From Variovorax sp. RA8 (GTDB lineage: Bacteria; Pseudomonadota; Gammaproteobacteria; Burkholderiales; Burkholderiaceae_C): 64,000 nucleotides of DNA. Numbering within the stretch: the first letter of the stretch is position 1; each line of letters opens with the position of its first letter. The DNA lies in the NCBI RefSeq assembly GCF_901827175.1, contig NZ_LR594662.1, positions 2,542,001 through 2,606,000 on the forward strand, written 5' to 3'. Below the pieces are notes generated by a model. It was not told the DNA's origin. It did not search any database and saw only the letters and a list, made by a program, of their open reading frames with translations. This document shows, piece by piece, positions 1 through 64,000 of this stretch. The position numbers and the translations under genes are program-made.

Positions 1-1321
1 CCGCCAGCGCCCCGAGTGCGACGGTGGTGATGCGCGAGACGCGCAGTTCGGACGCACTGTCTGCCTTGCCGTTCTTGACGACGGTCGCATACAGGTCGTG
101 CGAGACTGCCGAGGCACCCGACAGCGTCAGGCCGGCCACGACCGCCAGGATGGTCGCGAAGGCGACCGCGGAGATGAATCCGAGGAACACGTTGCCACCC
201 ACCGCATTGGCCAGGTGGATGGCCGCCATGTTGCCGCCGCCGATCAGCACGCCCTTGCCGTCGAGGAACTGGGCGTTCGTGAGCACGAAGGTGATGGCGC
301 CGAATCCGATGATGAAGGTCAACAGGTAGAAATAGCCGATCCACCCGGTCGCCCACATGACCGATTTGCGGGCTTCCTTGGCGCTGGGCACGGTGAAGAA
401 GCGCATCAGGATGTGCGGCAGCCCGGCGGTCCCGAACATCAGCGCCATCCCGAAGGAAATGGCCGAGATCGGGTCCTTGACGAAGTTGCCCGGGCCCATG
501 ATCGACTGGCCGATGGCCGCCGCCGCCTGCGCGGTCTTGCCGTCCTTGAGCGCCAGGTCGGTCTTGACCTTCACCGCCCCGGCGAACATCGCCTCCGGGC
601 TGAAGCCGAAGTGCCACAGCACCGACAGCGCCATGAAGCTGGCGCCGCCCAGCAGCAGGCAGGCCTTGATGATCTGGACCCAGGTGGTGGCGGTCATGCC
701 CCCGAACAGGACATAGACCATCATCAGCGAGCCGACGATCACGACCGCGATCCAGTACTCGAGGCCGAACAGCAGCTTGATCAGCTGGCCCGCGCCGACC
801 ATCTGGGCGATCAGGTAGAACGCCACCACGACCAGCGTGCCGGAGGCGGCGAAGATGCGAACCGGCGACTGCTTGAAGCGGAACGCCGCGACATCGGCGA
901 AGGTGAACTTGCCCAGGTTGCGCAGCCGCTCCGCCATCAGGAAGGTGATGACCGGCCAGCCGACCAGGAAGCCGATGGAATAGATCAGCCCGTCGTAGCC
1001 GGCGACCATCACGGCCGCGGAAATGCCGAGGAAGGAGGCGGCGGACATGTAGTCGCCGGCGATTGCCAGGCCATTCTGGAAGCCGGTGATGCCGCCGCCG
1101 GCCGTGTAGAAGTCGGCCACCGACTTGGTCTTGGACGCTGCCCATTTGGTGATGAACAGCGTGCCGATGACGAACACCCCGAACATGCCGATGGCCGTCC
1201 AGTTGGTTGCCTGCTTCTGGGCCTGGCCGAGATCGGCACCGGCGGCCCAGGCTGCTGCGGACGCGGCAAGCAGGCTTGCGAGGATCAGCGCGCCGCGTGG
1301 GTTCGGGAAACGGGCTTTCAT
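1..1321 (-). CDS. actP: Cation/acetate symporter ActP (partial, C-terminus beyond left edge)
   Basis: Sodium:solute symporter family protein for acetate uptake across the inner membrane. The minus-strand frame stays open from an ATG at 1321 to the left edge (about 440 residues), so the C-terminus is missing. It begins with a cleavable-looking signal peptide ([20 protein letters not shown]), as ActP of E. coli does, followed by many hydrophobic segments and typical ActP stretches such as [20 protein letters not shown] and [14 protein letters not shown]. Its ATG overlaps the stop of the upstream DUF485 gene by four bases (ATGA), the usual yjcH-actP arrangement, so the two are translationally coupled. 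The acs gene about 22 kb away would activate the imported acetate. Confidence 0.95.
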
Positions 1322-1626
1322 CGGAGTGTCCCCTTCGCCACCGCGTCGGACAGCGTGTCGAACTCGGCGTTGGCTCGCCTCACGTAGTAGGCGGTGATCG
1401 CGATGGTGAAGAGGATGACGCCGAAGCCGATCGGAATGCCCAGCGTCATCACGCCGTCGCCCATCCGTTGCGCGAGGAAGGGCTTGTTGAACGCCACCAG
1501 CAGTACGAAGCCGTAGTACACGAGCAGCATCAGCAGCGTGAGGATCCAGCCGAAGCGTGTGCGCTTCGCCTTGAGCATTTGGTATTGGGGATGGCCGGCA
1601 ATGCGCCGAACCAGATCGTCGTCCAT
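1318..1626 (-). CDS. yjcH: DUF485 membrane protein (YjcH-like), ActP partner
   Basis: Small inner-membrane protein of 102 residues with two hydrophobic segments (about residues 27-47 and 60-82: [18 protein letters not shown] and [20 protein letters not shown]). The DUF485 family is nearly always encoded directly before actP and is thought to assist the symporter; its exact role is unknown. The start at 1626 is supported by a strong ribosome site (GAAGGAGA) eight bases upstream. It overlaps actP by ATGA. The palindrome at 1688-1701 lies 68 bases upstream (centre), in class II activator geometry relative to a possible -10 (TCCAAT, minus strand, 1665-1660). Confidence 0.92.
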
Positions 1627-1687
1627 GGAATCTCCTTCAAAGAGGGGGTTGGCGACGCCATTGGAAGCTGGGGCGCGGTGCGCGCCT

Positions 1688-1701
1688 TTGCGCTAGCGCA
1701 A
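1688..1701. promoter_or_regulatory. Crp/Fnr-family palindrome TTGCG-CTAG-CGCAA, copy 1
   Basis: Perfect 5-4-5 inverted repeat TTGCGCTAGCGCAA in the divergent gap between DUF485-actP (minus) and a hemerythrin-like gene (plus). The flanked 19-mer TTTGCGCTAGCGCAAGGTC (1687-1705) recurs exactly at 23237-23255. The TTGnn-N4-nnCAA layout is that of Crp/Fnr-family operators; the TTGCG half-site resembles NnrR/Dnr-type NO regulators as I remember them, rather than the FNR consensus TTGAT. Which regulator binds is inference. Confidence 0.6.
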
Positions 1702-1818
1702 GGTCTTTGAATTTCGTGTTTCCGGGATCGACCGTCCGGAGTGACCGACTGTTGAGCCATGTCAAAGTGCTGTTCGCCAGCGCCGGTAGCCTTGTGTCTC
1801 CACATCAGAGGAGATCAA

Positions 1819-2295
1819 ATGGCTGCCTTGGATCGCTCCGGCGCGCTTTCGCTCGACTTGCCTTTCATGGATCGCGCGCGTGAAGAGTTCATCCGCCTCC
1901 TGACGCGGGTCGACGAGGCCGACAACGCCCGGCTGCCCTCAGCCTGGAGCGAACTGGTCGAGTGCGCCGCCGAGAATTTCGCGCGCGAGGATGTCTGGAT
2001 GCGTGCAACGAGCCATGCCTCTCGAAACGAACACGCGATCCAGCACCGCGTGGTGCTGGGCGTGATGCGAGAAGGTGCGTTGCAGGCCGGGGAAGGAAGG
2101 CTGCTGCAGGTGCGCGAGATGGCGCGTCAACTGAGGGACTGGCATGTCAAGCATGTCCAGACCATGGATGCAGCGCTCGCCCTCCATCTGCGCGGTGCGC
2201 GATTCGAGCCGGCGAACGTTGAGCCGCAAGCGAAGGATTCGCCTCCCGTGTGGTCGGCACTGCGCGGCGCGGTCGAACACGTCTCCTCCCTTTGA
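1819..2295 (+). CDS. Hemerythrin-like protein with incomplete metal ligands
   Basis: Soluble 158-residue protein, four-helix hemerythrin layout. The ATG at 1819 is chosen because AGGAGA stands seven bases before it; a longer frame from 1759 has no such site. Hemerythrin-like segments: FMDRAREEFIRLLTRV (helix 1), NFAREDVWM (helix 2), EHAIQHRVVLG (helix 3) and WHVKHVQTMD (helix 4). In canonical bacteriohemerythrins helix 1 carries a His and helix 2 begins HFxxEE. Here those His positions appear to be Arg and Asn, so the di-iron site may be incomplete. It is divergent from DUF485-actP across the palindrome at 1688. Role is unknown; O2 or NO sensing or binding is the family expectation if metal still binds. 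Confidence 0.7.
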   Translation: MAALDRSGALSLDLPFMDRAREEFIRLLTRVDEADNARLPSAWSELVECAAENFAREDVWMRATSHASRNEHAIQHRVVLGVMREGALQAGEGRLLQVREMARQLRDWHVKHVQTMDAALALHLRGARFEPANVEPQAKDSPPVWSALRGAVEHVSSL

Positions 2296-2315
2296 ACCCA
2301 AGACCGAGGCGTGGC

Positions 2316-2331
2316 AGGAGCAGGTGCTCCT
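2316..2331. terminator. Hairpin between convergent hemerythrin and nnrS genes
   Basis: Perfect inverted repeat AGGAGC-AGGT-GCTCCT in the 76-bp gap between the converging gene ends at 2295 and 2372. There is no T tract on either strand, so it is only a weak candidate for a bidirectional terminator. Confidence 0.35.
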
Positions 2332-2371
2332 CGATGTCGCCAGGCCGTGAATGCGTCGGATGCCGGCAAGT

Positions 2372-3568
2372 TCAGCCGGGAGCGCCGTCCAGGCGCGGCC
2401 GCGTCAGCACCGGCCAGTAGCGCACCGCATACAGGGCGAAACCCGCGGTCCAGAAGACGGCCGAGGCCAGCACCGCGCCGAGGGTTTGCGACGGTGCGAC
2501 GAGCGGCACGAGGATCCGCGCCAGCGCCGCGAGCATGACCAGCAGGAAACAGGCGGTATCGGCCCGGTCTGCATGCAGGAGCCTGGCCGTGTGGCCGCGC
2601 GCAGTGCGCACCATCATCCCGATGATGAGTCCCCCCGCTGCTCCCACCGTCAGCGCGTGGGTGGCCAGGGAGGGGGACACCCAGCCCTGCGAGGCCAGCA
2701 CCCGCAACACGAGGTGAACGGGAATCCACGCGTAGGCCAGGTGCAGCACGAGAACGAGTGGGTTGTGCAGTGTCTTCCACGGCCGCCACAGCAGCCACCG
2801 CACCAGGTGCGCGAGCGCTGCGACGAAGGCGGCAGCGGCCATGACGACCGGCGGCAGGCCCGACACGTCGACCAGCAGCAGGGCGAGCACGGCGCCGAGC
2901 GCCACCCGCTCGACCATGGGCCGGCGCGTTGCATTGGCGCCGGGAACGCCGTTGTTGGTGAACATCGGAATGACCCGGCCGCCCATCACCGCCATGATGA
3001 ACAGCAGGATGTCCAGCGCCAGCTGGATGCCGATCCAGGCCGGCGCCGCGATCACGCCGAGCGCCGAAAGATGGAACGCCAGGGCCGCTCCCGACATCAG
3101 CAGCAGCAGCCCGATGAAGAAATAGTTGCGGCGATTGCGCGCACCCACGAGCGCAATGGCCAGGGCGATCGCGCTTGCCAGCGGAAACGCCGCGTTGACC
3201 ACGGCGGCCGTCCATGCGAATGGCGTGAGCACGAGGATCCGCCCGGCCACCCAGAGTGCCGCCAAGGCCGCCAGCGGCAGGCCCGTGGGCGTCGGCCGGC
3301 CGGACCAGTTGCGCCCCGCGGTGAAGAGAAAGCCGACGATCACAGCGAGCAAGAAGCCGAACAGCATCTCGTGCGCGTGCCACAGCGGACCCTGAAGATA
3401 GGCCAGCGGCAGCCAGCCGGCGAACTGCGCCGCCCACAGCCCGATGGACAGGGCTGCGAAAGCGCTGGCCAGCAGGTAGAACGGGCGGAAGCCGAGTTGC
3501 CACAGGGCGAAGCCGGGCGGCTGGGCGACGGGTGGTTGCGCCTGCTTGACGGCGATCAAGGGAGCCAT
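2372..3568 (-). CDS. nnrS: NnrS family membrane protein
   Basis: Polytopic inner-membrane haem/copper protein of the NnrS family (398 residues, about 12 hydrophobic segments), linked in proteobacteria to denitrification and resistance to NO stress. Recognisable family features are the N-terminal FALWQLGFRPFYLLAS, WHAHEMLFGF (residues about 62-71), GGRVIPMFTNNGVPG mid-protein and LTVGAAGGLIIGMMVRTARG near the C-terminal third. The start at 3568 shares one base with the stop of the nitroreductase gene (TAATG), so it is the last gene of a usp-nrdJ-nitroreductase-nnrS operon. That operon has an FNR-type promoter at 7203-7251, which fits expression under oxygen limitation. Confidence 0.92.
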   Translation of the reverse strand: MAPLIAVKQAQPPVAQPPGFALWQLGFRPFYLLASAFAALSIGLWAAQFAGWLPLAYLQGPLWHAHEMLFGFLLAVIVGFLFTAGRNWSGRPTPTGLPLAALAALWVAGRILVLTPFAWTAAVVNAAFPLASAIALAIALVGARNRRNYFFIGLLLLMSGAALAFHLSALGVIAAPAWIGIQLALDILLFIMAVMGGRVIPMFTNNGVPGANATRRPMVERVALGAVLALLLVDVSGLPPVVMAAAAFVAALAHLVRWLLWRPWKTLHNPLVLVLHLAYAWIPVHLVLRVLASQGWVSPSLATHALTVGAAGGLIIGMMVRTARGHTARLLHADRADTACFLLVMLAALARILVPLVAPSQTLGAVLASAVFWTAGFALYAVRYWPVLTRPRLDGAPG

Positions 3569-4215
3569 TACCTGTTCACGGGCGTCTGTCCCAGCTCGGA
3601 GACATAGCGCTCGAGGGTGGGGCGCGCCGGACCGGCCTTGTGTGCCAGCACCGTGCCCACGCTGATGAAACACAGCGGCTCCTCGTGTTCCTCCAGGCCG
3701 AACAACGAGCGCAGTCCGGCAGACGGAAGCGACCGGCCGGTGGTCAAGGCCGAGCCGTAGCCCAGGACCGTCGCGGTCAGAAGCATGTTCTGGATGGCAC
3801 ATCCGGCCGACAGGATTCTCTCGGTTGCCGGGATCTCCCCGTTGTCGGGGCCCAGCCGCACGATCGCCAGCATCAGGACTGGAGCCTGGAAAGCCTCTTC
3901 GCGCGCCATGCCGCGCTCCTCGGGCGTGGCTGCGGCATCGCGTTCATTCAGGGACTGTGCGAAGACTTCGCCCAGCCGTCCCCGTTGCCGCGGCGGAACG
4001 ATGACGAAGCGCCATGGCACGAGTCCTCCGTGGTCGGGGGCAGCCGCAGCGGCGCCGAGAATGTGCTCGAGCTCGGACTGCTCGGGTCCGGGCGCCCCCA
4101 GCCGCCTCGGCAGCACGGTGCGGCGCGTATGCAGGAGTTCGGCCAGTTGCCGTTCGGTGACAGGTGGATCAGCCGGAACAGCGGTCGACGCGCCGGGTTC
4201 GATGGGAGTAGGCAT
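3568..4215 (-). CDS. Nitroreductase family protein (YdjA-like)
   Basis: FMN-dependent NAD(P)H oxidoreductase of the nitroreductase fold, 215 residues. Family signatures are the N-terminal RRTVLPRRLGAPGP, then APDHGGLVPWRFVIV (FMN binding), GCAIQNMLLTATVLGYGSAL and the C-terminal LCFISVGT. The spacing is like YdjA, a minimal nitroreductase. Substrate cannot be told from sequence. It lies 21 bases after nrdJ and overlaps nnrS by one base, so it is co-transcribed with genes for anaerobic growth. A role in clearing reactive nitrogen species is possible but inferred only from context. Confidence 0.85.
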   Translation of the reverse strand: MPTPIEPGASTAVPADPPVTERQLAELLHTRRTVLPRRLGAPGPEQSELEHILGAAAAAPDHGGLVPWRFVIVPPRQRGRLGEVFAQSLNERDAAATPEERGMAREEAFQAPVLMLAIVRLGPDNGEIPATERILSAGCAIQNMLLTATVLGYGSALTTGRSLPSAGLRSLFGLEEHEEPLCFISVGTVLAHKAGPARPTLERYVSELGQTPVNR

Positions 4216-4236
4216 TTCGAATTCCCCAGAAGTGTT

Positions 4237-6642
4237 TCATCCGCAGCTTCCCAGGTGTCCGCACTGTGTGCAATAGTCGCATCCGTCCTTGCGGATCATC
4301 GCGTGGGCGCCGCATTCCGGGCACCTGGCGCCCATCAAGGAGGGCGCTGCGGATGCCGCCGATGCCGAGGCCTCCGATGTGGCTGGCAGCGCGCCGCTTC
4401 GCTTTGCGATCAGCTGCTGGATCGCGTACGCAATGGCGCCGACCTCGGAGTCGTGCCACATGGGCACGCGGGTGCCATCGGCCTTCGCGTGGGTGCCCAG
4501 GCGCACGGGGCCGCGGTCCCAGGCCACCTTGCGCATGTCTGCGAGCGCACGTTCGAGAAAGCCGCCGCGTGCGGCCAGCGACAGCAGCCGCATGCTCGCG
4601 GTGATCCATTGCTGTGATTCGCCGCTCTGGCCCACGGGCATGAAGAATTCGATGGCCCGCTCCCGCCCGTCGGGCAGCGGCAGGAACGACACCACGAGGT
4701 AGAGCGTCTGCCGTCCCTGCTGCGTCCAGTACTCGATCTTCTCGGCGCTGGCGTTTAACGCACCCGTCGGGCGGCTGGCGATCATCGCGCGCATCGGGTC
4801 GGCTGCGGCGTGGACGGCGCGCGTGGGCAGATCCTGCTTCGCTGCCGGCGCGGCCTCCAGCACCGACCCGAGGATGCTGTTGGGCCGGTAGGTGGCGAGT
4901 CCCTTCAGCCTGGCTGTCCAGGCGTGCAGGTAGAGTTCCTTGAACTCCTCGTACGGACAGTCGGCCGGCACGTTCACCGTCTTGGAGATGGCGGTATCGA
5001 CGAAGGGCTGGACTGCTTCCATCATCGCCAGATGGCCGGCCGCCGGCATCGACAGGGCCGAGACGAAGCAGGACGGCAATGCCTCGGTGTCGCCCCCCAG
5101 GGCGCGGTACAGCCGCCAGGCATGGTCTTCCACCTCGTACTCCGAGATGCTGCCGTCGGCTTCGCGCTTCTTGCGGCGGTAGGTCCACGAGAACGCCGGC
5201 TCGATGCCGTTCGAGGCGTTGTCCGCAAACGCCAGGCTCACGGTGCCGGTCGGCGCAATGGAGACCAGGTGGCTGTTGCGGATGCCATGCATGCGGATCT
5301 GCTCCTGCAATGCCTGGTCCAGGCGGCTGGCGAAAGTGCCTCGCGCCAGATAGCGCTCCGCCTCGAAAAGAGGGAAGGGGCCTTTCTCGCGCGCCAGGCC
5401 CACCGACGCCATGTAGGCGGCGTCACGCAGGCTGCGCGCGATGCGCACGGCCATGGCCCGGCCCTCCGGCTGGTCATAGCGCAGGCACAGCATGGCCAGC
5501 GTGTCGCCCAGGCCCGTGAAGCCCACGCCGATGCGGCGTTTGGCCATCGCCTCCGCGCGCTGCTGCGGCAGCGGCCAGAACGTGAGGTCCAGCACGTTGT
5601 CGAGTGCCCGGACCTGCACTGCGACGCTGTCGCTGAAATGCTGGAAATCGAACTGCGCCTCGCCACCAACCCCGAACGGGTGGCGGACGAAGCGCGGCAG
5701 GATGATCGGACCGAGGTCGCAGCAACCGTAAGGCGGCAGCGGCTGCTCGCCGCATGGATTGGTCGCCTCGATGTGTTCGCAGTAGCGCAGGTTGTTGTCG
5801 GTGTTGATGGCATCCGTGAACAGGATGCCCGGTTCGGCGAAGTCATAGGCCGATCGCATGACCGTGTCCCAGAGCTCCCGCGCGGGCAGGCGCCGATAGA
5901 TCCAGTTGCCGTCCGGGGCCTGCGTCGCACCTCGCGCGATCAGCTCGGCTCCCGGCCTGGCGCGGTGCGCCAGCGCCCATTCCTCGTCGGCCGCCAACGC
6001 GCGCATGAAGTCGTCGCCTACCGCGATGGACACGTTGAAGTTGTTCCAGCGCCCCGGCGTGCGCTTGGCGGTGATGAAATCCAGCACGTCGGGGTGGTCG
6101 ATGCGCAGCACGCCCATCTGCGCGCCACGGCGCGCGCCGGCGCTCTCGACGGTCGAGCAGGACCGGTCGAACACGTCGATGTAGCTGCACGGACCGGAGG
6201 CCAGCGAGGCGGTGGCATGCACCTGCGCGCCGCGCGGCCGGATGCGGGAGAAGTCATAGCCGACCCCGCCGCCGCGGCGCATGGTTTCCGCCGCCTCGCG
6301 CAGCGCCTCGTAGATGCCGGCATAGCCTGCGTTGTCCCGGCCCTGGATGCAATCGCCTACCGGCTGCACGAAGCAATTGATCAGCGTGGCGTCCACTCCG
6401 GTGCCGGCGGCGCTCATGATGCGCCCGGCCCCGATCGCCCCGGCCTGCAGGTTGGCGAGGAATCGCGCCTCCCATTGCTCGCGATCGCCCTTGGCCTCCA
6501 CCGACGCCAACGCTCGCGCGACGCGCGCAAAGAGATCCTCGGTGTCCTTCTCGCCAGGCTTGAGGTATTTTTCCAGCAGCACGTCGCGGCTGATGGGCTG
6601 CACGGGCAGCGGCGAGTCCAAGACGGCGTCATCGCGCTTCAT
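4237..6642 (-). CDS. nrdJ: Adenosylcobalamin-dependent (class II) ribonucleotide reductase
   Basis: Makes deoxyribonucleotides with vitamin B12 coenzyme, needing neither O2 nor a diiron subunit. Seen in the protein: NCFVQPVGD (first redox cysteine region), GGGVGYDFSRIRPRG, NPCGEQPLPPYGCCDLG with the catalytic Cys/Glu pair, SIAPTGTVSLAFADNASNG, and a C-terminal zinc-ribbon-like tail with paired cysteines (CPECG...CDYCTQCG), as in long NrdJ enzymes. About 801 residues from the ATG at 6642. A GTG at 6726 would add 28 residues and lies only nine bases after the usp stop; neither start has a clear ribosome site, so the start is uncertain. Its place in an FNR-promoted operon with nnrS fits dNTP supply during nitrate respiration. 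Confidence 0.93.
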   Translation of the reverse strand: MKRDDAVLDSPLPVQPISRDVLLEKYLKPGEKDTEDLFARVARALASVEAKGDREQWEARFLANLQAGAIGAGRIMSAAGTGVDATLINCFVQPVGDCIQGRDNAGYAGIYEALREAAETMRRGGGVGYDFSRIRPRGAQVHATASLASGPCSYIDVFDRSCSTVESAGARRGAQMGVLRIDHPDVLDFITAKRTPGRWNNFNVSIAVGDDFMRALAADEEWALAHRARPGAELIARGATQAPDGNWIYRRLPARELWDTVMRSAYDFAEPGILFTDAINTDNNLRYCEHIEATNPCGEQPLPPYGCCDLGPIILPRFVRHPFGVGGEAQFDFQHFSDSVAVQVRALDNVLDLTFWPLPQQRAEAMAKRRIGVGFTGLGDTLAMLCLRYDQPEGRAMAVRIARSLRDAAYMASVGLAREKGPFPLFEAERYLARGTFASRLDQALQEQIRMHGIRNSHLVSIAPTGTVSLAFADNASNGIEPAFSWTYRRKKREADGSISEYEVEDHAWRLYRALGGDTEALPSCFVSALSMPAAGHLAMMEAVQPFVDTAISKTVNVPADCPYEEFKELYLHAWTARLKGLATYRPNSILGSVLEAAPAAKQDLPTRAVHAAADPMRAMIASRPTGALNASAEKIEYWTQQGRQTLYLVVSFLPLPDGRERAIEFFMPVGQSGESQQWITASMRLLSLAARGGFLERALADMRKVAWDRGPVRLGTHAKADGTRVPMWHDSEVGAIAYAIQQLIAKRSGALPATSEASASAASAAPSLMGARCPECGAHAMIRKDGCDYCTQCGHLGSCG

Positions 6643-6735
6643 GTGGTGGCCTGGACGATCCGGGAGAAACGAGCGCGCTTGCGGATCGTTCGCTGGCGGC
6701 GATTCCAGCACTTCGGAGGAGACCACGCCGGACCA

Positions 6736-7179
6736 TCAGCGCAGCACGAGCACCGGCACGTCGGAATGCGCGAGGACCTGCGCGGTCTGGCTGCCCAGGA
6801 AGGCGCTCGTCAGCCCGGTGCGTCCGTGCGTGGCCATCACGATGAGATCGCTGCCGTACTTGCCGGCTGCATCCACGATGGATTCGGCCACGCGGCTCGA
6901 TCTGACGATCGCCGAATTGACCCGGACGCCACAAGCCTGGGCGCGTTTCTCGACCTCGTCGAGCATGGTCCTGGCCTGCTCGGCGCGCCGGCCCTCGATG
7001 CGGTCCATCTCCTCGGATTCGAAGCCGAGGGCCCCATCCATGTGGCTCTTGACCTGCCGCCGCACCACGGTGAAGGCGGTCAGCTCGGCCTTGTGTTCCG
7101 TGGCCAGGTCGATGGCCTTCGACACGGCTTTCTCCGCCAATGGGGAGCCATCGGTGGCGACGAGAATGCGCTTGAACAT
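6736..7179 (-). CDS. Universal stress protein (UspA family), first gene of nrdJ operon
   Basis: 147-residue single-domain Usp with the N-terminal MFKRILVATDGSPLAEKAV and the nucleotide-binding signature VMATHGRTGLTSAFLGSQT near the C-terminus. The start at 7179 has AGGAGA about seven bases upstream. It is the first gene downstream of the FNR-type promoter (box 7238-7251, -10 at 7210-7215), with a predicted 24-base leader. Usp proteins controlled by Anr/FNR are known for anaerobic survival in pseudomonads, which this placement echoes. Confidence 0.92.
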   Translation of the reverse strand: MFKRILVATDGSPLAEKAVSKAIDLATEHKAELTAFTVVRRQVKSHMDGALGFESEEMDRIEGRRAEQARTMLDEVEKRAQACGVRVNSAIVRSSRVAESIVDAAGKYGSDLIVMATHGRTGLTSAFLGSQTAQVLAHSDVPVLVLR

Positions 7180-7209
7180 GATCAGTCTCCTGCGACGTTG
7201 AATGCCCCG

Positions 7210-7215
7210 AGCGTA
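7210..7215 (-). promoter_or_regulatory. -10 element of FNR class II promoter (usp-nrdJ operon)
   Basis: Minus-strand hexamer TACGCT (matches TAnnnT). Its first base is 29.5 bases from the centre of the FNR box at 7238-7251, exactly the spacing of class II FNR promoters (box at -41.5, -10 starting at -12). Predicted transcription start near 7203, 24 bases before the usp ATG. Confidence 0.65.
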
Positions 7216-7237
7216 GGCCGGCAGGGCTTTTCGCTGA

Positions 7238-7251
7238 TTGATATGGATCAA
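7238..7251. promoter_or_regulatory. Perfect FNR/ANR box TTGAT-ATGG-ATCAA
   Basis: Exact match to the FNR consensus TTGATnnnnATCAA in the 136-bp gap between usp-nrdJ-nnrS (minus) and narXL (plus). Geometry favours activation of the minus-strand operon. The same box could also influence narX, whose start is 65 bases to the right of its end. Confidence 0.85.
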
Positions 7252-7318
7252 CCAAGGACGTCGATCCGGATGGAGAATGCGGCAAGCAAACGCAAAGACT
7301 GGTTGGTGGCGTTCGATG

Positions 7319-9238
7319 ATGAAATCCAGGCAATGGACTCTTGGCGCCAAGCTGGCCTTGGTCGCCATGCCGTTTCTGCTGGCCGCCCTGTGTGCCATTG
7401 CCACGCTCGTCTACATGTCGTGGCAGATCGAGGGTGGCGCCGCTGCCGTCAACGAGGCGGGGCGCATGCGCATGCGTACTTATCAGATCGTGCTGTCGGC
7501 CAGCGCGCAGGACGTGCAGGCGTTGTCCAGGCAAGTGGCAGAGTTCGAGCGCAGCCTCCAGCTGCTGCGCAGCGGCGACGTCGAGCGGCCGCTCGCCGTG
7601 CCCTGGGGCGGCGCCAGTCGCGAGCGCTTCGCCGTGGTCGAACGCGACTGGGCCGCCTTCCGCGGCCGCCTGGCCGATCCGGCGCCGCCCGGCGCCTCCA
7701 TCAGTACCGACCTCGGCACGGAAGCGGCCGCGTTCACGTCGGGCATCGATGCATTCGTCGCAGGCATCGAAGACCATCTGTCCCGGTGGACCGCCGTCAT
7801 GCATCTGCTGCAGGTCGCGATGATGGGCATCGCGCTGATCGGCGCGGCCGTGCTGGTCCATACCGGCTACCGGTTCGTCCTGGAGCCGCTGAGCTTGCTC
7901 AAGCAGGCGATTCATCGGCTCCAGGGCGGCGACCTCGGCGCCCGGGTCGCGCGCACGAGCACGGACGAATTCGCGACCCTGGCGGAGGGATTCAACGACA
8001 TGGCCGAGCAGTTGCAGTCCATGTACCGGGGCCTGGAGAGCAGAGTGCAGGAGAAGACGGCGCAGCTGGAGGAAGAGCGCGGCCGCCTGGAATGCCTCTA
8101 CGAGATCACGACGCTGGTCGCCAAGGCCGCGACACTCGACGAACTCGCCCGCGGATTCACCGAGAGCATCGCCCGCATCGCCCATGCGGACGGCGTCGCC
8201 CTGCGCTGGTCGGACGAGGCCAACCGCCGCTACCTGATGCTGGCCTCGCAGGGCTTGCCGCAGGTGATGCAGGACGCCGAGCATTGCGTGGCCGCCGGTG
8301 ACTGCCATTGCGGCTCCACTCCCGCGTCGTCGGGCGCGCGCGTGATTCAGATCCGCACCACGCAGCCCGTTCGGATGCTGCATTGCGCGCAGGCCGGCTT
8401 CGAGACCGTGGTCTCGATACCGATCCGCCTGCATGAGCGGCTGATGGGCGAGGTGGACCTGTTTTTCCACGCCCGGATCACGATCTCCGAGGCGGAGCGC
8501 TCGCTGCTGGAATCGCTCACGGTCCACCTCGCGGGTGCCATGGAGAACCTTCGGTTGAACTCGCTGGGGCTCGAGGCCGCGATCTCGCAGGAACGAGGCC
8601 TCCTGGCGCGCGAGCTGCACGACTCGATCGCCCAATCGCTCGCATTCTTGAAGATCCAGGTGCAGCTCATGCGAGACGCGCTCGCCGCCGGCGACGGCAC
8701 ACAGGTTCAGCATGTGCTGGGGGAGATCGACATCGGCGTGCGCGAGAGCTATGGCGATGTGCGCGAGCTGCTGATGCATTTCCGCACGCGGGCCAACGGC
8801 GAGGACATCGAGCCGGCGCTCCTGACGACGCTGCGAAAGTTCGAGCACCAGAGCGGCCTCAAGGCAAGACTCCAGATGCTGGGGCAGGGCATGCCCTTGT
8901 TGCCGGACACGCAGATCCAGGTGCTGCACATCGTGCAGGAGGCGCTGTCGAACGTTCGCAAGCATGCTCGTGCCAGCCAGGTGTGGCTGGACGTGCAGCA
9001 GGCACCGCAATGGCGGGTCGAAGTGCGCGACGATGGTGTCGGGTTCGCCGACGGAAGCCGGGGTGCCGACGAGACCCACGTCGGCATGCGCATCATGGCC
9101 GAGCGTGCGGAACGCCTGGGTGCGCTGCTGGACGTCATGTCCTCGCCGGGCCGGGGCACGTCGGTCGTCCTGACCCTGCCGATGCCGTCCGGCACGGCCG
9201 GCATGGCGGCGATGGCACCTCAACGGCGCGTGGCCTGA
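7319..9238 (+). CDS. narX: Nitrate/nitrite sensor histidine kinase NarX
   Basis: Inner-membrane sensor kinase, 639 residues. TM1 spans residues 9-33; directly after it the P-box VNEAGRMRMRTYQI (44-57) corresponds to the nitrate-binding helix of NarX/NarQ. TM2 is at about 160-182, HAMP about 185-235, and a GAF-like central module about 255-410 contains cysteines (AGDCHCG, CAQAGF). The HisKA_3 segment RELHDSIAQSLAFLKIQVQL has phospho-acceptor His434, and a HATPase domain with DDGVGF follows. ATGs at 7316 and 7319 are adjacent; the longer frame from 7238 begins inside the FNR box and is rejected. narL follows six bases later. Confidence 0.93.
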   Translation: MKSRQWTLGAKLALVAMPFLLAALCAIATLVYMSWQIEGGAAAVNEAGRMRMRTYQIVLSASAQDVQALSRQVAEFERSLQLLRSGDVERPLAVPWGGASRERFAVVERDWAAFRGRLADPAPPGASISTDLGTEAAAFTSGIDAFVAGIEDHLSRWTAVMHLLQVAMMGIALIGAAVLVHTGYRFVLEPLSLLKQAIHRLQGGDLGARVARTSTDEFATLAEGFNDMAEQLQSMYRGLESRVQEKTAQLEEERGRLECLYEITTLVAKAATLDELARGFTESIARIAHADGVALRWSDEANRRYLMLASQGLPQVMQDAEHCVAAGDCHCGSTPASSGARVIQIRTTQPVRMLHCAQAGFETVVSIPIRLHERLMGEVDLFFHARITISEAERSLLESLTVHLAGAMENLRLNSLGLEAAISQERGLLARELHDSIAQSLAFLKIQVQLMRDALAAGDGTQVQHVLGEIDIGVRESYGDVRELLMHFRTRANGEDIEPALLTTLRKFEHQSGLKARLQMLGQGMPLLPDTQIQVLHIVQEALSNVRKHARASQVWLDVQQAPQWRVEVRDDGVGFADGSRGADETHVGMRIMAERAERLGALLDVMSSPGRGTSVVLTLPMPSGTAGMAAMAPQRRVA

Positions 9239-9244
9239 ACTCCC

Positions 9245-9928
9245 ATGAACACGCTTGCGACCAGAATCCGCATCCTGGTGGTCGACGATCACACGCTGTT
9301 CCGGCGCGGGCTGACGGCACTGCTGCACCGCGACCCCGAGTTCGAGGTGGTAGGCGACGCCGCCGATGCGGGCGAGGCGCAGCGCCGCGCCCAGGAACTC
9401 AAGCCCGACCTGATCCTCCTGGACAACCATCTGCCCGGTGTGACGGGGGTCGACGCCTTGCCGGCGCTGCGCGAGGCCGTGCCCGCGGCACGGGTGCTGA
9501 TGTTGACGGTCAGCGAGGACGAACGCGACCTCGCCGGCGCCCTGCGTGCGGGCGCGAGCGGCTACCTGCTCAAGACCATCGAGGGTGACGCGCTCGCCGT
9601 GGCGATCCGCAGGGCGATGCGCGGGGAGAACATCGTGGCCGAGGAGATGACCGGCAAGCTGGTGGCGGCCTACCGCGACGCCGCCACGCCGAAGCCCGGA
9701 GCAAGTGCCGAGCCCGCGGCGCCGGCGTCGCCGCTGGACGCACTCTCGCCACGCGAGCAGGACATCCTGCGCGGCATCGCCAGCGGGCAGGGCAACAAGG
9801 AGATTGCACGCTCGCTGGGCATCGCCGAGACCACGGTGAAGATCCACGTGCAGCACATCCTGCGCAAGCTCGACGTGAGCTCGCGCGTGCAGGCCGCCGT
9901 TATCGCAGTCGAGCGCAGCCTGGGTTGA
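9245..9928 (+). CDS. narL: Nitrate/nitrite response regulator NarL
   Basis: 227-residue LuxR-type response regulator. Receiver domain at the N-terminus (VVDDHTLFRRGL; phospho-acceptor Asp60 in ILLDNHLPG; switch Lys in YLLKTIEG), then a linker rich in Ala/Pro, then a GerE helix-turn-helix (LSPREQDILRGIASGQGNKE, ETTVKIHVQHILRKLDVSSR). It pairs with NarX immediately upstream and is expected to regulate the nar operon that follows. Its stop codon lies inside a Crp/Fnr-type site at 9925-9938. Confidence 0.93.
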   Translation: MNTLATRIRILVVDDHTLFRRGLTALLHRDPEFEVVGDAADAGEAQRRAQELKPDLILLDNHLPGVTGVDALPALREAVPAARVLMLTVSEDERDLAGALRAGASGYLLKTIEGDALAVAIRRAMRGENIVAEEMTGKLVAAYRDAATPKPGASAEPAAPASPLDALSPREQDILRGIASGQGNKEIARSLGIAETTVKIHVQHILRKLDVSSRVQAAVIAVERSLG

Positions 9929-9938
9929 TCCAGCGCAA
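9925..9938. promoter_or_regulatory. Hybrid Fnr/Dnr-type site TTGAT-CCAG-CGCAA upstream of narK1
   Basis: One half matches FNR (TTGAT), the other matches the CGCAA half of the palindromes at 1688 and 23238. It overlaps the narL stop codon. A weak -10 (GGTAGT, 9961-9966) sits at the class II distance of 29.5 bases, which would start narK1 mRNA near 9973 at the foot of the hairpin at 9971. Candidate control site of narK1K2GHJI. Confidence 0.45.
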
Positions 9939-9970
9939 GCGCGCGCCGTTCTCCCGCACCGGTAGTTCTT

Positions 9971-10007
9971 CATGAGGATGCCGGCTTCCGGCCGCATCGT
10001 CCTCATG
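9971..10007. terminator. Long imperfect hairpin between narL and narK1
   Basis: Outer arms CATGAGGA (9971-9978) and TCCTCATG (10000-10007) pair perfectly; an inner stem GCCGG-CTT-CCGGC (9980-9992) lies inside. A second small stem CCCTC-CCACC-GAGGG follows at 10019-10033. No T tract follows. It could terminate narXL or form the 5' leader of narK1 mRNA. Confidence 0.45.
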
Positions 10008-10092
10008 CCATGCCACCGCCCTCCCACCGAGGGATTCCGCCAGGCGTCGGTGCTTCCTAAAGTGCAACCATGATCAACGAACGGACTCCGTC

Positions 10093-11382
10093 ATGAGCAG
10101 GAACAGCCAGGCACTGGCGGTCTTGATGGTCAGCACGCTGGCGTTCACGGTGTGCTTCATGGTGTGGATGATGTTCGGCGTGATCGGCATTCCGATCAAG
10201 AAGACGCTGGGCCTGAACGCCACCGAGTTCGGCCTGCTGACCGCGACGCCGGTGCTCACCGGTTCGCTGATCCGCGTTCCCCTGGGGATCTGGACCGACA
10301 AGTACGGCGGCCGCATCGTGATGGCGCTGCTGATGGCGCTCACCGTGCCTGCCATCTGGCTGATGAGCTACGCAACGGCCTACTGGCATTTCCTGGTCAT
10401 CGGCCTGTTCGTCGGCCTGGCCGGCGGCTCGTTCTCGGTGGGCACGCCGTACGTGGCGCGCTGGTTCCCCAAGAACCGCCAGGGCTTCGCGATGGGCGTC
10501 TACGGCGCCGGCAACTCGGGCGCGGCGGTCAACAAGTTCATCGCACCGGCACTTGTCGTCGCCTTCGGATGGTCCATGGTGCCGCAGGTGTACGCCGCCA
10601 TCATGCTGGGCACCCTGGTGCTGTTCTGGATGTTCAGCGCGAGCGACCCGGCGCACCTCGTTCCGAGCCATACGCGCTTCTCGGACCAGCTGCGCGCGCT
10701 GAAGGACCCGAAGGTCATCAAGTACTGCCAGTACTACAGCATCGTGTTCGGCGGCTACGTGGCGCTGAGCCTCTGGATGGTGCAGTACTACATCGGCGAG
10801 TTCGGGCTCGACATTCGTACCGCGGCGCTCCTGGCGGCGTGCTTCTCGCTGCCGGGCGGGGTGCTGCGCGCCGTGGGCGGCTGGCTGAGCGACAAGTACG
10901 GCGCACATGCCGTCACCTGGTGGGTGATGTGGGTCAGCTGGATCTGCCTCTTCCTGCTGAGCTACCCGCAGACCGATTTCACCATCGTCACCCTCACCGG
11001 CCCGAAGACCTTCCACATCGGCCTGAATGTCTACGCCTTCACCGGCCTGATGTTCCTGCTCGGCATCGCGTTCGCCTTCGGCAAGGCCTCGGTGTTCAAG
11101 TACATCGCCGACGACTACCCCGAGAACATCGGGACCATCAGCGGCATCGTCGGCCTGGCCGGCGGGATGGGCGGCTTCGTGCTGCCGATCATGTTCGGCG
11201 CGCTGGTGGACGTGACCGGCATTCGTTCCAGCGCCTTCATGCTGATGTACGGCGTGGTCTGGGTGTCGCTGATCTGGATGTACTGGACCGAGGTGCGCAG
11301 CACCGAGGTCATGGGCCGCCACGCCCACGCCTTCCGGCTCGACGGCCGAACCACGCCCCCTTCATTGAAGGAATCCGCATGA
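10093..11382 (+). CDS. narK1: Nitrate/nitrite transporter, NarK1 type
   Basis: MFS transporter of the nitrate-nitrite porter family, 429 residues, 12 predicted membrane segments. The NNP nitrate signature GLAGGSFSVGTPYVARWFPK is followed by GVYGAGNSGAA, and a second glycine-rich signature (GIVGLAGGMGGFVLPIMFG) lies in the C-terminal half. In two-gene narK1K2 systems the first is usually the proton-driven nitrate importer. The ATG at 10093 is preceded by only a weak ribosome site. Its end overlaps narK2 by ATGA. Confidence 0.92.
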   Translation: MSRNSQALAVLMVSTLAFTVCFMVWMMFGVIGIPIKKTLGLNATEFGLLTATPVLTGSLIRVPLGIWTDKYGGRIVMALLMALTVPAIWLMSYATAYWHFLVIGLFVGLAGGSFSVGTPYVARWFPKNRQGFAMGVYGAGNSGAAVNKFIAPALVVAFGWSMVPQVYAAIMLGTLVLFWMFSASDPAHLVPSHTRFSDQLRALKDPKVIKYCQYYSIVFGGYVALSLWMVQYYIGEFGLDIRTAALLAACFSLPGGVLRAVGGWLSDKYGAHAVTWWVMWVSWICLFLLSYPQTDFTIVTLTGPKTFHIGLNVYAFTGLMFLLGIAFAFGKASVFKYIADDYPENIGTISGIVGLAGGMGGFVLPIMFGALVDVTGIRSSAFMLMYGVVWVSLIWMYWTEVRSTEVMGRHAHAFRLDGRTTPPSLKESA

Positions 11383-13028
11383 GCACTCTTGACACGACGG
11401 CGCGGGCGCAACCCCCCAACGGCGCCGACATCGCCGACTGGCGGCCGGAAGACGAGGCCTTCTGGGCCTCCACCGGCCGGCACATCGCCTATCGCAATCT
11501 GTGGATCTCGGTGCCCGCGTTGTTGTGCGGCTTCGCGATCTGGGGCATGTGGGGAATCATCACGGTCCAGATGCTGAACCTGGGCTTTCCGTTCAGCCAG
11601 GCCGAACTGTTCTCGCTGACCGCCATTTCGGGGCTCGCAGGCGCCACGATGCGCATCCCGGCCTCGTTCCTGATCCGCCTGGCGGGCGGCCGCAACACCA
11701 TCTTCCTGACCACCGCCATGCTGTTGGCCCCGGCCATCGGCACCGGCATCGTGCTGCAGCACAAGGACTGGCCGTTGTGGTCCTTCCAGCTGATGGCGCT
11801 GTGGTCGGGCGTGGGCGGCGGCAACTTCGCAAGCTCGATGTCCAACATCAGCACCTTCTTCCCCAAGCGGCTGCAGGGGACCGCCCTGGGGCTGAACGCC
11901 GGCCTGGGCAATTTCGGCGTGACGAGCATGCAGATCGTCATTCCTCTCGTCATGACGGTCGGGCTGTTCGGCGCACTCGGCGGCGAACCGATGACGCTGG
12001 TGAAGGACAGCGGCTGGATCTTCGGCAAGATCCCCGCCGGCACGGCCACCTGGATCCAGAACGCCGGCCTGGCCTGGGTGCTGTCGCTGGTGCCGCTGGC
12101 CGTGTTGTGCTGGTTCGGCATGAACAACCTGAAGACCGTGTCGCCGAACACGGGCAATGCGATCGTCGCCTTCCTCAAGATCATCTGGCTCTACACGCTG
12201 TCCTTCGTCCCGGCCGGCCTCGGCCTGTACCTGTACCTGCCGCCGCCCACGGGCCTCGGGGTGCTGAACATGTGGATCGCGATGCCGCTGATCATCGTCA
12301 GCACGCTGATGGTGCTCAAGCTGACGGCCTTCGGGCCGATGAAGGAGAGCATCGCCAAGCAGTTCGAGATCTTCCGCAACAGGCACACCTGGGCGTTGAC
12401 GCTGCTGTACATGGTGACCTTCGGCTCGTTCATCGGCTTCTCGATGGCGCTGCCGCTGGCGATCACGGTGATCTTCGGCGTCAGCCACGTGCCCGATGCG
12501 TCGGGCGTGATGCAGCACACGCTGAAGAACCCCAACGCGCCGTCGGCGCTCACCTATGCATGGATCGGGCCTTTCATCGGCGCGGCGGTGCGGCCGGTCG
12601 GCGGCTGGATCTCGGACAAGATCGGGGGCTCGATCGTGACCGAGATCATTTCGGCCGTGATGGTGGTGGCCTCGGCGGCTGTCGGCTACGTGATGCTGCT
12701 GGCCTACCGCTCGGCTGCGCCCGAGCAGTACTTCCTGATCTTCATGGCGCTGTTCGTGGTGCTCTTCACCGCCAGCGGCATCGGCAACGGCTCGACCTTC
12801 CGCACCATCGGCGTCATTTTCGACCGGCAGCAGGCCGGGCCCGTGCTCGGCTGGACCTCGGCCGTGGCGGCGTATGGGGCCTTCATCGCGCCGGTGGTGA
12901 TCGGTGCGCAGATCAAGGCCGCGAGGCCCGAACTCGCCATGTACGGCTTCGCGGTGTTCTACGCGCTGTGCCTCGTTCTCAACTGGTGGTTCTACCTGCG
13001 TGCCAATGCGTACGTGAAGAACCCCTGA
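11379..13028 (+). CDS. narK2: Nitrate/nitrite antiporter, NarK2 type
   Basis: 549-residue MFS transporter of the nitrate-nitrite porter family, longer than NarK1 because of an N-terminal cytoplasmic stretch and an enlarged central loop. Signature GVGGGNFASSMSNISTFFPK followed by GLNAGLGNFGV, and the paired C-terminal arginine region AAVRPVGGWISDKIGGSIVT. In Paracoccus and pseudomonads this type exchanges nitrate for nitrite during respiration. The start at 11379 has GAAGGAA upstream and overlaps the narK1 stop (ATGA). narG begins 26 bases after its end. Confidence 0.92.
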   Translation: MSTLDTTARAQPPNGADIADWRPEDEAFWASTGRHIAYRNLWISVPALLCGFAIWGMWGIITVQMLNLGFPFSQAELFSLTAISGLAGATMRIPASFLIRLAGGRNTIFLTTAMLLAPAIGTGIVLQHKDWPLWSFQLMALWSGVGGGNFASSMSNISTFFPKRLQGTALGLNAGLGNFGVTSMQIVIPLVMTVGLFGALGGEPMTLVKDSGWIFGKIPAGTATWIQNAGLAWVLSLVPLAVLCWFGMNNLKTVSPNTGNAIVAFLKIIWLYTLSFVPAGLGLYLYLPPPTGLGVLNMWIAMPLIIVSTLMVLKLTAFGPMKESIAKQFEIFRNRHTWALTLLYMVTFGSFIGFSMALPLAITVIFGVSHVPDASGVMQHTLKNPNAPSALTYAWIGPFIGAAVRPVGGWISDKIGGSIVTEIISAVMVVASAAVGYVMLLAYRSAAPEQYFLIFMALFVVLFTASGIGNGSTFRTIGVIFDRQQAGPVLGWTSAVAAYGAFIAPVVIGAQIKAARPELAMYGFAVFYALCLVLNWWFYLRANAYVKNP

Positions 13029-13054
13029 CTCCACACTTTTCCGGAGCCCAAGCG

Positions 13055-16000
13055 ATGAGTCATTTTCTGGACCGCCTCAGCTACTTCAGCCAACCGAGGG
13101 AAGCCTTCTCTGGCGACCACGGCGTCACGACGGGCGAGGACCGCACGTGGGAAGACGCCTACCGCAACCGCTGGGCGCACGACAAGGTCGTGCGCTCGAC
13201 GCACGGCGTGAACTGCACCGGCTCGTGCTCCTGGAAGATCTACGTCAAGGGCGGCATCGTCACCTGGGAGACGCAGCAGACGGACTACCCGCGCACGCGC
13301 TGGGATATGCCCAACCACGAGCCGCGCGGCTGCGCACGCGGCGCCAGCTACAGCTGGTACCTGTACAGCGCGAACCGCGTCAAGTACCCGATGGTGCGCG
13401 GCAGGCTCCTGAAGAGCTGGCGCGAGGCGCGCATCGCACACGACCCCGTCGGCGCTTGGGCTTCGATCGTCGAGGACGATGCAAGGCGCCGCGACTACCA
13501 GCAGGTGCGCGGCCTCGGCGGCTTCGTGCGCTCGACGTGGGAGGAAGTCAACGAGATCGTTGCAGCGGCCAACGTCTACACGATCAGGAAGCATGGCCCC
13601 GACCGCATCATCGGCTTCTCGCCGATCCCCGCGATGTCGATGATCAGCTATGCCGCGGGCAGCCGCTATCTCAGCCTGATCGGCGGGGTGTGCATGAGCT
13701 TCTACGACTGGTACTGCGACCTGCCGCCGGCAAGCCCGCAGGTCTGGGGCGAGCAGACCGACGTGCCCGAGTCGGCCGACTGGTACAACTCCAGCTACAT
13801 CATCGCCTGGGGCTCCAACGTGCCGCAGACGCGCACGCCCGACGCGCACTTCTTCACCGAGGTGCGCTACAAGGGTGCGAAGACGGTGGCCGTGACCCCC
13901 GACTATTCCGAAGTCGCCAAGCTGGCGGACATCTGGATGCACCCGAAGCAGGGCACCGACGCCGCCGTGGCCATGGCCATGGGCCACGTGATCCTGAAGG
14001 AGTTCTACTTCCCCGACGGCGGACGCGAGCGCAGCGCCTACTTCGACGACTACGTGCGCCGCTACACCGACATGCCGATGCTGGTGATGCTCAAGGAGCA
14101 CACCCTGCCCGGCGGCGAGGTCATCATGGTGCCCGACCGCTACGTGCGCGCTTCGGACTTCAACGGCAAGCTCGGCCAGGCCAACAATCCCGAGTGGAAG
14201 ACCGTCGCCTTCGACCAGCACGGCAAGGTGGTGCTGCCGCACGGCGCGATCGGCTTCCGATGGGGGCCCGATGGGCGCGCCGACGAGGGCCAGTGGAACC
14301 TCGAGGCCAGGGAGGCGCGCCACGGCGACGAGGTGAGGCTCAGGTTGTCGGCACTCGAGGGCGACCAGCCGAGCACGGAGACGGCGCGGGTCGGATTCCC
14401 GTACTTCGGCGGCATCGCGAGCGAGCACTTCCCGTCCAGCGAACAGGGCGACGTGCTGGTGCGCATGGTGCCGGTCACGCGTGTCCCGCTGGGCAAGGCC
14501 GGCGAGCATCGCGACGCGATCGTGGCCACCGTGTTCGACCTGCAGGTGGCGAACTACGGCGTGGCGCGCGGACTCCCCGGCGAAGATGGTGCCCCCACGC
14601 TCGGCGCTGACGCGTCCTCGCTGCCCCCCGAGGGGGCTGGCGCCACCTTGGGGCGGCCCGGCGGCGTCGCCCGCGCAGCCGCCAGCTTCGACGACGACAC
14701 CCCCTACACGCCGGCATGGCAGGAGCGCATCACCGGCACGCCGCGCGCGCAGTTGATCACGGTGGCGCGCCAGTTCGCCGAGAACGCGCACAAGACGCAA
14801 GGCAAGTCGATGGTGATCATCGGCGCGGCGATGAACCACTGGTACCACAGCGACATGAACTACCGCGGCGTCATCAACATGCTGATGATGTGCGGCTGCA
14901 TCGGCAAGAGCGGGGGAGGGTGGTCGCACTACGTCGGCCAGGAGAAGCTGCGCCCGCAGACCGGCTGGACCGCGCTGGCCTTCGCGCTGGACTGGATCCG
15001 CCCGCCCCGCCAGATGAACAGCACCAGCTTCTTCTACGCCCACACCGACCAGTGGCGCTACGAGAAGCTGGGCATGGAGGAAGTGCTCTCGCCGCTGGCC
15101 GACAAGAAGGCGTACGCGGGCAGCATGATCGACTACAACGTGCGCGCCGAGCGCATGGGCTGGTTGCCGAGTGCGCCGCAGCTGCAGACCAATCCGCTGC
15201 AGGTGGTGCGCGACGCGCAGGCCGCCGGCGTCGACCCGAAGGACTACGCCGTGCGGGCACTGAAGGACGGCTCGCTCAGGATGAGCTGTACCGACCCGGA
15301 CCACCCGGACAACTGGCCGCGCAACATGTTCGTGTGGCGCTCCAACATCCTGGGCTCCAGCGGCAAGGGCCACGAGTACTTCCTCAAGCACCTGCTCGGC
15401 ACGAGCAATGGCGTGCAGGGAAAGGACCTGGGTGCCGAGGAGGCCAAACCCGAGGAGGTCGTCTGGCACGACAAGGCGCCTGAAGGCAAGCTCGACCTGC
15501 TGGTGACGCTCGACTTCCGCATGAGCACCACCTGCCTCTACAGCGACATCGTGCTGCCGACGGCGACCTGGTATGAGAAGAACGATCTCAACACGAGCGA
15601 CATGCATCCCTTCATCCATCCGCTGTCCACGGCGGTGGACCCGGCCTGGCAATCGCGCAGCGACTGGGACATCTACAAGGGCTTTGCCAGGAAGTTCAGC
15701 GAGGTCTGCGTCGGCCACCTCGGCGTCGAGCGCGAGCTGGTGCTGACGCCCCTGATGCATGACAGCCCTGCCGAACTGGCCCAGCCCTTCGAGGTTCGGG
15801 ACTGGAAGCGTGGCGAATGCGAGCTGGTGCCGGGCAAGACCGCGCCCAACATGCAGGTGGTCGAGCGCGACTACCCGAACGTCTTCAAGCGCTTCACCGC
15901 CCTGGGTCCGCTGATGGGCAAGGCCGGCAACGGCGGCAAGGGCATCGGCTGGAACACGCAGTCCGAGGTGAAGCAGCTCGGCGAGCTCTCCGGCTTCGTC

Positions 16001-16960
16001 ACCGAGCCCGGCGTGACCTGCGGGATGCCGAAGATCGAGAGCGACATCGACGCCGCCGAGGTGGTGCTGATGCTGGCGCCCGAGACCAACGGCCAGGTGG
16101 CCGTGAAGGCCTGGGAGGCGCTGGGCAAGCAGACCGGCCGCGACCACACGCACCTGGCGATCCACCGCGAGGACGAGAAGATCCGCTTCCGCGACATCCA
16201 GGCGCAGCCGCGCAAGATCATCAGCTCGCCGACCTGGAGCGGCATCGAGAGCGAGACCGTTTCGTACAACGCCGGCTACACCAACGTCCACGAGCTGATA
16301 CCTTGGCGCACCCTGACCGGGCGGCAGCAGTTCTACCTGGACCATCCGTGGATGATCGCCTTCGGGGAGGGCTTTGCCACCTACCGCCCGCCGGTCGACC
16401 TGAAGACCACTGCGGGGGTCCTGGGCGTCAAGCCGAACGGCAACCCCGAGATCGCGCTGAACTTCATCACCCCGCACCAGAAATGGGGCATCCACTCGAC
16501 CTACACCGACAACCTGCTGATGCTCACGCTCAGCCGCGGCGGGCCCTGTGTGTGGATCAGCGAGGACGATGCGAAGCGCGCCGGCATCGTCGACAACGAC
16601 TGGATCGAGCTGTTCAACGTGAACGGCGCCATCGCGGCGCGTGCGGTGGTGAGCCAGCGCGTCAAGCCGGGGATGGTGATGATGTACCACGCCCAGGAGA
16701 AGATCATCAACACGCCGGGCTCCGAGATCACCGGCGCGCGCGGCGGCATCCACAACTCGGTGACGCGAATCGTCCTCAAGCCCACCCACATGATCGGGGG
16801 CTACGCGCAGCTGAGCTACGGCTTCAACTACTACGGGACCATCGGCACCAACCGCGACGAGTTCGTCGTGGTGCGCAAGATGAACAGGATCGACTGGCTC
16901 GACACGCCGGTCGCCGACGAGCTGATTCGCCCCGTGCAGGCCGAAGGAGAAGTCGCATGA
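13055..16960 (+). CDS. narG: Respiratory nitrate reductase alpha subunit NarG
   Basis: Catalytic molybdenum subunit of the membrane-bound, cytoplasm-facing nitrate reductase, 1,301 residues. N-terminal FS0 cluster motif HGVNCTGSCSWKIYVKGG, then YPRTRWDMPNHEPRGCARGA. The molybdenum-ligand region is SADWYNSSYIIAWGSNVPQT, with the Asp in SADWY corresponding to Asp222 of E. coli NarG. C-terminal molybdopterin-binding domain ends GFNYYGTIGTNRDEFVVVRK. About residues 509-548 contain a Gly/Pro/Ala-rich insert encoded by a GC palindromic repeat (14595-14666), which explains why the protein is longer than usual (about 1,240-1,260). narH overlaps its end by ATGA with GAAGGAGA ahead. Confidence 0.96.
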   Translation: MSHFLDRLSYFSQPREAFSGDHGVTTGEDRTWEDAYRNRWAHDKVVRSTHGVNCTGSCSWKIYVKGGIVTWETQQTDYPRTRWDMPNHEPRGCARGASYSWYLYSANRVKYPMVRGRLLKSWREARIAHDPVGAWASIVEDDARRRDYQQVRGLGGFVRSTWEEVNEIVAAANVYTIRKHGPDRIIGFSPIPAMSMISYAAGSRYLSLIGGVCMSFYDWYCDLPPASPQVWGEQTDVPESADWYNSSYIIAWGSNVPQTRTPDAHFFTEVRYKGAKTVAVTPDYSEVAKLADIWMHPKQGTDAAVAMAMGHVILKEFYFPDGGRERSAYFDDYVRRYTDMPMLVMLKEHTLPGGEVIMVPDRYVRASDFNGKLGQANNPEWKTVAFDQHGKVVLPHGAIGFRWGPDGRADEGQWNLEAREARHGDEVRLRLSALEGDQPSTETARVGFPYFGGIASEHFPSSEQGDVLVRMVPVTRVPLGKAGEHRDAIVATVFDLQVANYGVARGLPGEDGAPTLGADASSLPPEGAGATLGRPGGVARAAASFDDDTPYTPAWQERITGTPRAQLITVARQFAENAHKTQGKSMVIIGAAMNHWYHSDMNYRGVINMLMMCGCIGKSGGGWSHYVGQEKLRPQTGWTALAFALDWIRPPRQMNSTSFFYAHTDQWRYEKLGMEEVLSPLADKKAYAGSMIDYNVRAERMGWLPSAPQLQTNPLQVVRDAQAAGVDPKDYAVRALKDGSLRMSCTDPDHPDNWPRNMFVWRSNILGSSGKGHEYFLKHLLGTSNGVQGKDLGAEEAKPEEVVWHDKAPEGKLDLLVTLDFRMSTTCLYSDIVLPTATWYEKNDLNTSDMHPFIHPLSTAVDPAWQSRSDWDIYKGFARKFSEVCVGHLGVERELVLTPLMHDSPAELAQPFEVRDWKRGECELVPGKTAPNMQVVERDYPNVFKRFTALGPLMGKAGNGGKGIGWNTQSEVKQLGELSGFVTEPGVTCGMPKIESDIDAAEVVLMLAPETNGQVAVKAWEALGKQTGRDHTHLAIHREDEKIRFRDIQAQPRKIISSPTWSGIESETVSYNAGYTNVHELIPWRTLTGRQQFYLDHPWMIAFGEGFATYRPPVDLKTTAGVLGVKPNGNPEIALNFITPHQKWGIHSTYTDNLLMLTLSRGGPCVWISEDDAKRAGIVDNDWIELFNVNGAIAARAVVSQRVKPGMVMMYHAQEKIINTPGSEITGARGGIHNSVTRIVLKPTHMIGGYAQLSYGFNYYGTIGTNRDEFVVVRKMNRIDWLDTPVADELIRPVQAEGEVA
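14595..14666. repeat. In-frame GC-rich palindromic repeat inserted in narG
   Basis: About 72 bases with core hairpin GCCCCC-CGA-GGGGGC (14623-14637), followed by the palindrome TGGCGCCA (14638-14645) and a GGGGCGGCCC stretch. It resembles a short palindromic repeat that I remember as abundant between genes in Comamonadaceae. Here it is read in frame as roughly ADASSLPPEGAGATLGRPGG between conserved NarG segments ANYGVARGLPG and TPYTPAWQERI. Confidence 0.6.
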
Positions 16961-18489
16961 AGATCCGCGCGCAGATTGCCATGGTGCTCAACCTCGACAA
17001 GTGCATCGGCTGCCACACCTGTTCCGTGACCTGCAAGAACGTCTGGACCAGCCGCCCCGGCATGGAGTACGCCTGGTTCAACAACGTCGAGACCAAGCCC
17101 GGCATCGGCTACCCGAAGGAATGGGAAAACCAGGGCAAGTGGAACGGCGGCTGGGTGCGCAAGGCCAACGGCGCGACCGAGCTGCGGCAGGGCGCGAAAT
17201 GGAAGCTGCTGATGCGCATCTTCGCCAACCCGAACCTGCCCGAGATCGACGACTACTACGAGCCCTTTACCTTCGACTACGGCCACCTGCAATCGGCGCC
17301 GGAGATGAAGGCGACGCCCACGGCGCGTCCGCGCAGCCTGATCACAGGCAAGCAGATGGAGAAGATCGTCTGGGGCCCGAACTGGGAAGAGATCCTCGGC
17401 GGCGAATTCTCCGGTCGCAGCAAGGACAAGAACCTGGATGGATTCGACCAGATGCAGAAGGACATGCTCGGCCAGTTCGAGAACACCTTCATGATGTATC
17501 TGCCGCGGCTGTGCGAGCACTGCCTGAACCCGGCGTGCGTGGCGTCGTGCCCGTCCGGCTCGATCTACAAGCGCGAGGAGGACGGCATCGTTCTGATCGA
17601 CCAGGACAAGTGCCGCGGCTGGCGCATGTGCGTGAGCGGCTGCCCGTACAAGAAGATCTACTACAACTGGAAGAGCGGCAAGGCCGAGAAGTGCATCTTC
17701 TGCTACCCGCGCATCGAGGCGGGCCAGCCGACCGTGTGCAGCGAGACCTGCGTCGGCCGGATTCGCTACCTGGGCGTGCTCCTTTATGACGCGGACCGGA
17801 TCCAGGAGGCCGCGAGCGTCGAGCACGACCGCGACCTGTACAAGGCACAGCTCGACATCTTTCTCGATCCGAACGATCCCAAGGTCATCGCCCAGGCACG
17901 CCTCGACGGCATTCCCGACAAGTGGATGGAAGCGGCGCGCACCAGCCCGGTCTACAAGATGGCGGTCCAATGGAAAGTGGCCCTGCCGCTGCACCCCGAG
18001 TACCGCACGCTGCCGATGGTCTGGTACGTGCCGCCGCTGTCGCCCATCAGCGCCGCTGCCAACGCGGGGCACGTGGGCAGCAACGGCGAGATCCCTGACG
18101 TCAACCAGCTTCGCATCCCCGTCAACTACCTGGCCAACCTGCTGACCGCCGGAGACACCGTGCCGGTCGTGCGGGCGCTCGAGCGCATGCTGGCCATGCG
18201 CGCCTACCAGCGCGAGAAGCATGTCGACGGGCGCATCAACCACGATGTGCTCGCACAGGTGGGCATGAGCCAGGCGGAGGTCGAGGAGATGTACCAGGTG
18301 ATGGCGATCGCCAACTACGAAGACCGCTTCGTGATCCCCTCGACTCACCGCGAGTACGCGGAGAACACCTTCAACGTGCGCGGCGGCTGCGGCTTCACCT
18401 TCGGCAACGGATGCTCGGAAGGCACCAGCGAGGCGAGCCTGTTCGGCAGCGAGAAGAAGCGCACGATCCCCATCCGGGCGGAGGTCTGA
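16957..18489 (+). CDS. narH: Respiratory nitrate reductase beta subunit NarH
   Basis: Iron-sulfur electron-transfer subunit, 510 residues. Four cluster motifs are visible: KCIGCHTCSVTCKN near the N-terminus; CEHCLNPACVASCPSG; KCRGWRMCVSGCPYKKIYYN, where Trp replaces a Cys as expected for the [3Fe-4S] centre; and KCIFCYPRIEAGQPTVCSET. The C-terminus ends RGGCGFTFGNGCSEGTSE..., typical of NarH. Electrons pass from NarI haems through these clusters to NarG. Start overlaps narG (ATGA); narJ starts two bases after its stop. Confidence 0.96.
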   Translation: MKIRAQIAMVLNLDKCIGCHTCSVTCKNVWTSRPGMEYAWFNNVETKPGIGYPKEWENQGKWNGGWVRKANGATELRQGAKWKLLMRIFANPNLPEIDDYYEPFTFDYGHLQSAPEMKATPTARPRSLITGKQMEKIVWGPNWEEILGGEFSGRSKDKNLDGFDQMQKDMLGQFENTFMMYLPRLCEHCLNPACVASCPSGSIYKREEDGIVLIDQDKCRGWRMCVSGCPYKKIYYNWKSGKAEKCIFCYPRIEAGQPTVCSETCVGRIRYLGVLLYDADRIQEAASVEHDRDLYKAQLDIFLDPNDPKVIAQARLDGIPDKWMEAARTSPVYKMAVQWKVALPLHPEYRTLPMVWYVPPLSPISAAANAGHVGSNGEIPDVNQLRIPVNYLANLLTAGDTVPVVRALERMLAMRAYQREKHVDGRINHDVLAQVGMSQAEVEEMYQVMAIANYEDRFVIPSTHREYAENTFNVRGGCGFTFGNGCSEGTSEASLFGSEKKRTIPIRAEV

Positions 18490-18491
18490 GC

Positions 18492-19187
18492 ATGTTCACG
18501 CTGAACTCGCAACGTCCGTTCACGAAGACCCTGCGCATCCTCTCCGCCGTGCTCGGCTATCCCGACGCAGGCATGCGCAGCCATCTGCCGGAGATGGGCG
18601 AACTGCTTCGCAGCGAGCATGCCCTGTCACCGTCGCGGCTGGCCGAGCTCGAGGGGCTGATGGACATGCTGTGGCGCGCCGAACCCCTGGAGGCGGAAGC
18701 CGACTACGTCGAGCTCTTCGACCGGGGCCGCGGCACCTCCCTGCACCTGTTCGAGCATGTGCACGGCGACTCGCGCGAGCGCGGGCCGGCCATGATCGAC
18801 CTCGGGCAGACCTACGAGAAGGCCGGCCTGTTCCTGGCCGAGGGCGAGCTCCCCGACTACCTGCCCGCGGTACTGGAATTCGTCTCCACGCAGCCGGTGC
18901 GCGAGGCGCGGGCTTTCCTGGGCGAGATGGCGCACATCCTGAATGCCATCTTCGGTGCCCTCCAGCACCGCGAGAGCCCCTACGCCAGCGTGCTCGGCGC
19001 GCTGCTCGAGCTGGCCGGGGAGAAGGCGCAGCCGGTCAAGCCGCCCGCCGACGAGGCGCTCGACGAGAGCTGGGCCGAACCCCCCGCCTTCGATGGCTGT
19101 TCGTCCAAGGGGCAGGCCAGCCCCGGCCAGCCGCAACCCATCCGGATCGTGCGCAAGAGCAACGTCACACAAGGAGCATCGTCATGA
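18492..19187 (+). CDS. narJ: Nitrate reductase assembly chaperone NarJ
   Basis: 231-residue member of the TorD/DmsD chaperone family required for molybdenum cofactor and Fe-S insertion into NarG. Family core YVELFDRGRGTSLHLFEHVH plus GDSRERGPAMIDL and the helical YEKAGLFLAEGELPDYLPAVLEF. The last ~60 residues are low-complexity and Pro/Gly-rich. The ATG at 18492 is two bases after the narH stop and its own stop overlaps narI by ATGA. Confidence 0.95.
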   Translation: MFTLNSQRPFTKTLRILSAVLGYPDAGMRSHLPEMGELLRSEHALSPSRLAELEGLMDMLWRAEPLEAEADYVELFDRGRGTSLHLFEHVHGDSRERGPAMIDLGQTYEKAGLFLAEGELPDYLPAVLEFVSTQPVREARAFLGEMAHILNAIFGALQHRESPYASVLGALLELAGEKAQPVKPPADEALDESWAEPPAFDGCSSKGQASPGQPQPIRIVRKSNVTQGASS

Positions 19188-19915
19188 AAGGCGTGTATGG
19201 CTTTCTCTTCCAGGTCTATCCGTATGTCTGCTTCATGGTGTTCGTGCTCGGCAGCCTGATCCGCTTCGACCAGAGCCAGTACAGCTGGAAGAGCGACTCC
19301 TCGCAGATGCTGCGGGCCGGCACCCTGCGCTGGGGCAGCAACCTGTTCCACTTCGGCGTGCTGTTCCTGTTCTTCGGGCACATGGTCGGGCTGTTCACGC
19401 CGCACAGCGTCTACGGCATCTTCATGAGCGCTGCGACCAAGCAGATGATGGCCGTCGTGGCCGGCGGCATCGCCGGCGCGCTGTGCTTCGTCGGCCTGTC
19501 GCTGCTGCTGTACCGGCGCGTGTTCGATCCGCGCATCCGCCTCACCAGCCATCCGACGGACATCGCGGTGCTGGTGGTGCTTTGGGTCCAGCTCGTCGTG
19601 GGGCTGATCACGCTGCCGTACTCGGTGCAGCACGCAGACGGCAGCGTGATGCTGATCCTGGCGGACTGGGCGCAGCGCATCGTCACCCTGCGTCCGGTCG
19701 ATGCCACCGCACTGGCCGCCCTGGCCTGGCCGTACCAGGTCCACATCGTGCTCGGCATGACCATCTTCCTGCTGTTCCCGTTCAGCCGGCTGGTGCACGT
19801 GTGGAGCGGCTTCGGGACCATCCGGTTCCTGTTCCGGCCGCACCAGGTCGTGCGCAGCCGCCGGCTGAACGTTCCGGCCGGCCACAACCAGCCACGCGAA
19901 CCCGGGGCCGTCTGA
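19184..19915 (+). CDS. narI: Respiratory nitrate reductase gamma subunit NarI (cytochrome b)
   Basis: 243-residue inner-membrane dihaem cytochrome b that oxidises quinol. Five hydrophobic segments; haem-ligand histidines are seen in NLFHFGVLFLFFGHMVG (segment 2) and in YQVHIVLGMTIFLLFPFSRL plus VHVWS (segment 5). The start overlaps narJ (ATGA) and has AAGGAGC upstream. The ppiC-type gene follows after 18 bases, in the same transcription unit. Confidence 0.95.
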   Translation: MKGVYGFLFQVYPYVCFMVFVLGSLIRFDQSQYSWKSDSSQMLRAGTLRWGSNLFHFGVLFLFFGHMVGLFTPHSVYGIFMSAATKQMMAVVAGGIAGALCFVGLSLLLYRRVFDPRIRLTSHPTDIAVLVVLWVQLVVGLITLPYSVQHADGSVMLILADWAQRIVTLRPVDATALAALAWPYQVHIVLGMTIFLLFPFSRLVHVWSGFGTIRFLFRPHQVVRSRRLNVPAGHNQPREPGAV

Positions 19916-19933
19916 AACAAGGAGAGAACCCTC

Positions 19934-20761
19934 ATGAATGTCCAACCTCTCGATCCGGCCGCCGCGGCGCCGCAGGCGATGGCAGCGCCGGTGGCGCGGG
20001 TCAATGGCGTCGCACTCCACGCCGAGGCCGAGGCCTTGACGACGGAGGAACTGCGCCAGCGCGCGTGCTCCGAGCTGCTGCGGCAGGCCGCGATCCACGC
20101 GGGTCTGCTGGCACCCACGGATGCAGCGGCCGGCGACGGCGTGCTCAGCGAAGCCGCCTCGCAGGCCATCGATGCGTGGCTGGAGCGCGAACTTCAGTTG
20201 CCCGAGCCGTCCGAGGAGGCCTGCCGGCGCCATCATGCGGCGCACCCGGCCCGCTATCGGACGGGGCAGCGCGTGCGGGCGCGGCACGTCCTGTTCGCAG
20301 TCACACCGGGCATGGACGTGGTGGCACTGCGCAATCGCGCAGAGGCCTGCCTGCTCGATGTCCGCTGCCACGACGGCAAGGCGGGTGGCGGCGCAAGCGC
20401 CGGCTTCGAGCAGGCCGCCCGCGAGCTGTCCAACTGTCCCAGCGGCGTCGAAGGCGGCGAGCTCGGATGGCTGACCCCGGCCGACTGCGCGCCCGAGTTC
20501 GCCCGGGAGATCTTCGGCCAGGTCGAGGTCGGCGTGCTGCCGCGCCTGGTCCACAGCCGGTTCGGCTTGCACGTGGTGGAAGTTCTCGAGCGCGAGGGCG
20601 GCGAGCCGCAGTCCTTCGAGTCGGTGCGCGGCGCGGTCGCGATGGCACTGCGCCAGCAGGCGTATGTGACGGCGCTTCGGCAGTGCCTCCAGCTGCTGGC
20701 GGGACAGGCCGTGGTCGAGGGCGTGGACCTCGATGCGGCGCAGACGCCGCTGGTTCAGTAA
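19934..20761 (+). CDS. Parvulin-type peptidyl-prolyl isomerase (NifM-like) of nar operon
   Basis: 275-residue protein with an N-terminal helical region and a parvulin (PpiC) domain at about residues 112-215: VRARHVLFAV, then DGKAGGGASAGFEQAARELS, EGGELGWL, FAREIFG and HSRFGLHVVEV. No signal peptide is seen, so it probably acts in the cytoplasm, like NifM. A PpiC-type gene directly after narI is also known in Pseudomonas aeruginosa, so it probably helps fold or mature the nitrate reductase. The ATG at 19934 follows AAGGAGAG. It converges on the next gene, with only 25 bases between them. Confidence 0.85.
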   Translation: MNVQPLDPAAAAPQAMAAPVARVNGVALHAEAEALTTEELRQRACSELLRQAAIHAGLLAPTDAAAGDGVLSEAASQAIDAWLERELQLPEPSEEACRRHHAAHPARYRTGQRVRARHVLFAVTPGMDVVALRNRAEACLLDVRCHDGKAGGGASAGFEQAARELSNCPSGVEGGELGWLTPADCAPEFAREIFGQVEVGVLPRLVHSRFGLHVVEVLEREGGEPQSFESVRGAVAMALRQQAYVTALRQCLQLLAGQAVVEGVDLDAAQTPLVQ

Positions 20762-20786
20762 CCGCGCGTGGGGCTGCCAGAGGGCG

Positions 20787-21191
20787 TCAGCCGATCTGCA
20801 CTGGCTGGCCTTCGCTGTCGAAGGGGACGAGGCCGGCCACATCGCCGGACTTGATCGATTCGACCATGCGCCGCAGCGGCGCTTCGGCCTGTTCGCTGGT
20901 CGGGCTGCGGCTCGCGCTGCCGGACATCGCGGCAACGAACACGATGTCCCACAGCTGGCCGAATTGTCGTGCCTCGTCCCGCAGGGCGTCGAAGGAGACG
21001 ACCTCGTCGGGCGTCTTGTCGACGCACATCAGGGGCGTCAGCGTGCCGCCCTGGCCCGATTGGTAGCGCTCGTGCTGCGCAGGTGTGGCGTCCTCGGGCA
21101 CGCCGGCGGCCGTGAAGACGAAGAGCAGGCGCTGCGCCTGCGTCATCTCGCGCGCGGCGCGCAGCAGATCGTCGAAGCTTGAAATGGACAT
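20787..21191 (-). CDS. Conserved protein of unknown function
   Basis: 134-residue soluble protein. The start at 21191 (MSISSFDDLLRAAREMTQAQ) is preferred over upstream in-frame ATGs because the conserved-looking text starts there. Features include LLFVFTAAGVPEDATPAQHE, GGTLTPLMCVDKTPDEV, WDIVFVAAMSG and IPFD-like VPFDSEG. From memory, Burkholderiales relatives are often labelled 'ribonucleotide reductase subunit alpha', but no RNR motif is present here, so I would not transfer that name. A Crp/Fnr-like palindrome (21295-21308) lies about 104 bases upstream. Confidence 0.7.
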   Translation of the reverse strand: MSISSFDDLLRAAREMTQAQRLLFVFTAAGVPEDATPAQHERYQSGQGGTLTPLMCVDKTPDEVVSFDALRDEARQFGQLWDIVFVAAMSGSASRSPTSEQAEAPLRRMVESIKSGDVAGLVPFDSEGQPVQIG

Positions 21192-21294
21192 GTCGGTTTC
21201 TCGGTGCAGGAACGAAGCGGGCCGCTTGCCAGCGGGCGGGGTGCCGTGCAGGACGGTCGATCCGGGTAGTGTGACCTTGCGCCGGGCGATTGGC

Positions 21295-21308
21295 TTGAGT
21301 TTCCTCAA
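21295..21308. promoter_or_regulatory. Crp/Fnr-like palindrome TTGAG-TTTC-CTCAA
   Basis: Perfect 5-4-5 inverted repeat in the 214-bp gap upstream of the minus-strand gene starting at 21191. One base per half differs from the FNR consensus. No good -10 is seen at the class II distance on either strand, so function is uncertain. Confidence 0.35.
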
Positions 21309-21405
21309 GCGTGGCGAAGGCATGGCCCAGGTCTTTGACCGAAGCGCAAGTTTGACCTTCATCGACACTGCGTCGAAGGTGCATGTGATCGAGATTCCCC
21401 CGCTG

Positions 21406-21846
21406 TCAGTGCCACCGATCGCGCATGATGGCGTGCGTGACCATGGTTTGCGTCACACCCCATTGGCCCAGCAACCATGCGTAGATCTGGCGTTCATCAT
21501 CGGTAACCCGGCCATCGGCCGTGATCACGGCCGCAGCCAGGCGGCATACCAGCAGGCGCAGTTCGGGATCCACCACCGCCTGCTGCAAAGCCAGCATCAG
21601 GCACCGATCACTCGAGCGCAGCCATTGCGTCTGGCTCAAGGGGCGCCCGATCTCCTCCAGCGCCGCCTCGGCCCGCGTCAGGAAGTCGTCCCGATGAACC
21701 CCCAATCTTTGGTAGGCGCCGAGCCGGTCGAGTTCCGCCACCTCACGCGGATCGATCCGCCCGTTGGCAGATACAGCGATGGCAAGCAGCGATGCAGCGG
21801 CATCGGCTGCCGCATGTGTGGTCGATGGCATGGTCATTCCTGTCAT
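21406..21846 (-). CDS. TerB-like helical protein of unknown function
   Basis: 146-residue soluble helical protein. Two segments resemble the TerB/DjlA-type acidic helical repeats: AVSANGRIDPREVAELDRLG near the N-terminus and AAVITADGRVTDDERQIYAW near the C-terminus, each with a G-[RK]-[IV]-x-x-x-E pattern. These folds bind divalent metal in some members. Start could be 21846 or the ATG at 21831. It is followed by the unrelated gene at 21191 and preceded by the hemerythrin gene. No function is assigned. Confidence 0.65.
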   Translation of the reverse strand: MTGMTMPSTTHAAADAAASLLAIAVSANGRIDPREVAELDRLGAYQRLGVHRDDFLTRAEAALEEIGRPLSQTQWLRSSDRCLMLALQQAVVDPELRLLVCRLAAAVITADGRVTDDERQIYAWLLGQWGVTQTMVTHAIMRDRWH

Positions 21847-21923
21847 GTGTGTGGTTCAAGAGACGGCACCCGACGCTGCCGCTGATTGGTCGTCGAACTG
21901 CCGTCGATGGCAAACAGGACTCC

Positions 21924-22574
21924 TCATGGAAGCGGGTGGCGTGTGTCGTTCGGTATGGCGGCGCCGGCAAAGGCTTCGAGCGCCGAGCCGACACTGCCGG
22001 AATGCTGCAGTGCGCCGACGATCTTCCTGAAGAGGGGCCGGTACGCCTCGTCCGCCTCGTAGCCCGCCAGCGGGTCGCGGTTGAGCAGGAACGCTGCATC
22101 GAGGTCGGCCCATTCGTCGGCGTCGAGCACCGCCTGGGCCAGCGGCAGGATCTCGGTCTCCTCGATATGCATGTGATCGAGATAGAAGTGGGCGTACTGC
22201 TTCATCAAGGCCTCGAAGTGGCGCCGGCGCGCTTCGCACTGGCCGGTGCCGCTCATGATGCGGAATCCGAGCAGCGCGTGTTCGAGCTCACGGATGGCCT
22301 GCTCGCCATGTGCATGGTCGCGGTCAAGGCGGTCGAGCACCGCGTCGATGCGCGCATCGCGTCCACGGAGCTTGGCAAAGAGCAGGCGGCTCTCCTTGGG
22401 ATGGTGCAGCTTCTCCGGGAATTCGTCCATATAGAACAGCATGGCCTGCAGGGCATCGAAGTCGGGCAGGGTATTGCGCCGCCGATGCTCGCGCAGGAGC
22501 AGCATGATCGAGCGCAGCATGGCCGAGAGCGCCCGATGTTCGTGGCAGATGATGGCCAGGCTGGGATGCGTCAT
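21924..22574 (-). CDS. Hemerythrin HHE domain protein
   Basis: 216-residue protein with a full set of hemerythrin-type ligands: HEHRALSAML (helix 1), HHPKESRLLF (helix 2), DHAHGEQAIREL (helix 3) and HFYLDHMHIEETEILPLA (helix 4). A di-iron O2/NO-binding site is therefore likely, in contrast to the degenerate hemerythrin at 1819. It lies 40 bases after the globin gene on the same strand and is probably co-transcribed with it from the region of the palindrome at 23238. A role in NO or O2 handling is inferred from family and context. Confidence 0.88.
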   Translation of the reverse strand: MTHPSLAIICHEHRALSAMLRSIMLLLREHRRRNTLPDFDALQAMLFYMDEFPEKLHHPKESRLLFAKLRGRDARIDAVLDRLDRDHAHGEQAIRELEHALLGFRIMSGTGQCEARRRHFEALMKQYAHFYLDHMHIEETEILPLAQAVLDADEWADLDAAFLLNRDPLAGYEADEAYRPLFRKIVGALQHSGSVGSALEAFAGAAIPNDTRHPLP

Positions 22575-22614
22575 GGGCTGATCTTCCCTTCTACCCCCGG
22601 CTGCTTCCGCCTGT

Positions 22615-23061
22615 TCAGGGGGACTGCCTTGCGTCGGCCGGCGCGCCATGCCGCGCCTGATAGCCATACCAGAGGCTGCCGGCGATGCGATGCGCGAGGT
22701 CGTCGGCGCGTTGCCGCAGCGCTTCGTTCTCCAAGGCCCGGGTGGTCTCGTGGAAAAGGGCGAGCCAGCGGTGGAACAGCGTCGGGGTGAGCCCCGGCAA
22801 TGCCACATGCCTGGGCATGGGCGTTCCCCTGTAGCGGGCCGTGCCTCTGAGGGCGGACGACCAGAAGTCGACCATCTTGGCCAGGTGTGGATCCCAGTCG
22901 GCGATGCGCGACTCGAAGATCGGGGCGAGCAGCTCGTCGTTGCGCACCTTCGAATAAAAGGCGTGGACCAGCGACACGACCTCTTCCTCGGTACAAAGGT
23001 CAGGACTTGGCATGTGGGGCCGCCCAAGCTGCGCGCCGGTGGGCATTTGCTGCGCGAACAT
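22615..23061 (-). CDS. Group III truncated hemoglobin
   Basis: 148-residue single-domain globin of the truncated (2-on-2) group III type. Recognisable features are VVSLVHAFYSKVRNDELLAP (helices A/B), FDWDPHLAKMVDFWSSAL-like text and LFHRWLALFHETTRALE carrying the proximal His. The start at 23061 is chosen because AAGGAGA stands about eight bases upstream. Group III globins are implicated in microaerobic growth and NO tolerance. It is first in a globin-hemerythrin unit and divergent from acs across the palindrome at 23238. Confidence 0.88.
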   Translation of the reverse strand: MFAQQMPTGAQLGRPHMPSPDLCTEEEVVSLVHAFYSKVRNDELLAPIFESRIADWDPHLAKMVDFWSSALRGTARYRGTPMPRHVALPGLTPTLFHRWLALFHETTRALENEALRQRADDLAHRIAGSLWYGYQARHGAPADARQSP

Positions 23062-23237
23062 CCCGCATCTCCTTTTGTCTCCTGGCATTCCACTTCGAAC
23101 CGCACTGGAAGCCTAGCGCGGGCCGATCGCCGCTTCCTTGATCTGAAACAAGCTCCTTGCGTTTGGCCGCGACAGAAGGTTCGCACAGGCCTGGCACGCC
23201 GCGCGCCCTCGAATGCGACCACCTGCCGGCAAGACAT

Positions 23238-23251
23238 TTGCGCTAGCGCAA
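23238..23251. promoter_or_regulatory. Crp/Fnr-family palindrome TTGCG-CTAG-CGCAA, copy 2
   Basis: Second copy of the palindrome, within the same 19-mer as copy 1 (here 23237-23255). It stands between globin-hemerythrin (minus) and acs (plus, ATG 52 bases downstream). At the class II spacing on the plus strand lies only a weak -10 (GACCAT, 23274-23279). Confidence 0.6.
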
Positions 23252-23302
23252 GGTCCGCCGATGTGGAGTCGCCGACCATCGGGACGTACAGGAGACCAAG
23301 GC

Positions 23303-25279
<1,977 letters not shown>

Positions 25280-25292
25280 AGGGAGCCACCTC

Positions 25293-25793
25293 ATGTATCA
25301 ACGCATACTTGTTCCCATCGACGGCAGTGCCACCTCGCTGCGAGGCCTGGACGAAGCACTTCGGCTGTCCAAGCTCACCGGCGCGAAGCTCCGGCTCGTT
25401 CACGTGGTGGACGAGTTGAAGTACGTGACGGGGTTCGAGACCTTCGCCACCTACAGCGGTGACGTGGTGCCGCTGATGGCGGAGGCGGGCAGGAAGATTC
25501 TCGAGCAGGGGAGGGAGCGTGCACAGCGCGCCGGCATCGATGCGGAGAGCGCGCTCTTCACGTCGGTCGCGGGCCGGGTCTCCGAGATCGTGGTCGACCA
25601 GGCAAAGGTCTGGAACGCGGATCTCATCGTGATCGGCACGCACGGCCGCCATGGCGTTGCGCGGGCGTTCCTGGGGAGCGACGCCGAGCAGGTGTTGCGC
25701 ATGGCGCCGATTCCGGTGCTGCTCGTCAATGCCGGCCAGCGCGAGGCGGAAGGCAGCGGTGCGGCAGCCGAGCCGGCGGTCGTTCAAGCCTGA
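25293..25793 (+). CDS. Universal stress protein (UspA family)
   Basis: 166-residue single Usp domain: MYQRILVPIDGSATSLRGLD at the N-terminus and VIGTHGRHGVARAFLGSDAE near the C-terminus for nucleotide binding. The last ~15 residues are an Ala/Glu-rich extension. The ATG at 25293 has AAGGGAG upstream and follows acs by 13 bases, so it is very likely co-transcribed with acs. It is a different gene from the usp at 6736, sharing only family-level similarity. Confidence 0.92.
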   Translation: MYQRILVPIDGSATSLRGLDEALRLSKLTGAKLRLVHVVDELKYVTGFETFATYSGDVVPLMAEAGRKILEQGRERAQRAGIDAESALFTSVAGRVSEIVVDQAKVWNADLIVIGTHGRHGVARAFLGSDAEQVLRMAPIPVLLVNAGQREAEGSGAAAEPAVVQA

Positions 25794-25824
25794 CCCTGCG
25801 CACTCGATTGCCGGAACTTGTTCA

Positions 25825-25844
25825 CGCCGAAGCACGATTCGGCG
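25825..25844 (+). terminator. Hairpin after acs-usp
   Basis: Perfect seven-base stem CGCCGAA-GCACGA-TTCGGCG starting 31 bases after the usp stop. No T tract follows, so termination is plausible but not proven. Confidence 0.4.
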
Positions 25845-26016
25845 ACGGAACGCGCCCCCCTGTGCCCTAGTTCCTCGCGTGACGGAAGATGCACGCGCAT
25901 CATTGCCGAATCGGCACGCTGGCGCAGGCATCCGCCCTCGGCAGCAATCACTCGCCTCCACCCTTGAACTCGCAACCGAGGTCGCTCGCGGCCTCGGAGG
26001 CCGCTTGTGTTTGCCA

Positions 26017-26376
26017 ATGGACAATATTCTTCGGACATGGACGTTCTGGATTCGCACCCCGCTGCGCGAAGAATGCAGGGCGCATCTCGAACAGGGAAAG
26101 CTGAAAGAGATGCGGGCAGCCCCGGGCAACCAGCGAGCGGCTGCACTGTTTCGCGACCGGGGGGACGGCACGACCGTGGTGGTCGTCATGTCGATCTGGG
26201 ATTCAATGGCGAGCATTCGCGCATTTGCCGGCGAAGATCATGACCAGCCATCCATCGACGCAGCCGACAGGCCCAAGCTCTTCGATCGAGAACCCGTGGT
26301 GCGCCATTACACGGTGCCCGATTGGAATTCTCTCGATCGCCTGCCGCCCGGTTGTCTTCCGGACCTCGACGAGTGA
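26017..26376 (+). CDS. Small ABM-like (antibiotic biosynthesis monooxygenase fold) protein
   Basis: 119-residue protein from an ATG at 26017 (MDNILRTWTFWIRTP). The pattern of an N-terminal strand, a helix, GTTVVVVMSIWDSMASIRAF and a final strand (VVRHYTVPDW) resembles small dimeric ferredoxin-like ABM proteins, which often act on quinones or have unknown substrates. There is no clear ribosome site near this ATG (a GGAGG lies 16 bases away), so start and even expression are uncertain. It converges on the FAD oxidase gene with a 63-bp gap. Confidence 0.5.
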   Translation: MDNILRTWTFWIRTPLREECRAHLEQGKLKEMRAAPGNQRAAALFRDRGDGTTVVVVMSIWDSMASIRAFAGEDHDQPSIDAADRPKLFDREPVVRHYTVPDWNSLDRLPPGCLPDLDE

Positions 26377-26439
26377 CGCCAGGCCTGAAGCTGCTTCTTC
26401 GCCTATGTTGCAACGGCGGCCGCCAGCCCATCGGCCGAT

Positions 26440-27861
26440 TCAGGCCTGCGGCCGGATGTTCTGGTTCTGGCTGAACAGGTTGCCTGGGTCGTATTTGGCC
26501 TTCAGCCTGGCCAGCCGTGCATAGTTCGGACCATAGGCGCCGCCCGCCACGCGCTGCATCTCGTCCTCTGGCATGAAGTTCACGTAGACGCCGCCGGTTG
26601 CGTGCGGCGACAGTGCGTCGAACAGTGCGCGCGCCCAATCGATGCACTTGCGGTCGCTGCCGGCGTCGCGCCAGCGCGTGTGCACATTGACGACGAACTC
26701 GGCATCGCGGTGCGGATAGGCCGTGTCGCCGACCTCGACTCGATTGACCTGCCCGCCCAGTTGGCCGATGAAGATCTCGCACTCGTCGCTCGGGAGCCGG
26801 GCGGTGGCGTCGCACACGATGCGTTCGACATCGGTGGTCAGCGCCGTGAAATCATGCGACTTCCAGTAATTGCGTGCGCCCGGTTGCAGGAGCGGGTCGA
26901 AGGCGGTCTGCCAAGCCGCGAAGGGCATCGGTCCGACGTGCTCGCCGGCCGGCACGCCCCAGCTGCGCAGCGGCCTCGCGAGCTCCTCGCCTCGCCCGAG
27001 CTCGCCGATCCAGCAGAAGGGGATGACGACCACCTCCTTGCCGTGCACATCCGCCGGAAGGAAGGGAAGGGGGGGCGCCTTGCGCAGCACCATCCAGGTG
27101 GTCATCTCGTCGCCAGCCTCGGCCGTGAACCTGCGATAGCCCTCGAACACCTGCTTCGCCTGAGCGAGCGGATAGACGATCAGCCCGGCCAGCACCTCGG
27201 GGCCGAGGGGATGCAGCCGGTATTCGAACGAGGTGACCACGCCGAAGTTGCCGCCGCCGCCGCGCACGGCCCAGAACAAGTCGGCATTCTGCGTCGCGCT
27301 CGCCTGCACGAGCTCGCCGGAAGCGAGCACCACGTCGACGGCCGTCAAGTTGTCGATGGTCAGCCCCCGCTTGCGGCTTTGCCAGCCGAAACCGCCACCC
27401 AGCGTGAGTCCTGCCATGCCGGTGGTCGAGTTGATCCCCGTGGGCGTGGACAACCCGAAGGCCTGCGTCTCGCGATCGAAATCAGACAGCAGCGCTCCGG
27501 GTTCGACACGCGCCAGGCGTGCCACCGGGTCGACGCGGACCGATTTCATCCCTGACAGGTCGATCATCAGGCCGCCGTCGCAGGCGGCCTTGCCGGCGAT
27601 GTTGTGGCCACCGCCCTTGACCGCCATCAGGAGCCGGTGCTCTCGCGCAAAGTTCACGGCCTGGATCACGTCGGCTGCGCCCGCGGCACGCACGATCGCA
27701 GCCGGCCGGCGGTCGACCATGCCGTTCCACAGCGTGCGCGACACGTCGTAGCCTTCATCCGCGGGCAGCAGCAGGCTGCCGCGCAGCGCCGCGCGCAACG
27801 TTGCAATGGGCTCGTCGGCGATGCCGACCGTACCGCCTTGGGTGGTGTGAAAGTCAATCAT
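26440..27861 (-). CDS. FAD-linked oxidase, berberine-bridge-enzyme family
   Basis: 473-residue flavoprotein oxidase. N-terminal PCMH-type FAD-binding domain with VKGGGHNIAGKAACDGGLMI (the His is the expected covalent FAD attachment), then GLSTPTGINSTTGMAGLTLG and GGGFGWQSRKRGLTIDNL. C-terminal BBE segment YVNFMPEDE...YDPGNLFSQNQNI. The Cys found in bicovalent relatives seems absent (TGINSTTG), so FAD is probably attached only by His. No signal peptide is evident. Substrate is unknown; sugars, alcohols and alkaloids are all possible in this family. Confidence 0.88.
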   Translation of the reverse strand: MIDFHTTQGGTVGIADEPIATLRAALRGSLLLPADEGYDVSRTLWNGMVDRRPAAIVRAAGAADVIQAVNFAREHRLLMAVKGGGHNIAGKAACDGGLMIDLSGMKSVRVDPVARLARVEPGALLSDFDRETQAFGLSTPTGINSTTGMAGLTLGGGFGWQSRKRGLTIDNLTAVDVVLASGELVQASATQNADLFWAVRGGGGNFGVVTSFEYRLHPLGPEVLAGLIVYPLAQAKQVFEGYRRFTAEAGDEMTTWMVLRKAPPLPFLPADVHGKEVVVIPFCWIGELGRGEELARPLRSWGVPAGEHVGPMPFAAWQTAFDPLLQPGARNYWKSHDFTALTTDVERIVCDATARLPSDECEIFIGQLGGQVNRVEVGDTAYPHRDAEFVVNVHTRWRDAGSDRKCIDWARALFDALSPHATGGVYVNFMPEDEMQRVAGGAYGPNYARLARLKAKYDPGNLFSQNQNIRPQA

Positions 27862-28004
27862 GGAACTGTTCTCCTTGAACTGCCGCCGGCCGGCCGGAAG
27901 GCCGCGGTTTCGACGGCGTGAGAGGAAGTCTGCGAGGTGTCGGTAATCACCGCGCGTCGCGGCAGCTCATGTTTGTATCGCCCTGGTATCGGAGGGCAAG
28001 CGGT

Positions 28005-31000
28005 TTAGCCGCCGTGGGAGGTGCTGCCGCGCCCCCTGTGAAGCCATGACTCCATCAGCGCACGCAGTGCCCGGTTGTCCACGGGCTTGTGCAGCACGCC
28101 GCTGACGCCGTGGTGCTTCGCTTCGGCTTCATCGACGCTCTCGGCGTTGCCGGTGTACAGCAAGACCGGCAGACCCGGGCGCAGATCGGTGGCGCGCTGC
28201 GCGAGCTGCAGACCGTCGAGCTGCGGCATCGTCTGGTCAGTGATCAGCAGGTCGAGCGGCCGACCCGGATCGTCCAGCCAGGCCAGCGCCTCCAGCGGGC
28301 TGCGATGCAGCACCACCTCGATGCCCCAGCCGGACAGCAATTCGACCATGAAGTCGCCGACCATGACCTCGTCATCGACAACCATGACGCGCGCGCAAAG
28401 CGCTCCGCCGGCCGCTGCCACGGCCGGGGCGTCAGGGGCGTCGACCTCCGCGTCGCTGGCCGGCGGCAGCATCACGCGGAACACGGAGCCAGCGCCGAGC
28501 GATGTCTCGACGATGACATGGCCTCCGTGGTCATGCACGATGCCGTGCACCATCGCCAGGCCCATGCCCGAGCCACGGCCGACCTCCTTGCTGGAGGTGA
28601 AGGGCTCGAAGATGCGGTCGATCAGGTCCGGCGCGATCCCGCTGCCGCTATCGGCGACGCTCAACTCGACCCAGCGGCCGGCGTCGACCTGGGCGCGGCA
28701 CGACGCGCAGGTCCACCCGCCACTGCTGCGGCCCAGACGAACACGTATCCACCCCGACCCGCTGATAGCGTCGCGCGCGTTGATGCACAGGTTGAAAAGC
28801 ACCTGTTCGAGGTGCACGGCATCGACCGCCACGTGCAGCTCGCGGCCCCCGGTCGCGGGTGGTGCGGCAAATTCCAGCGACACCGAAGACGGCAGGGTGG
28901 CACGCAGCAGTTGCAGGGTCTGATCGACCAGCGGTGCCAACGCCAGGGTCCGGCGCTGGCCGCGCTGGCGCCGCGCGAAGGCCAGCATTTGCGCGATCAG
29001 CTCTCGGGCCCGCTGCGCAGCGATGTGCGCCTGGCCCAACTGGTGCTGCAGCCTGGCGTCTCCCAGGGCGTCGGCGCGCTCCAGGCCGAGGACCACGTAG
29101 CCGATGACGCTGGTGAGAATGTTGTTGAAGTCGTGCGCGATGCCGCCGGTGAGCTGGCCGATGGCCTCCATCTTCTGCGCCTGGCGCAGCTGGGCCTCGA
29201 GGCGCTCGCGCTCGGCCTCCGCGGCGCGGCGCTCGGTGATGTCACGGGCCGCATACAGCACGTGCGGCTCGCCGCGGTAAGTCAGCGGCATGCCGTTGAC
29301 CTCGAGGTAGAAGTGGCTGCCGTCCTTGCGCACGCCCGGCACCTCGAAGCGGACTGCGCTACCTGCCAGGATGGCAGAGTGCTGTTCCCGGTGGCGCTCC
29401 TGGAGCGCCTTGTCGGGTTGCGTCAGCACCCGCCTCGCACTCAGCACTTCGTCGCGCGTGTAGCCGCTCATGCTCAGGTAAGCCGGATTCACGTCCACCG
29501 CGCGGTAGTCGGCATCCCGCACGACCAGGCCGTCGGCAGAAGCGTTGAAGATCGCCCGGTATTGTTCCTCGCTGTTGCGCAGGGCCCGCTCGGCGCGCTT
29601 GCTCTGCGTCATGTCGCGTCCGATGTAAAGGACATGCGGTTCACCGTGGTGCATGATCGGAACGCCGCGCAGCTCCAGGTCATAACGCTGGCCATCGCGC
29701 CGCACGAGCTCGGTCTCGAGCCGGATCGGCTCGCCGGCCAGTGCCTGCTCGTGCAGGCGGCGGATCGTGGCCGCGACTTCCGGTGGGTTGGCCAGCACCC
29801 GGTCCACACCCAGCACTTCGTCGAGCCGGTAGCCGCTCATGCGCTCATAGGTTGCGTTGGCGTCCACGATGCTGAAATCGGAGGCGCGCAGCACCAGCGC
29901 GTCGGCCGAGGCGTTGAAGATGCCGCGGTACTGCGCCTCGTTGGCGCGCAGCGCACGCTCGCTCACGATCCGCTCGCTCACGTCGCGGCCGACGCCCAGC
30001 ACATAGGGCGTATCGCCCAGCCGGACCGGCAGATAGCGCAGTTCGATGAGGAACGAAGCGCCGTCGCCACGCGTCACCGGTTCGACCGCCTGCGTCTCGC
30101 GCCCTTGCAGAGCCGCTTCGATGTAGCCGATCAGGCGCTCCATGTCTTGCGAATCCGGGCGCTCCGTCCAATGCTTGCCGACCACCTGCTCGCGTGTCAT
30201 GCCGGTCATGCGCACGAAGGCCTGATTGATATCCACCGTACGCAGGTCCTGACTCCACAGCACCATCGAATCGACGCTGCCGTCGAAGATGGCCCGGTAC
30301 TTCTGCTCCTGGGCCTGCAGCGCCGCCAGCGCCGCCTTGCGCTCCGTGATGTCTCTCCCGACCGCCAGCACATGCGGGGTGCCGGCGTAGCCGATCGGCA
30401 AATAGCGCAACTCGATGTCGAACGTGCTGCCGTCCTGGCGCACGCCGCGCGTCTCGATCGATCCTTCCTGGCCGGCCAGCGCAGCGCGGATGCACCGGAT
30501 GCGACGGTCGCGCTCATGGTCATCGATGTTCGACGGGAGGGACTTGCCGATGATCTCCTCGCGCGCATAGCCGAACATGTACGCGAAGGCCGGATTGATA
30601 TCGACGATGCACAGCGCATCGTTCCACAGTGCCAGCGCATCGGCGCTGCCGTCGAAGATCACGCGGTACTGCTCCTCGCGCGAGCGCAAGGCCTCGATAA
30701 GGCTCGAGTCCTCGGAATCCTCGAAATCGGCGCGGTGGCCGGCCTCCGGGCGCCGCAGCGCCTCGCCTGCGCTGTTGCGCTCGATCTCGGCAAGGATGCG
30801 ACTCGCGAAGATCTTCAGCAGCGCCTCGGCCAGCGCGGGGTCGGGAAGCGGCTTGCGGTCCATTGCCGCCAGCAGCCCGAGCGGCCTGCCGCCAGCGTCG
30901 TTGAGCGCAAGAGCGGCATGCCAATCCATGCCCTCGGAGGCAAGAATCTTGCCGGGGGCGATTTCCGCCGCGCCGCGACGCCCGACGAAGTGGGCGGCGC

Positions 31001-31298
31001 GGCCGACCATCTGCGCCCAGGGGGAGCCCTCCAGCGGGAACTCGAAGTCGTCCAGTGGCTTGCCATCGAGCACGGCGGCCAGCGTTCGCAGGGTGCTGCG
31101 CGAGCTGTCGGTGAAAACCGCCACGAACACAGTCGCCACGCGCAGGATCTTCCGCAGCTCTTCCAACAGCGCGGCCATGGTGCCGGCCCCGGCGGCACCG
31201 GTACCGGCCACGACCTGCGCGGCCAGGTACATCGCTTCGGCCGCGTCGGTCCACGCGGGTTCGTCGGCGCAGCGAAGACGGCGTTCCGGGGCAGCCAT
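28005..31298 (-). CDS. Hybrid histidine kinase with four PAS domains and receiver
   Basis: About 1,097 residues, no membrane segment, so a cytoplasmic sensor. An N-terminal GAF-like region (residues ~10-200) is followed by four consecutive PAS/PAC units, each introduced by a [EQ]xxYRxIF[DN][AG]S motif. Next come a coiled linker, a HisKA domain (GGIAHDFNNILTSVIGY), a HATPase domain (NARDAISGSGW, ADSGSGIAPD, GSGMGLAMVHG) and a C-terminal receiver (VVDDEVMVGDFM, Asp in LLITDQTMPQLDG). No partner regulator is adjacent, so it is an orphan kinase. The start is uncertain: ATG 31298 is used; a GTG at 31376 and an ATG at 31367 are in frame upstream. Confidence 0.9.
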   Translation of the reverse strand: MAAPERRLRCADEPAWTDAAEAMYLAAQVVAGTGAAGAGTMAALLEELRKILRVATVFVAVFTDSSRSTLRTLAAVLDGKPLDDFEFPLEGSPWAQMVGRAAHFVGRRGAAEIAPGKILASEGMDWHAALALNDAGGRPLGLLAAMDRKPLPDPALAEALLKIFASRILAEIERNSAGEALRRPEAGHRADFEDSEDSSLIEALRSREEQYRVIFDGSADALALWNDALCIVDINPAFAYMFGYAREEIIGKSLPSNIDDHERDRRIRCIRAALAGQEGSIETRGVRQDGSTFDIELRYLPIGYAGTPHVLAVGRDITERKAALAALQAQEQKYRAIFDGSVDSMVLWSQDLRTVDINQAFVRMTGMTREQVVGKHWTERPDSQDMERLIGYIEAALQGRETQAVEPVTRGDGASFLIELRYLPVRLGDTPYVLGVGRDVSERIVSERALRANEAQYRGIFNASADALVLRASDFSIVDANATYERMSGYRLDEVLGVDRVLANPPEVAATIRRLHEQALAGEPIRLETELVRRDGQRYDLELRGVPIMHHGEPHVLYIGRDMTQSKRAERALRNSEEQYRAIFNASADGLVVRDADYRAVDVNPAYLSMSGYTRDEVLSARRVLTQPDKALQERHREQHSAILAGSAVRFEVPGVRKDGSHFYLEVNGMPLTYRGEPHVLYAARDITERRAAEAERERLEAQLRQAQKMEAIGQLTGGIAHDFNNILTSVIGYVVLGLERADALGDARLQHQLGQAHIAAQRARELIAQMLAFARRQRGQRRTLALAPLVDQTLQLLRATLPSSVSLEFAAPPATGGRELHVAVDAVHLEQVLFNLCINARDAISGSGWIRVRLGRSSGGWTCASCRAQVDAGRWVELSVADSGSGIAPDLIDRIFEPFTSSKEVGRGSGMGLAMVHGIVHDHGGHVIVETSLGAGSVFRVMLPPASDAEVDAPDAPAVAAAGGALCARVMVVDDEVMVGDFMVELLSGWGIEVVLHRSPLEALAWLDDPGRPLDLLITDQTMPQLDGLQLAQRATDLRPGLPVLLYTGNAESVDEAEAKHHGVSGVLHKPVDNRALRALMESWLHRGRGSTSHGG

Positions 31299-31515
31299 GC
31301 ACTGAAGTCTAGACCGCCGCGCAGCCGCGCGCAGGGGCATTGCCTTGGTGATACAGCGCGGATACATGCCGGACACACGCCGACGCTGACGCGGTCATGA
31401 GCAACTATCTGTCAATCGAAAGCGTTGCTTGCGCCTGCGCCGGGCGCCCGTCCTCCCCGAAAGTCAGCCGCAAGAGGGTCAGCTTCAATCCAACCGATCT
31501 TTGAGGACAACGGCC

Positions 31516-31797
31516 ATGTTCGGAAGCTACAAGAAGAAGATCGAGGCGTACTGCGAGGCAGCCGGAATCGAGGTCCCCATTGGGTTCGAGCGCCACTCGG
31601 CCGGGCGGTATGCCGCCATCGATCTTGATTCGAATCCGCCGAAGCTGGTCGCGACGACCTGGTCGAGTGTGCAGGACGCGGTGCACTACATGGCCAACCT
31701 GGCAGGAGGTCGCAGGACCAGGATGCTGGACTTCCTGAAGCGTCGCGAGCTCACCTTCAACGGGAAGGACAACCTGGTGCCAGGCAAACTCTTCTGA
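31516..31797 (+). CDS. Small conserved hypothetical protein
   Basis: 93-residue soluble, basic protein (MFGSYKKKIEAYCEAAGIEV) ending DNLVPGKLF. GAGGAC stands about eight bases before the ATG. Its charge pattern and the well-formed ribosome site suggest a real gene. I do not recognise a family and assign no function. It is divergent from the PAS kinase gene and convergent with the following small gene. Confidence 0.6.
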   Translation: MFGSYKKKIEAYCEAAGIEVPIGFERHSAGRYAAIDLDSNPPKLVATTWSSVQDAVHYMANLAGGRRTRMLDFLKRRELTFNGKDNLVPGKLF

Positions 31798-31858
31798 GGA
31801 TGATCAGCGCGTCTTGCGCGTCGGCCGACACCCCGAGGGATGAGTTCCCGGCGACGCG

Positions 31859-32263
31859 CTACAGATCCTCGATGACCAGGGCGCGATAGCGTTGCGCGAC
31901 GGAGTAGGGCGCGCGACGCACGACTTCCATCATCCGTTCAGCCGTCTCCGCGTCCGGCGTCTTGACCAGCAGGCCATGATGCCCTTCCTTCGCCAGCTTG
32001 GTGTAGGCCCTGACCGTGGCACCCTCGGTTCCCGCCGACGGCAGCGGATCGTCGGCGTCACTGACCGTCGGCGTGATCTGCGAAAGGATCGCGGCTGGCG
32101 TGAGCAGGAAGACCTCGCTGTCCTCGAGCTGCGCGCTGAGCTCCTCGCCGGCCGACACGGCAGTCGCTTCGTCCGGGAACATGACCATGGAATATCCCGT
32201 GGGATAGAAGGTGCCGCCGAGCGTGGAAATCATCGACGGATCGAGGCTGAAGGACGTCAACAT
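31859..32263 (-). CDS. Small conserved hypothetical protein
   Basis: 134-residue soluble protein. Alternating strands and helices (GYSMVMFPDEATAVSAGEEL, EVFLLTPAAILSQI, GLLVKTPDAETAERMMEVVR) suggest a small alpha/beta domain. The ATG at 32263 is preceded by GGAAAG. The frame stays open upstream to 32767 without conserved-looking text, so the shorter start is chosen. No family recognised. It is divergent from the giant gene across a 529-bp gap. Confidence 0.6.
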   Translation of the reverse strand: MLTSFSLDPSMISTLGGTFYPTGYSMVMFPDEATAVSAGEELSAQLEDSEVFLLTPAAILSQITPTVSDADDPLPSAGTEGATVRAYTKLAKEGHHGLLVKTPDAETAERMMEVVRRAPYSVAQRYRALVIEDL

Positions 32264-32792
32264 GACAACTTTCCGGGGTGAAGTGGGCGAGCCCCGAGGT
32301 TGCGGCATGCTGCGCCCGGCGCCTGGTAGGACGAGTGCGGCATCGGCCGACGGCAAGCGCCGGGTGCGGCGGGCGCTTTCGGCGGCGCGTGCATCCCGCT
32401 CGGAGCCGCGCGACCACCCTCGGCCTGCGTCTCCCGGCAAGAGCGAAGCTCGGTCTTTCTTGCGATGCCGCGGATGGGTACCTGCCCGGCCTGACGCTGT
32501 CGTGAAAAGTGCCCTGCAACGGGGCCTCGTTGCAGCGCGCATACATACAAGCAGTAACGCGCGTTCACCACACGTACGATCGCGTCGCTTCGCGCGGCCG
32601 CCAACTCCCGGCTGTGCTTTTTTCACAGGGTTGGGAATGCTCCGGCAGAGGCTAAAGCCCGCCGAGTGAATTGTTGTGGTTGAGCTTGTACCTCTGCGCT
32701 GATCCCCCCTGCGTCCCGATGACAGCCGAGTGTGCATCCACACGCCCTCAGGCATCGCCGATGCCATCGTCTCCCGAAAGCTGAAACCTCAC
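32264..32792. other. 529-bp intergenic region upstream of the giant gene
   Basis: No convincing coding sequence. It contains the inverted repeat at 32514-32535, the perfect palindrome AACGCGCGTT (32556-32565) and a hairpin CTGTG-CTTTTTT-CACAG (32612-32628) with the T run in its loop. No -35/-10 pair matched well. It should contain the promoter(s) of the giant-protein operon. Confidence 0.5.
32514..32535. promoter_or_regulatory. Perfect 8-bp inverted repeat upstream of giant gene
   Basis: CTGCAACG-GGGCCT-CGTTGCAG, 258 bases before the start of the giant gene. It could be an operator or an RNA hairpin; nothing in the sequence decides between them. Confidence 0.4.
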
Positions 32793-35700
32793 ATGCCAGA
32801 TTCAAAGGTCGACTTTCTTCGCCCGCGCACGCACCGCTTTGCCCTGGAGAGCCGCCAGCTGTTCGACGGCGCCGCCTTCGTCGAGGCGGCCACGCACGCG
32901 GCCGACGCACCGCAAGCGGGGAGTGCGCCTGCAGACGCCCATCATGCGGAGCCGGCGCATCCGGCATCCCCGCAGCAACACGCGCCGGCCGCGGCAGAGT
33001 CGGCACCGGCCCCGCAGCCCGCGCCGAGCGCACCGCACGAGGTCTATGTCGTCGACCGGAACGTCGCGAACTGGCAGCAGCTCGCCGCGTCGGTCCCCGC
33101 GGGTTCCGAACTGATCCTCCTGGACACCGGCTCTTCCGGCGTGCAGCAACTCGCCGACTCGCTCGGCGGCCAGAGCGGCATCACCGCGCTGCACATCCTG
33201 AGCCACGGCAGCGCCGGCGAGATCACGCTGGGCAACGAGCAGGTGGACGCGGCCAGCCTCGAGCGCTCCGCCGAGGCCTGGAGGACCATCGGCGCGAGCC
33301 TCGGCGCCGATGCGGACATCCTGCTCTACGGCTGCGATGTCGCAGCCGATGGCGCCCGGTTCTCGCAAGCGCTCGCCAGCCTGACCGGCGCCGACGTGGC
33401 GTCCTCCAGCGACGCCACCGGCGCGGCCACGCGCGGGGCGGACTGGACGCTGGAATCCTCCACCGGCCACATCGAGGCGCGGACCTTCGCCGACGCCGAC
33501 TACGACGGCGTCATGGCCGCCCCCACGGTCACCACCACGGCGACCCGGCTCGTCGTGACGGAGCCCAGCAGCCTCAACGCACCCGGCGCCGACCGCGGCA
33601 CGCTCAGCGGCTGGACCATCACCGACGACGGATCCGGCAACGTGACCGTCGCCGTCGTGGTCGAAGACCCGACGAAGGGCACGCTGTCCTCGGCCAGCAC
33701 CACCGGCGTCATCGGCATCGCGGGCGGCTACAGCTTCACCGGCAGCGTGGCGGCTGCGAATGCGTGGGTGAACCAGCTCGTGTTCACTGCGGCCGACGTC
33801 GAGCTCGGCACTACCGCGGCCAGCACCCGCATCGTCGTGACCGCCACCGACTCCGAAGCCCCCGCGCTGACCGCGACACGCGCGCTGGACGTGACGGTGA
33901 CGCCGTCGAACGACCCCGTGGCCGTGCCCGATGCGACCCAGTCGGTCAACGAGATCGGGAACACGGTCCTGACGGTGGCGACGCTGAACGCGATCGATCC
34001 CGAGGTGACGCTCGGCACCCAGGTGCCGAGCCAGGTGGTGTACGCCCTCACGGCCGACACCGCGCATGGCTACCTCATGCTCAACGGCACGCGCCTGGGC
34101 ATCGGCGCGGTGTTCACGCAGCAGGACGTGATCGATGGACTGGTGGTGTACGTCCACACCGCCACCGGCGCGGACCAGAACACGCAGGACGGCTTCGCGG
34201 TGCAGATCAACGACGGCGCCACGCCGTCGAACCGCTCCGACACGGCCGCCATCACGCTCGACGTCACGCCGCTGAACCAGGCGCCGACCGTCAGCGGCTC
34301 GGGCACCATCCTCGAAGGCCAGCCCGCCAATGCGCTCGACGGCGGCGGCAACCCGGCGTCGGTGGTCGGCAACTTCATCGTGGCCGAAGGCGGCGGCGAC
34401 GACGCCGACGCGGCACTCACCGTGCGGCTGACCAGCCTGCCGACCGACGGCACGCTGTTCTTCAGCGGCACGGTCACCATCGGCGGCGTGTCGCAGGCCG
34501 TCACCAACCGCGCAGTGACGCAGGCCGACATCGACGCGGGCTTCGTCTTCGCCTACGGAGCGCGTGGCGGCCTGACCTACGCCAACGCCGGCAACCGCGA
34601 CACCAACCCCGCGACGCCGTATCCGTACGCCGACGGCTTCGGCGTCGCGGTCAGCGACGGCGGTGGTGGTGCGGGCGGCGGCGCGGTGCAGACGACCAAC
34701 GCCACCATCGCGCTAACGATCCAGCCCACCGACGACGATCCGGCTCTCGATCCGGCGAGCAGCTTGGTTGCCACCGTCACCGCCCCCGGCGACGGCAGCG
34801 GCGCCTACACGGTGACGCTGACCGAGGCGATGCTGAATGCCTTCGACGTCGACTCCAGCGACGATCGCCTGACCATCGCCGTGACCTCGCAGGCCATGCT
34901 CGACCAGGGTCGCCTGCTGCTCAACGGCCAGGTGCTGCCGAGCGGCGGCACCTTCACCATCGCCGACGTCAAGGCGGGCCGCGTGCAGTACGTGCAGCAG
35001 GCCGGTGCGGGACCGAACCAGACCGACGTCTTCCAGTTCCAGGTGCGCGACAACACGACCAGCGTCCGCTGGAATGCCGACGGCACGCGCGTGGAGCGCG
35101 ACGGCGGGCAGTACAACGACGGCGGCACGCCCGGCAACTACGTCGACGACAGCCTGCGGACCTTCGATTTCACGTTCAACCTGGTCGAGACGCCCACCGG
35201 TAACAACGGCAGCTTCCCGCCCCTGGACAACGCCACCACCCACGCCGATTCCAATTACGCCGGCACCAACGACAGCGGCGTCTCGCGCGGAACCCTGAGC
35301 GAAGGCGGCACCATCGTGCTGGCCGGCACCGGCAGCGACTTCAGCGTCACGCCCGGCCTGAGCTACACCGCCGACGGCGTGCCGCCCGAACAGGTGGTCT
35401 ACACCATCCTCGGCTTCGACGGCGTGGCCGGCGGCGCATGGAACGGCGTGCTGCAGCGCTTCAACGGCACGACGTGGGTGGCCATGGGGGTGTACGACAC
35501 CTTCACCCAGGCCGATCTGAATGCCGGCAGCATCCGCTTCCAGCACGACGACGCCAGCGAGGATTTCGAGTCGAGCGTGCGGCTCTCCGCATCCGCCGGC
35601 GTGCTCGTCGACGACGGCGCGGGCGGGCTGACTTCCGATTCGTGGGACACCAGCTTCACCTTCTTCATCACGCCGGTCAACGACACGCCGGTCACGCTGG

Positions 35701-38700
35701 GCTCTTCGAACACGGTCATTCCCGAAGGCGGCACGGCCTACATCACCACCGGGCAGCTGCAGATCACCGATGCGGACGATGCAGCCAGCGAGAGCTACCT
35801 CGAGTCCTCGGCCACGCTCCCGGGCGGCGGAAGCAACTACGCGTTCGACAACGCAGCCACCGGCGCCGGTGCACTGCAGGTCGAAGTGCTGACGCTGCCA
35901 CCCGGCGGCACGCTGCAGTATTCGACGGACGGCGGTGCCAACTGGCTCGACGTCACTGCAGGCCAGCTCATCGACGCGGCGCTGATCACCGGCAGCGCCG
36001 GCAACACCGGGCTGCGCTTCGTGAGCGACGGCTCGGAGCTGCGCAACACGAGTTTCGATGTGCGTGCCGTCGATCGCTGGGGCGCCACCTCGAACAGCGC
36101 GAGCGTCGGCATCCAGATCACCAACCTCAACGACGCACCGCAGATCGCGCCCGATCCGACGCAGGCCGATCCCGCGACCTCGGTCAACAACCCGCTGACG
36201 GTGGCGGAGGGCGGCTACGCGCAGATCTCCACGGCCATGCTCTCGGCCTTCGATCCGGACAGCAGCACGACCCAGGTGCAATACACCATCACCGGGGCCG
36301 CGGCGCACGGCAGCATCGCCTACTCGACCGACGGCGTCACCTTCCTGCGGCTGGGCGTCGGCTCCTCCTTTTCCGAAGCGGACGTGCAGGCCGGGCGCAT
36401 CTACTACCTGCACGGCGGCGACGAGTCCGACGGCGCCACCTATCCGGATCCGCCCAGTGACTCCTTCACCTTCAGCCTCGGCGACGGCGACAAGGAGCAG
36501 CCGGGCAACCAGTTCTGGATCTATGTCACGCCGGCCAACGATGCGCCGGTGGTCACCGGGCCGACCGATCCGATTCCCGTCGACAGCGCGAGCGGCGTCA
36601 ACAACCCGGTGCCGGGCTTCAGCGTGGCCGACGCCGACATGGACACGCCGGCCGCCGGCGAGACCGATTTCGTGCAGGTCACCGTGCGCCTGCTCGATGC
36701 CGATGGCAACGCCTTCAACGCCGGCGGCTATGCCGGCGTGACCATCGGCTCGACTTCCCTGGGCGGCGTGACGGTCGACGGCGACAAGAACGGCACGGCC
36801 GACTTCCTGACGCTGCGCGGCACCCGCGCGCAGGTCAACGCGGCCCTCGCGGGCCTGACCGTGACCTTCGGCGACGACCGCGATGCGGTCTACCAGGTGC
36901 AGGTCATCGCCGACGACCGGTTGCGCGATGCGGCCGGCACCTTGCAGTCCGGTGCCAACGGCGGGCCGCTCAACGAATCCGATCCGCCGGGCACGACCGG
37001 CATCGCCGTCCCGGCGACCGAGTACGACTGGTACAGCGCCGCCGTGCCGACCGCCGGCGCCATCACCGGCAATCTCTCGGCGGCCTCGGTGCGCATCTTC
37101 GCCTCGAGCGAGAACGACCCCGCGACGCTGGCCGCGCCCCCGAGCGCCAACGTGGTCGAGGACCAGGCCACCTACATCGGCGGCGGCTTCGTGGTCGCCG
37201 ACCCGGAGTCGGCCGCCTTCGACACGCCGGTCACGGTGCGGCTGTCGGTGCCCAGCGGCACGCTCGGCATCGGCGGCGCCGGCGCGCAGGGCAGCGTCAC
37301 CCCCGGCGGCGGCCAGGCCGTCACGGTCACCGGCGACAACACCGGCCTGCTCGTCCTCACCGGCCGTGCGAGCGACATCCAGGCCCTGCTCAACAGCGGC
37401 ACGGCGACGGGCCTCACCTACCGCAGCGCGGCCGACGTGAACCACGACGCCAACGGCGGCGATGCCGGCGACGTGACGCTCACCGTCTCGTTCGACGACG
37501 TGGGCTCGCGCATCGGCGACGACGTGGGCGCCGGCAGCGTTGCCCACAATCCGCCGGACGTGACCATGGCACTCACCATCGCGCCGGTGAACGATGCGCC
37601 CACGGTCTCGCTCGGCGGCGGCGTCACGCCGGGCACGCCGGTCGTCCTGACCGGCGGCGCCACGCCCACCGCGGTGCCCGGCTTCGTGGTCGGTGACGTC
37701 GACGTCGACGGCGACATCGTCGGCAACGGCGCCGCATCGGACGTGACCGACGGCGAGAGCGACTTCCTGCAGCTGACCATCCGCATCACCGATGCCGGCG
37801 GCAACGCCTTGCCCCCCACCTCCTACGACGGCACCGACGGCGAGGTCACCATCACCTCGAGCAATGCGGGCAGCTCGGGCGTGGCAGTCGACGGCGTGTT
37901 CGACGGCACCGGCAGCGCGCTGGTCATCAGCGGCACCCGGGCCCAGGTGCAGGCCTACCTCGACGGCCTCGCGGTCGCGCTCACCGGCGAGCTGGCCAAC
38001 GGCGACGTGGGCTACCGCGTCGAGGTCATTGCCGACGATCGCGTACGCGACGGCGGCGGCGTGGTGACCGGCGCCAACGGCGGCCAGAACGACGACGCGG
38101 GCAACGGCACGGCGGTGCCCCCGGCAACCGCCATCAACCCCTACGCGGCCACGCCCGGCGGGCTGGCGAGCAATGTCGCATCGACCTACCGCACGCTGTT
38201 CCCGTCGTCCGTGAACGATCCGGCGCACATCGCGGCCGGCGACCTGAATGCCGGGGAGGGCAGCGGCAGCGTCACCCTCACCGGCATCACCGTGACGGAC
38301 CAGGACGCGCTGGACACCAGTATCCTGACCACCACCGTGTCGGTGCCCGCGGGCTTGTCGATCACCAGCATCGGCGCGGGCAGCGGTGGCAGCGCGGTGA
38401 TCGCGGGCGACGGCCGGTCGGTCACCATCACCGGCACGCTGGCCGAGATCAACAGCCGCATCAACACCATCGCCGTGCAGCTCCCCGATGCACCCGGCGT
38501 GGGGGGGCGCCCGGACTGGAACGGTTCCTTCACCGTCACCGTGGTGGTCGACGACGAAGGCAACACCGGCGGCCGGCCGGCGACGCTGGCACCCGGCGAC
38601 AACAGCACGACCGGCACCTTCGCCTACCAGGACGGCGTGGCCGCCGACCTGGTCACCACGCGCAGCTTCAGCGTCACCGTCGATCCGCTCAACGACGCCC

Positions 38701-41700
38701 CGGTCGTGGTCAACGGCAATGCCGAGACCCTGCCCGCCGTGAACGAAGATGTCGGCAATGCGGCCGCGGGCAGCACCGTCGCGGCCCTGTTCGGCAGCCA
38801 CTTCAGCGATGCGGCCGACCAGATCGACAACAGCGGCATCGACGCGACCGGCGGCAGCACGCCTGACGGCTTCTTCGGCGTGGCGATCACCGGCCTGGCA
38901 CTGGACCCGGCGCAAGGCGAGTGGCAGTACTCGCTGGACGGCACGACCTGGACGGCCGTGGGCGCTCGCAGCGATGCCAACGCGCTGGTGCTCGCATCGA
39001 GCGCGCAGCTGCGCTTCGTGCCGGCCGCGGACTTCCACGGCGCGCCCAACACCCTCACGGTGCGCCTGGTCGAGACCGATGCCAACGCCGACAGCGCCAC
39101 GCCCGACCCGGTGTCCGGCTCGACCGTGAACGTCGCAGGCACCGGCAACGGCGGCACCACCGTCTACAGCGCGGGCACGGTCGTGCTGTCGACCAGCGTG
39201 GCCAACGTCAACGATCGACCCACCGCGATCGACGCCGTGCTCGCCGCCGGGGTGGAGGACCAGCAGGGCCAGCCCGCGCCCGCGGCCACCGCGGCCAGCC
39301 TGTTCGGCGGCGGCTACGGCGATGCGACGGACAACCAGGCCGGCGTCACCGGCGGCGGCAACGCGGCCACGCCCTTCGGCGGCATCGCGATCGTCGGCAA
39401 CGCCGCCACCGCGGCAGAGGGCGGCTGGCAATACTCGACCGACAGCGGCGCGAGCTGGACGACTGTGCCGACCGGCGCTTCCGACGGCAGCGCGGTCCTG
39501 CTGCCGCCCGATGCGCAGCTGCGCTTCGTGCCGGCCGCCGACTACAACGGCACCCCGGGCGCCTTGACGGTGCGCGTCTCCGACACCGCCGTCGCTGCCG
39601 GCGCGGGCGACATCAGCGCCACGGTCGGCGCCCCCACCAGCCAATGGTCGGCGACGCACACGCTGTCCACCACGGTGGCGCCGCGCAACGACACGCCGGT
39701 GCTTGCGGGAACGCCCACCAACGCCAATGCGGTCGAGAACGGCCAGACCGGCACCGGCGTCAGCATAGCGCCGGTCGCGCTGCTCAGCGGCGCCACCGTC
39801 TCCGACCTCGACCTCGCCACCACGCCGGGGCTGGGCGCCGGCATCTTCGGCGCGGGCCGCATCACCGTCGGCCTCGACGGCTACCAGCCGGGTGACCTGC
39901 TGCTGGTCGACGGCGCACTGCCCGCCGGCGCCACCGTCTCCGGCGGCAACGGCGCACCCCTGGTCGTGCAGTTCGATGCCGACACCACGCTGGCGGAAGT
40001 GCAGGGCGTGCTGAACGCGCTGTCGTACCGCAGCACCAGCGACAACCCGACCGACTTCGGCGCGGACCCCGACCGCGTCTACACCGTCGTCATCAACGAC
40101 GGCGACAACGTGCAGGCGGGCGGCAACGCCGGCGGGCCGGCGCTCGACAGCAACGTGCTGACGGGCACGCTCACCATCGTGGCCGCCAACGACCTGCCGA
40201 CGGCGAACGACGATACGCACAGCATCGTCGAGGACACGGCCTCGGTCGGCGCCAACGTCGTCACCGGCCGGGTGCCGGGGCAGGGCGATACCGATCCCGA
40301 CCACGCAACGCTGACCGTGAGCGCCGTGCGCACCGGCACCGAGGCCGGCAGCGGCACCGCCGGCAGCGTGGGCAGCCCTCTGGCCGGCAACTACGGCAGC
40401 GTCGTCCTCGATGCCGACGGCAGCTACACCTACACGCTGAACAACGCCGATCCGCGCGTGCAGGCGCTGACGGCCGGCGAGACGCTGACCGAGGTCTACA
40501 CCTACACCGTCTCCGACGGCGCGGGCGGCACCGACATCGCGCAGCTCACGATCACCATCACCGGGGCCGCCGACGGCGGCGCGGGCGACGACATCCCCGC
40601 CATCGTGGCGGCTGACCAGAACGGCGCGGCGACCGGCCACCTCAGCGTGAACGAGGCCGGCCTCACCAGCGCAGGCGACACCAGCGAAACGGCCGGCAGC
40701 ACCTTCGCGATCAGCGCCGCGGACGGACTGAGCAGCATCGGCATCAACGGCACGACCCTGACGCTTGCACAGCTGCAGGCCGCGACCCCCGGCGCGCCGC
40801 TGACCATCACCACCGCCGAAGGCGTGCTGAACATCACCGGCTTCACGCCCACGGGCACGGCCGGCGGCCTCACCACCGCCGGGGACGTGAGCTACACCTA
40901 CACCCTGCTGCAGCGGCAGGACCACAGCGGCGGCGAGGTCACCGATCCCTTCGCGCTGACCGTGATCGACCGCGATGGCGACGTGGCGAACGGCACCCTC
41001 ACGGTGCTGATCGTCGACGACGCTCCGCTGGCGGCCAGCGACGCGAACAGCGTCGACGAAGACGCGGGCACGAACACGGTTGGCGGCGATTTGAAGGCCA
41101 ACGACCGCAACGGCGCGGACGACGGCAACGGCGTGCCGCTCACGGGCGTGAGCTTCGGCGCCACGCAGGGCATGCTGGGCAGCCCGCTTGCCACCGCCTA
41201 CGGCAGCATCGTCGTCAACGCGGACGGTACCTATACCTACACGCTCGACAACGACAACTCCGCGGTGAATGCACTCAAGGACGGCGAGACGCTGACCGAG
41301 ACGCTGAGCTACACCATCGTCGATGCCGATGGCGACACCTCGACCGCCACGCTCACCATCACGATCAACGGCCGCACCGACTCGGGTGGGCCGACGATCG
41401 TGCCGGCCGACGGCAATGGCGCCGCGGCCGGCCAGACCGAGGTGCATGAAAGCGGCCTGGCCGACGGCCCGGGCGGCGCGGACCCGCGCGAGACCAGCGC
41501 CGGCACCATTGCCATCGGCGCAGCCGACGGGCTGACCTCGGTCACTGTCGGCGGCACCACGCTGACCCTGGCCGAGCTGCAGGCGCTCGGCGCCACGCCG
41601 CGCAGCATCGACACCGGCGAGGGCCTGCTGGTGCTCACCGGCTTCACTGCCACCAGTTCGGTCGGCGGCGTGCCGACGGCCGGCGAGCTGAGCTACACCT

Positions 41701-43649
41701 ACACGCTCAAGAACCCGCTCGACCAGCCCGGCGCCGCCGAGAGCTTCGATCCCGTCGCATTGCAGGTCAGCGATGCAGGCGGCGGCTCGAGCACGGGCAC
41801 GCTGCAGGTGCGCATCGTCGACGACGTGCCGCAGGCGGCGGACGACGCTGCCAGCATCGACGAGGACGCGACGCCGAACACCGTGAGCGGCGACGTGAAG
41901 GCGAACGATGCGAACGGCGCCGACGACGCCAACGGCGTGCCGGTCACCGGCGTGAGCTTCGGCGGTACGCCGGGCAGCACGGGCATCCCGCTCGCGACGG
42001 CCTACGGCAGCATCGTCGTCAACGCCGACGGCAGCTACACCTACACGCTCGACAACGCGAACCCGGTCGTCCAGCACCTGCTCCCCGGCGAGACGCTGAC
42101 CGAGGCGGTGAGCTACACCATCACCGACGCGGACGGCGACACCTCGACGGCCACCATCACCATCACCATCGGCGCCGCCGACGACGGCGTGTCGCTGGTC
42201 CTCGACGACGGCAACGGCCCCGGCAGCACCGGCGAGGCCACCGTCAGCGAACGCGGACTGGGCGACGGCGGCGACCCGAGCGAGACCACCACCGGCCGCT
42301 TCGTGATCCGCACGCCCGACGGCCTCGGCAACCTCGAGGTCGCCGGCACCACCCTGACCCCGGCGCAGCTGGCGCAGCTCGGTACGACCGCGATCACCGT
42401 CGTGACCGACAAGGGCCTGCTCACGCTCACCGGCTACGACCCGGCGACCGGTGCCGTCACCTACAGCTACACCCTGACCGGCCGGCAGCCGCACGCGGGC
42501 GGCGAGGTGACGGACGACATCGCCATCGTCGTGCGCGACCGCGACGGCGACACCAGCGCGGGCAGGCTGCGCGTGCTGGTGATCGACGATGTGCCGACCG
42601 CGCGCGACGACGCCGCGTCGGTCGACACCACGCGGCCGGGCGCCTCCACTGTCGGCGGCAACGTGTTCGGGCCGAACGGGCGCGGACCGGGCGACGTCGG
42701 CGACCGCATCGGTGCCGACGTGGTGGCCGAGCCCGTGACCGCCTTTTCCTTCGAGGGGCGCCCCGGCGTGATCGGCGGCGGGGCGCTGGCCGGCGCCTAC
42801 GGCAGCCTGCGCATGAATGCGAACGGCAGCTACAGCTACGAGGTGGACACCGGCAACGCCCGCGTCGCCGCGCTCAGCGACGGCCAGACGTTGACCGAGG
42901 TGTTCAGCTACACCATCACCGATGCGGACGGCAGCACCAGCACCGCCCAGCTGGTGGTGACGATCCGCGGCGCCTCGCAGTTCCGCCCGCCGGAGGGCGA
43001 CCAGGTCTTCCCGATCGAGTGCCCGGCGCAGCAACGCGTCATCGCGCAGGGCATGGCGCCCGCGCTCTTCGTGCAGTTCTCGGTGCACGAGTCGCAGCGG
43101 GTCAGCCAGGAGGCCCTGGCATCGATCGCGGCGCGCGTGGCCGGCGGGGCGTCGTACAGCGCCTTCGACCAGAACGCGCTGCCCGGCGTCGGCCAGGACA
43201 TGAGCAACATCCAGCACGTCAGCCGCGACGGCGTGGCCGCCTCGCTGCGGCTGCTGGAGGACCTGCGGCAGAGCCTGGCGCTGCGCGGACTCGGGGCCGG
43301 CCTGCCGGACGGCGGCAATGCGCTGTTCGGCGACTTCCCCGCCTTCGCCGCTCCGGAGGAAAAGGCCGCGCCGCCCGCACAGGGCGGTGGCGAGCGCATC
43401 GTGGTGCCCGGGGCCAGGACCTCGGCCGCGCCGCTCGACGCGCACGCGCCGCATGCGGAGCTCATCCGCCTGCCGGCCGCGGCCCACGCCGCCGACGTTG
43501 CCGAATCGGCGGCGCGGCCGGCCGATGCCGCGCGCTCCTTCTCCGGCCGGCTGGCCGCGAGCGCTGCCGAACGCGGCACCGTGCGCGACCTCGTTCGCGT
43601 GCAGCAGCACGAGCCGGTGCGCGTCACGGTACAGGGAGCCCGGTCGTGA
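32793..43649 (+). CDS. Giant secreted protein: DUF4347 plus cadherin/VCBS-like repeats
   Basis: About 3,618 residues from ATG 32793. The N-terminus has no Sec signal; ESRQLFDGAAF resembles the LEPRxLFDGA-type motif of other giant exported proteins. DUF4347 (residues ~83-245) has a His (LSHGSAG, His138) and Cys (LYGCDVA, Cys181) placed like a caspase-type dyad. Residues ~250-2,500 are tandem cadherin/Ig-like units with NDAP linkers. Residues ~2,470-3,396 are VCBS-like units with YTYTLDN and TLTE..SYTITDADG motifs. The C-terminal ~220 residues are partly helical, then Ala/Pro-rich. No GGxGxD RTX nonapeptide is seen. The four following genes form its probable export apparatus. Likely a surface adhesin or biofilm matrix protein. 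Confidence 0.9.
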   Translation: MPDSKVDFLRPRTHRFALESRQLFDGAAFVEAATHAADAPQAGSAPADAHHAEPAHPASPQQHAPAAAESAPAPQPAPSAPHEVYVVDRNVANWQQLAASVPAGSELILLDTGSSGVQQLADSLGGQSGITALHILSHGSAGEITLGNEQVDAASLERSAEAWRTIGASLGADADILLYGCDVAADGARFSQALASLTGADVASSSDATGAATRGADWTLESSTGHIEARTFADADYDGVMAAPTVTTTATRLVVTEPSSLNAPGADRGTLSGWTITDDGSGNVTVAVVVEDPTKGTLSSASTTGVIGIAGGYSFTGSVAAANAWVNQLVFTAADVELGTTAASTRIVVTATDSEAPALTATRALDVTVTPSNDPVAVPDATQSVNEIGNTVLTVATLNAIDPEVTLGTQVPSQVVYALTADTAHGYLMLNGTRLGIGAVFTQQDVIDGLVVYVHTATGADQNTQDGFAVQINDGATPSNRSDTAAITLDVTPLNQAPTVSGSGTILEGQPANALDGGGNPASVVGNFIVAEGGGDDADAALTVRLTSLPTDGTLFFSGTVTIGGVSQAVTNRAVTQADIDAGFVFAYGARGGLTYANAGNRDTNPATPYPYADGFGVAVSDGGGGAGGGAVQTTNATIALTIQPTDDDPALDPASSLVATVTAPGDGSGAYTVTLTEAMLNAFDVDSSDDRLTIAVTSQAMLDQGRLLLNGQVLPSGGTFTIADVKAGRVQYVQQAGAGPNQTDVFQFQVRDNTTSVRWNADGTRVERDGGQYNDGGTPGNYVDDSLRTFDFTFNLVETPTGNNGSFPPLDNATTHADSNYAGTNDSGVSRGTLSEGGTIVLAGTGSDFSVTPGLSYTADGVPPEQVVYTILGFDGVAGGAWNGVLQRFNGTTWVAMGVYDTFTQADLNAGSIRFQHDDASEDFESSVRLSASAGVLVDDGAGGLTSDSWDTSFTFFITPVNDTPVTLGSSNTVIPEGGTAYITTGQLQITDADDAASESYLESSATLPGGGSNYAFDNAATGAGALQVEVLTLPPGGTLQYSTDGGANWLDVTAGQLIDAALITGSAGNTGLRFVSDGSELRNTSFDVRAVDRWGATSNSASVGIQITNLNDAPQIAPDPTQADPATSVNNPLTVAEGGYAQISTAMLSAFDPDSSTTQVQYTITGAAAHGSIAYSTDGVTFLRLGVGSSFSEADVQAGRIYYLHGGDESDGATYPDPPSDSFTFSLGDGDKEQPGNQFWIYVTPANDAPVVTGPTDPIPVDSASGVNNPVPGFSVADADMDTPAAGETDFVQVTVRLLDADGNAFNAGGYAGVTIGSTSLGGVTVDGDKNGTADFLTLRGTRAQVNAALAGLTVTFGDDRDAVYQVQVIADDRLRDAAGTLQSGANGGPLNESDPPGTTGIAVPATEYDWYSAAVPTAGAITGNLSAASVRIFASSENDPATLAAPPSANVVEDQATYIGGGFVVADPESAAFDTPVTVRLSVPSGTLGIGGAGAQGSVTPGGGQAVTVTGDNTGLLVLTGRASDIQALLNSGTATGLTYRSAADVNHDANGGDAGDVTLTVSFDDVGSRIGDDVGAGSVAHNPPDVTMALTIAPVNDAPTVSLGGGVTPGTPVVLTGGATPTAVPGFVVGDVDVDGDIVGNGAASDVTDGESDFLQLTIRITDAGGNALPPTSYDGTDGEVTITSSNAGSSGVAVDGVFDGTGSALVISGTRAQVQAYLDGLAVALTGELANGDVGYRVEVIADDRVRDGGGVVTGANGGQNDDAGNGTAVPPATAINPYAATPGGLASNVASTYRTLFPSSVNDPAHIAAGDLNAGEGSGSVTLTGITVTDQDALDTSILTTTVSVPAGLSITSIGAGSGGSAVIAGDGRSVTITGTLAEINSRINTIAVQLPDAPGVGGRPDWNGSFTVTVVVDDEGNTGGRPATLAPGDNSTTGTFAYQDGVAADLVTTRSFSVTVDPLNDAPVVVNGNAETLPAVNEDVGNAAAGSTVAALFGSHFSDAADQIDNSGIDATGGSTPDGFFGVAITGLALDPAQGEWQYSLDGTTWTAVGARSDANALVLASSAQLRFVPAADFHGAPNTLTVRLVETDANADSATPDPVSGSTVNVAGTGNGGTTVYSAGTVVLSTSVANVNDRPTAIDAVLAAGVEDQQGQPAPAATAASLFGGGYGDATDNQAGVTGGGNAATPFGGIAIVGNAATAAEGGWQYSTDSGASWTTVPTGASDGSAVLLPPDAQLRFVPAADYNGTPGALTVRVSDTAVAAGAGDISATVGAPTSQWSATHTLSTTVAPRNDTPVLAGTPTNANAVENGQTGTGVSIAPVALLSGATVSDLDLATTPGLGAGIFGAGRITVGLDGYQPGDLLLVDGALPAGATVSGGNGAPLVVQFDADTTLAEVQGVLNALSYRSTSDNPTDFGADPDRVYTVVINDGDNVQAGGNAGGPALDSNVLTGTLTIVAANDLPTANDDTHSIVEDTASVGANVVTGRVPGQGDTDPDHATLTVSAVRTGTEAGSGTAGSVGSPLAGNYGSVVLDADGSYTYTLNNADPRVQALTAGETLTEVYTYTVSDGAGGTDIAQLTITITGAADGGAGDDIPAIVAADQNGAATGHLSVNEAGLTSAGDTSETAGSTFAISAADGLSSIGINGTTLTLAQLQAATPGAPLTITTAEGVLNITGFTPTGTAGGLTTAGDVSYTYTLLQRQDHSGGEVTDPFALTVIDRDGDVANGTLTVLIVDDAPLAASDANSVDEDAGTNTVGGDLKANDRNGADDGNGVPLTGVSFGATQGMLGSPLATAYGSIVVNADGTYTYTLDNDNSAVNALKDGETLTETLSYTIVDADGDTSTATLTITINGRTDSGGPTIVPADGNGAAAGQTEVHESGLADGPGGADPRETSAGTIAIGAADGLTSVTVGGTTLTLAELQALGATPRSIDTGEGLLVLTGFTATSSVGGVPTAGELSYTYTLKNPLDQPGAAESFDPVALQVSDAGGGSSTGTLQVRIVDDVPQAADDAASIDEDATPNTVSGDVKANDANGADDANGVPVTGVSFGGTPGSTGIPLATAYGSIVVNADGSYTYTLDNANPVVQHLLPGETLTEAVSYTITDADGDTSTATITITIGAADDGVSLVLDDGNGPGSTGEATVSERGLGDGGDPSETTTGRFVIRTPDGLGNLEVAGTTLTPAQLAQLGTTAITVVTDKGLLTLTGYDPATGAVTYSYTLTGRQPHAGGEVTDDIAIVVRDRDGDTSAGRLRVLVIDDVPTARDDAASVDTTRPGASTVGGNVFGPNGRGPGDVGDRIGADVVAEPVTAFSFEGRPGVIGGGALAGAYGSLRMNANGSYSYEVDTGNARVAALSDGQTLTEVFSYTITDADGSTSTAQLVVTIRGASQFRPPEGDQVFPIECPAQQRVIAQGMAPALFVQFSVHESQRVSQEALASIAARVAGGASYSAFDQNALPGVGQDMSNIQHVSRDGVAASLRLLEDLRQSLALRGLGAGLPDGGNALFGDFPAFAAPEEKAAPPAQGGGERIVVPGARTSAAPLDAHAPHAELIRLPAAAHAADVAESAARPADAARSFSGRLAASAAERGTVRDLVRVQQHEPVRVTVQGARS
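40588..42980 (+). repeat. Three tandem ~800-bp repeats in the giant gene
   Basis: Units at about 40588-41390, 41391-42186 and 42187-42980, each encoding a ~265-residue pair of domains: [DG]xNG..GxxxVxExGL...ExT, then GTTLT.AxLxxL..., then a VCBS half ending SYTI.DADG.TSTA. Equivalent bases in units 1 and 2 (CTACGGCAGCATCGTCGTCA) are 804 bp apart. The third unit has diverged most. A shorter related VCBS unit precedes them at about 40200-40565. Confidence 0.75.
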
Positions 43650-43702
43650 TCGCAAGCGCACCCATCGGATCCATCTTCCAAACCCAACATGAGAGACCCA
43701 GC

Positions 43703-45595
43703 GTGAAGAAATCGAAGCCATCGAGAGTCCCCGTCGTCCCCACCCTGATGGCAGTGGCCGTTGCCGTCCTCCTCGCCGGCTGCAGCGTCAACCCGGTCCA
43801 GGTAACGCCCGACGAGGTGGCGCAGCGCGTCGCCAACGACCAGGCGCAGATGTACAAGGACCAGGCGCCGGTCGCCGCGCCCATCAGCTACTCCGACGCA
43901 CTGGCCCGGGCGCTCAAGTACAACCTCGACTACCGCCTCAAGCTGATGGAGAGCGCGCTCGCACGCGGCCTGCTCGACGTCTCGGCCGCCGACATGCTGC
44001 CCAAGCTGGTGGCCGATGCCGGCTACAACGACCGCAGCAACGATTCGGGCGGCACCAGCATCGGCATCGAGGACCGCGTCGTGAGCCTGCGGCCCTCCAC
44101 CTCGGAGGAACGCTCGCACTACTACGGCCGCGCCACGCTGTCGTGGAATGCACTCGACTTCGGCCTGGCCTACTTTCGCGCCAAGCAGGCGGCGGACGAG
44201 GTCAACATCGCCGATGAGCGCCGCCGCAAGATCCTGCAGAACATCGTGCAGGACGTGCGTAACGCCTACTGGCGCGCGCTCGGTGCGCAGCGGCTGCTCT
44301 CCGACGCCGACCAGCTCGCCACCCGCATCGAGGACGCACTCGCGAAGTCGCGCGAAGCCGAGCGCGCCGGCGCGCTGCCGCCCGCGCAGGGCCTGGCCTA
44401 CCAGCGCGCGCTGCTCGACGCGATGACGCTGGTCAACCTCAAGCGCCAGGAAATGCAGTTCGCCAAGCGCGAGCTCGCCGCGCTCATGAGCCTGCCGCCC
44501 GGCACCGAGTTCACCCTGGTCGACGGCCCTGCGGATGCGCTGGCGCCCGCCACGCTCGACGTCGACAAGCTCGAACGCGCGGCGCTGGAGAACCGGCCCG
44601 AGCTGCGCGAGGAGGACTACAAGGCGCGCGTCGGCGTCAACGAGACCAGGAAGCAGATCGCCGCGCTGTTTCCCAGCCTCAACCTGTATGCCGGCCCGCG
44701 CTACGACTCCAACGACCTGCTCTACAACAACAGCTGGAGCGATGTCGGCGTGAGCGTCTCGATGGACCTGTTCCGCCTCGCGGCCATTCCGGCGATCAAG
44801 CGCACCAACGAAGCGCGGGTGCGCAACGACGAGGCGCGCCGGCTGGCGCTCTCGATGGCCGTGATCACGCAGGTGCGCGTGTCGGTCGAGCGCTACAAGC
44901 TGGCCCTGGTGGACCAGGAGCTCGCGGCCGAATCGAGCCGTGTGGACCAGCGGCTGGCGAGCGTCTCGCGCGCCGGCAGCAGCAACCGGCTCGAGAGCGA
45001 GCTCGAGTCCCTGCGCACCGATTCGCGTGCGCTGGTCTCGCGCTTCTACCTGGCCACCGCCTACGCCGCGACCCAGGCCTCCTATGCCCGCGTGCTCAAC
45101 TCGGTGGGCATCGACCTCCTGCCCGACACCGTGACCGGCACCGACCTGCCGACCCTGGCGAAGGCCATCGACCACAGCCTGGCCGAAGGCGAGAAGGCGG
45201 CCTTCGTGCAGACAGCCGCGGTGCAGACCGCCAGCCGGCCGGTCGTTGTCCGCGTGGAGAACCTGCCGGCGGGCGTGAGCGAGGCCGCGGTGCGCGGCGC
45301 CGTCGAGCGCATCGTCATTCGCAACGACCTCCAGACGGGGCAGGGCGGCGACGCGCTGGCACTGACGCTGCGTTTCGAGCGCGTGGATTCGCGCGCCACC
45401 GCGCGTGCGCAGTGGCGCGTCACGCTGTCGGAGCCCGGCGGCCGGCAACTGCTGTCGCAGCGCTATGCGAGCTTCCTGCCCGACGCGCCGACCGAGAGCG
45501 CGCTCGGCGCCTTCGCCGAGGCGGCGACGCTGTCGGTGATCTCCGATGTGCGGCGCCTGTCGCGCAGTGGCGCCTCCGTGGCGCAGAAGCCGTGA
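43703..45595 (+). CDS. TolC-family outer-membrane lipoprotein with extra C-terminal domain
   Basis: 630 residues starting at GTG 43703. The signal peptide ends in the lipobox LLAGC (Cys27), so it is a predicted lipoprotein, like CusC/OprM rather than TolC itself. Residues ~60-480 show the duplicated helical hairpins of outer-membrane efflux proteins (LSWNALDFGLAYFRAKQAAD; LENRPELREEDYKARVGVNE; VSMDLFRLAAIPAIKR). Residues ~515-620 form an additional alpha/beta domain not normal for TolC. It follows the giant gene by 53 bases and overlaps the next gene (GTGA), so it belongs to the export operon. Confidence 0.88.
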   Translation: MKKSKPSRVPVVPTLMAVAVAVLLAGCSVNPVQVTPDEVAQRVANDQAQMYKDQAPVAAPISYSDALARALKYNLDYRLKLMESALARGLLDVSAADMLPKLVADAGYNDRSNDSGGTSIGIEDRVVSLRPSTSEERSHYYGRATLSWNALDFGLAYFRAKQAADEVNIADERRRKILQNIVQDVRNAYWRALGAQRLLSDADQLATRIEDALAKSREAERAGALPPAQGLAYQRALLDAMTLVNLKRQEMQFAKRELAALMSLPPGTEFTLVDGPADALAPATLDVDKLERAALENRPELREEDYKARVGVNETRKQIAALFPSLNLYAGPRYDSNDLLYNNSWSDVGVSVSMDLFRLAAIPAIKRTNEARVRNDEARRLALSMAVITQVRVSVERYKLALVDQELAAESSRVDQRLASVSRAGSSNRLESELESLRTDSRALVSRFYLATAYAATQASYARVLNSVGIDLLPDTVTGTDLPTLAKAIDHSLAEGEKAAFVQTAAVQTASRPVVVRVENLPAGVSEAAVRGAVERIVIRNDLQTGQGGDALALTLRFERVDSRATARAQWRVTLSEPGGRQLLSQRYASFLPDAPTESALGAFAEAATLSVISDVRRLSRSGASVAQKP

Positions 45596-46392
45596 AGAGG
45601 ACCGCCAGGTCCCTCGGCCTGCTCGCGCTTTGCGTGTACGGGCTCGGCCTCCAGCAGGCCGCTGCCGAACCGGTGCCGGCGCGTGCGCCCCTGCAGGGCG
45701 CGCCCAGTGCCGCGCCGGTGCGCTTCCTTGTCGTGGCGTCGCAGGAAAGCGTCCTCTCCGCGTCGGTCCCGGGGCGCTTCGCCAAGGTATCGGCGAACCT
45801 GGGCGACACGGTGCGCAAGGGCCAATTGCTCGCCGCCTTCGATTGCGCCGAGATCCAGGCGCGCCGTGATGCGGCACGCGCCGAAGCCGAGGCGGCGCGG
45901 GTGCAGTACGAGGCCAAGATGAAGCTGCAGGGCCTGCAGTCGGCGGCCGAGGTCGAAGTCGAGCTCGCTGCGGCCAACGTCAACAAGGCGCAGAGCCAGA
46001 TCCGCATCTTCGACGCGCAGCTGGGCCAGTGCGCCTTCGTGGCCCCGTTCGCGGGCAAGGTGGCGCGCGTCCATGTCAAGGTGGGGCAGGGCGTGAATCC
46101 CGGTGCGCCGGTGGTGGAGCTTGTCGGCAGCGGCCCGCTCAAGGCGCGGATGAACGTGCCCTCGCAATGGCTTGCCTGGCTCCAGCCGGGCGAGCGGCTG
46201 GAAGGCATGGTCGACGAGACCGGCAGCGCCTGCGCGCTCAAGGTCACGCGTGTGGCCGGCCGCGTCGATGCGGTGAGCCAGACGGTGGAGATCGAGACCG
46301 AGCTCGCCAGTGCCAGCGGCCAGGTGCTGCCCGGCATGAGCGGCCAGGTTCGCGCGCCGGTGCGGCGTCGAGCCTCGCCCGCCGCCGAATGA
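45592..46392 (+). CDS. HlyD/RND-type periplasmic adaptor protein
   Basis: 266 residues starting with GTG 45592, overlapping the previous stop (GTGA). An N-terminal signal (MKRTARSLGLLALCVYGLGL, cleaved near AAAEP) is followed by a lipoyl half-motif (VSANLGDTVRKGQLLAAFD), a short coiled-coil hairpin (RRDAARAEAEAARVQYEAKM to VNKAQSQIRIFDAQL), the second lipoyl half (FAGKVARVHVKVGQGVNPGA) and a beta-barrel. It is shorter than AcrA or HlyD. Likely bridges the inner-membrane part to the TolC-like lipoprotein. Confidence 0.88.
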   Translation: MKRTARSLGLLALCVYGLGLQQAAAEPVPARAPLQGAPSAAPVRFLVVASQESVLSASVPGRFAKVSANLGDTVRKGQLLAAFDCAEIQARRDAARAEAEAARVQYEAKMKLQGLQSAAEVEVELAAANVNKAQSQIRIFDAQLGQCAFVAPFAGKVARVHVKVGQGVNPGAPVVELVGSGPLKARMNVPSQWLAWLQPGERLEGMVDETGSACALKVTRVAGRVDAVSQTVEIETELASASGQVLPGMSGQVRAPVRRRASPAAE

Positions 46393-46396
46393 ATCC

Positions 46397-47749
46397 ATGA
46401 CGGACCTGGCCTTCCATGCGCTGGCTGCGAAGGTGCGCGCGGCCGGCCGCGCGGCCGATCTCGCCTTCGTGATCTGCAACGAGACCCACGCGCTCGCCCG
46501 CTACCGGCAGGCGGCGCTGGTCGGCTACTTCGGCGCGCGGCGCACGCGGCTCGTGGGCCACTCGGGGCTGGCCGACGTCGAAGCGGATTCCCCCTATGCG
46601 CTGTGGCTGGCGGAGGTGGCCGACCACCTGCGGCCGCAGCTCGATGCATTGCCCGCCGCGGCGCCCGTGCTGGCGCTGGCGCCGTCGATGCTCCCGCCCG
46701 CGCTCGCCGCCTCCTGGGCCGACTGGCTGCCCGACCATGTGTGGGCGCTGCCGCTCGCGGGGCCCGACGGCCGCGTGCGAGCGGTCTTGTTCCTGGCGCG
46801 CGAGACCTCGTGGCCTGCCGAGTTCGACGCCGAGGCGCCCGAGTACCTGCTGCTGCAGGCGGCCGCGGTCTATGGCCATGCCTGGTGGGCGCTGACGGGC
46901 CGGCGCCGCTCCATCGGCACGCTGTGGCACGGGCTCTGGGCGCGCAAGGCGCTGCGCTGGTCGCTCCTGCTGATTCCGCTGCTGCTGCTCGTGCCGGTGC
47001 GCGAGTACGCGCTGGTGCAGGCCGAGGTGGTCTCCCTGCGCAGCCAGGTGATCGCCGCGCCGCGCGACGGTGTCATCAAGCGCATGGCGGTGCCGCCCAA
47101 CACGCCGGTCGAGGCCGGGCAGACCCTCGCCGAGCTCGACGACACCACGCTCTTGAACCGCCTGGCCGTGGCGCAGGCCGCGCTGGCCAGCGCGCGTCTC
47201 GAACTGCACCAGGCCTCGCAGCGCGCCATCGAATCGCAAGGCGCCAAGGCCGAGCTCAACCTGGCGCAGGGCAAGCTGCGCGAGCGCGAGGTCGAGGTGG
47301 CCGGCTTGCAGCGCGAAGTGGCGCAGTTGTCGATCAAGGCGCCGGCGCAGGGCGTGTTCGTCTATTCCGATCCCGACGACTGGGCCGGGCGGCCGGTGCA
47401 GACGGGGGAGCGCGTCGGGCTGCTGGCCGACCCGGCCACTCTGGGCGTGCAGGCGTGGGCGCCGGTCAGCGAGGCGGTCAACCTCGCGCCGGGCGCGCCG
47501 ATGACGCTGTTCCTGCGCGTCGCGCCGCTCGATCCTGTCTCCGCGCGTCTCGACTATGCCGGCTACCAGGCCGTCGAGGCGCCGAACGGGGTTGCGAGCT
47601 ACCCGCTGCGCGGACATCTCGAGGAGACGGCGCCCGTCACCCGGATCGGGTTGCGCGGCACGGCGCGCGTGTCGGGCGACTGGATCGTGCTGGGCTACCT
47701 GATGTTCCGGCGCCCCTTCGCGGCGGTGCGGGAGTGGTGCGGATGCTGA
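46397..47749 (+). CDS. GAF-like domain fused to membrane-anchored HlyD adaptor
   Basis: 450 residues. The first ~165 residues look like a cytoplasmic GAF-type domain (AADLAFVICNETHALARYRQ, VWALPLAGPDGRVRAVLFLA). One membrane span follows (about 182-202, WSLLLIPLLLLVPVREYALV). The rest is a HlyD-type periplasmic part: lipoyl halves around VIAAPRDGVIKRMAVPPNTP and SIKAPAQGVFVY with a coiled coil between, then a beta-barrel. The fusion suggests that a cytoplasmic signal could gate the adaptor. It starts four bases after the previous gene and overlaps the next by seven bases. Confidence 0.8.
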   Translation: MTDLAFHALAAKVRAAGRAADLAFVICNETHALARYRQAALVGYFGARRTRLVGHSGLADVEADSPYALWLAEVADHLRPQLDALPAAAPVLALAPSMLPPALAASWADWLPDHVWALPLAGPDGRVRAVLFLARETSWPAEFDAEAPEYLLLQAAAVYGHAWWALTGRRRSIGTLWHGLWARKALRWSLLLIPLLLLVPVREYALVQAEVVSLRSQVIAAPRDGVIKRMAVPPNTPVEAGQTLAELDDTTLLNRLAVAQAALASARLELHQASQRAIESQGAKAELNLAQGKLREREVEVAGLQREVAQLSIKAPAQGVFVYSDPDDWAGRPVQTGERVGLLADPATLGVQAWAPVSEAVNLAPGAPMTLFLRVAPLDPVSARLDYAGYQAVEAPNGVASYPLRGHLEETAPVTRIGLRGTARVSGDWIVLGYLMFRRPFAAVREWCGC

Positions 47750-49836
47750 GCCATGCCACCGCCGCGCCTGCGCCCTGGCCCTCGCTGCGCGAGGAGCTGC
47801 AGATCCATGCGGCGGGCGCGAACCGCGACGGTTCGCCCGCGTGGCACATCTGCGACCCGGTGCGCAATCTCTTCTTCCGCATCGGCTGGCTCGAGTTCGA
47901 GATGCTGCAGCGCTGGCGCCTGGCCGATTCGCAACGCATCGCCCGCGAGGTCGCGGATGCCACCACGCTGGCGCCCGCGCCCGATGACGTGGACGGGTTC
48001 CGAAGCTTCCTCGAGCGCCACCAACTGCTGCGCGCAGCGCGGCAGAAGGCGCCGATGCCGCTCTGGCGATGGCTGCTCGACAACTACCTGTTCATCCGCA
48101 TCCCGCTGGTGCGCCCGGCGATGTCGCTGGAGCGGCTCCTGCCCTGGGTCGGGTGGCTGTTCACGCGCTGGTTCGCGGGCCTGAGTGCACTCGCCGCAGT
48201 TGGCGGCCTGGTGCTCGCGGCGCGGCAATGGGACACGGTGGAAGCCAACCTCCGCGGCGCGCTGAGCTGGGACGGCGTGGTGGGCTTCGCCGGCGCGCTG
48301 ATCGTCTCCAAGCTGCTGCACGAGCTGGGCCATGCGCTGGTCTCCACCAAGCTGGGCCTGCGCGTGGGCCACATGGGCGTGGCGCTGCTCGTGATGTGGC
48401 CCATGGCCTACACCGACACCGGCGAGAGCTGGAAGCTGGAGCGTTCGCGCCATCGCTTTGCCATCGCCTCGGCGGGCATCGCCTCCGAACTCGTGCTGGC
48501 GACGTGGTCGACCCTGCTCTGGGCCTTCCTGCCCGATGGCGACCTGCGCAGCGCGCTGTTCTTCCTGGCGACCACCGCCTGGGTGATGACCTTGCTCATC
48601 AACGCCAGCCCCTTCATGCGCTTCGACGGCTACTACATGCTCGCCGACGCGATCGACTTCCCGGGCCTGCATGAGCGCGCGGGGCAGCAGGCGAGGCATT
48701 TCCTGCGGCGCTGGCTGCTCGGCCTGGACGACCCCCTGCCGGAGGCGCTGTCGACGGGCTTGCGTCGGCTGCTGATCGCCTTCGCCTTCGCGACCTGGCT
48801 CTACCGGCTGGTGCTGTTCGTCGGCATCGCGGTGGTGGTCTATCACGCCTTCTTCAAGGCGCTCGGCGTGTTCCTTTTCTTCGTCGAGATCGGCGTCTTC
48901 GTCGGCCGCCCGGTGATGGCGGAACTGCGCGTGTGGCGCGAGCGCCGCGCCGAGATCCCGCGCCGGCGCAAGCTAGGATGGCTGCTCGCTGTCGTGGCGG
49001 CGGGGCTGGTGCTGTGGATGCCGTGGCATGCCGGCATCCGCGCGCCGGGCGTGATCAAGGCCGGCTCGGAGCAGCCCGTGTATTCGCCCTTCGCGGCACG
49101 CGTGACGGCACTGGACATCGCGGATGGCGCCGACGTCCAGCCCGGTCGCGAACTGCTGATGCTCGATGCCCCGACCCAGGCCGAGGAACGCGACAAGGCG
49201 CGCGCCCTGGCCCTGGCCTATACGCGCGCCGCGCGCGGTGCGCTGGGCCTGGACGAAGGCCCGGCAGCGCAACTGGCCGTGGCCGAGCAGCAGGCGAGCC
49301 GCTGGGAGGCCGAGGGCCGCGCGCGCGAGGCCGAACTGCTCCGGCTGCGGCTGGTGGCCTCGCAGGCCGGCGAGGTGCGCGACGTCGATCCGCTGGTGGG
49401 CCCGGGCACCTGGGTTGCGCCGTCGCAGCTCATCGCGATGGTGGTCGACGGGCAGCGCTGGCGCGTCGAGGCGCTGGTGCCCGAGCATGACCGGCAGCGC
49501 CTGTCGCAGGGCAGCACGGCGACGGTCATCGTCAAGGGGCGCACGCGCAAGCTGCAAGGGCAGGTGCGCGCCATCGACGGCAGCCCGGTCAAGCGCCTGC
49601 CGCACATGCTGCTGGCGCAGGATCACGGCGGCCCGATCGCACTCAACCCGACGCGGCCGAAGACCGAGCTGAGGCCGGCGCAGGCGTGGTTCCGCGTGCT
49701 GGTGGAGGGCGAATCGGAGACCCCGCTTGCCGCGGTGCGCGAGGTGGCAGTGCACTTCGAAGGCACGCGCGAGAGCATCGCGCGCAACTGGATCGACAAC
49801 GCCCTGTCGGTCGTGATTCAGCAGTCGGGATTCTGA
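47743..49836 (+). CDS. M50 (site-2-type) membrane metalloprotease fused to HlyD-like domain
   Basis: 697 residues. Residues ~30-110 (AWHICDPVRNLFFRIGWLEF onward) resemble a PqqD-like winged helix. Several membrane spans follow; the zinc site is HELGH (193-197) within LLHELGHALVSTKLGLRVGH, and the third ligand region is NASPFMRFDGYYML (Asp295), as in site-2 proteases. From about residue 430 there is a further span (LGWLLAVVAAGLVLWMPWHA), then lipoyl halves, a coiled-coil stretch and a HlyD-like beta-barrel in the periplasm. Last gene of the export operon. It occupies the place where an ABC ATPase would normally be encoded. Confidence 0.85.
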   Translation: MLSHATAAPAPWPSLREELQIHAAGANRDGSPAWHICDPVRNLFFRIGWLEFEMLQRWRLADSQRIAREVADATTLAPAPDDVDGFRSFLERHQLLRAARQKAPMPLWRWLLDNYLFIRIPLVRPAMSLERLLPWVGWLFTRWFAGLSALAAVGGLVLAARQWDTVEANLRGALSWDGVVGFAGALIVSKLLHELGHALVSTKLGLRVGHMGVALLVMWPMAYTDTGESWKLERSRHRFAIASAGIASELVLATWSTLLWAFLPDGDLRSALFFLATTAWVMTLLINASPFMRFDGYYMLADAIDFPGLHERAGQQARHFLRRWLLGLDDPLPEALSTGLRRLLIAFAFATWLYRLVLFVGIAVVVYHAFFKALGVFLFFVEIGVFVGRPVMAELRVWRERRAEIPRRRKLGWLLAVVAAGLVLWMPWHAGIRAPGVIKAGSEQPVYSPFAARVTALDIADGADVQPGRELLMLDAPTQAEERDKARALALAYTRAARGALGLDEGPAAQLAVAEQQASRWEAEGRAREAELLRLRLVASQAGEVRDVDPLVGPGTWVAPSQLIAMVVDGQRWRVEALVPEHDRQRLSQGSTATVIVKGRTRKLQGQVRAIDGSPVKRLPHMLLAQDHGGPIALNPTRPKTELRPAQAWFRVLVEGESETPLAAVREVAVHFEGTRESIARNWIDNALSVVIQQSGF

Positions 49837-49884
49837 ATCATGTGCAGAGGCAAAGAGGCGCAGACGCGCGACCCCGGCCGGCAG

Positions 49885-50214
49885 TCACGACTTGCTCGCG
49901 CGCGGGTCGCGCAGGCACGGCCACGACTTCCTGAAGCGTTGGACCATCCGGGTCTTGCAGGCGCTGTCGCGCTCGGTCTCGAGCGCGGCGATGACGATCC
50001 ACTGGGCCGGATCGAGGTGAAGGTCTTCGGCCAGCGCACCCGCGATCACGGGCGAGAGCCGGCCCCGGCTTCGCGCGGTGCGCAACGCTTCTTCCGAGAG
50101 GCCCAGGCGAAGCGCCCAGGCACGCAGGTTGTCTTGCTCGAGCGCCTTGTCCAGGAGATCCATCGTCGTGGGCGCCGGGCAGGCGGAAGGTGGCTGGTTG
50201 AAGATGCTGGTCAT
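49885..50214 (-). CDS. Small helical protein, possibly DNA-binding
   Basis: 109 residues from ATG 50214, or 92 from ATG 50163. Helical text DLLDKALEQDNLRAWALRLG, then LSEEALRTARSRGRLSPVIA, then AGALAEDLHLDPAQWIVIAA reads like a helix-turn-helix with Cro-type spacing; similar small proteins in Burkholderiales carry phage-regulator-like annotations (from memory, DUF3693-like). The C-terminus is basic (CKTRMVQRFRKSW). It converges with the M50 gene (48-bp gap). No clear ribosome site, so the start is uncertain. Confidence 0.55.
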   Translation of the reverse strand: MTSIFNQPPSACPAPTTMDLLDKALEQDNLRAWALRLGLSEEALRTARSRGRLSPVIAGALAEDLHLDPAQWIVIAALETERDSACKTRMVQRFRKSWPCLRDPRASKS

Positions 50215-50234
50215 GATCGAAGGGCGTGCGGTGC

Positions 50235-50570
50235 CTACAGGCACTGGCCCGCCGAGCAGGCGGCCAGTTTTCTTCCAGGACAAGGGCGGGCGAAGCGCTC
50301 GAGCATGGCCCGGCCCAGCCGGGTGATCTCGTCGACCGTCGCCGGCAACTGCCGCTGGCCGCGATGCAGGTCGCCGGGCGAATGCGCGGCTTCCGGGATG
50401 GCGGCCTTGATGGAGCCCGCCAGTTTCAGGATCCTCAAGGTCTCGATGTCGCCATCGTCGACGACACGGATGGGCAGCTTCGTGTTCGCGAGGCGCTGCA
50501 GCAATTCGAGAGGTTGGGGGAAAGAGCCGTGGGACGCTTCGTTCCTTGGTGCGCTGTGGGACGTGTGCAT
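50235..50570 (-). CDS. Conserved hypothetical protein
   Basis: 111 residues from ATG 50570. The middle (LELLQRLANTKLPIRVVDDG, DIETLRILKLAGSIKAAIPE) and VDEITRLGRAMLERF look like a real folded domain with an N-terminal helix-turn-helix flavour. I recognise no named family. It lies 20 bases upstream of the small helical protein gene on the same strand, so the two probably form a unit. The first ~15 residues are low-complexity, and a later start is possible. Confidence 0.55.
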   Translation of the reverse strand: MHTSHSAPRNEASHGSFPQPLELLQRLANTKLPIRVVDDGDIETLRILKLAGSIKAAIPEAAHSPGDLHRGQRQLPATVDEITRLGRAMLERFARPCPGRKLAACSAGQCL

Positions 50571-50894
50571 GCGTTCGGAAAAGTTGGAAGTTCAAGAGGG
50601 CAGGCGTCTGACCTTGCCCGCACGCACCCGGGCCGGGTGTGTCTGGAGCGTGAATGTAGGCAAGCCGTGCACGCCAGACAATCGAATTGACAATGCCTAA
50701 GAATTGGTTGGGAAGAGCGAGGGCGGCGTCATCCGGGATGGGCGACGGGCAGGTGTGCAGTCCTGCACGAGCGGGCCGGAATTGACATTCCTTGACAATC
50801 CGCCGCCGCTTCCGCGTCACTGTGACCGGTACACTTTCTTGCTAATCGAAGCCCCAATGCGTTGCGGGCGCTCAACAAAAAGGTAGTACAAGAA
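50571..50894. other. Intergenic region between divergent genes, upstream of two-component locus
   Basis: 324 bp without convincing coding sequence. It contains a bulged hairpin with arms at 50641-50652 and 50670-50679, two TTGACA hexamers (50782-50787 and 50792-50797) and the palindrome GTCAC-T-GTGAC (50816-50826). No TATAAT-like -10 lies 16-18 bases after either TTGACA. It presumably holds the promoter of the response regulator operon. Confidence 0.45.
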
Positions 50895-51611
50895 ATGCGA
50901 GTTGCCGCACTGGACGACGACGTCGATCAGCTCGACCTCGTCAGGTGCACTTTGCAAGCGATCGGGCACGACTGCCACGTCTTCTCTGAAGGTACCGCCC
51001 TGCGGCGCGAGCTGCAGCGCGAGACCTTCGATCTCCTGGTCCTGGACTGGCACCTGCCCGACATCACCGGCCCGGAGATCGTGCGATGGGTCCGGGCCAA
51101 CGTGCAGGCGCGCATTCCGATCCTCTTCGTCACCAATCGCCATGAAGAGCGCGACGTGGTGGAGGGCCTGACCGCGGGAGCGGACGATTTCATGGTCAAG
51201 CCGGTGCGCGTCGGCGAACTGGCAGCGCGCGTGCGGGCGCTGCTGCGGCGGGCCTACATGGACCCGCCGCCCGAAGAGCAGGTATGGGGACGCTATCGCT
51301 TCGTGCTGGCGAGCCGGCAGCTGGAGATCGACGGCAAGCCGGTGGCGCTGACGCAGAAGGAGTTCGACCTGGCCTTGTTCCTGTTCAGGAACGCGGGGCG
51401 GCTGATCTCGCGCAAGCATTTGCTGGAAACGATCTGGGGCGTCGCCAATCCACCCGGGACCGAGCTGATGTCGCGCTCGCTCGACACGCACATCTCCCGC
51501 GTGCGAACCGTGCTCGGCCTGCGTCCCGAGAGCGGCTATCGCCTGGCTTCCATCTACGGGCAGGGCTACCGCTTCGAAGTGCTCGGCAACGATGAGAACC
51601 ATGTCGCGTGA
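50895..51611 (+). CDS. OmpR-family response regulator
   Basis: 238 residues. Receiver domain: acidic triad ALDDDVDQLD at the start, phospho-acceptor Asp51 in LLVLDWHLPD, Thr in LFVTNRHEE, Lys in FMVKPVRVGE. The winged-helix effector domain is at about residues 130-235 (LTQKEFDLALFLFRNAGRLI, SRSLDTHISRVRTVLGL, YGQGYRFEVL). The ATG at 50895 begins the conserved text. It overlaps the next gene by 20 bases and is probably paired with the CHASE2 kinase two genes downstream. Confidence 0.9.
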   Translation: MRVAALDDDVDQLDLVRCTLQAIGHDCHVFSEGTALRRELQRETFDLLVLDWHLPDITGPEIVRWVRANVQARIPILFVTNRHEERDVVEGLTAGADDFMVKPVRVGELAARVRALLRRAYMDPPPEEQVWGRYRFVLASRQLEIDGKPVALTQKEFDLALFLFRNAGRLISRKHLLETIWGVANPPGTELMSRSLDTHISRVRTVLGLRPESGYRLASIYGQGYRFEVLGNDENHVA

Positions 51612-53328
51612 GGGGGCGGCGCGAGCCGCACGCCGCCACGCGAGCCGCATCGGGCAGTGCCTCGCCGCCTTGCAGCTGGCGCTGCACGCGCTGGCCTTCT
51701 CGCCGCCGGCCGCCGCCGCCGAGCCGGACCTCGTGCATGCCGTGCAGGCCGGCGAGACGCTCTATGGACTGGCCGAGCAATACACGGGCCGGTCCGATCG
51801 CTGGCAACTGCTGCAGCAGCACAACGGGATCGCCGATCCGCATCGCATCGAGCCGGGTACGCGCGTGCGCATCCCGGCTGCGCTGCTGGCCTTTGCGCCG
51901 AGCTTCGCGACGGTGGAGTACGTCACGGGCGAGGTCCGCCAGTTCGCCGTCCCGGAGGCGCAGGCCCAGCCCGTGCAGGCGGGCGCGCGCCTGCCGGAGG
52001 GCACCCGCATCGAAGTCGGATCCGATGGCTACATGCGCCTCGCGCTGAGCGATGGCTCGGTGGTGCGCGTACCGGCGAACTCGACGGTGCGGCTCGCCGG
52101 CGTCCGCCGTCAGGAGGCGCTGCAGGCCAACGAAACCCTGATCCAGCTCGATGCCGGCCGTGTGGATGTCTCGGCGCAGCCGCTGCGCGGCGGATCGGGC
52201 CGCTTCGAGATCCGCACGCCGCTGGCCGTGGCGAGCGTGCGCGGTACGGAGTTCGGCGTAGCCATCCAGCCCGATGCCGGCGTCACCGGCGAGGTCATGC
52301 ACGGCGCTGTCGATCTGAAGGGTCGCGCGCGCAGCCCGGGCCCGCGCGGCCTGCGCGAGCAGCGCCTGCAGGCAGGCGAGGGCGCACGCGTGAGCCAGGC
52401 CGGCACGGTGGGGCCCGTGCGCCAGCTGCCCGCGGCACCCGATCTTGCAACGTTGCCGGCCACCATCACCGATGCCGACTTCGTTCGCCTGCCGCTGCCT
52501 GTGCGGCCGGGCGTGGCGGCCTACCGGGTCCGCATCGCCAGGGACCCGGCGATGGAGCAGGTCGTGCGCAACGGCGTGTTCGATGCCGGCGAGCTGCGCT
52601 TCGCCGGCCTCGACGATGGCGACTACACCGTGGGTGCGCGCGGCGTGGACGCGGAAGGCCTCTCCGGCCTCGAGAGCACGCGCGCGATCCGCGTCAAGGC
52701 GCGGCCGGTCGCGCCGCTCTCGCAAGGGCCTGCGCCGGGCGAGAGAATCGTCGGCAGCAGGGTCGAGTTCAACTGCGCGCAGCCGGCCGGCATCCGGCGC
52801 TTCAGGCTGCAGGTCGCGAGCGACGAGTCCTTCCAGGACTTGCGCGTCGACGATCCGGAGCTCCAGGAGTGCCGGCGCACCGCCCAGTTGCCTGCGGGCC
52901 GCTACTTCTGGCGCGTGGCTTCCGTCGCCCTGACGCCGGATGGAAAGACCGACCAGGGGCCGTTCAGCGCAGGCCGGCGCTTCGATGTGGTGGAGCCGCC
53001 GCCGGTGCCGCCGCCGCCCAGGTTCGGCGACGCCGACGGGGCGCTGCAGCTCTACTGGTCCGCGCTGCCCGGCTACGGCTACCGCGTGGAGGTGGCGCGC
53101 GACAGCGCCTTCGCGGACGTCGTCCATGCAGAGACGCACTCCGAGGCCTTCCTGCACCTGAAGGCGCTGCCGCCCGGCACCTATTACGTGCGGATGCAGG
53201 CCATCACGCCGCAGGGCGATGCGGGCGTCTTCTCGGTGTCGCAGGCGGTGCGGATCGGTCCGGTGGTGCGCGATGCGAGCGGCAGTGCCGTTCATGACGG
53301 CGACGGCCGCCCCATCGGCCGGCAGTAG
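51592..53328 (+). CDS. LysM-FecR domain envelope protein with fibronectin-like repeats
   Basis: 578 residues (ATG 51592; ATG 51601 is equally possible). A signal peptide is likely (ALQLALHALAFSPPAAAAEP). A LysM domain follows (VHAVQAGETLYGLAEQYTGR ... IEPGTRVRIP). Then a FecR-type domain at about residues 105-260 (VRVPANSTVRL, FEIRTPLAVASVRGTEFGVA). Then two fibronectin-type-III-like modules (about 300-470 and 480-570). LysM suggests peptidoglycan binding in the periplasm. FecR-type domains in such loci sit beside CHASE2 kinases, so it may be the envelope partner of the kinase encoded 39 bases downstream. Confidence 0.85.
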   Translation: MRTMSREGAARAARRHASRIGQCLAALQLALHALAFSPPAAAAEPDLVHAVQAGETLYGLAEQYTGRSDRWQLLQQHNGIADPHRIEPGTRVRIPAALLAFAPSFATVEYVTGEVRQFAVPEAQAQPVQAGARLPEGTRIEVGSDGYMRLALSDGSVVRVPANSTVRLAGVRRQEALQANETLIQLDAGRVDVSAQPLRGGSGRFEIRTPLAVASVRGTEFGVAIQPDAGVTGEVMHGAVDLKGRARSPGPRGLREQRLQAGEGARVSQAGTVGPVRQLPAAPDLATLPATITDADFVRLPLPVRPGVAAYRVRIARDPAMEQVVRNGVFDAGELRFAGLDDGDYTVGARGVDAEGLSGLESTRAIRVKARPVAPLSQGPAPGERIVGSRVEFNCAQPAGIRRFRLQVASDESFQDLRVDDPELQECRRTAQLPAGRYFWRVASVALTPDGKTDQGPFSAGRRFDVVEPPPVPPPPRFGDADGALQLYWSALPGYGYRVEVARDSAFADVVHAETHSEAFLHLKALPPGTYYVRMQAITPQGDAGVFSVSQAVRIGPVVRDASGSAVHDGDGRPIGRQ

Positions 53329-53367
53329 CGCCGCGCCGCACTTTCTGCGAAGACGCATCCGCCGCGC

Positions 53368-55692
53368 ATGCCGGGCCATCGCACCACCGTCTCGTCGCTT
53401 CGCTTCCCGTGGCGCTGGCTCGAATGGCTGGGCTTGGCGATCCTCGTCGCGAGCCTGGTCCTCGTCGTGGACCGCACCGGATGGCTGCAGGGGCCGAACC
53501 GCTGGCTGCAGGACGCGCTGATGTTCCTGCAGGCCCGCCCCGCCGATCGCAGCGAAGTGGTGATCGTCGCGATCGACGACAAGAGCATCGCGGCCCTGGG
53601 CCGATGGCCATGGCGGCGCTCCTTCCACGCCCAGCTGATCGACCGCATCGACAAGGATGGGCCGCGCGCGATCGGCATGGACCTGCTCCTGATCGAGCCG
53701 GACCAGCGCTTCCCCGCCGACGATGCCGCGCTCGCCGCCGCGCTGGGCCGCAGCGGCAAGGTGGTGCTTCCGCTGATGATGCAGAGCCACAACGCCGAGC
53801 CGGTGGTGGTGGGGCCGTTGCCCGTCCTGCGCCGCCGCGCGGGCGCGCTCGGGCATGTGCACCTGGCCATCGATGACGACGGCGTGGCCCGCAGCGTGTA
53901 CCTGCGCGAGGGCCTGGCCGGACGCCAGTGGGACCACTTCAGCGTCGCCATGCGCAAGATCGGCGAAGACCTGGCCGATGCGCCGCCTCGAAAGGGCGAG
54001 GCCGAACCCGCCGATGCGGACGGCGTGCCCGCCTGGCAGCGCTCGCGCCGGCTGACGATCTCCTTTGCGGGGCCACCCGGGCATTTGCGGCAGGTGTCCT
54101 ATGTCGACGTCCTGGACGGCGCGGTGGCGCCGGGCACCTTCAAGGGCAAGTACGTGGTGATCGGCGCCACAGCGGCCGGGCTGGGTGACCTGTACGCCAC
54201 GCCGGTCTCGAACCGCTCGAGGCTGATGTCCGGCGTCGAGCTGTCGGCGAACGTGCTCGACAGCCTCGAGAGCGGTCGCAGCATGGCCCCGCTGCCTGCG
54301 CGGCTGAACGCGGCGTTCAATCTCCTTCCGGCGCTGCTCGCGTTGGCGGGCATGGCCTTCGCCGGGCCGCTTGCGGCACTGCTGCTCACGCTGACGCTGT
54401 TGCTGCTGCCGGTGGCCGCCGCTGCGGGAGCGGCGCGCTTCGGCCTGCAGTTCGCGCCTGCCGCAGGCATGCTCGGCGTGGCCGCCGCCTACGGGCTCTG
54501 GAGCTGGCGAAAGCTGGATGCCGCCACCCGCTACCTGATGGACGAATTCAGGCGCCTGCACGCCGACGGCCGCATGGCGGGCCCGTCCGGCGCCGCGCTT
54601 GGCAGCGGAGATTTCGTCGGCCGTCGCATCGATGCGATGGGGCAGGTGGCGCAGCAACTGAGAAACCTGCACCGCTTCGTCCGCGACAGCCTCGAGGGCC
54701 TCCCGGACGCGACGCTGGTGTGCGACAAGGGAGGGACCGTCCTTCTCGCCAACGCGGCAGCGGCCCGGCACTTCGGTGTCGAAGCCGGCGCTGAGCTGCG
54801 CGGCGCGCATGCGCCGGCCCTGATGGAGGACGTGCTGTCGCGGGCGGATCATCAGCCGGTGGTCACCGCCGAGCGCTTCGCGGCTGGCGCCGAGGCGCAT
54901 TCCGCTGCGGCGCGCGACGGGGCGGAGCGCGAGCTGCTGGTGCAGCAGGCACCCTCGTTCAGCGGCGACGGAGAGCACTTGGGCTGGATCGTCTCGCTCG
55001 TGGACGTGACGCCGATGCGGCAGGCCCAGCGCCAGCGCGACGATGCGATGCGCTTTCTCACCCATGACATGCGCGCGCCGCTGGCTTCCATCCTCGCGCT
55101 GTTGAGCCTGCAGCGAGAAAATCCCTCTGCACTGGCACCGGAGCAGTTCCAGGAGCGCATCGAACGCCATGCCAGGAAGGCGCTGGGGCTCTCGGACGAT
55201 TTCACGCAACTGGTGCGCGCCCAGTCGCACAGCTACCGCTTCGAGTCCTGCAACCTGGTGGATGTGCTGCTCGAATGCGTGGACGATGCATGGGAAGCGA
55301 CCCGGCGCCATGGGATCGAGATCGTCATGTCGCCTGCTGCGGACGTGGCGCACAGCCGCATCGACCGGGATCTCGTGGCCAGGGCCATCACCAATCTCCT
55401 GGGCAACGCGCTCAAGTTCTCGCCCGCGGGATCGTCGATCCGCTGCGCCATCGAGCCGCTGCCGCTCGAATGGGCGGTGCTCGTACAGGACGAAGGACCG
55501 GGCATCGACGAGGAGCTTCGGGCCCATCTCTTCGAGCCCTTTGCAAGGGGTCGCGCAGGGTTCCACGTCGAGGGAGCGGGCCTCGGGCTGGCCTTCGTCA
55601 AGACGGTGGCCCAGCGGCACGGAGGCAAGGTGGTGCTGGAGAGCGCGCCGGGGCAGGGCAGCGCGTTCAGGCTGGTCCTGCCGCGGGCCTGA
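53368..55692 (+). CDS. CHASE2 domain sensor histidine kinase
   Basis: 774 residues. One membrane span near residues 14-35 precedes a periplasmic CHASE2 domain (~40-305; VVIVAIDDKSIAALGRWPW, RAIGMDLLLIEPD, GKYVVIGATAAGLGD). Three further spans lie at about 312-385. A PAS-like segment (~440-550) is followed by HisKA with phospho-acceptor His566 (FLTHDMRAPLASILALLSLQ) and a HATPase domain (NLLGNALKFSPAGSS, DEGPGIDEE, GAGLGLAFVK). It should phosphorylate the OmpR-type regulator encoded at 50895. The CHASE2 ligand is unknown. Confidence 0.92.
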   Translation: MPGHRTTVSSLRFPWRWLEWLGLAILVASLVLVVDRTGWLQGPNRWLQDALMFLQARPADRSEVVIVAIDDKSIAALGRWPWRRSFHAQLIDRIDKDGPRAIGMDLLLIEPDQRFPADDAALAAALGRSGKVVLPLMMQSHNAEPVVVGPLPVLRRRAGALGHVHLAIDDDGVARSVYLREGLAGRQWDHFSVAMRKIGEDLADAPPRKGEAEPADADGVPAWQRSRRLTISFAGPPGHLRQVSYVDVLDGAVAPGTFKGKYVVIGATAAGLGDLYATPVSNRSRLMSGVELSANVLDSLESGRSMAPLPARLNAAFNLLPALLALAGMAFAGPLAALLLTLTLLLLPVAAAAGAARFGLQFAPAAGMLGVAAAYGLWSWRKLDAATRYLMDEFRRLHADGRMAGPSGAALGSGDFVGRRIDAMGQVAQQLRNLHRFVRDSLEGLPDATLVCDKGGTVLLANAAAARHFGVEAGAELRGAHAPALMEDVLSRADHQPVVTAERFAAGAEAHSAAARDGAERELLVQQAPSFSGDGEHLGWIVSLVDVTPMRQAQRQRDDAMRFLTHDMRAPLASILALLSLQRENPSALAPEQFQERIERHARKALGLSDDFTQLVRAQSHSYRFESCNLVDVLLECVDDAWEATRRHGIEIVMSPAADVAHSRIDRDLVARAITNLLGNALKFSPAGSSIRCAIEPLPLEWAVLVQDEGPGIDEELRAHLFEPFARGRAGFHVEGAGLGLAFVKTVAQRHGGKVVLESAPGQGSAFRLVLPRA

Positions 55693-55776
55693 AGCGGGAG
55701 AAGCATGGTTGACATGAACTCCACACTTCGGAGACCCGCACATGGCTGGCCGACGCTCGCGGCCTCATGATGGAAG

Positions 55777-56046
55777 CTAACGCACCCTGCCTCGTCGAAC
55801 AAGATTCACGATCGCGAGCAGGATGACGGCACCGATCAGCGAGGCCACGAGCCCCATGACGCTGAAGTCGTTCTGGTTGACGGTCGCGGAGCCCAGCAGG
55901 GGCGCGATGAGCCAGCCGCCGAGGACCGAACCGACGATCCCCACCACCACGTTGAGGATCATGCCCTGCTGCGCATCCGTCCTCATGATCATGCTGGCGA
56001 TCCACCCGATGATGCCGCCGACGATCAGCCAAATGATTATGTTCAT
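55777..56046 (-). CDS. GlsB/YeaQ/YmgE family small membrane protein
   Basis: 89 residues, three hydrophobic segments with GxxxG-rich text (IIIWLIVGGIIGWIASMIM, VVVGIVGSVLGGWLIAPLLG, GLVASLIGAVILLAIVNLV). This transglycosylase-associated/GlsB family is linked to envelope or general stress, with no known biochemical activity. The start at 56046 has GGAGAA upstream. It lies 24 bases after the DUF883-like gene on the same strand, so both are probably one transcript. Confidence 0.9.
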   Translation of the reverse strand: MNIIIWLIVGGIIGWIASMIMRTDAQQGMILNVVVGIVGSVLGGWLIAPLLGSATVNQNDFSVMGLVASLIGAVILLAIVNLVRRGRVR

Positions 56047-56070
56047 CTTGTTCTCCAGGCAGTTGTGGGA

Positions 56071-56385
56071 TCAGCGGCGGCCGCGCATCGCGCTCATGAG
56101 CAGCGCACCCAGGATGACGCCGCCTGCCGCTGCGATCGCGACGGCGCGGCCTGGTTGTTCGGACACGTAGTGAGTGCCTTGCTCGGCGGCTCTGCCCATC
56201 TGCTCCTTCGCCGCCGTCAGCTTCTTGCCGGCGGCATTGACTGCGTTCTGGGCGTACTCCTTTCCGGAGTCGATCACCTGGCGCGCTGCCTGCCTGGCGA
56301 GTTCAGCGGCGTTGGCCTTTTCCTCAGCGGTCTGGTTGATCGGTTGCGACGAACCGGACGTTTCGGACTCGGGATAGTTTTCCAT
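56071..56385 (-). CDS. DUF883/ElaB-like membrane-anchored protein
   Basis: 104 residues. An amphipathic, coiled-coil-like region rich in Ala, Lys and Glu (EEKANAAELARQAARQVIDS ... LTAAKEQMGRAAEQ) is followed by HYVSEQPGRAVAIAAAGGVI and a short C-terminal hydrophobic anchor (AIAAAGGVILGALLMSAM). This matches ElaB/YqjD-type proteins, which sit on the inner membrane by their C-terminus and bind ribosomes in stationary phase in E. coli. An AGGAGC ribosome site precedes the ATG at 56385. Confidence 0.8.
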   Translation of the reverse strand: MENYPESETSGSSQPINQTAEEKANAAELARQAARQVIDSGKEYAQNAVNAAGKKLTAAKEQMGRAAEQGTHYVSEQPGRAVAIAAAGGVILGALLMSAMRGRR

Positions 56386-56645
56386 GGCAGCTCCTTCGAT
56401 GAAAGGATGAAAAGGCGGTCGAACCGACCGGCGGACCTATTGATACGACGCCACGGATAGTGGCCACCGTCGGCGCTCAGCCGCAGCGCGTGTAGGGCGG
56501 TGGCCTATCGGGAACATCCACGCTCCGCCGGGACTCGCCCTGGGCGCTCAAGCCCCGCCTGCGCTTGCGCTGCGTCCGCTCCTACGCGGGCATTGCGAAG
56601 CTCGCGTCACTCTGGCTTCCACTCTGAAAGACTGAAGGAAGCGCC

Positions 56646-56891
56646 ATGAAAGACCAGCCGAAGACGCCGCAGCGGAACACGTCCACGCCTGCGCAGAAAG
56701 CCATGAAACAGCAGGCGAAGACGCCCGCCGAACGCGGTGAGATCGTGGGGCCCAACGACGGGCCCGCGACGACGGCCAGGAACCAGCCGGTTCGACCCGG
56801 CGACGCCGGCGTCGGCGAGTCAGGGAACCAGGGCAGCTCGCCGTACCAGGACCGCAAGCGGCCGGAGGAGTCCGAGCGCGAGAACGATTGA
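56646..56891 (+). CDS. Small hydrophilic protein of unknown function
   Basis: 81 residues, highly charged and without hydrophobic segments (MKDQPKTPQRNTSTPAQKAM...), Pro/Gln/Asn-rich and probably disordered. A good ribosome site (GAAGGAAG) precedes the ATG, which supports a real gene. No family recognised. It lies between the two small stress-type genes and the convergent MFS gene, with 14 bases to the MFS stop. Confidence 0.55.
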   Translation: MKDQPKTPQRNTSTPAQKAMKQQAKTPAERGEIVGPNDGPATTARNQPVRPGDAGVGESGNQGSSPYQDRKRPEESEREND

Positions 56892-56905
56892 TGCGCCTCG
56901 CGATG

Positions 56906-58120
56906 TCAGGCCGGACGCCGGCCGATCATCATCAGCAAGGCCGTCAACGCCATGAGTGTCAACAGGGCGCCGAGCCCCATCGCGGTGGCAGGCAGTCCGA
57001 TGAGCCCCGTGCAGAGGCCCGCCGCGATGGCCGGCACGCTGAAGGCCAGGTAGCTCAGCACGTAGAACCCGGCCATCAGCGCGGCGCGTTCCTGAGGTTC
57101 GGCCAGCGATACGAGGCTGCGCAGCGAACCGCTGAACGCCGAGCCGAAGCCCAGCCCCGCGATCGCCGCGCCGATGAAGAACGCGGCCGTCGAATGCAGC
57201 GCGATGCCGGCGAGGCTCGTGACGAGGCCCAGCGTCAGCGCGGCGGCGCCGACCACCAGCGCCCTGCGCGGCGGCCACTGGCGCACTGCGAAGATGGCCG
57301 CGGCGCTGCTGAGCACCATGGCCGTGATCAACAGGCCGCCGACCAGGGGCGCATCGTTGCCGGTGACGACGCGCGCCAAAGTAGGTCCGAGCGAGAGGTA
57401 GAAGCCGCCGAGCGCCCATTGCGCCGTGTTGACGGGCAGCACCTGCCACAGCATGGGGCGAGCGCGTGCGGGAATCGCGATGCTGGGCCGGAGCGAGCGC
57501 CATGCGCCCGGCCTGCGCACGACCGTTTCGGGCAGGTACAGCGCGGCGAGCATCTGCAACGCGAAGACGAGCATCAGCAGGTCGAACACGAGGCGTGTCG
57601 GCGAGGGCGCAAACTGCACCAGCACGCTGGTGCCGAACGCGCCGGCCGCCATGCCGACCATCGGGGCCACGCCGTTGACGAGGGGGCCGCGCTCGCGGTG
57701 CAGGTCGAGCAAGCCCGCGCTGAGCGCGCCGGTCGCGATCCCGGTAGCGATGCCCTGCAGGACGCGCGCCGACAACAGCCACGCGACCGAGTCCGCCCGC
57801 CAGAACAGCACCGTCGCGGCAATCTCCAGCACCAGCGCTCCCAGGATCACTTCGCGCCGTCCGCGATGATCGGACAGGCTGCCGAAGACCAGCAGTGCCG
57901 CGAGCAGGGCGAACGCATAGCTCGAGAAGACCACCGTCAGCATCAGTGCGGAGAAGCCCCAGGCTTCACGGTAGAGCGCATAGAGCGGCGATGGAGCGGT
58001 CGACGCCGCCAGAAAGCTGACCAGCAGCGAGGCCTTGAGCCAGAGGGCCGGGCCGTGGCCCAGGCGCGTTTGAGGCCAGCTTGTGGCAGGGGGAGCGTGG
58101 ACGGTCGGGACGGGCTGCAT
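56906..58120 (-). CDS. MFS transporter (drug/metabolite efflux type)
   Basis: 404 residues, 12 predicted membrane spans. The loop 2-3 motif GSLSDHRGRREVILGALVLE is the classic MFS motif A; SARVLQGIATGIATGALSAG is characteristic of the proton-antiport group; GFGSAFSGSLRSLVSLAEPQ lies in the C-terminal half. Divergent tetR gene with a shared 97-bp operator/promoter region suggests repression by that TetR and induction by its substrate. Substrate unknown. Confidence 0.88.
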   Translation of the reverse strand: MQPVPTVHAPPATSWPQTRLGHGPALWLKASLLVSFLAASTAPSPLYALYREAWGFSALMLTVVFSSYAFALLAALLVFGSLSDHRGRREVILGALVLEIAATVLFWRADSVAWLLSARVLQGIATGIATGALSAGLLDLHRERGPLVNGVAPMVGMAAGAFGTSVLVQFAPSPTRLVFDLLMLVFALQMLAALYLPETVVRRPGAWRSLRPSIAIPARARPMLWQVLPVNTAQWALGGFYLSLGPTLARVVTGNDAPLVGGLLITAMVLSSAAAIFAVRQWPPRRALVVGAAALTLGLVTSLAGIALHSTAAFFIGAAIAGLGFGSAFSGSLRSLVSLAEPQERAALMAGFYVLSYLAFSVPAIAAGLCTGLIGLPATAMGLGALLTLMALTALLMMIGRRPA

Positions 58121-58141
58121 CGAAGTTCCTCAGGCTACATA

Positions 58142-58206
58142 AAAGCAAAAAAATAGCGTTTGTGGATTGTGAGGGGTTTTTGCTCTTAACGCAATTCCTT
58201 TGCTTT
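58142..58206. promoter_or_regulatory. Mirror-image boxes in the MFS/tetR divergent promoter
   Basis: Arms 58142-58160 and 58188-58206 are inverted copies matching at 16 of 19 positions (AACGCnATTnnTTTGCTTT read towards each gene), separated by 27 bases. Each arm abuts a start region: 21 bases before the MFS ATG and 11 before tetR. The region is AT-rich, unlike the rest of the window. A -10-like TAGAAT (58206-58211) ends six bases before the tetR ATG, so tetR mRNA may be leaderless. Confidence 0.6.
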
Positions 58207-58217
58207 AGAATGGTTTC

Positions 58218-58802
58218 ATGAGCTCACTCCCCGCTTCCCGCCCCGGTGGACGCAGTGCCCGCGTCCAGGTCGCGGTCCACAAAGCAACGCGCGAACTGCT
58301 CGACGAGCAGGGCCGCGCATCGGTCACCGTGCCCATGATCGCGGCGCGTGCAGGGGTCACGCCGTCGACGATCTACCGGCGCTGGGGCGATCTCGCGGAG
58401 CTGCTCGCGGACGTCGCCGTCGAGCGCCTGAAGCCGGACAGCGAGCCGCTCGACACCGGCAGCCTGAAGGGGGACCTGCTGGCGTGGGCCGACCAGTTCC
58501 GCGACGAGATGTCCTCCGAGCTCGGGCGCGCGATGGTGCGCGATGTCGTTTCGGCACGCGGCATGGAGGCCTTGGGAGAGCCCTGTCCGTGCGCCGTGTT
58601 CGCGAAGAGCCAGCTCGAGGCCATCATCGAGCGGGGCAGGGTGCGCGGGCAGCAGGTCCCGGCGGTCGATGCGCTGATGGACCGCGTCGTCGCGCCGATC
58701 GTCTACCGGATGATGTTCGGCCTGCCGATGGCGACGCCGAAGGACGTCCGCAGCTGGGTCGAGGCGTGCGCGAAAGAGGCGGCATGCGAATCCTCGAGCT
58801 GA
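58218..58802 (+). CDS. TetR family transcriptional regulator
   Basis: 194 residues. The N-terminal helix-turn-helix is at about residues 20-62 (ATRELLDEQGRASVTVPMIA, ARAGVTPSTIYRRWGDLAEL), followed by an all-helical ligand domain of the TetR_C type. No ribosome site is visible before the ATG and the -10-like element is very close, which fits a leaderless mRNA. It is divergent from the MFS gene it probably represses, and its end overlaps the next gene by 19 bases. Confidence 0.88.
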   Translation: MSSLPASRPGGRSARVQVAVHKATRELLDEQGRASVTVPMIAARAGVTPSTIYRRWGDLAELLADVAVERLKPDSEPLDTGSLKGDLLAWADQFRDEMSSELGRAMVRDVVSARGMEALGEPCPCAVFAKSQLEAIIERGRVRGQQVPAVDALMDRVVAPIVYRMMFGLPMATPKDVRSWVEACAKEAACESSS

Positions 58803-59833
58803 AGCGCCGGCTTCGCGAAGCCGGCGCGGGCCCCATTCACGAGCACCGGATCTTGCGGCTATGGTCCCATGCGCTGCCGCGCGACAGTGGCAAGCGGCAG
58901 CCGGCGAGCTTCTTCCCTTCTTCGCTGCTGGCGGCCCTCCCGGGCATCGAGGCCGAGCTGGCGGGACTGGCGCGCATCCACGCCGTCCATGCCGGCGCCG
59001 ATGGTTCCGAGCGGTTGCTCGTGGCCCTCGCAGACGGCCAGACCGTCGAGAGCGTCCTGCTGCCCCGCGCCGGCTTGTGCGTCTCCTCGCAAGTCGGGTG
59101 CGCTGTCGGATGCCAGTTCTGCATGACGGGCCGCGACGGATTGTTGCGCCAGCTGGGGAGTTCCGAAATCGTTGCCCAGGTCGCCCTCGCGCGCCTGCGC
59201 AGGCCGGTACGCAAGGTGGTGTTCATGGGCATGGGCGAACCGGCCCACAACCTGGACAACGTGATGGAGGCCATCGACCTGCTCGGCACGGCAGGCAACA
59301 TCGGCCACAAGAACCTGGTGTTCTCCACCGTGGGCGATGCACGCGTTTTCGAGAGACTTCTCCAGGGACGCGTGCGGCCGGCGCTGGCCCTTTCTTTGCA
59401 CACGACCAGGGCCGACTTGCGCAGAAAGCTCCTTCCGCGCGCGCCGGACATGACGCCCGATGAACTGGTCGCCGCGTGCGAACGCTATGCCCGGGCCACC
59501 GGCTACCCCATCCAGTACCAGTGGACGCTCCTGGAGGGTGTCAATGACGGGCAAGAGGAAATCGAAGGCGTCGTCCGGCTGCTCTCCGGCAAGTACGCCG
59601 TGCTGAACCTGATCCCCTTCAACGCGGTGGATGGCGTTGCCTTCAGACGCCCCTCGTGGGAGCAGTGCAAACAGATGGCCCGCACGCTGCACCAACTGGG
59701 CATCCTGACCAAGCTGCGCTATTCGGCCGGCCAGGACGTCGACGGGGGCTGCGGCCAGCTGAGGGCGCGCACCGTTCACGTTCACGCCATCGGCGGCAAC
59801 CGTGCCAGCAACTTGTCCAGCGTGATCGGATAG
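58784..59833 (+). CDS. RlmN/Cfr-family radical SAM protein
   Basis: 349 residues. Radical SAM cluster C106-x3-C110-x2-C113 in SSQVGCAVGCQFCMTG; GMGEPAHNLDNVMEA; SLHTTRADLRRKLLP; QWTLLEGVNDG; and the C-terminal methyl-carrying Cys323 in GQDVDGGCGQL. All catalytic elements of dual-specificity rRNA/tRNA adenine methyltransferases are kept, but the N-terminal accessory domain is compact and divergent, so this is probably a paralogue rather than housekeeping RlmN. It overlaps tetR by 19 bases at the start. Its last 17 codons (59782-59833) overlap the end of the opposite-strand paoC. Confidence 0.8.
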   Translation: MRILELKRRLREAGAGPIHEHRILRLWSHALPRDSGKRQPASFFPSSLLAALPGIEAELAGLARIHAVHAGADGSERLLVALADGQTVESVLLPRAGLCVSSQVGCAVGCQFCMTGRDGLLRQLGSSEIVAQVALARLRRPVRKVVFMGMGEPAHNLDNVMEAIDLLGTAGNIGHKNLVFSTVGDARVFERLLQGRVRPALALSLHTTRADLRRKLLPRAPDMTPDELVAACERYARATGYPIQYQWTLLEGVNDGQEEIEGVVRLLSGKYAVLNLIPFNAVDGVAFRRPSWEQCKQMARTLHQLGILTKLRYSAGQDVDGGCGQLRARTVHVHAIGGNRASNLSSVIG

Positions 59834-61992
59834 TCGCGCACCCTGGCGCCGGTCGCGTTGTAGACGGCGTTGGCCACCGCGGCGCCGACGCCGCATATGC
59901 CGAGTTCGGCGACCCCCTTGGCCTTCATCGGCGAAGAGATCGGATCTGTTTCGTCCAGGAAGATCACGTCCTGGTGAGGGATGTCGGCGTGTACCGGCAC
60001 CTCATAGCCAGCCAGGTCATGGTTGACGAAGAAGCCGCGGCGCTTGTCGAGCGCGAGCTCCTCCATCAGCGCGGCCCCGGCGCCCATCGTCATCGCGCCG
60101 ATCACCTGGCTGCGCGCGCTCTTCGGATTCAGGATGCGGCCGCAAGCGCAGACGGCGAGCATGCGCCGGATCCGGATCTCGCCCGTGGCGGCATCGACAC
60201 CGGCTTCCACGAAGTGCGCGCCGAAGGTCGACTGCTGGTACTTCTTGTCGAGGTCGCCGTACTCGATGGCGTCCTCTGCCACCAGGCCGTTCGGCCCCGC
60301 GGCCTGGGCGAGCGGGACCGCGCGGTCGCCGGCGCGCACCATGCCGTCGGTGAACTCCACGTTGGCCGACGTGATACCGAGCTTCTGCACCACCGCCTCG
60401 CGCAGCTTCATGCAGGCCGCGTAGACGCCCGAGGTCGAATTGTTGGCGCCCCACTGCCCGCCGGAGCCGGCCGATACGGGAAAGGCCGAGTCGCCCAGGC
60501 GCACGAGCACCTTTTGCAGTGGAACGCCCATCGTCTCCGCGGCGGTCTGCGCGATGATCGTGTACGAGCCGGTGCCGATGTCCGTCATGTCGGTCTCTAC
60601 CGTCACCATGCCGCGGTTGTCCAGGCGCACGCGTGCGCCGGACTTCGTCAGCAGGTTGTTACGAAAGGCCGCGGCGACGCCCATGCCGACCAGCCATCGC
60701 CCGTCGCGGACCTGGGCCGGCAGCCCGTTGCGGCGGCTCCAGCCGAAGCGCTCGGCGCCGGTGCGCAGGCATTGGATCAACTGGCGCTGCGAATAGGGGC
60801 GCTCCGGCTTCTCGGGGTCGACCTGCGTGTCGTTGAGGACGCGGAACTCGACCGGATCGAGACCCAGCTTCTCCGCCATCTCGTCCATCGCGATCTCCAG
60901 CGCCATCATGCCCGGGGCCTCGCCGGGCGCGCGCATGGCATTGCCCTCGGGCATGTCGAGCACCGCCAGCCGCGTCGTCGTCAGCCGGTTCGCGCCGGCG
61001 TACAGCAGCCGCGTCTGGTTGACGGCGGTCTCCGCCTGGCCATCGGGCAGGTCGCCGGACCAGCCCTCGTGGGCAATGGCGGTGATCTTGCCGTCGCGCC
61101 CGGCGCCGATGCGAATGCGCTGGATCGTCGCCGGCCGGTGCGTGGTGTTGTTCATCATCAGCGGCCGTGGGAGCGCCACCTTGACAGGCCGCCGTGCCGC
61201 CCGCGCGCCCAACGCGGCGAGCACCGCATCCGCGCGCACGAACAGCTTGCCGCCGAAGCCGCCGCCGATGAAGGGCGAGACCAGCCGGACGTTGGCCTTG
61301 GGAATGCCGAGCGTTTTTGCAACGTCGCCGGCGCCCCAGTCGATCATCTGGTTCGACGTCCAGACCGTGAGCTTGTCGCCCTTCCAGGCCGCGATCGAGG
61401 CATGCGGCTCCATCATCGCGTGCGACTCGTCGGGCGTGGTGTAGGTGGCGTCGATCTGCACCGGGGCCGCGGCGTACGCCGCGGCGAAATCGCCCACCTT
61501 CGACTCCGGCGGGCCGCTGAACTCCGTCGGCTTGGGCATCTGGGCCGAATCCTTCTGCGCAGCCAGGTCGAAGCGGCCTTCCGAGCGCGTGTACTCGATG
61601 CGCACCAGTTGCGCGGCGGCACGCGCCTGCTCGAAGGTCCTCGCGACGACCAGCGCCACCGCCTGGTGGTAGTGGTCGATCTCGGGCCCGCCCAGCAGCT
61701 TGGCCGTATTGAAGGTGCCCTTGTCGAGCTTGCCGGCATTGTCCGCGGTGACGATGGCCAGCACGCCGGGTGCCGCCCGCGCGGCGCGCAGGTCCATCGA
61801 GGCGATGCGGCCCTTGGCGATGCCGGCCCCCACAACGTATCCATAGGCCGCGTCAGGCGCCACATCGTGGCGCTCGTACGCGTAGGGGGCCGTGCCCGTG
61901 GTCTTGAGCGGGCCGTCGATCCGGTCCGTCGGCTTGCCGATCACCTTGAGCTGGTCGATCGGGTTGGTCGTGGCGGGGGTGTCGAACTTCAT
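59782..61992 (-). CDS. paoC: PaoC-like molybdopterin-binding aldehyde oxidoreductase subunit
   Basis: 736-residue large subunit of the xanthine dehydrogenase family (E. coli PaoC/YagR type), catalysing oxidation of aldehydes with a molybdenum cofactor. N-terminal GKPTDRIDGPLKTTGTAPYA, molybdopterin motifs SPFIGGGFGGKLFVR, EGNAMRAPGEAPGMMALEIA and GSGGQWGANNSTSGVYAACM, and the active-site Glu in KAKGVAELGICGVGAAVANA. It starts three bases after paoB. Its 3' end overlaps the RlmN-like gene on the other strand by 52 bases. Confidence 0.92.
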   Translation of the reverse strand: MKFDTPATTNPIDQLKVIGKPTDRIDGPLKTTGTAPYAYERHDVAPDAAYGYVVGAGIAKGRIASMDLRAARAAPGVLAIVTADNAGKLDKGTFNTAKLLGGPEIDHYHQAVALVVARTFEQARAAAQLVRIEYTRSEGRFDLAAQKDSAQMPKPTEFSGPPESKVGDFAAAYAAAPVQIDATYTTPDESHAMMEPHASIAAWKGDKLTVWTSNQMIDWGAGDVAKTLGIPKANVRLVSPFIGGGFGGKLFVRADAVLAALGARAARRPVKVALPRPLMMNNTTHRPATIQRIRIGAGRDGKITAIAHEGWSGDLPDGQAETAVNQTRLLYAGANRLTTTRLAVLDMPEGNAMRAPGEAPGMMALEIAMDEMAEKLGLDPVEFRVLNDTQVDPEKPERPYSQRQLIQCLRTGAERFGWSRRNGLPAQVRDGRWLVGMGVAAAFRNNLLTKSGARVRLDNRGMVTVETDMTDIGTGSYTIIAQTAAETMGVPLQKVLVRLGDSAFPVSAGSGGQWGANNSTSGVYAACMKLREAVVQKLGITSANVEFTDGMVRAGDRAVPLAQAAGPNGLVAEDAIEYGDLDKKYQQSTFGAHFVEAGVDAATGEIRIRRMLAVCACGRILNPKSARSQVIGAMTMGAGAALMEELALDKRRGFFVNHDLAGYEVPVHADIPHQDVIFLDETDPISSPMKAKGVAELGICGVGAAVANAVYNATGARVRDYPITLDKLLARLPPMA

Positions 61993-61995
61993 GGC

Positions 61996-62946
61996 TCAGG
62001 CCCTCGCTTGTGCCAGGACTGCGGCGATCGTTCGTTCCGCCAGCGGCAGCTTGAAGGCGTTGTCGTGCGTCGGCTGGGCACCCGCCAGCAGCCGGCCGGC
62101 AACCGCCTCGGCCCCTTGCGGCAGCGCAGCGTCGGCGGCCTCGTCGCGCCACGGCTTGTGCGCCACGCCGCCGAGGGCGACCCGGCCCGCGCCGTTGCGC
62201 TGCACGATCGCAGCCACGGAGACGAGCGCGAAGGCGTACGAGGCGCGATCGCGCACCTTGCGGTACAGCTGGGCGCCGCCTGCCGGCCGGGGCAGCGTGA
62301 CCGCGGTGATCAGCTCGCCGCGCTCCAGTGCCGTCTCGATGTGCGGGGTATCGCCCGGCAGCCGGTGGAAATCGGCGATCGGGATGACACGTGCCCGGCC
62401 GTCGGGCCGCACGGTCTCCACCGTCGCGTCGAGCACGCGCATCGCAACCGCCATGTCACTGGGGTGGGTGGCGATGCAGGCCTGGCTGCTTCCGACCACC
62501 GCGAGTTGACGGCTCACCCCACCCAATGCGCTGCAGCCGCTGCCCGGCTGGCGCTTGTTGCACGGCTGGTCGGTGTCGTAGAAGTAGGGGCAGCGCGTGC
62601 GCTGCAGGAGGTTGCCGGCCGTGGTCGCCTTGTTGCGCAATTGGCCCGAGGCCCCGGCCAGCAGCGCCCGCGAGAGCACGCCGTAGTCGCGCCGCACGCG
62701 CTCGTCCGCGGCCAGCGTGGTGTTGCGCACCAGCGCCCCGATGCGAAGCCCGCCATCAGCCGTCGGCTCGATCCTGTCCAGCGCGAGGCCGTTCACATCC
62801 ACCAGGTGCGTCGGCACCTCGATCTGCAGCTTCATCAGGTCGAGCAGGTTGGTGCCGCCGGCAATGAACTTCGCGGCCGGGTCGCGGGCCACGGCCGCGG
62901 CGGCTTGCGCCGGCGACTTCGCGCGCTCGTAGGTGAAGGGCTTCAT
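61996..62946 (-). CDS. paoB: PaoB-like FAD-binding subunit with extra Fe-S motif
   Basis: 316-residue FAD subunit of the aldehyde oxidoreductase. N-terminal FAD-binding [20 protein letters not shown] and [33 protein letters not shown] followed by [15 protein letters not shown] supplies the cysteines of the additional [4Fe-4S] cluster known in E. coli PaoB. The C-terminal CO-dehydrogenase-flavoprotein domain contains [19 protein letters not shown]. The ATG at 62946 overlaps the paoA stop (ATGA). Confidence 0.92.
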
Positions 62947-63584
62947 GTCCTGACTCCGGCCACTTCGGACATCGCATCGATGATGTTGGAATAGGCGCCG
63001 CAGCGGCAGATGTTGCCGCTCATGCGCTCCCGAAGTTCCTCGGCAGAGAGCAGCGGCCGCGCCGCGAGGTCCGCGCTGACGTGGCTGGGAATGCCCTGGC
63101 GAATCTCGTCGAGCACGCCGACCGCCGAGCAGATCTGGCCCGGCGTGCAGTACCCGCACTGGTAGCCGTCGTGCTTCACGAAGGCGGCCTGCATCGGATG
63201 CAGGCTCCCGGGCGTGCCGAGGCCCTCGATGGTGGTGACCTTGCTGCCTTCATGCATCACGACGAGCGTCAGGCACGAATTGATTCGCACGCCGTCCACC
63301 AGGACGGTGCATGCGCCGCACTGCCCGTGGTCGCAGCCCTTCTTGGTGCCGGTGAGGTGCAGGTGCTCGCGCAAGGCGTCGAGCAGCGTGGTCCGCGTGT
63401 CGAGATCGAGCGTGCGGCGCGTGCCGTTCACCTCGAGGGACACCTTGGTTGCCGGCACAGTGCCGCCGGCAGCCGCAGCCGGTGCTGCGGTGGCATCTGG
63501 GGAGACGGTGGTCGTGGCGGCCGTGGCAGCGCCCACGATCAACAGGTCACGCCGGGAGATGGTCAGGTCGCTCGGACTGTCCAT
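62943..63584 (-). CDS. paoA: PaoA-like 2Fe-2S subunit with Tat signal
   Basis: 213-residue iron-sulfur subunit. A twin-arginine signal ([17 protein letters not shown]) indicates export of the assembled enzyme to the periplasm. Two [2Fe-2S] motifs follow: [16 protein letters not shown] (plant-ferredoxin type, with a further Cys in NSCLTLVV) and [16 protein letters not shown] with [12 protein letters not shown]. First gene of paoABC; a 158-bp gap separates it from the AraC-type gene on the same strand. A paoD-like maturation gene is not present in the window. Confidence 0.93.
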
Positions 63585-63742
63585 GTTGGTCGATCCTCAT
63601 GGATGGCGCGGCGCGAAACTAGCTGCGGCCGCTAAGGCTCGTCGCCGCCTCCGGCGATCAGGCAGGCGAGGATGACGGCGTCGCGCCACGGGGCCATGTA
63701 GGCCGCCGGCTCACGCGTGAGTAGTCGCGGCGACATGCGTCG

Positions 63743-64000
63743 TCATGAAGACCTGGCAGATGCAGATGGCAGCTCTGCACGGGCCTCCCTGCCGAACCGT
63801 CGGACCGATTGCGGCGGCTGCCCGAGGCTGCGCAGGAACGCGCGTCGCATGCGTTCGCGATCGCCGAAGCCGACCTCGTCGGCGATCACATCCATGGACA
63901 GGCGCCCTTGCTCGAGCCTCAGTCTCGCGGCTTCGACACGCAAGAGCTCGACGGCCTTGGCGGGTGAGCGGCCCGTCTCGGTGCTGAAGGCCCTGCTGAA
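63743..64000 (-). CDS. AraC/GlxA-type transcriptional regulator (partial, N-terminus beyond right edge)
   Basis: The minus-strand frame is open from the right edge to the stop at 63743; 85 C-terminal residues are visible. They carry the AraC helix-turn-helix: FSRAFSTETGRSPAKAVELL, RVEAARLRLEQGRLSMDVIA, DEVGFGDRERMRRAFLRSLG. The second-helix text and the PPQSVRRFG ending are typical of GlxA-type (DJ-1/PfpI-fused) regulators, but the ligand domain is outside the window. It stands directly upstream of paoABC and is a candidate regulator of it. Confidence 0.85.
   Translation of the reverse strand, partial: FSRAFSTETGRSPAKAVELLRVEAARLRLEQGRLSMDVIADEVGFGDRERMRRAFLRSLGQPPQSVRRFGREARAELPSASARSS

Follow-up and report, generated by a model that had tools for sequence, protein, structure and literature searches.

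How could a 3,618-residue protein leave the cell when the genes beside it encode a TolC-type outer-membrane factor and HlyD-type adaptors, and no ABC ATPase? For giants that carry DUF4347, VCBS or cadherin-like repeats, which rank with the largest proteins that bacteria encode, one would expect type I secretion. The question is raised by a locus in a 64,000-nucleotide stretch of the Variovorax sp. RA8 genome (contig NZ_LR594662.1, positions 2,542,001 to 2,606,000; hereafter the window, with positions counted from its first letter). Judged from its sequence, the locus looks like a dedicated and so far undescribed exporter of giant surface proteins, export itself being putative. Together with its relatives it points to another route that can be put to the test, one that has a tag, a protease and adaptors of its own and, in one branch, a motor of SecA type.

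Organisation of the locus

Profile matches confirmed the gene set given in a preliminary description of this DNA, namely a DUF4347/VCBS giant followed by a TolC-type lipoprotein, an adaptor, an HlyD protein and an M50-HlyD fusion, and re-measured coordinates bore out the tight spacing claimed for it (gaps or overlaps of 53 bp or less). All features lie on the + strand. The giant cargo gene (32793..43649) encodes an N-terminal tag, a DUF4347 domain (33042..33491, residues 84-233; Pfam, E 8.9e-45) and cadherin-like/VCBS repeats, as identified by Pfam and NCBIfam profiles and sequence inspection; Cadherin_3 and VCBS were matched, and Bap/LapF-like matches stayed below the model cut-off. The TolC-type outer-membrane factor (43703..45595; GTG start, lipoprotein signal LLAGC) matches OEP with E 9.2e-29 and TIGR01844 with only 37.7 bits, the cut-off being 225. 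Next come a periplasmic adaptor of the RND-type membrane fusion protein kind (45592..46392; profile matches), a membrane-anchored GAF-like-HlyD adaptor of 450 aa (46397..47749; profile matches and structure model) and a 697-aa M50 (site-2) protease-HlyD fusion (47743..49836; profile matches and structure model), whose ATG at 47743 gives a 7-bp overlap with the preceding gene. HlyD-type adaptor domains were found in three window proteins, and TIGR01843, the type I HlyD model, was matched only below its cut-off.

One of the earlier labels held in part. In the protein called a GAF-HlyD fusion the HlyD part was recovered, but Pfam finds no GAF domain in the window protein. Among relatives in the window's branch (branch A), GAF was matched in 3 of 24 at E<=1 (best 0.019), and in the branch-A relative L051 the match was over the cut-off (25.7 vs 22.4 bits); in the sister branch (branch B) it was strong in two of three scanned proteins (L055 and L057). 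The A3/A5 profile alignment of the GAF-like-HlyD protein scored 99.9. The cargo was said to lack GGxGxD repeats, and a single isolated GGxGxD occurs in its 3,618 aa; an RTX reading of the window cargo was rejected on this count.

Recurrence of the gene block without an ABC ATPase

The operon contains no ABC gene, as had been described, and the eight ABC_membrane matches of the genome all lie elsewhere. The branch-A set of 115 loci combines loci from a genome search, plasmid loci, the best 80 of at least 587 relatives and further loci, with at least one place counted twice (L048 and L086). The complete set of four export genes is present in 92/115 loci, the M50 gene directly follows the GAF-HlyD gene in 102 of the 108 loci that have both, and phmmer found no ABC ATPase inside the operon in any of the 115. 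A chance neighbourhood was rejected, given the recurrence of the four-gene block. A consistently linked ABC exporter, the observation that the preliminary description had set against its own reading, was sought in the 115 loci and not found.

The block is common to many Proteobacteria. The giant gene is accompanied by the ABC-free, TolC-type set in different classes as well as on plasmids: block and giant were found together on Citrobacter, Niveispirillum and Azospirillum plasmids, near which no ABC gene was found by annotation (up to 20 kb on each side, in incomplete gene tables) or by phmmer. ABC ATPases outside the operon span amount to 21 ORFs in 15/115 loci. Seven of these were named by their best matches, as MlaF, dipeptide (three), xylose, arabinose and glutamine transporter ATPases, and none of the seven is a type I exporter. 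In L115, for instance, an ABC ATPase that starts 78 bp past the M50-HlyD gene on the same strand is best matched by MlaF, the ATPase of a phospholipid transporter. The M50-HlyD family itself is large (3,232 proteins at E<=0.001 among 7,995 scored), and among the 120 listed, many of the members that have a name are entered as "putative peptide zinc metalloprotease protein" or "HlyD family efflux transporter periplasmic adaptor subunit".

An ABC ATPase encoded elsewhere in the genome might nevertheless drive type I secretion of the giant, with M50-HlyD merely trimming or regulating the cargo. The TolC- and HlyD-type parts look like those of type I systems, and unlinked type I genes are described for some RTX cargos (PMC7730722). 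The curated type I ABC models TIGR03375 and TIGR01842 were run on 61 genomes, with scoring limited to the 15 or 19 top candidates of each genome. An ABC over the cut-off was present in 6 of 14 branch-A genomes, and the window genome has one elsewhere that reaches 540 bits to TIGR03375 (cut-off 693). Against this, none of the candidates was over the cut-off in the other 8/14, so that an unlinked type I ABC is not consistently present, and there was no enrichment at 500 bits or more to TIGR03375 (5/14 branch-A genomes vs 21/47 others). With 0/115 operons encoding an ABC transporter, a window cargo free of RTX repeats and a SecA-type ATPase gene of its own in branch B, we regard type I secretion in trans as improbable.

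A tag shared by the giant proteins

No hydrophobic N-terminus or Sec signal peptide was found in the window cargo by hydropathy. Its N-terminal tag is LESRQLFDGAA (32844..32876), the branch-A variant of the LEPR motif. Branch-A cargos share the N-terminal tag LExRxx(F/L)Dx(A/G), likewise without a hydrophobic signal, and branch-B cargos carry a related tag of LExRxLLSA type; tag variant and branch go together in the loci seen. Of 1,549 ORFs that start within their locus and reach at least 350 aa, 29 fit the branch-A pattern, and 28 of these are giants, or N-terminal pieces of giants, from related loci; the pattern was absent from all 464 recognised other genes of the loci. When cargos were picked by position, 17/27 fitted. 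The ten misses comprise a variant tag outside the pattern (L129), apparently 5'-truncated frames (L044, L123 and L133), a 492-aa ORF without the tag (L060), tags on a separate upstream ORF (L045 and L059) and picks that differ from the locus's own tagged giant (L050, L053 and L094). The cut-off of the LEPR-XLL model NF012209 was exceeded by one of three scanned branch-A cargos (18.3 vs 17 bits), and the model gave no match to the window cargo.

At the C-terminus, the strict motif F[ST]xQL occurs in 38/90 cargo picks vs 19/1,519 controls. The window cargo (SFSGRL, 43536..43553; motif scan) fits only a loose form, which also fits 460 of the 1,519 controls.

The M50-HlyD protein

The M50-HlyD protein is a multipass membrane protein with the signature of a site-2 protease, HExxH plus a distal Asp. 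Its zinc motif, HELGH (48319..48333), and an FDG motif containing D294 (48622..48630) include residues H192, E193, H196 and D294, which are invariant in 40/40 aligned sequences. Peptidase_M50 was found in 40/40 branch-A members at E<=1, with the window protein over the cut-off. A MacA/AcrA-like adaptor domain (49027..49767) was assigned by structure search. For the whole M50-HlyD model, the 50 matches listed by Foldseek were all adaptors and the 50 listed by VIA were adaptors and biotinyl carrier domains, and all 50 Foldseek matches listed for the GAF-HlyD model were adaptors; as the queries were whole-protein models, the absence of M50, PqqD-like and GAF-like domains from these matches is uninformative.

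Branch-A and branch-B M50-HlyD profiles align over their full length (E 4.8e-86). In branch B, the N-terminus matched PqqD in 17/20 members at E<=1 (best 9.5e-9), the first member scoring under the PqqD cut-off, and Pfam found PqqD in 0/40 branch-A members. The profile alignment covers this region, and the model of the window protein shows a beta3-alpha3 domain there (47800..48018). The PqqD-like N-terminus of branch B suggests leader recognition by M50-HlyD, and cargo processing is plausible from the invariant HExxH and D294 together with that sister-branch domain.

The M50 part matches, without reaching their cut-offs, the daptide and YydH/LiaK maturation protease models NF041824 (E 4e-50) and NF058609 (E 2.6e-5). 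With its best NCBIfam match being a RiPP maturation protease, and with the PqqD-like domain of branch B, the set might export or mature a small RiPP-like peptide, the giant gene being adjacent by chance or for co-regulation. Against this, M50-HlyD is present in 16/16 genomes with DUF4347 and in 3/45 without (E<1e-30; 61 genomes), a co-occurrence with Fisher p 4.8e-12 at genome level, where relatives are not independent. The giant gene may stand upstream, mid-operon or downstream, always adjacent to the export genes, and the four annotated plasmid loci showed no conspicuous gene for a small peptide or for modification. A peptide substrate is thus very improbable.

A SecA-type ATPase in the sister branch

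In 34/37 branch-B loci a SecA-type ATPase gene lies beside M50-HlyD on the same strand (23/25 large-flank loci, two lacking it, and 11/12 further short ones). The wing/scaffold domain of SecA was not found in any of the five of these proteins tested. No SecA-like gene was found in the 115 branch-A loci. The proposal that M50-HlyD takes the place of the ATPase is not supported as stated; with a SecA-like gene adjoining it in the sister branch, M50-HlyD is more likely a receptor, processor and conduit base than a motor.

SecA is present in all 14 branch-A genomes, and the window genome has a single SecA with the full domain set. A hidden second SecA as the branch-A motor was rejected, since 13 of the 14 genomes have no second full-length match. 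Weak extra matches over 67 positions occur in G048 and G051. A second SecA-type frame, 911 codons long, was found in G014 and recurs in G007, a genome without M50-HlyD.

The SecA-like gene of branch B and the SecA of all 14 branch-A genomes would also suit a two-step route, in which the giant reaches the periplasm via SecA/SecYEG through its unusual tag, and the M50-HlyD/GAF-HlyD/TolC set serves only for outer membrane crossing, release or retention. However, use of ordinary SecA/SecYEG would be unusual for a cargo whose tag region has no hydrophobic Sec signal, and the lack of a wing/scaffold match puts coupling of the branch-B protein to SecYEG in doubt. Additionally, the PqqD-like domain lies N-terminal to the membrane part and would be expected in the cytoplasm, which makes recognition of the tag before translocation simpler. 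Two-step export is therefore considered unlikely.

Proposed mechanism

We put slightly better than even chances on the locus being a dedicated TolC-dependent exporter of one giant tagged protein, probably for surface display, with recognition by the PqqD-like/M50-HlyD protein and a SecA-type motor. Its direct basis is gene content, order, conservation, co-occurrence, the tag variants and the branch-B SecA linkage; recognition, cleavage, the conduit, the direction of transport and the branch-A motor are parts that we infer. Several results weigh against it: no linked motor gene in branch A, no Pfam match to PqqD in that branch, no Sec signal on the cargo, no wing/scaffold match in the branch-B SecA-like protein, two large branch-B loci without a SecA-like gene, a window C-terminus that fits just the loose motif, curated type I ABC genes in 6 of 14 branch-A genomes and ABC ATPases outside the operon in 15 of 115 loci. 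The N-terminal, PqqD-like domain of M50-HlyD would recognise the non-hydrophobic N-terminal tag (in branch A, LExRxx[FL]Dx[AG]), which the M50 core would cleave or hold at the inner membrane. A conduit linked to the TolC-type lipoprotein may be formed by the soluble adaptor together with the HlyD parts of M50-HlyD and GAF-like-HlyD. The motor would be the dedicated, gene-linked SecA-type ATPase in branch B and perhaps housekeeping SecA in branch A, the latter being proposed because no other motor gene is linked.

A wider generalisation is possible, though we hold it only tentatively: a one-step secretion class in which LEPR-type tags lead to a PqqD-like/M50-HlyD platform joined directly to TolC, with a SecA-type motor detached from SecYEG (dedicated and without wing/scaffold in branch B, housekeeping or absent in branch A). 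If so, the tag would serve as an interchangeable export address for proteins as large as about 16,000 residues. The exporter, if real, would explain what the LEPR-type N-terminal motif and the large M50-HlyD family do, and would mean that a TolC conduit can be made without an ABC, RND or MFS pump.

Comparison with known systems

In an open-access library, no description of an ABC-free M50-HlyD/TolC exporter was found, nor any paper joining DUF4347 with HlyD, peptidase M50 with HlyD, TolC and secretion, or SecA-like, LEPR, giant protein and HlyD. The preliminary description's claim of a dedicated, uncharacterised secretion or display system is supported for an ABC-free set that travels with its giant, but not for M50-HlyD as an ATPase substitute. 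A paper on LEPR-XLL only mentions such a giant protein, methanotroph S-layer secretion is a PrtD-type system (PMC13274458) and the Moraxella system is an ABC system (PMC2761928).

Type I secretion of giant adhesins (ABC, adaptor and TolC) is similar in its TolC-type outer factor, HlyD-type adaptors and one linked giant repeat cargo; the present locus has, in place of the ABC transporter that defines type I secretion, two membrane-anchored adaptors, M50-HlyD and GAF-like-HlyD, and its cargo has an N-terminal LEPR-type tag and no RTX repeats. With LEPR-XLL domain proteins (NF012209) the cargo shares the motif class of its tag, although not a match to the model. RiPP-maturation M50 proteases (daptide HExxH, YydH/LiaK; EpeP in PMC10885120) have in common the M50 core with HExxH and FDG and, in branch B, the PqqD-like domain, whereas here the protease is fused to an HlyD adaptor domain and encoded beside TolC and a giant protein rather than a short peptide. 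Accessory Sec (SecA2) resembles branch B, the only branch in which a second SecA-type ATPase was found beside a dedicated large protein; it differs in that the present system has TolC, HlyD and M50 parts, and a SecA-like protein that shows no wing/scaffold domain and is absent from the window's branch. Finally, in comparison to MacAB-TolC and AcrAB-TolC, the HlyD portions are predicted to fold like MacA, MexA and AcrA, but here a single polypeptide combines the adaptor with an intramembrane protease or a GAF-like domain, in a block that carries no ABC, RND or MFS pump gene.

A proposed export locus in the Variovorax genome

The window (G000:C1:2542001-2606000 in a genome of 7.42 Mb) contains five genes in the same direction: a giant gene encoding DUF4347, cadherin-like and VCBS repeats (32793-43649), followed by genes for a lipoprotein of the TolC type (43703-45595), an adaptor of the RND type (45592-46392), a HlyD protein carrying a GAF-like domain at its N-terminus (GAF-HlyD, 46397-47749) and an M50 protease-HlyD fusion (M50-HlyD, 47743-49836). 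Their successive spacings (53 bp gap, 4 bp overlap, 4 bp gap, 7 bp overlap) bear out the preliminary description, in which none exceeded 53 bp; its statement that the cargo lacks GGxGxD repeats also holds, as the whole giant has a single GGxGxD match. No hydrophobic N-terminal stretch is present in this giant. Among the matches listed, the nearest named homologues of the M50 protein are from Variovorax. Upstream lies a multi-PAS hybrid histidine kinase gene (28008-31376, minus strand), and the downstream flank (50862-55692, plus strand) encodes a response regulator, a FecR/LysM protein and a CHASE2 histidine kinase. An antisense reading frame of 3,002 codons opposite the giant gene (34713-43721, minus strand) most likely reflects nothing more than high G+C codon usage.

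Recurrence of the export genes

Among 61 genomes (the window's own and 60 relatives), DUF4347 was present in 16, and all 16 also carried M50-HlyD (E < 1e-30). M50-HlyD was found in 3 of the 45 genomes without DUF4347, once as a 90-residue fragment. The genome-level association (Fisher p 4.8e-12) is drawn from non-independent genomes, because 37 of the 61 belong to a single genus. A contig scan yielded 80 loci, the best 80 of at least 587 matches, from Variovorax, Pseudomonas, Dyella, Caballeronia, Aeromonas, Pectobacterium, Phytobacter, Pantoea, Chromobacterium, Microvirga, Magnetococcales, Desulfopila, Desulfonema and others. These, together with plasmid loci and loci from other searches, make up the 115 loci of branch A, the M50-HlyD group of the window. 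The complete block of four export genes is present in 92 of them; the 23 with fewer genes may include loci cut by a contig end as well as real losses. The position of the giant varies: it may lie upstream of the TolC gene, between the adaptor and GAF-HlyD genes, or downstream of M50-HlyD.

Block and giant also occur on plasmids of Citrobacter, Niveispirillum and Azospirillum, and on pMSR-1 (Magnetospirillum) the block is accompanied by a 492-aa ELWxxDGT protein. On Citrobacter plasmid pCFR-9161 (L059), annotation splits the giant into two CDSs, the first of which bears the tag described below, and insertion sequences lie nearby; M50-HlyD on enterobacterial plasmids is represented by pCFR-9161 and 18 Escherichia plasmid records. 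On contig G013:C2, a DUF4347 match (67194-67685) is part of a reading frame that stays open for 16,240 codons, about 50 kb from the block and the end of the giant gene (L049). In a proteome comparison, the Burkholderia thailandensis DUF4347 protein BTH_II1339 is listed as increased (PMC12322963).

ABC ATPases

The preliminary description proposed export without an ABC ATPase. Consistent with this, a phmmer search of the 115 branch-A loci with eight ABC proteins of the window genome found none within the operon span; 15 loci have one outside it, the nearest on the same strand being a MlaF-like gene 78 bp after M50-HlyD (L115). Counting against an ABC-free reading, a curated type I ABC gene is present somewhere in 6 of 14 branch-A genomes (G002, G003, G023, G026, G027 and G051). 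In G034, an ABC gene of the TIGR03375 type, over that model's cut-off at 735 bits, is followed after about 2 kb by a 90-residue C-terminal remnant of M50-HlyD (L214, G034:C1:3160001-3180000), and thus the block and type I systems may share or exchange sites. The arrangement gives the impression of a type I island having taken the place of the block.

A sister branch with a SecA-like ATPase

Branch B comprises more distant M50-HlyD proteins (26-31% identity) with partners of the same kinds: GAF-HlyD, adaptor and TolC-type protein. Profiles of the two branches align over the whole length of M50-HlyD (probability 100, E 4.8e-86) and, for GAF-HlyD, at 99.9. Of 25 branch-B loci with large flanks, 23 have a SecA-like gene next to M50-HlyD and on its strand, as do 11 of another 12 whose flanks span about 1.5 kb; in most cases the two genes overlap. 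At L162, the M50 frame reaches the sequence end. The SecA-like protein combines a DEAD motor with preprotein-binding domains; the wing/scaffold domain, which the window genome's housekeeping SecA has, was detected in none of five tested. Of the 61 genomes, only G021, G041, G046 and G052, all of branch B, have an additional SecA-type gene like this; a different SecA-type gene of 911 codons is present in G007 and G014. Two branch-B giant genes (L217 with L187; L218 with L189) are open over more than 28 kb, and so exceed about 9,400 codons.

Terminal motifs of the giants

An N-terminal motif, LExRxx[FL]Dx[AG], is common to the giants; by eye, it often follows a basic stretch. It was sought in the first 150 residues of the 1,549 ORFs that start within the loci and encode 350 aa or more. 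It matched 29: 17 among 27 cargo picks made by position and 12 among the remaining 1,522. Of these 29, 28 are assigned to the giants of their loci, whole or as an N-terminal fragment, and one to chance; the 464 other genes that were recognised gave no match. The motif is of the LEPR-XLL class, the model of which, NF012209, is matched by one relative out of three scanned, and is read as a putative export address. Eight giants beside branch-B M50-HlyD with their start in view (L186, L190, L216, L223, L224, L225, L226 and L228) have LExRxLLSA-type tags, some slightly altered (for example IEPR or LLSG), as do two giants at other places in branch-B genomes (L213, and L210 next to an adaptor gene). 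By eye, the tag variant tracks the branch among the loci inspected. Near the C-terminus, [FL][ST]x[QK][LVF] in its strict form, where the third position is restricted, occurs in 38 of 90 cargo picks versus 19 of 1,519 controls, and its loose form, the only one in the window giant, in 81 of 90 versus 460 of 1,519.

Putative mechanism

The N-terminal domain of M50-HlyD is beta3-alpha3 in the predicted model (pLDDT 87.4, pTM 0.68), and its branch-B counterpart is PqqD-like in 17 of 20 proteins at E<=1 (best 9.5e-9). HExxH and D294 of the M50 core are kept in 40 of 40 sequences; the best NCBIfam match of the window protein is a daptide protease model, below cut-off, and the C-terminal part has a predicted fold like the MacA and AcrA adaptors. 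In RiPP pathways, leader peptides are bound by PqqD-like domains. An element of this kind is mentioned in one report as required for leader cleavage (PMC10885120). From the PqqD-like N-terminus, the conserved core and the adaptor-like fold, we infer that M50-HlyD would receive the tagged giant, cleave or hold the tag, and join GAF-HlyD and the soluble adaptor in a conduit that leads to the TolC-type lipoprotein. Counting against this proposal, Pfam detects PqqD in 0 of 40 branch-A M50-HlyD proteins, and the N-terminal tag is not a Sec signal. The branch-B motor is probably the SecA-like ATPase; its absence from two of the 25 large loci (L056 and L186) counts against this. For branch A, housekeeping SecA would be the simplest guess, because the presence of the block on plasmids of distant hosts suggests a need for widespread host factors only.

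Comparison with known systems

Tripartite systems are presented in a review as built on ABC, RND or MFS transporters (PMC8277102), and type I secretion as an ABC transporter, an adaptor and TolC with a C-terminal signal (PMC4257090). The locus may resemble type I secretion in its workings; an ABC component was sought and not found within the operon span of any branch-A locus, and the locus is therefore not filed as type I. Among the papers listed in searches of the open-access literature, no description of the block was found; subscription papers or preprints may hold one. If a type I ABC acting in trans proved necessary, the block would be a variant of type I secretion. The case for novelty is made by the lack of an ABC pump together with the SecA-type ATPase of branch B.
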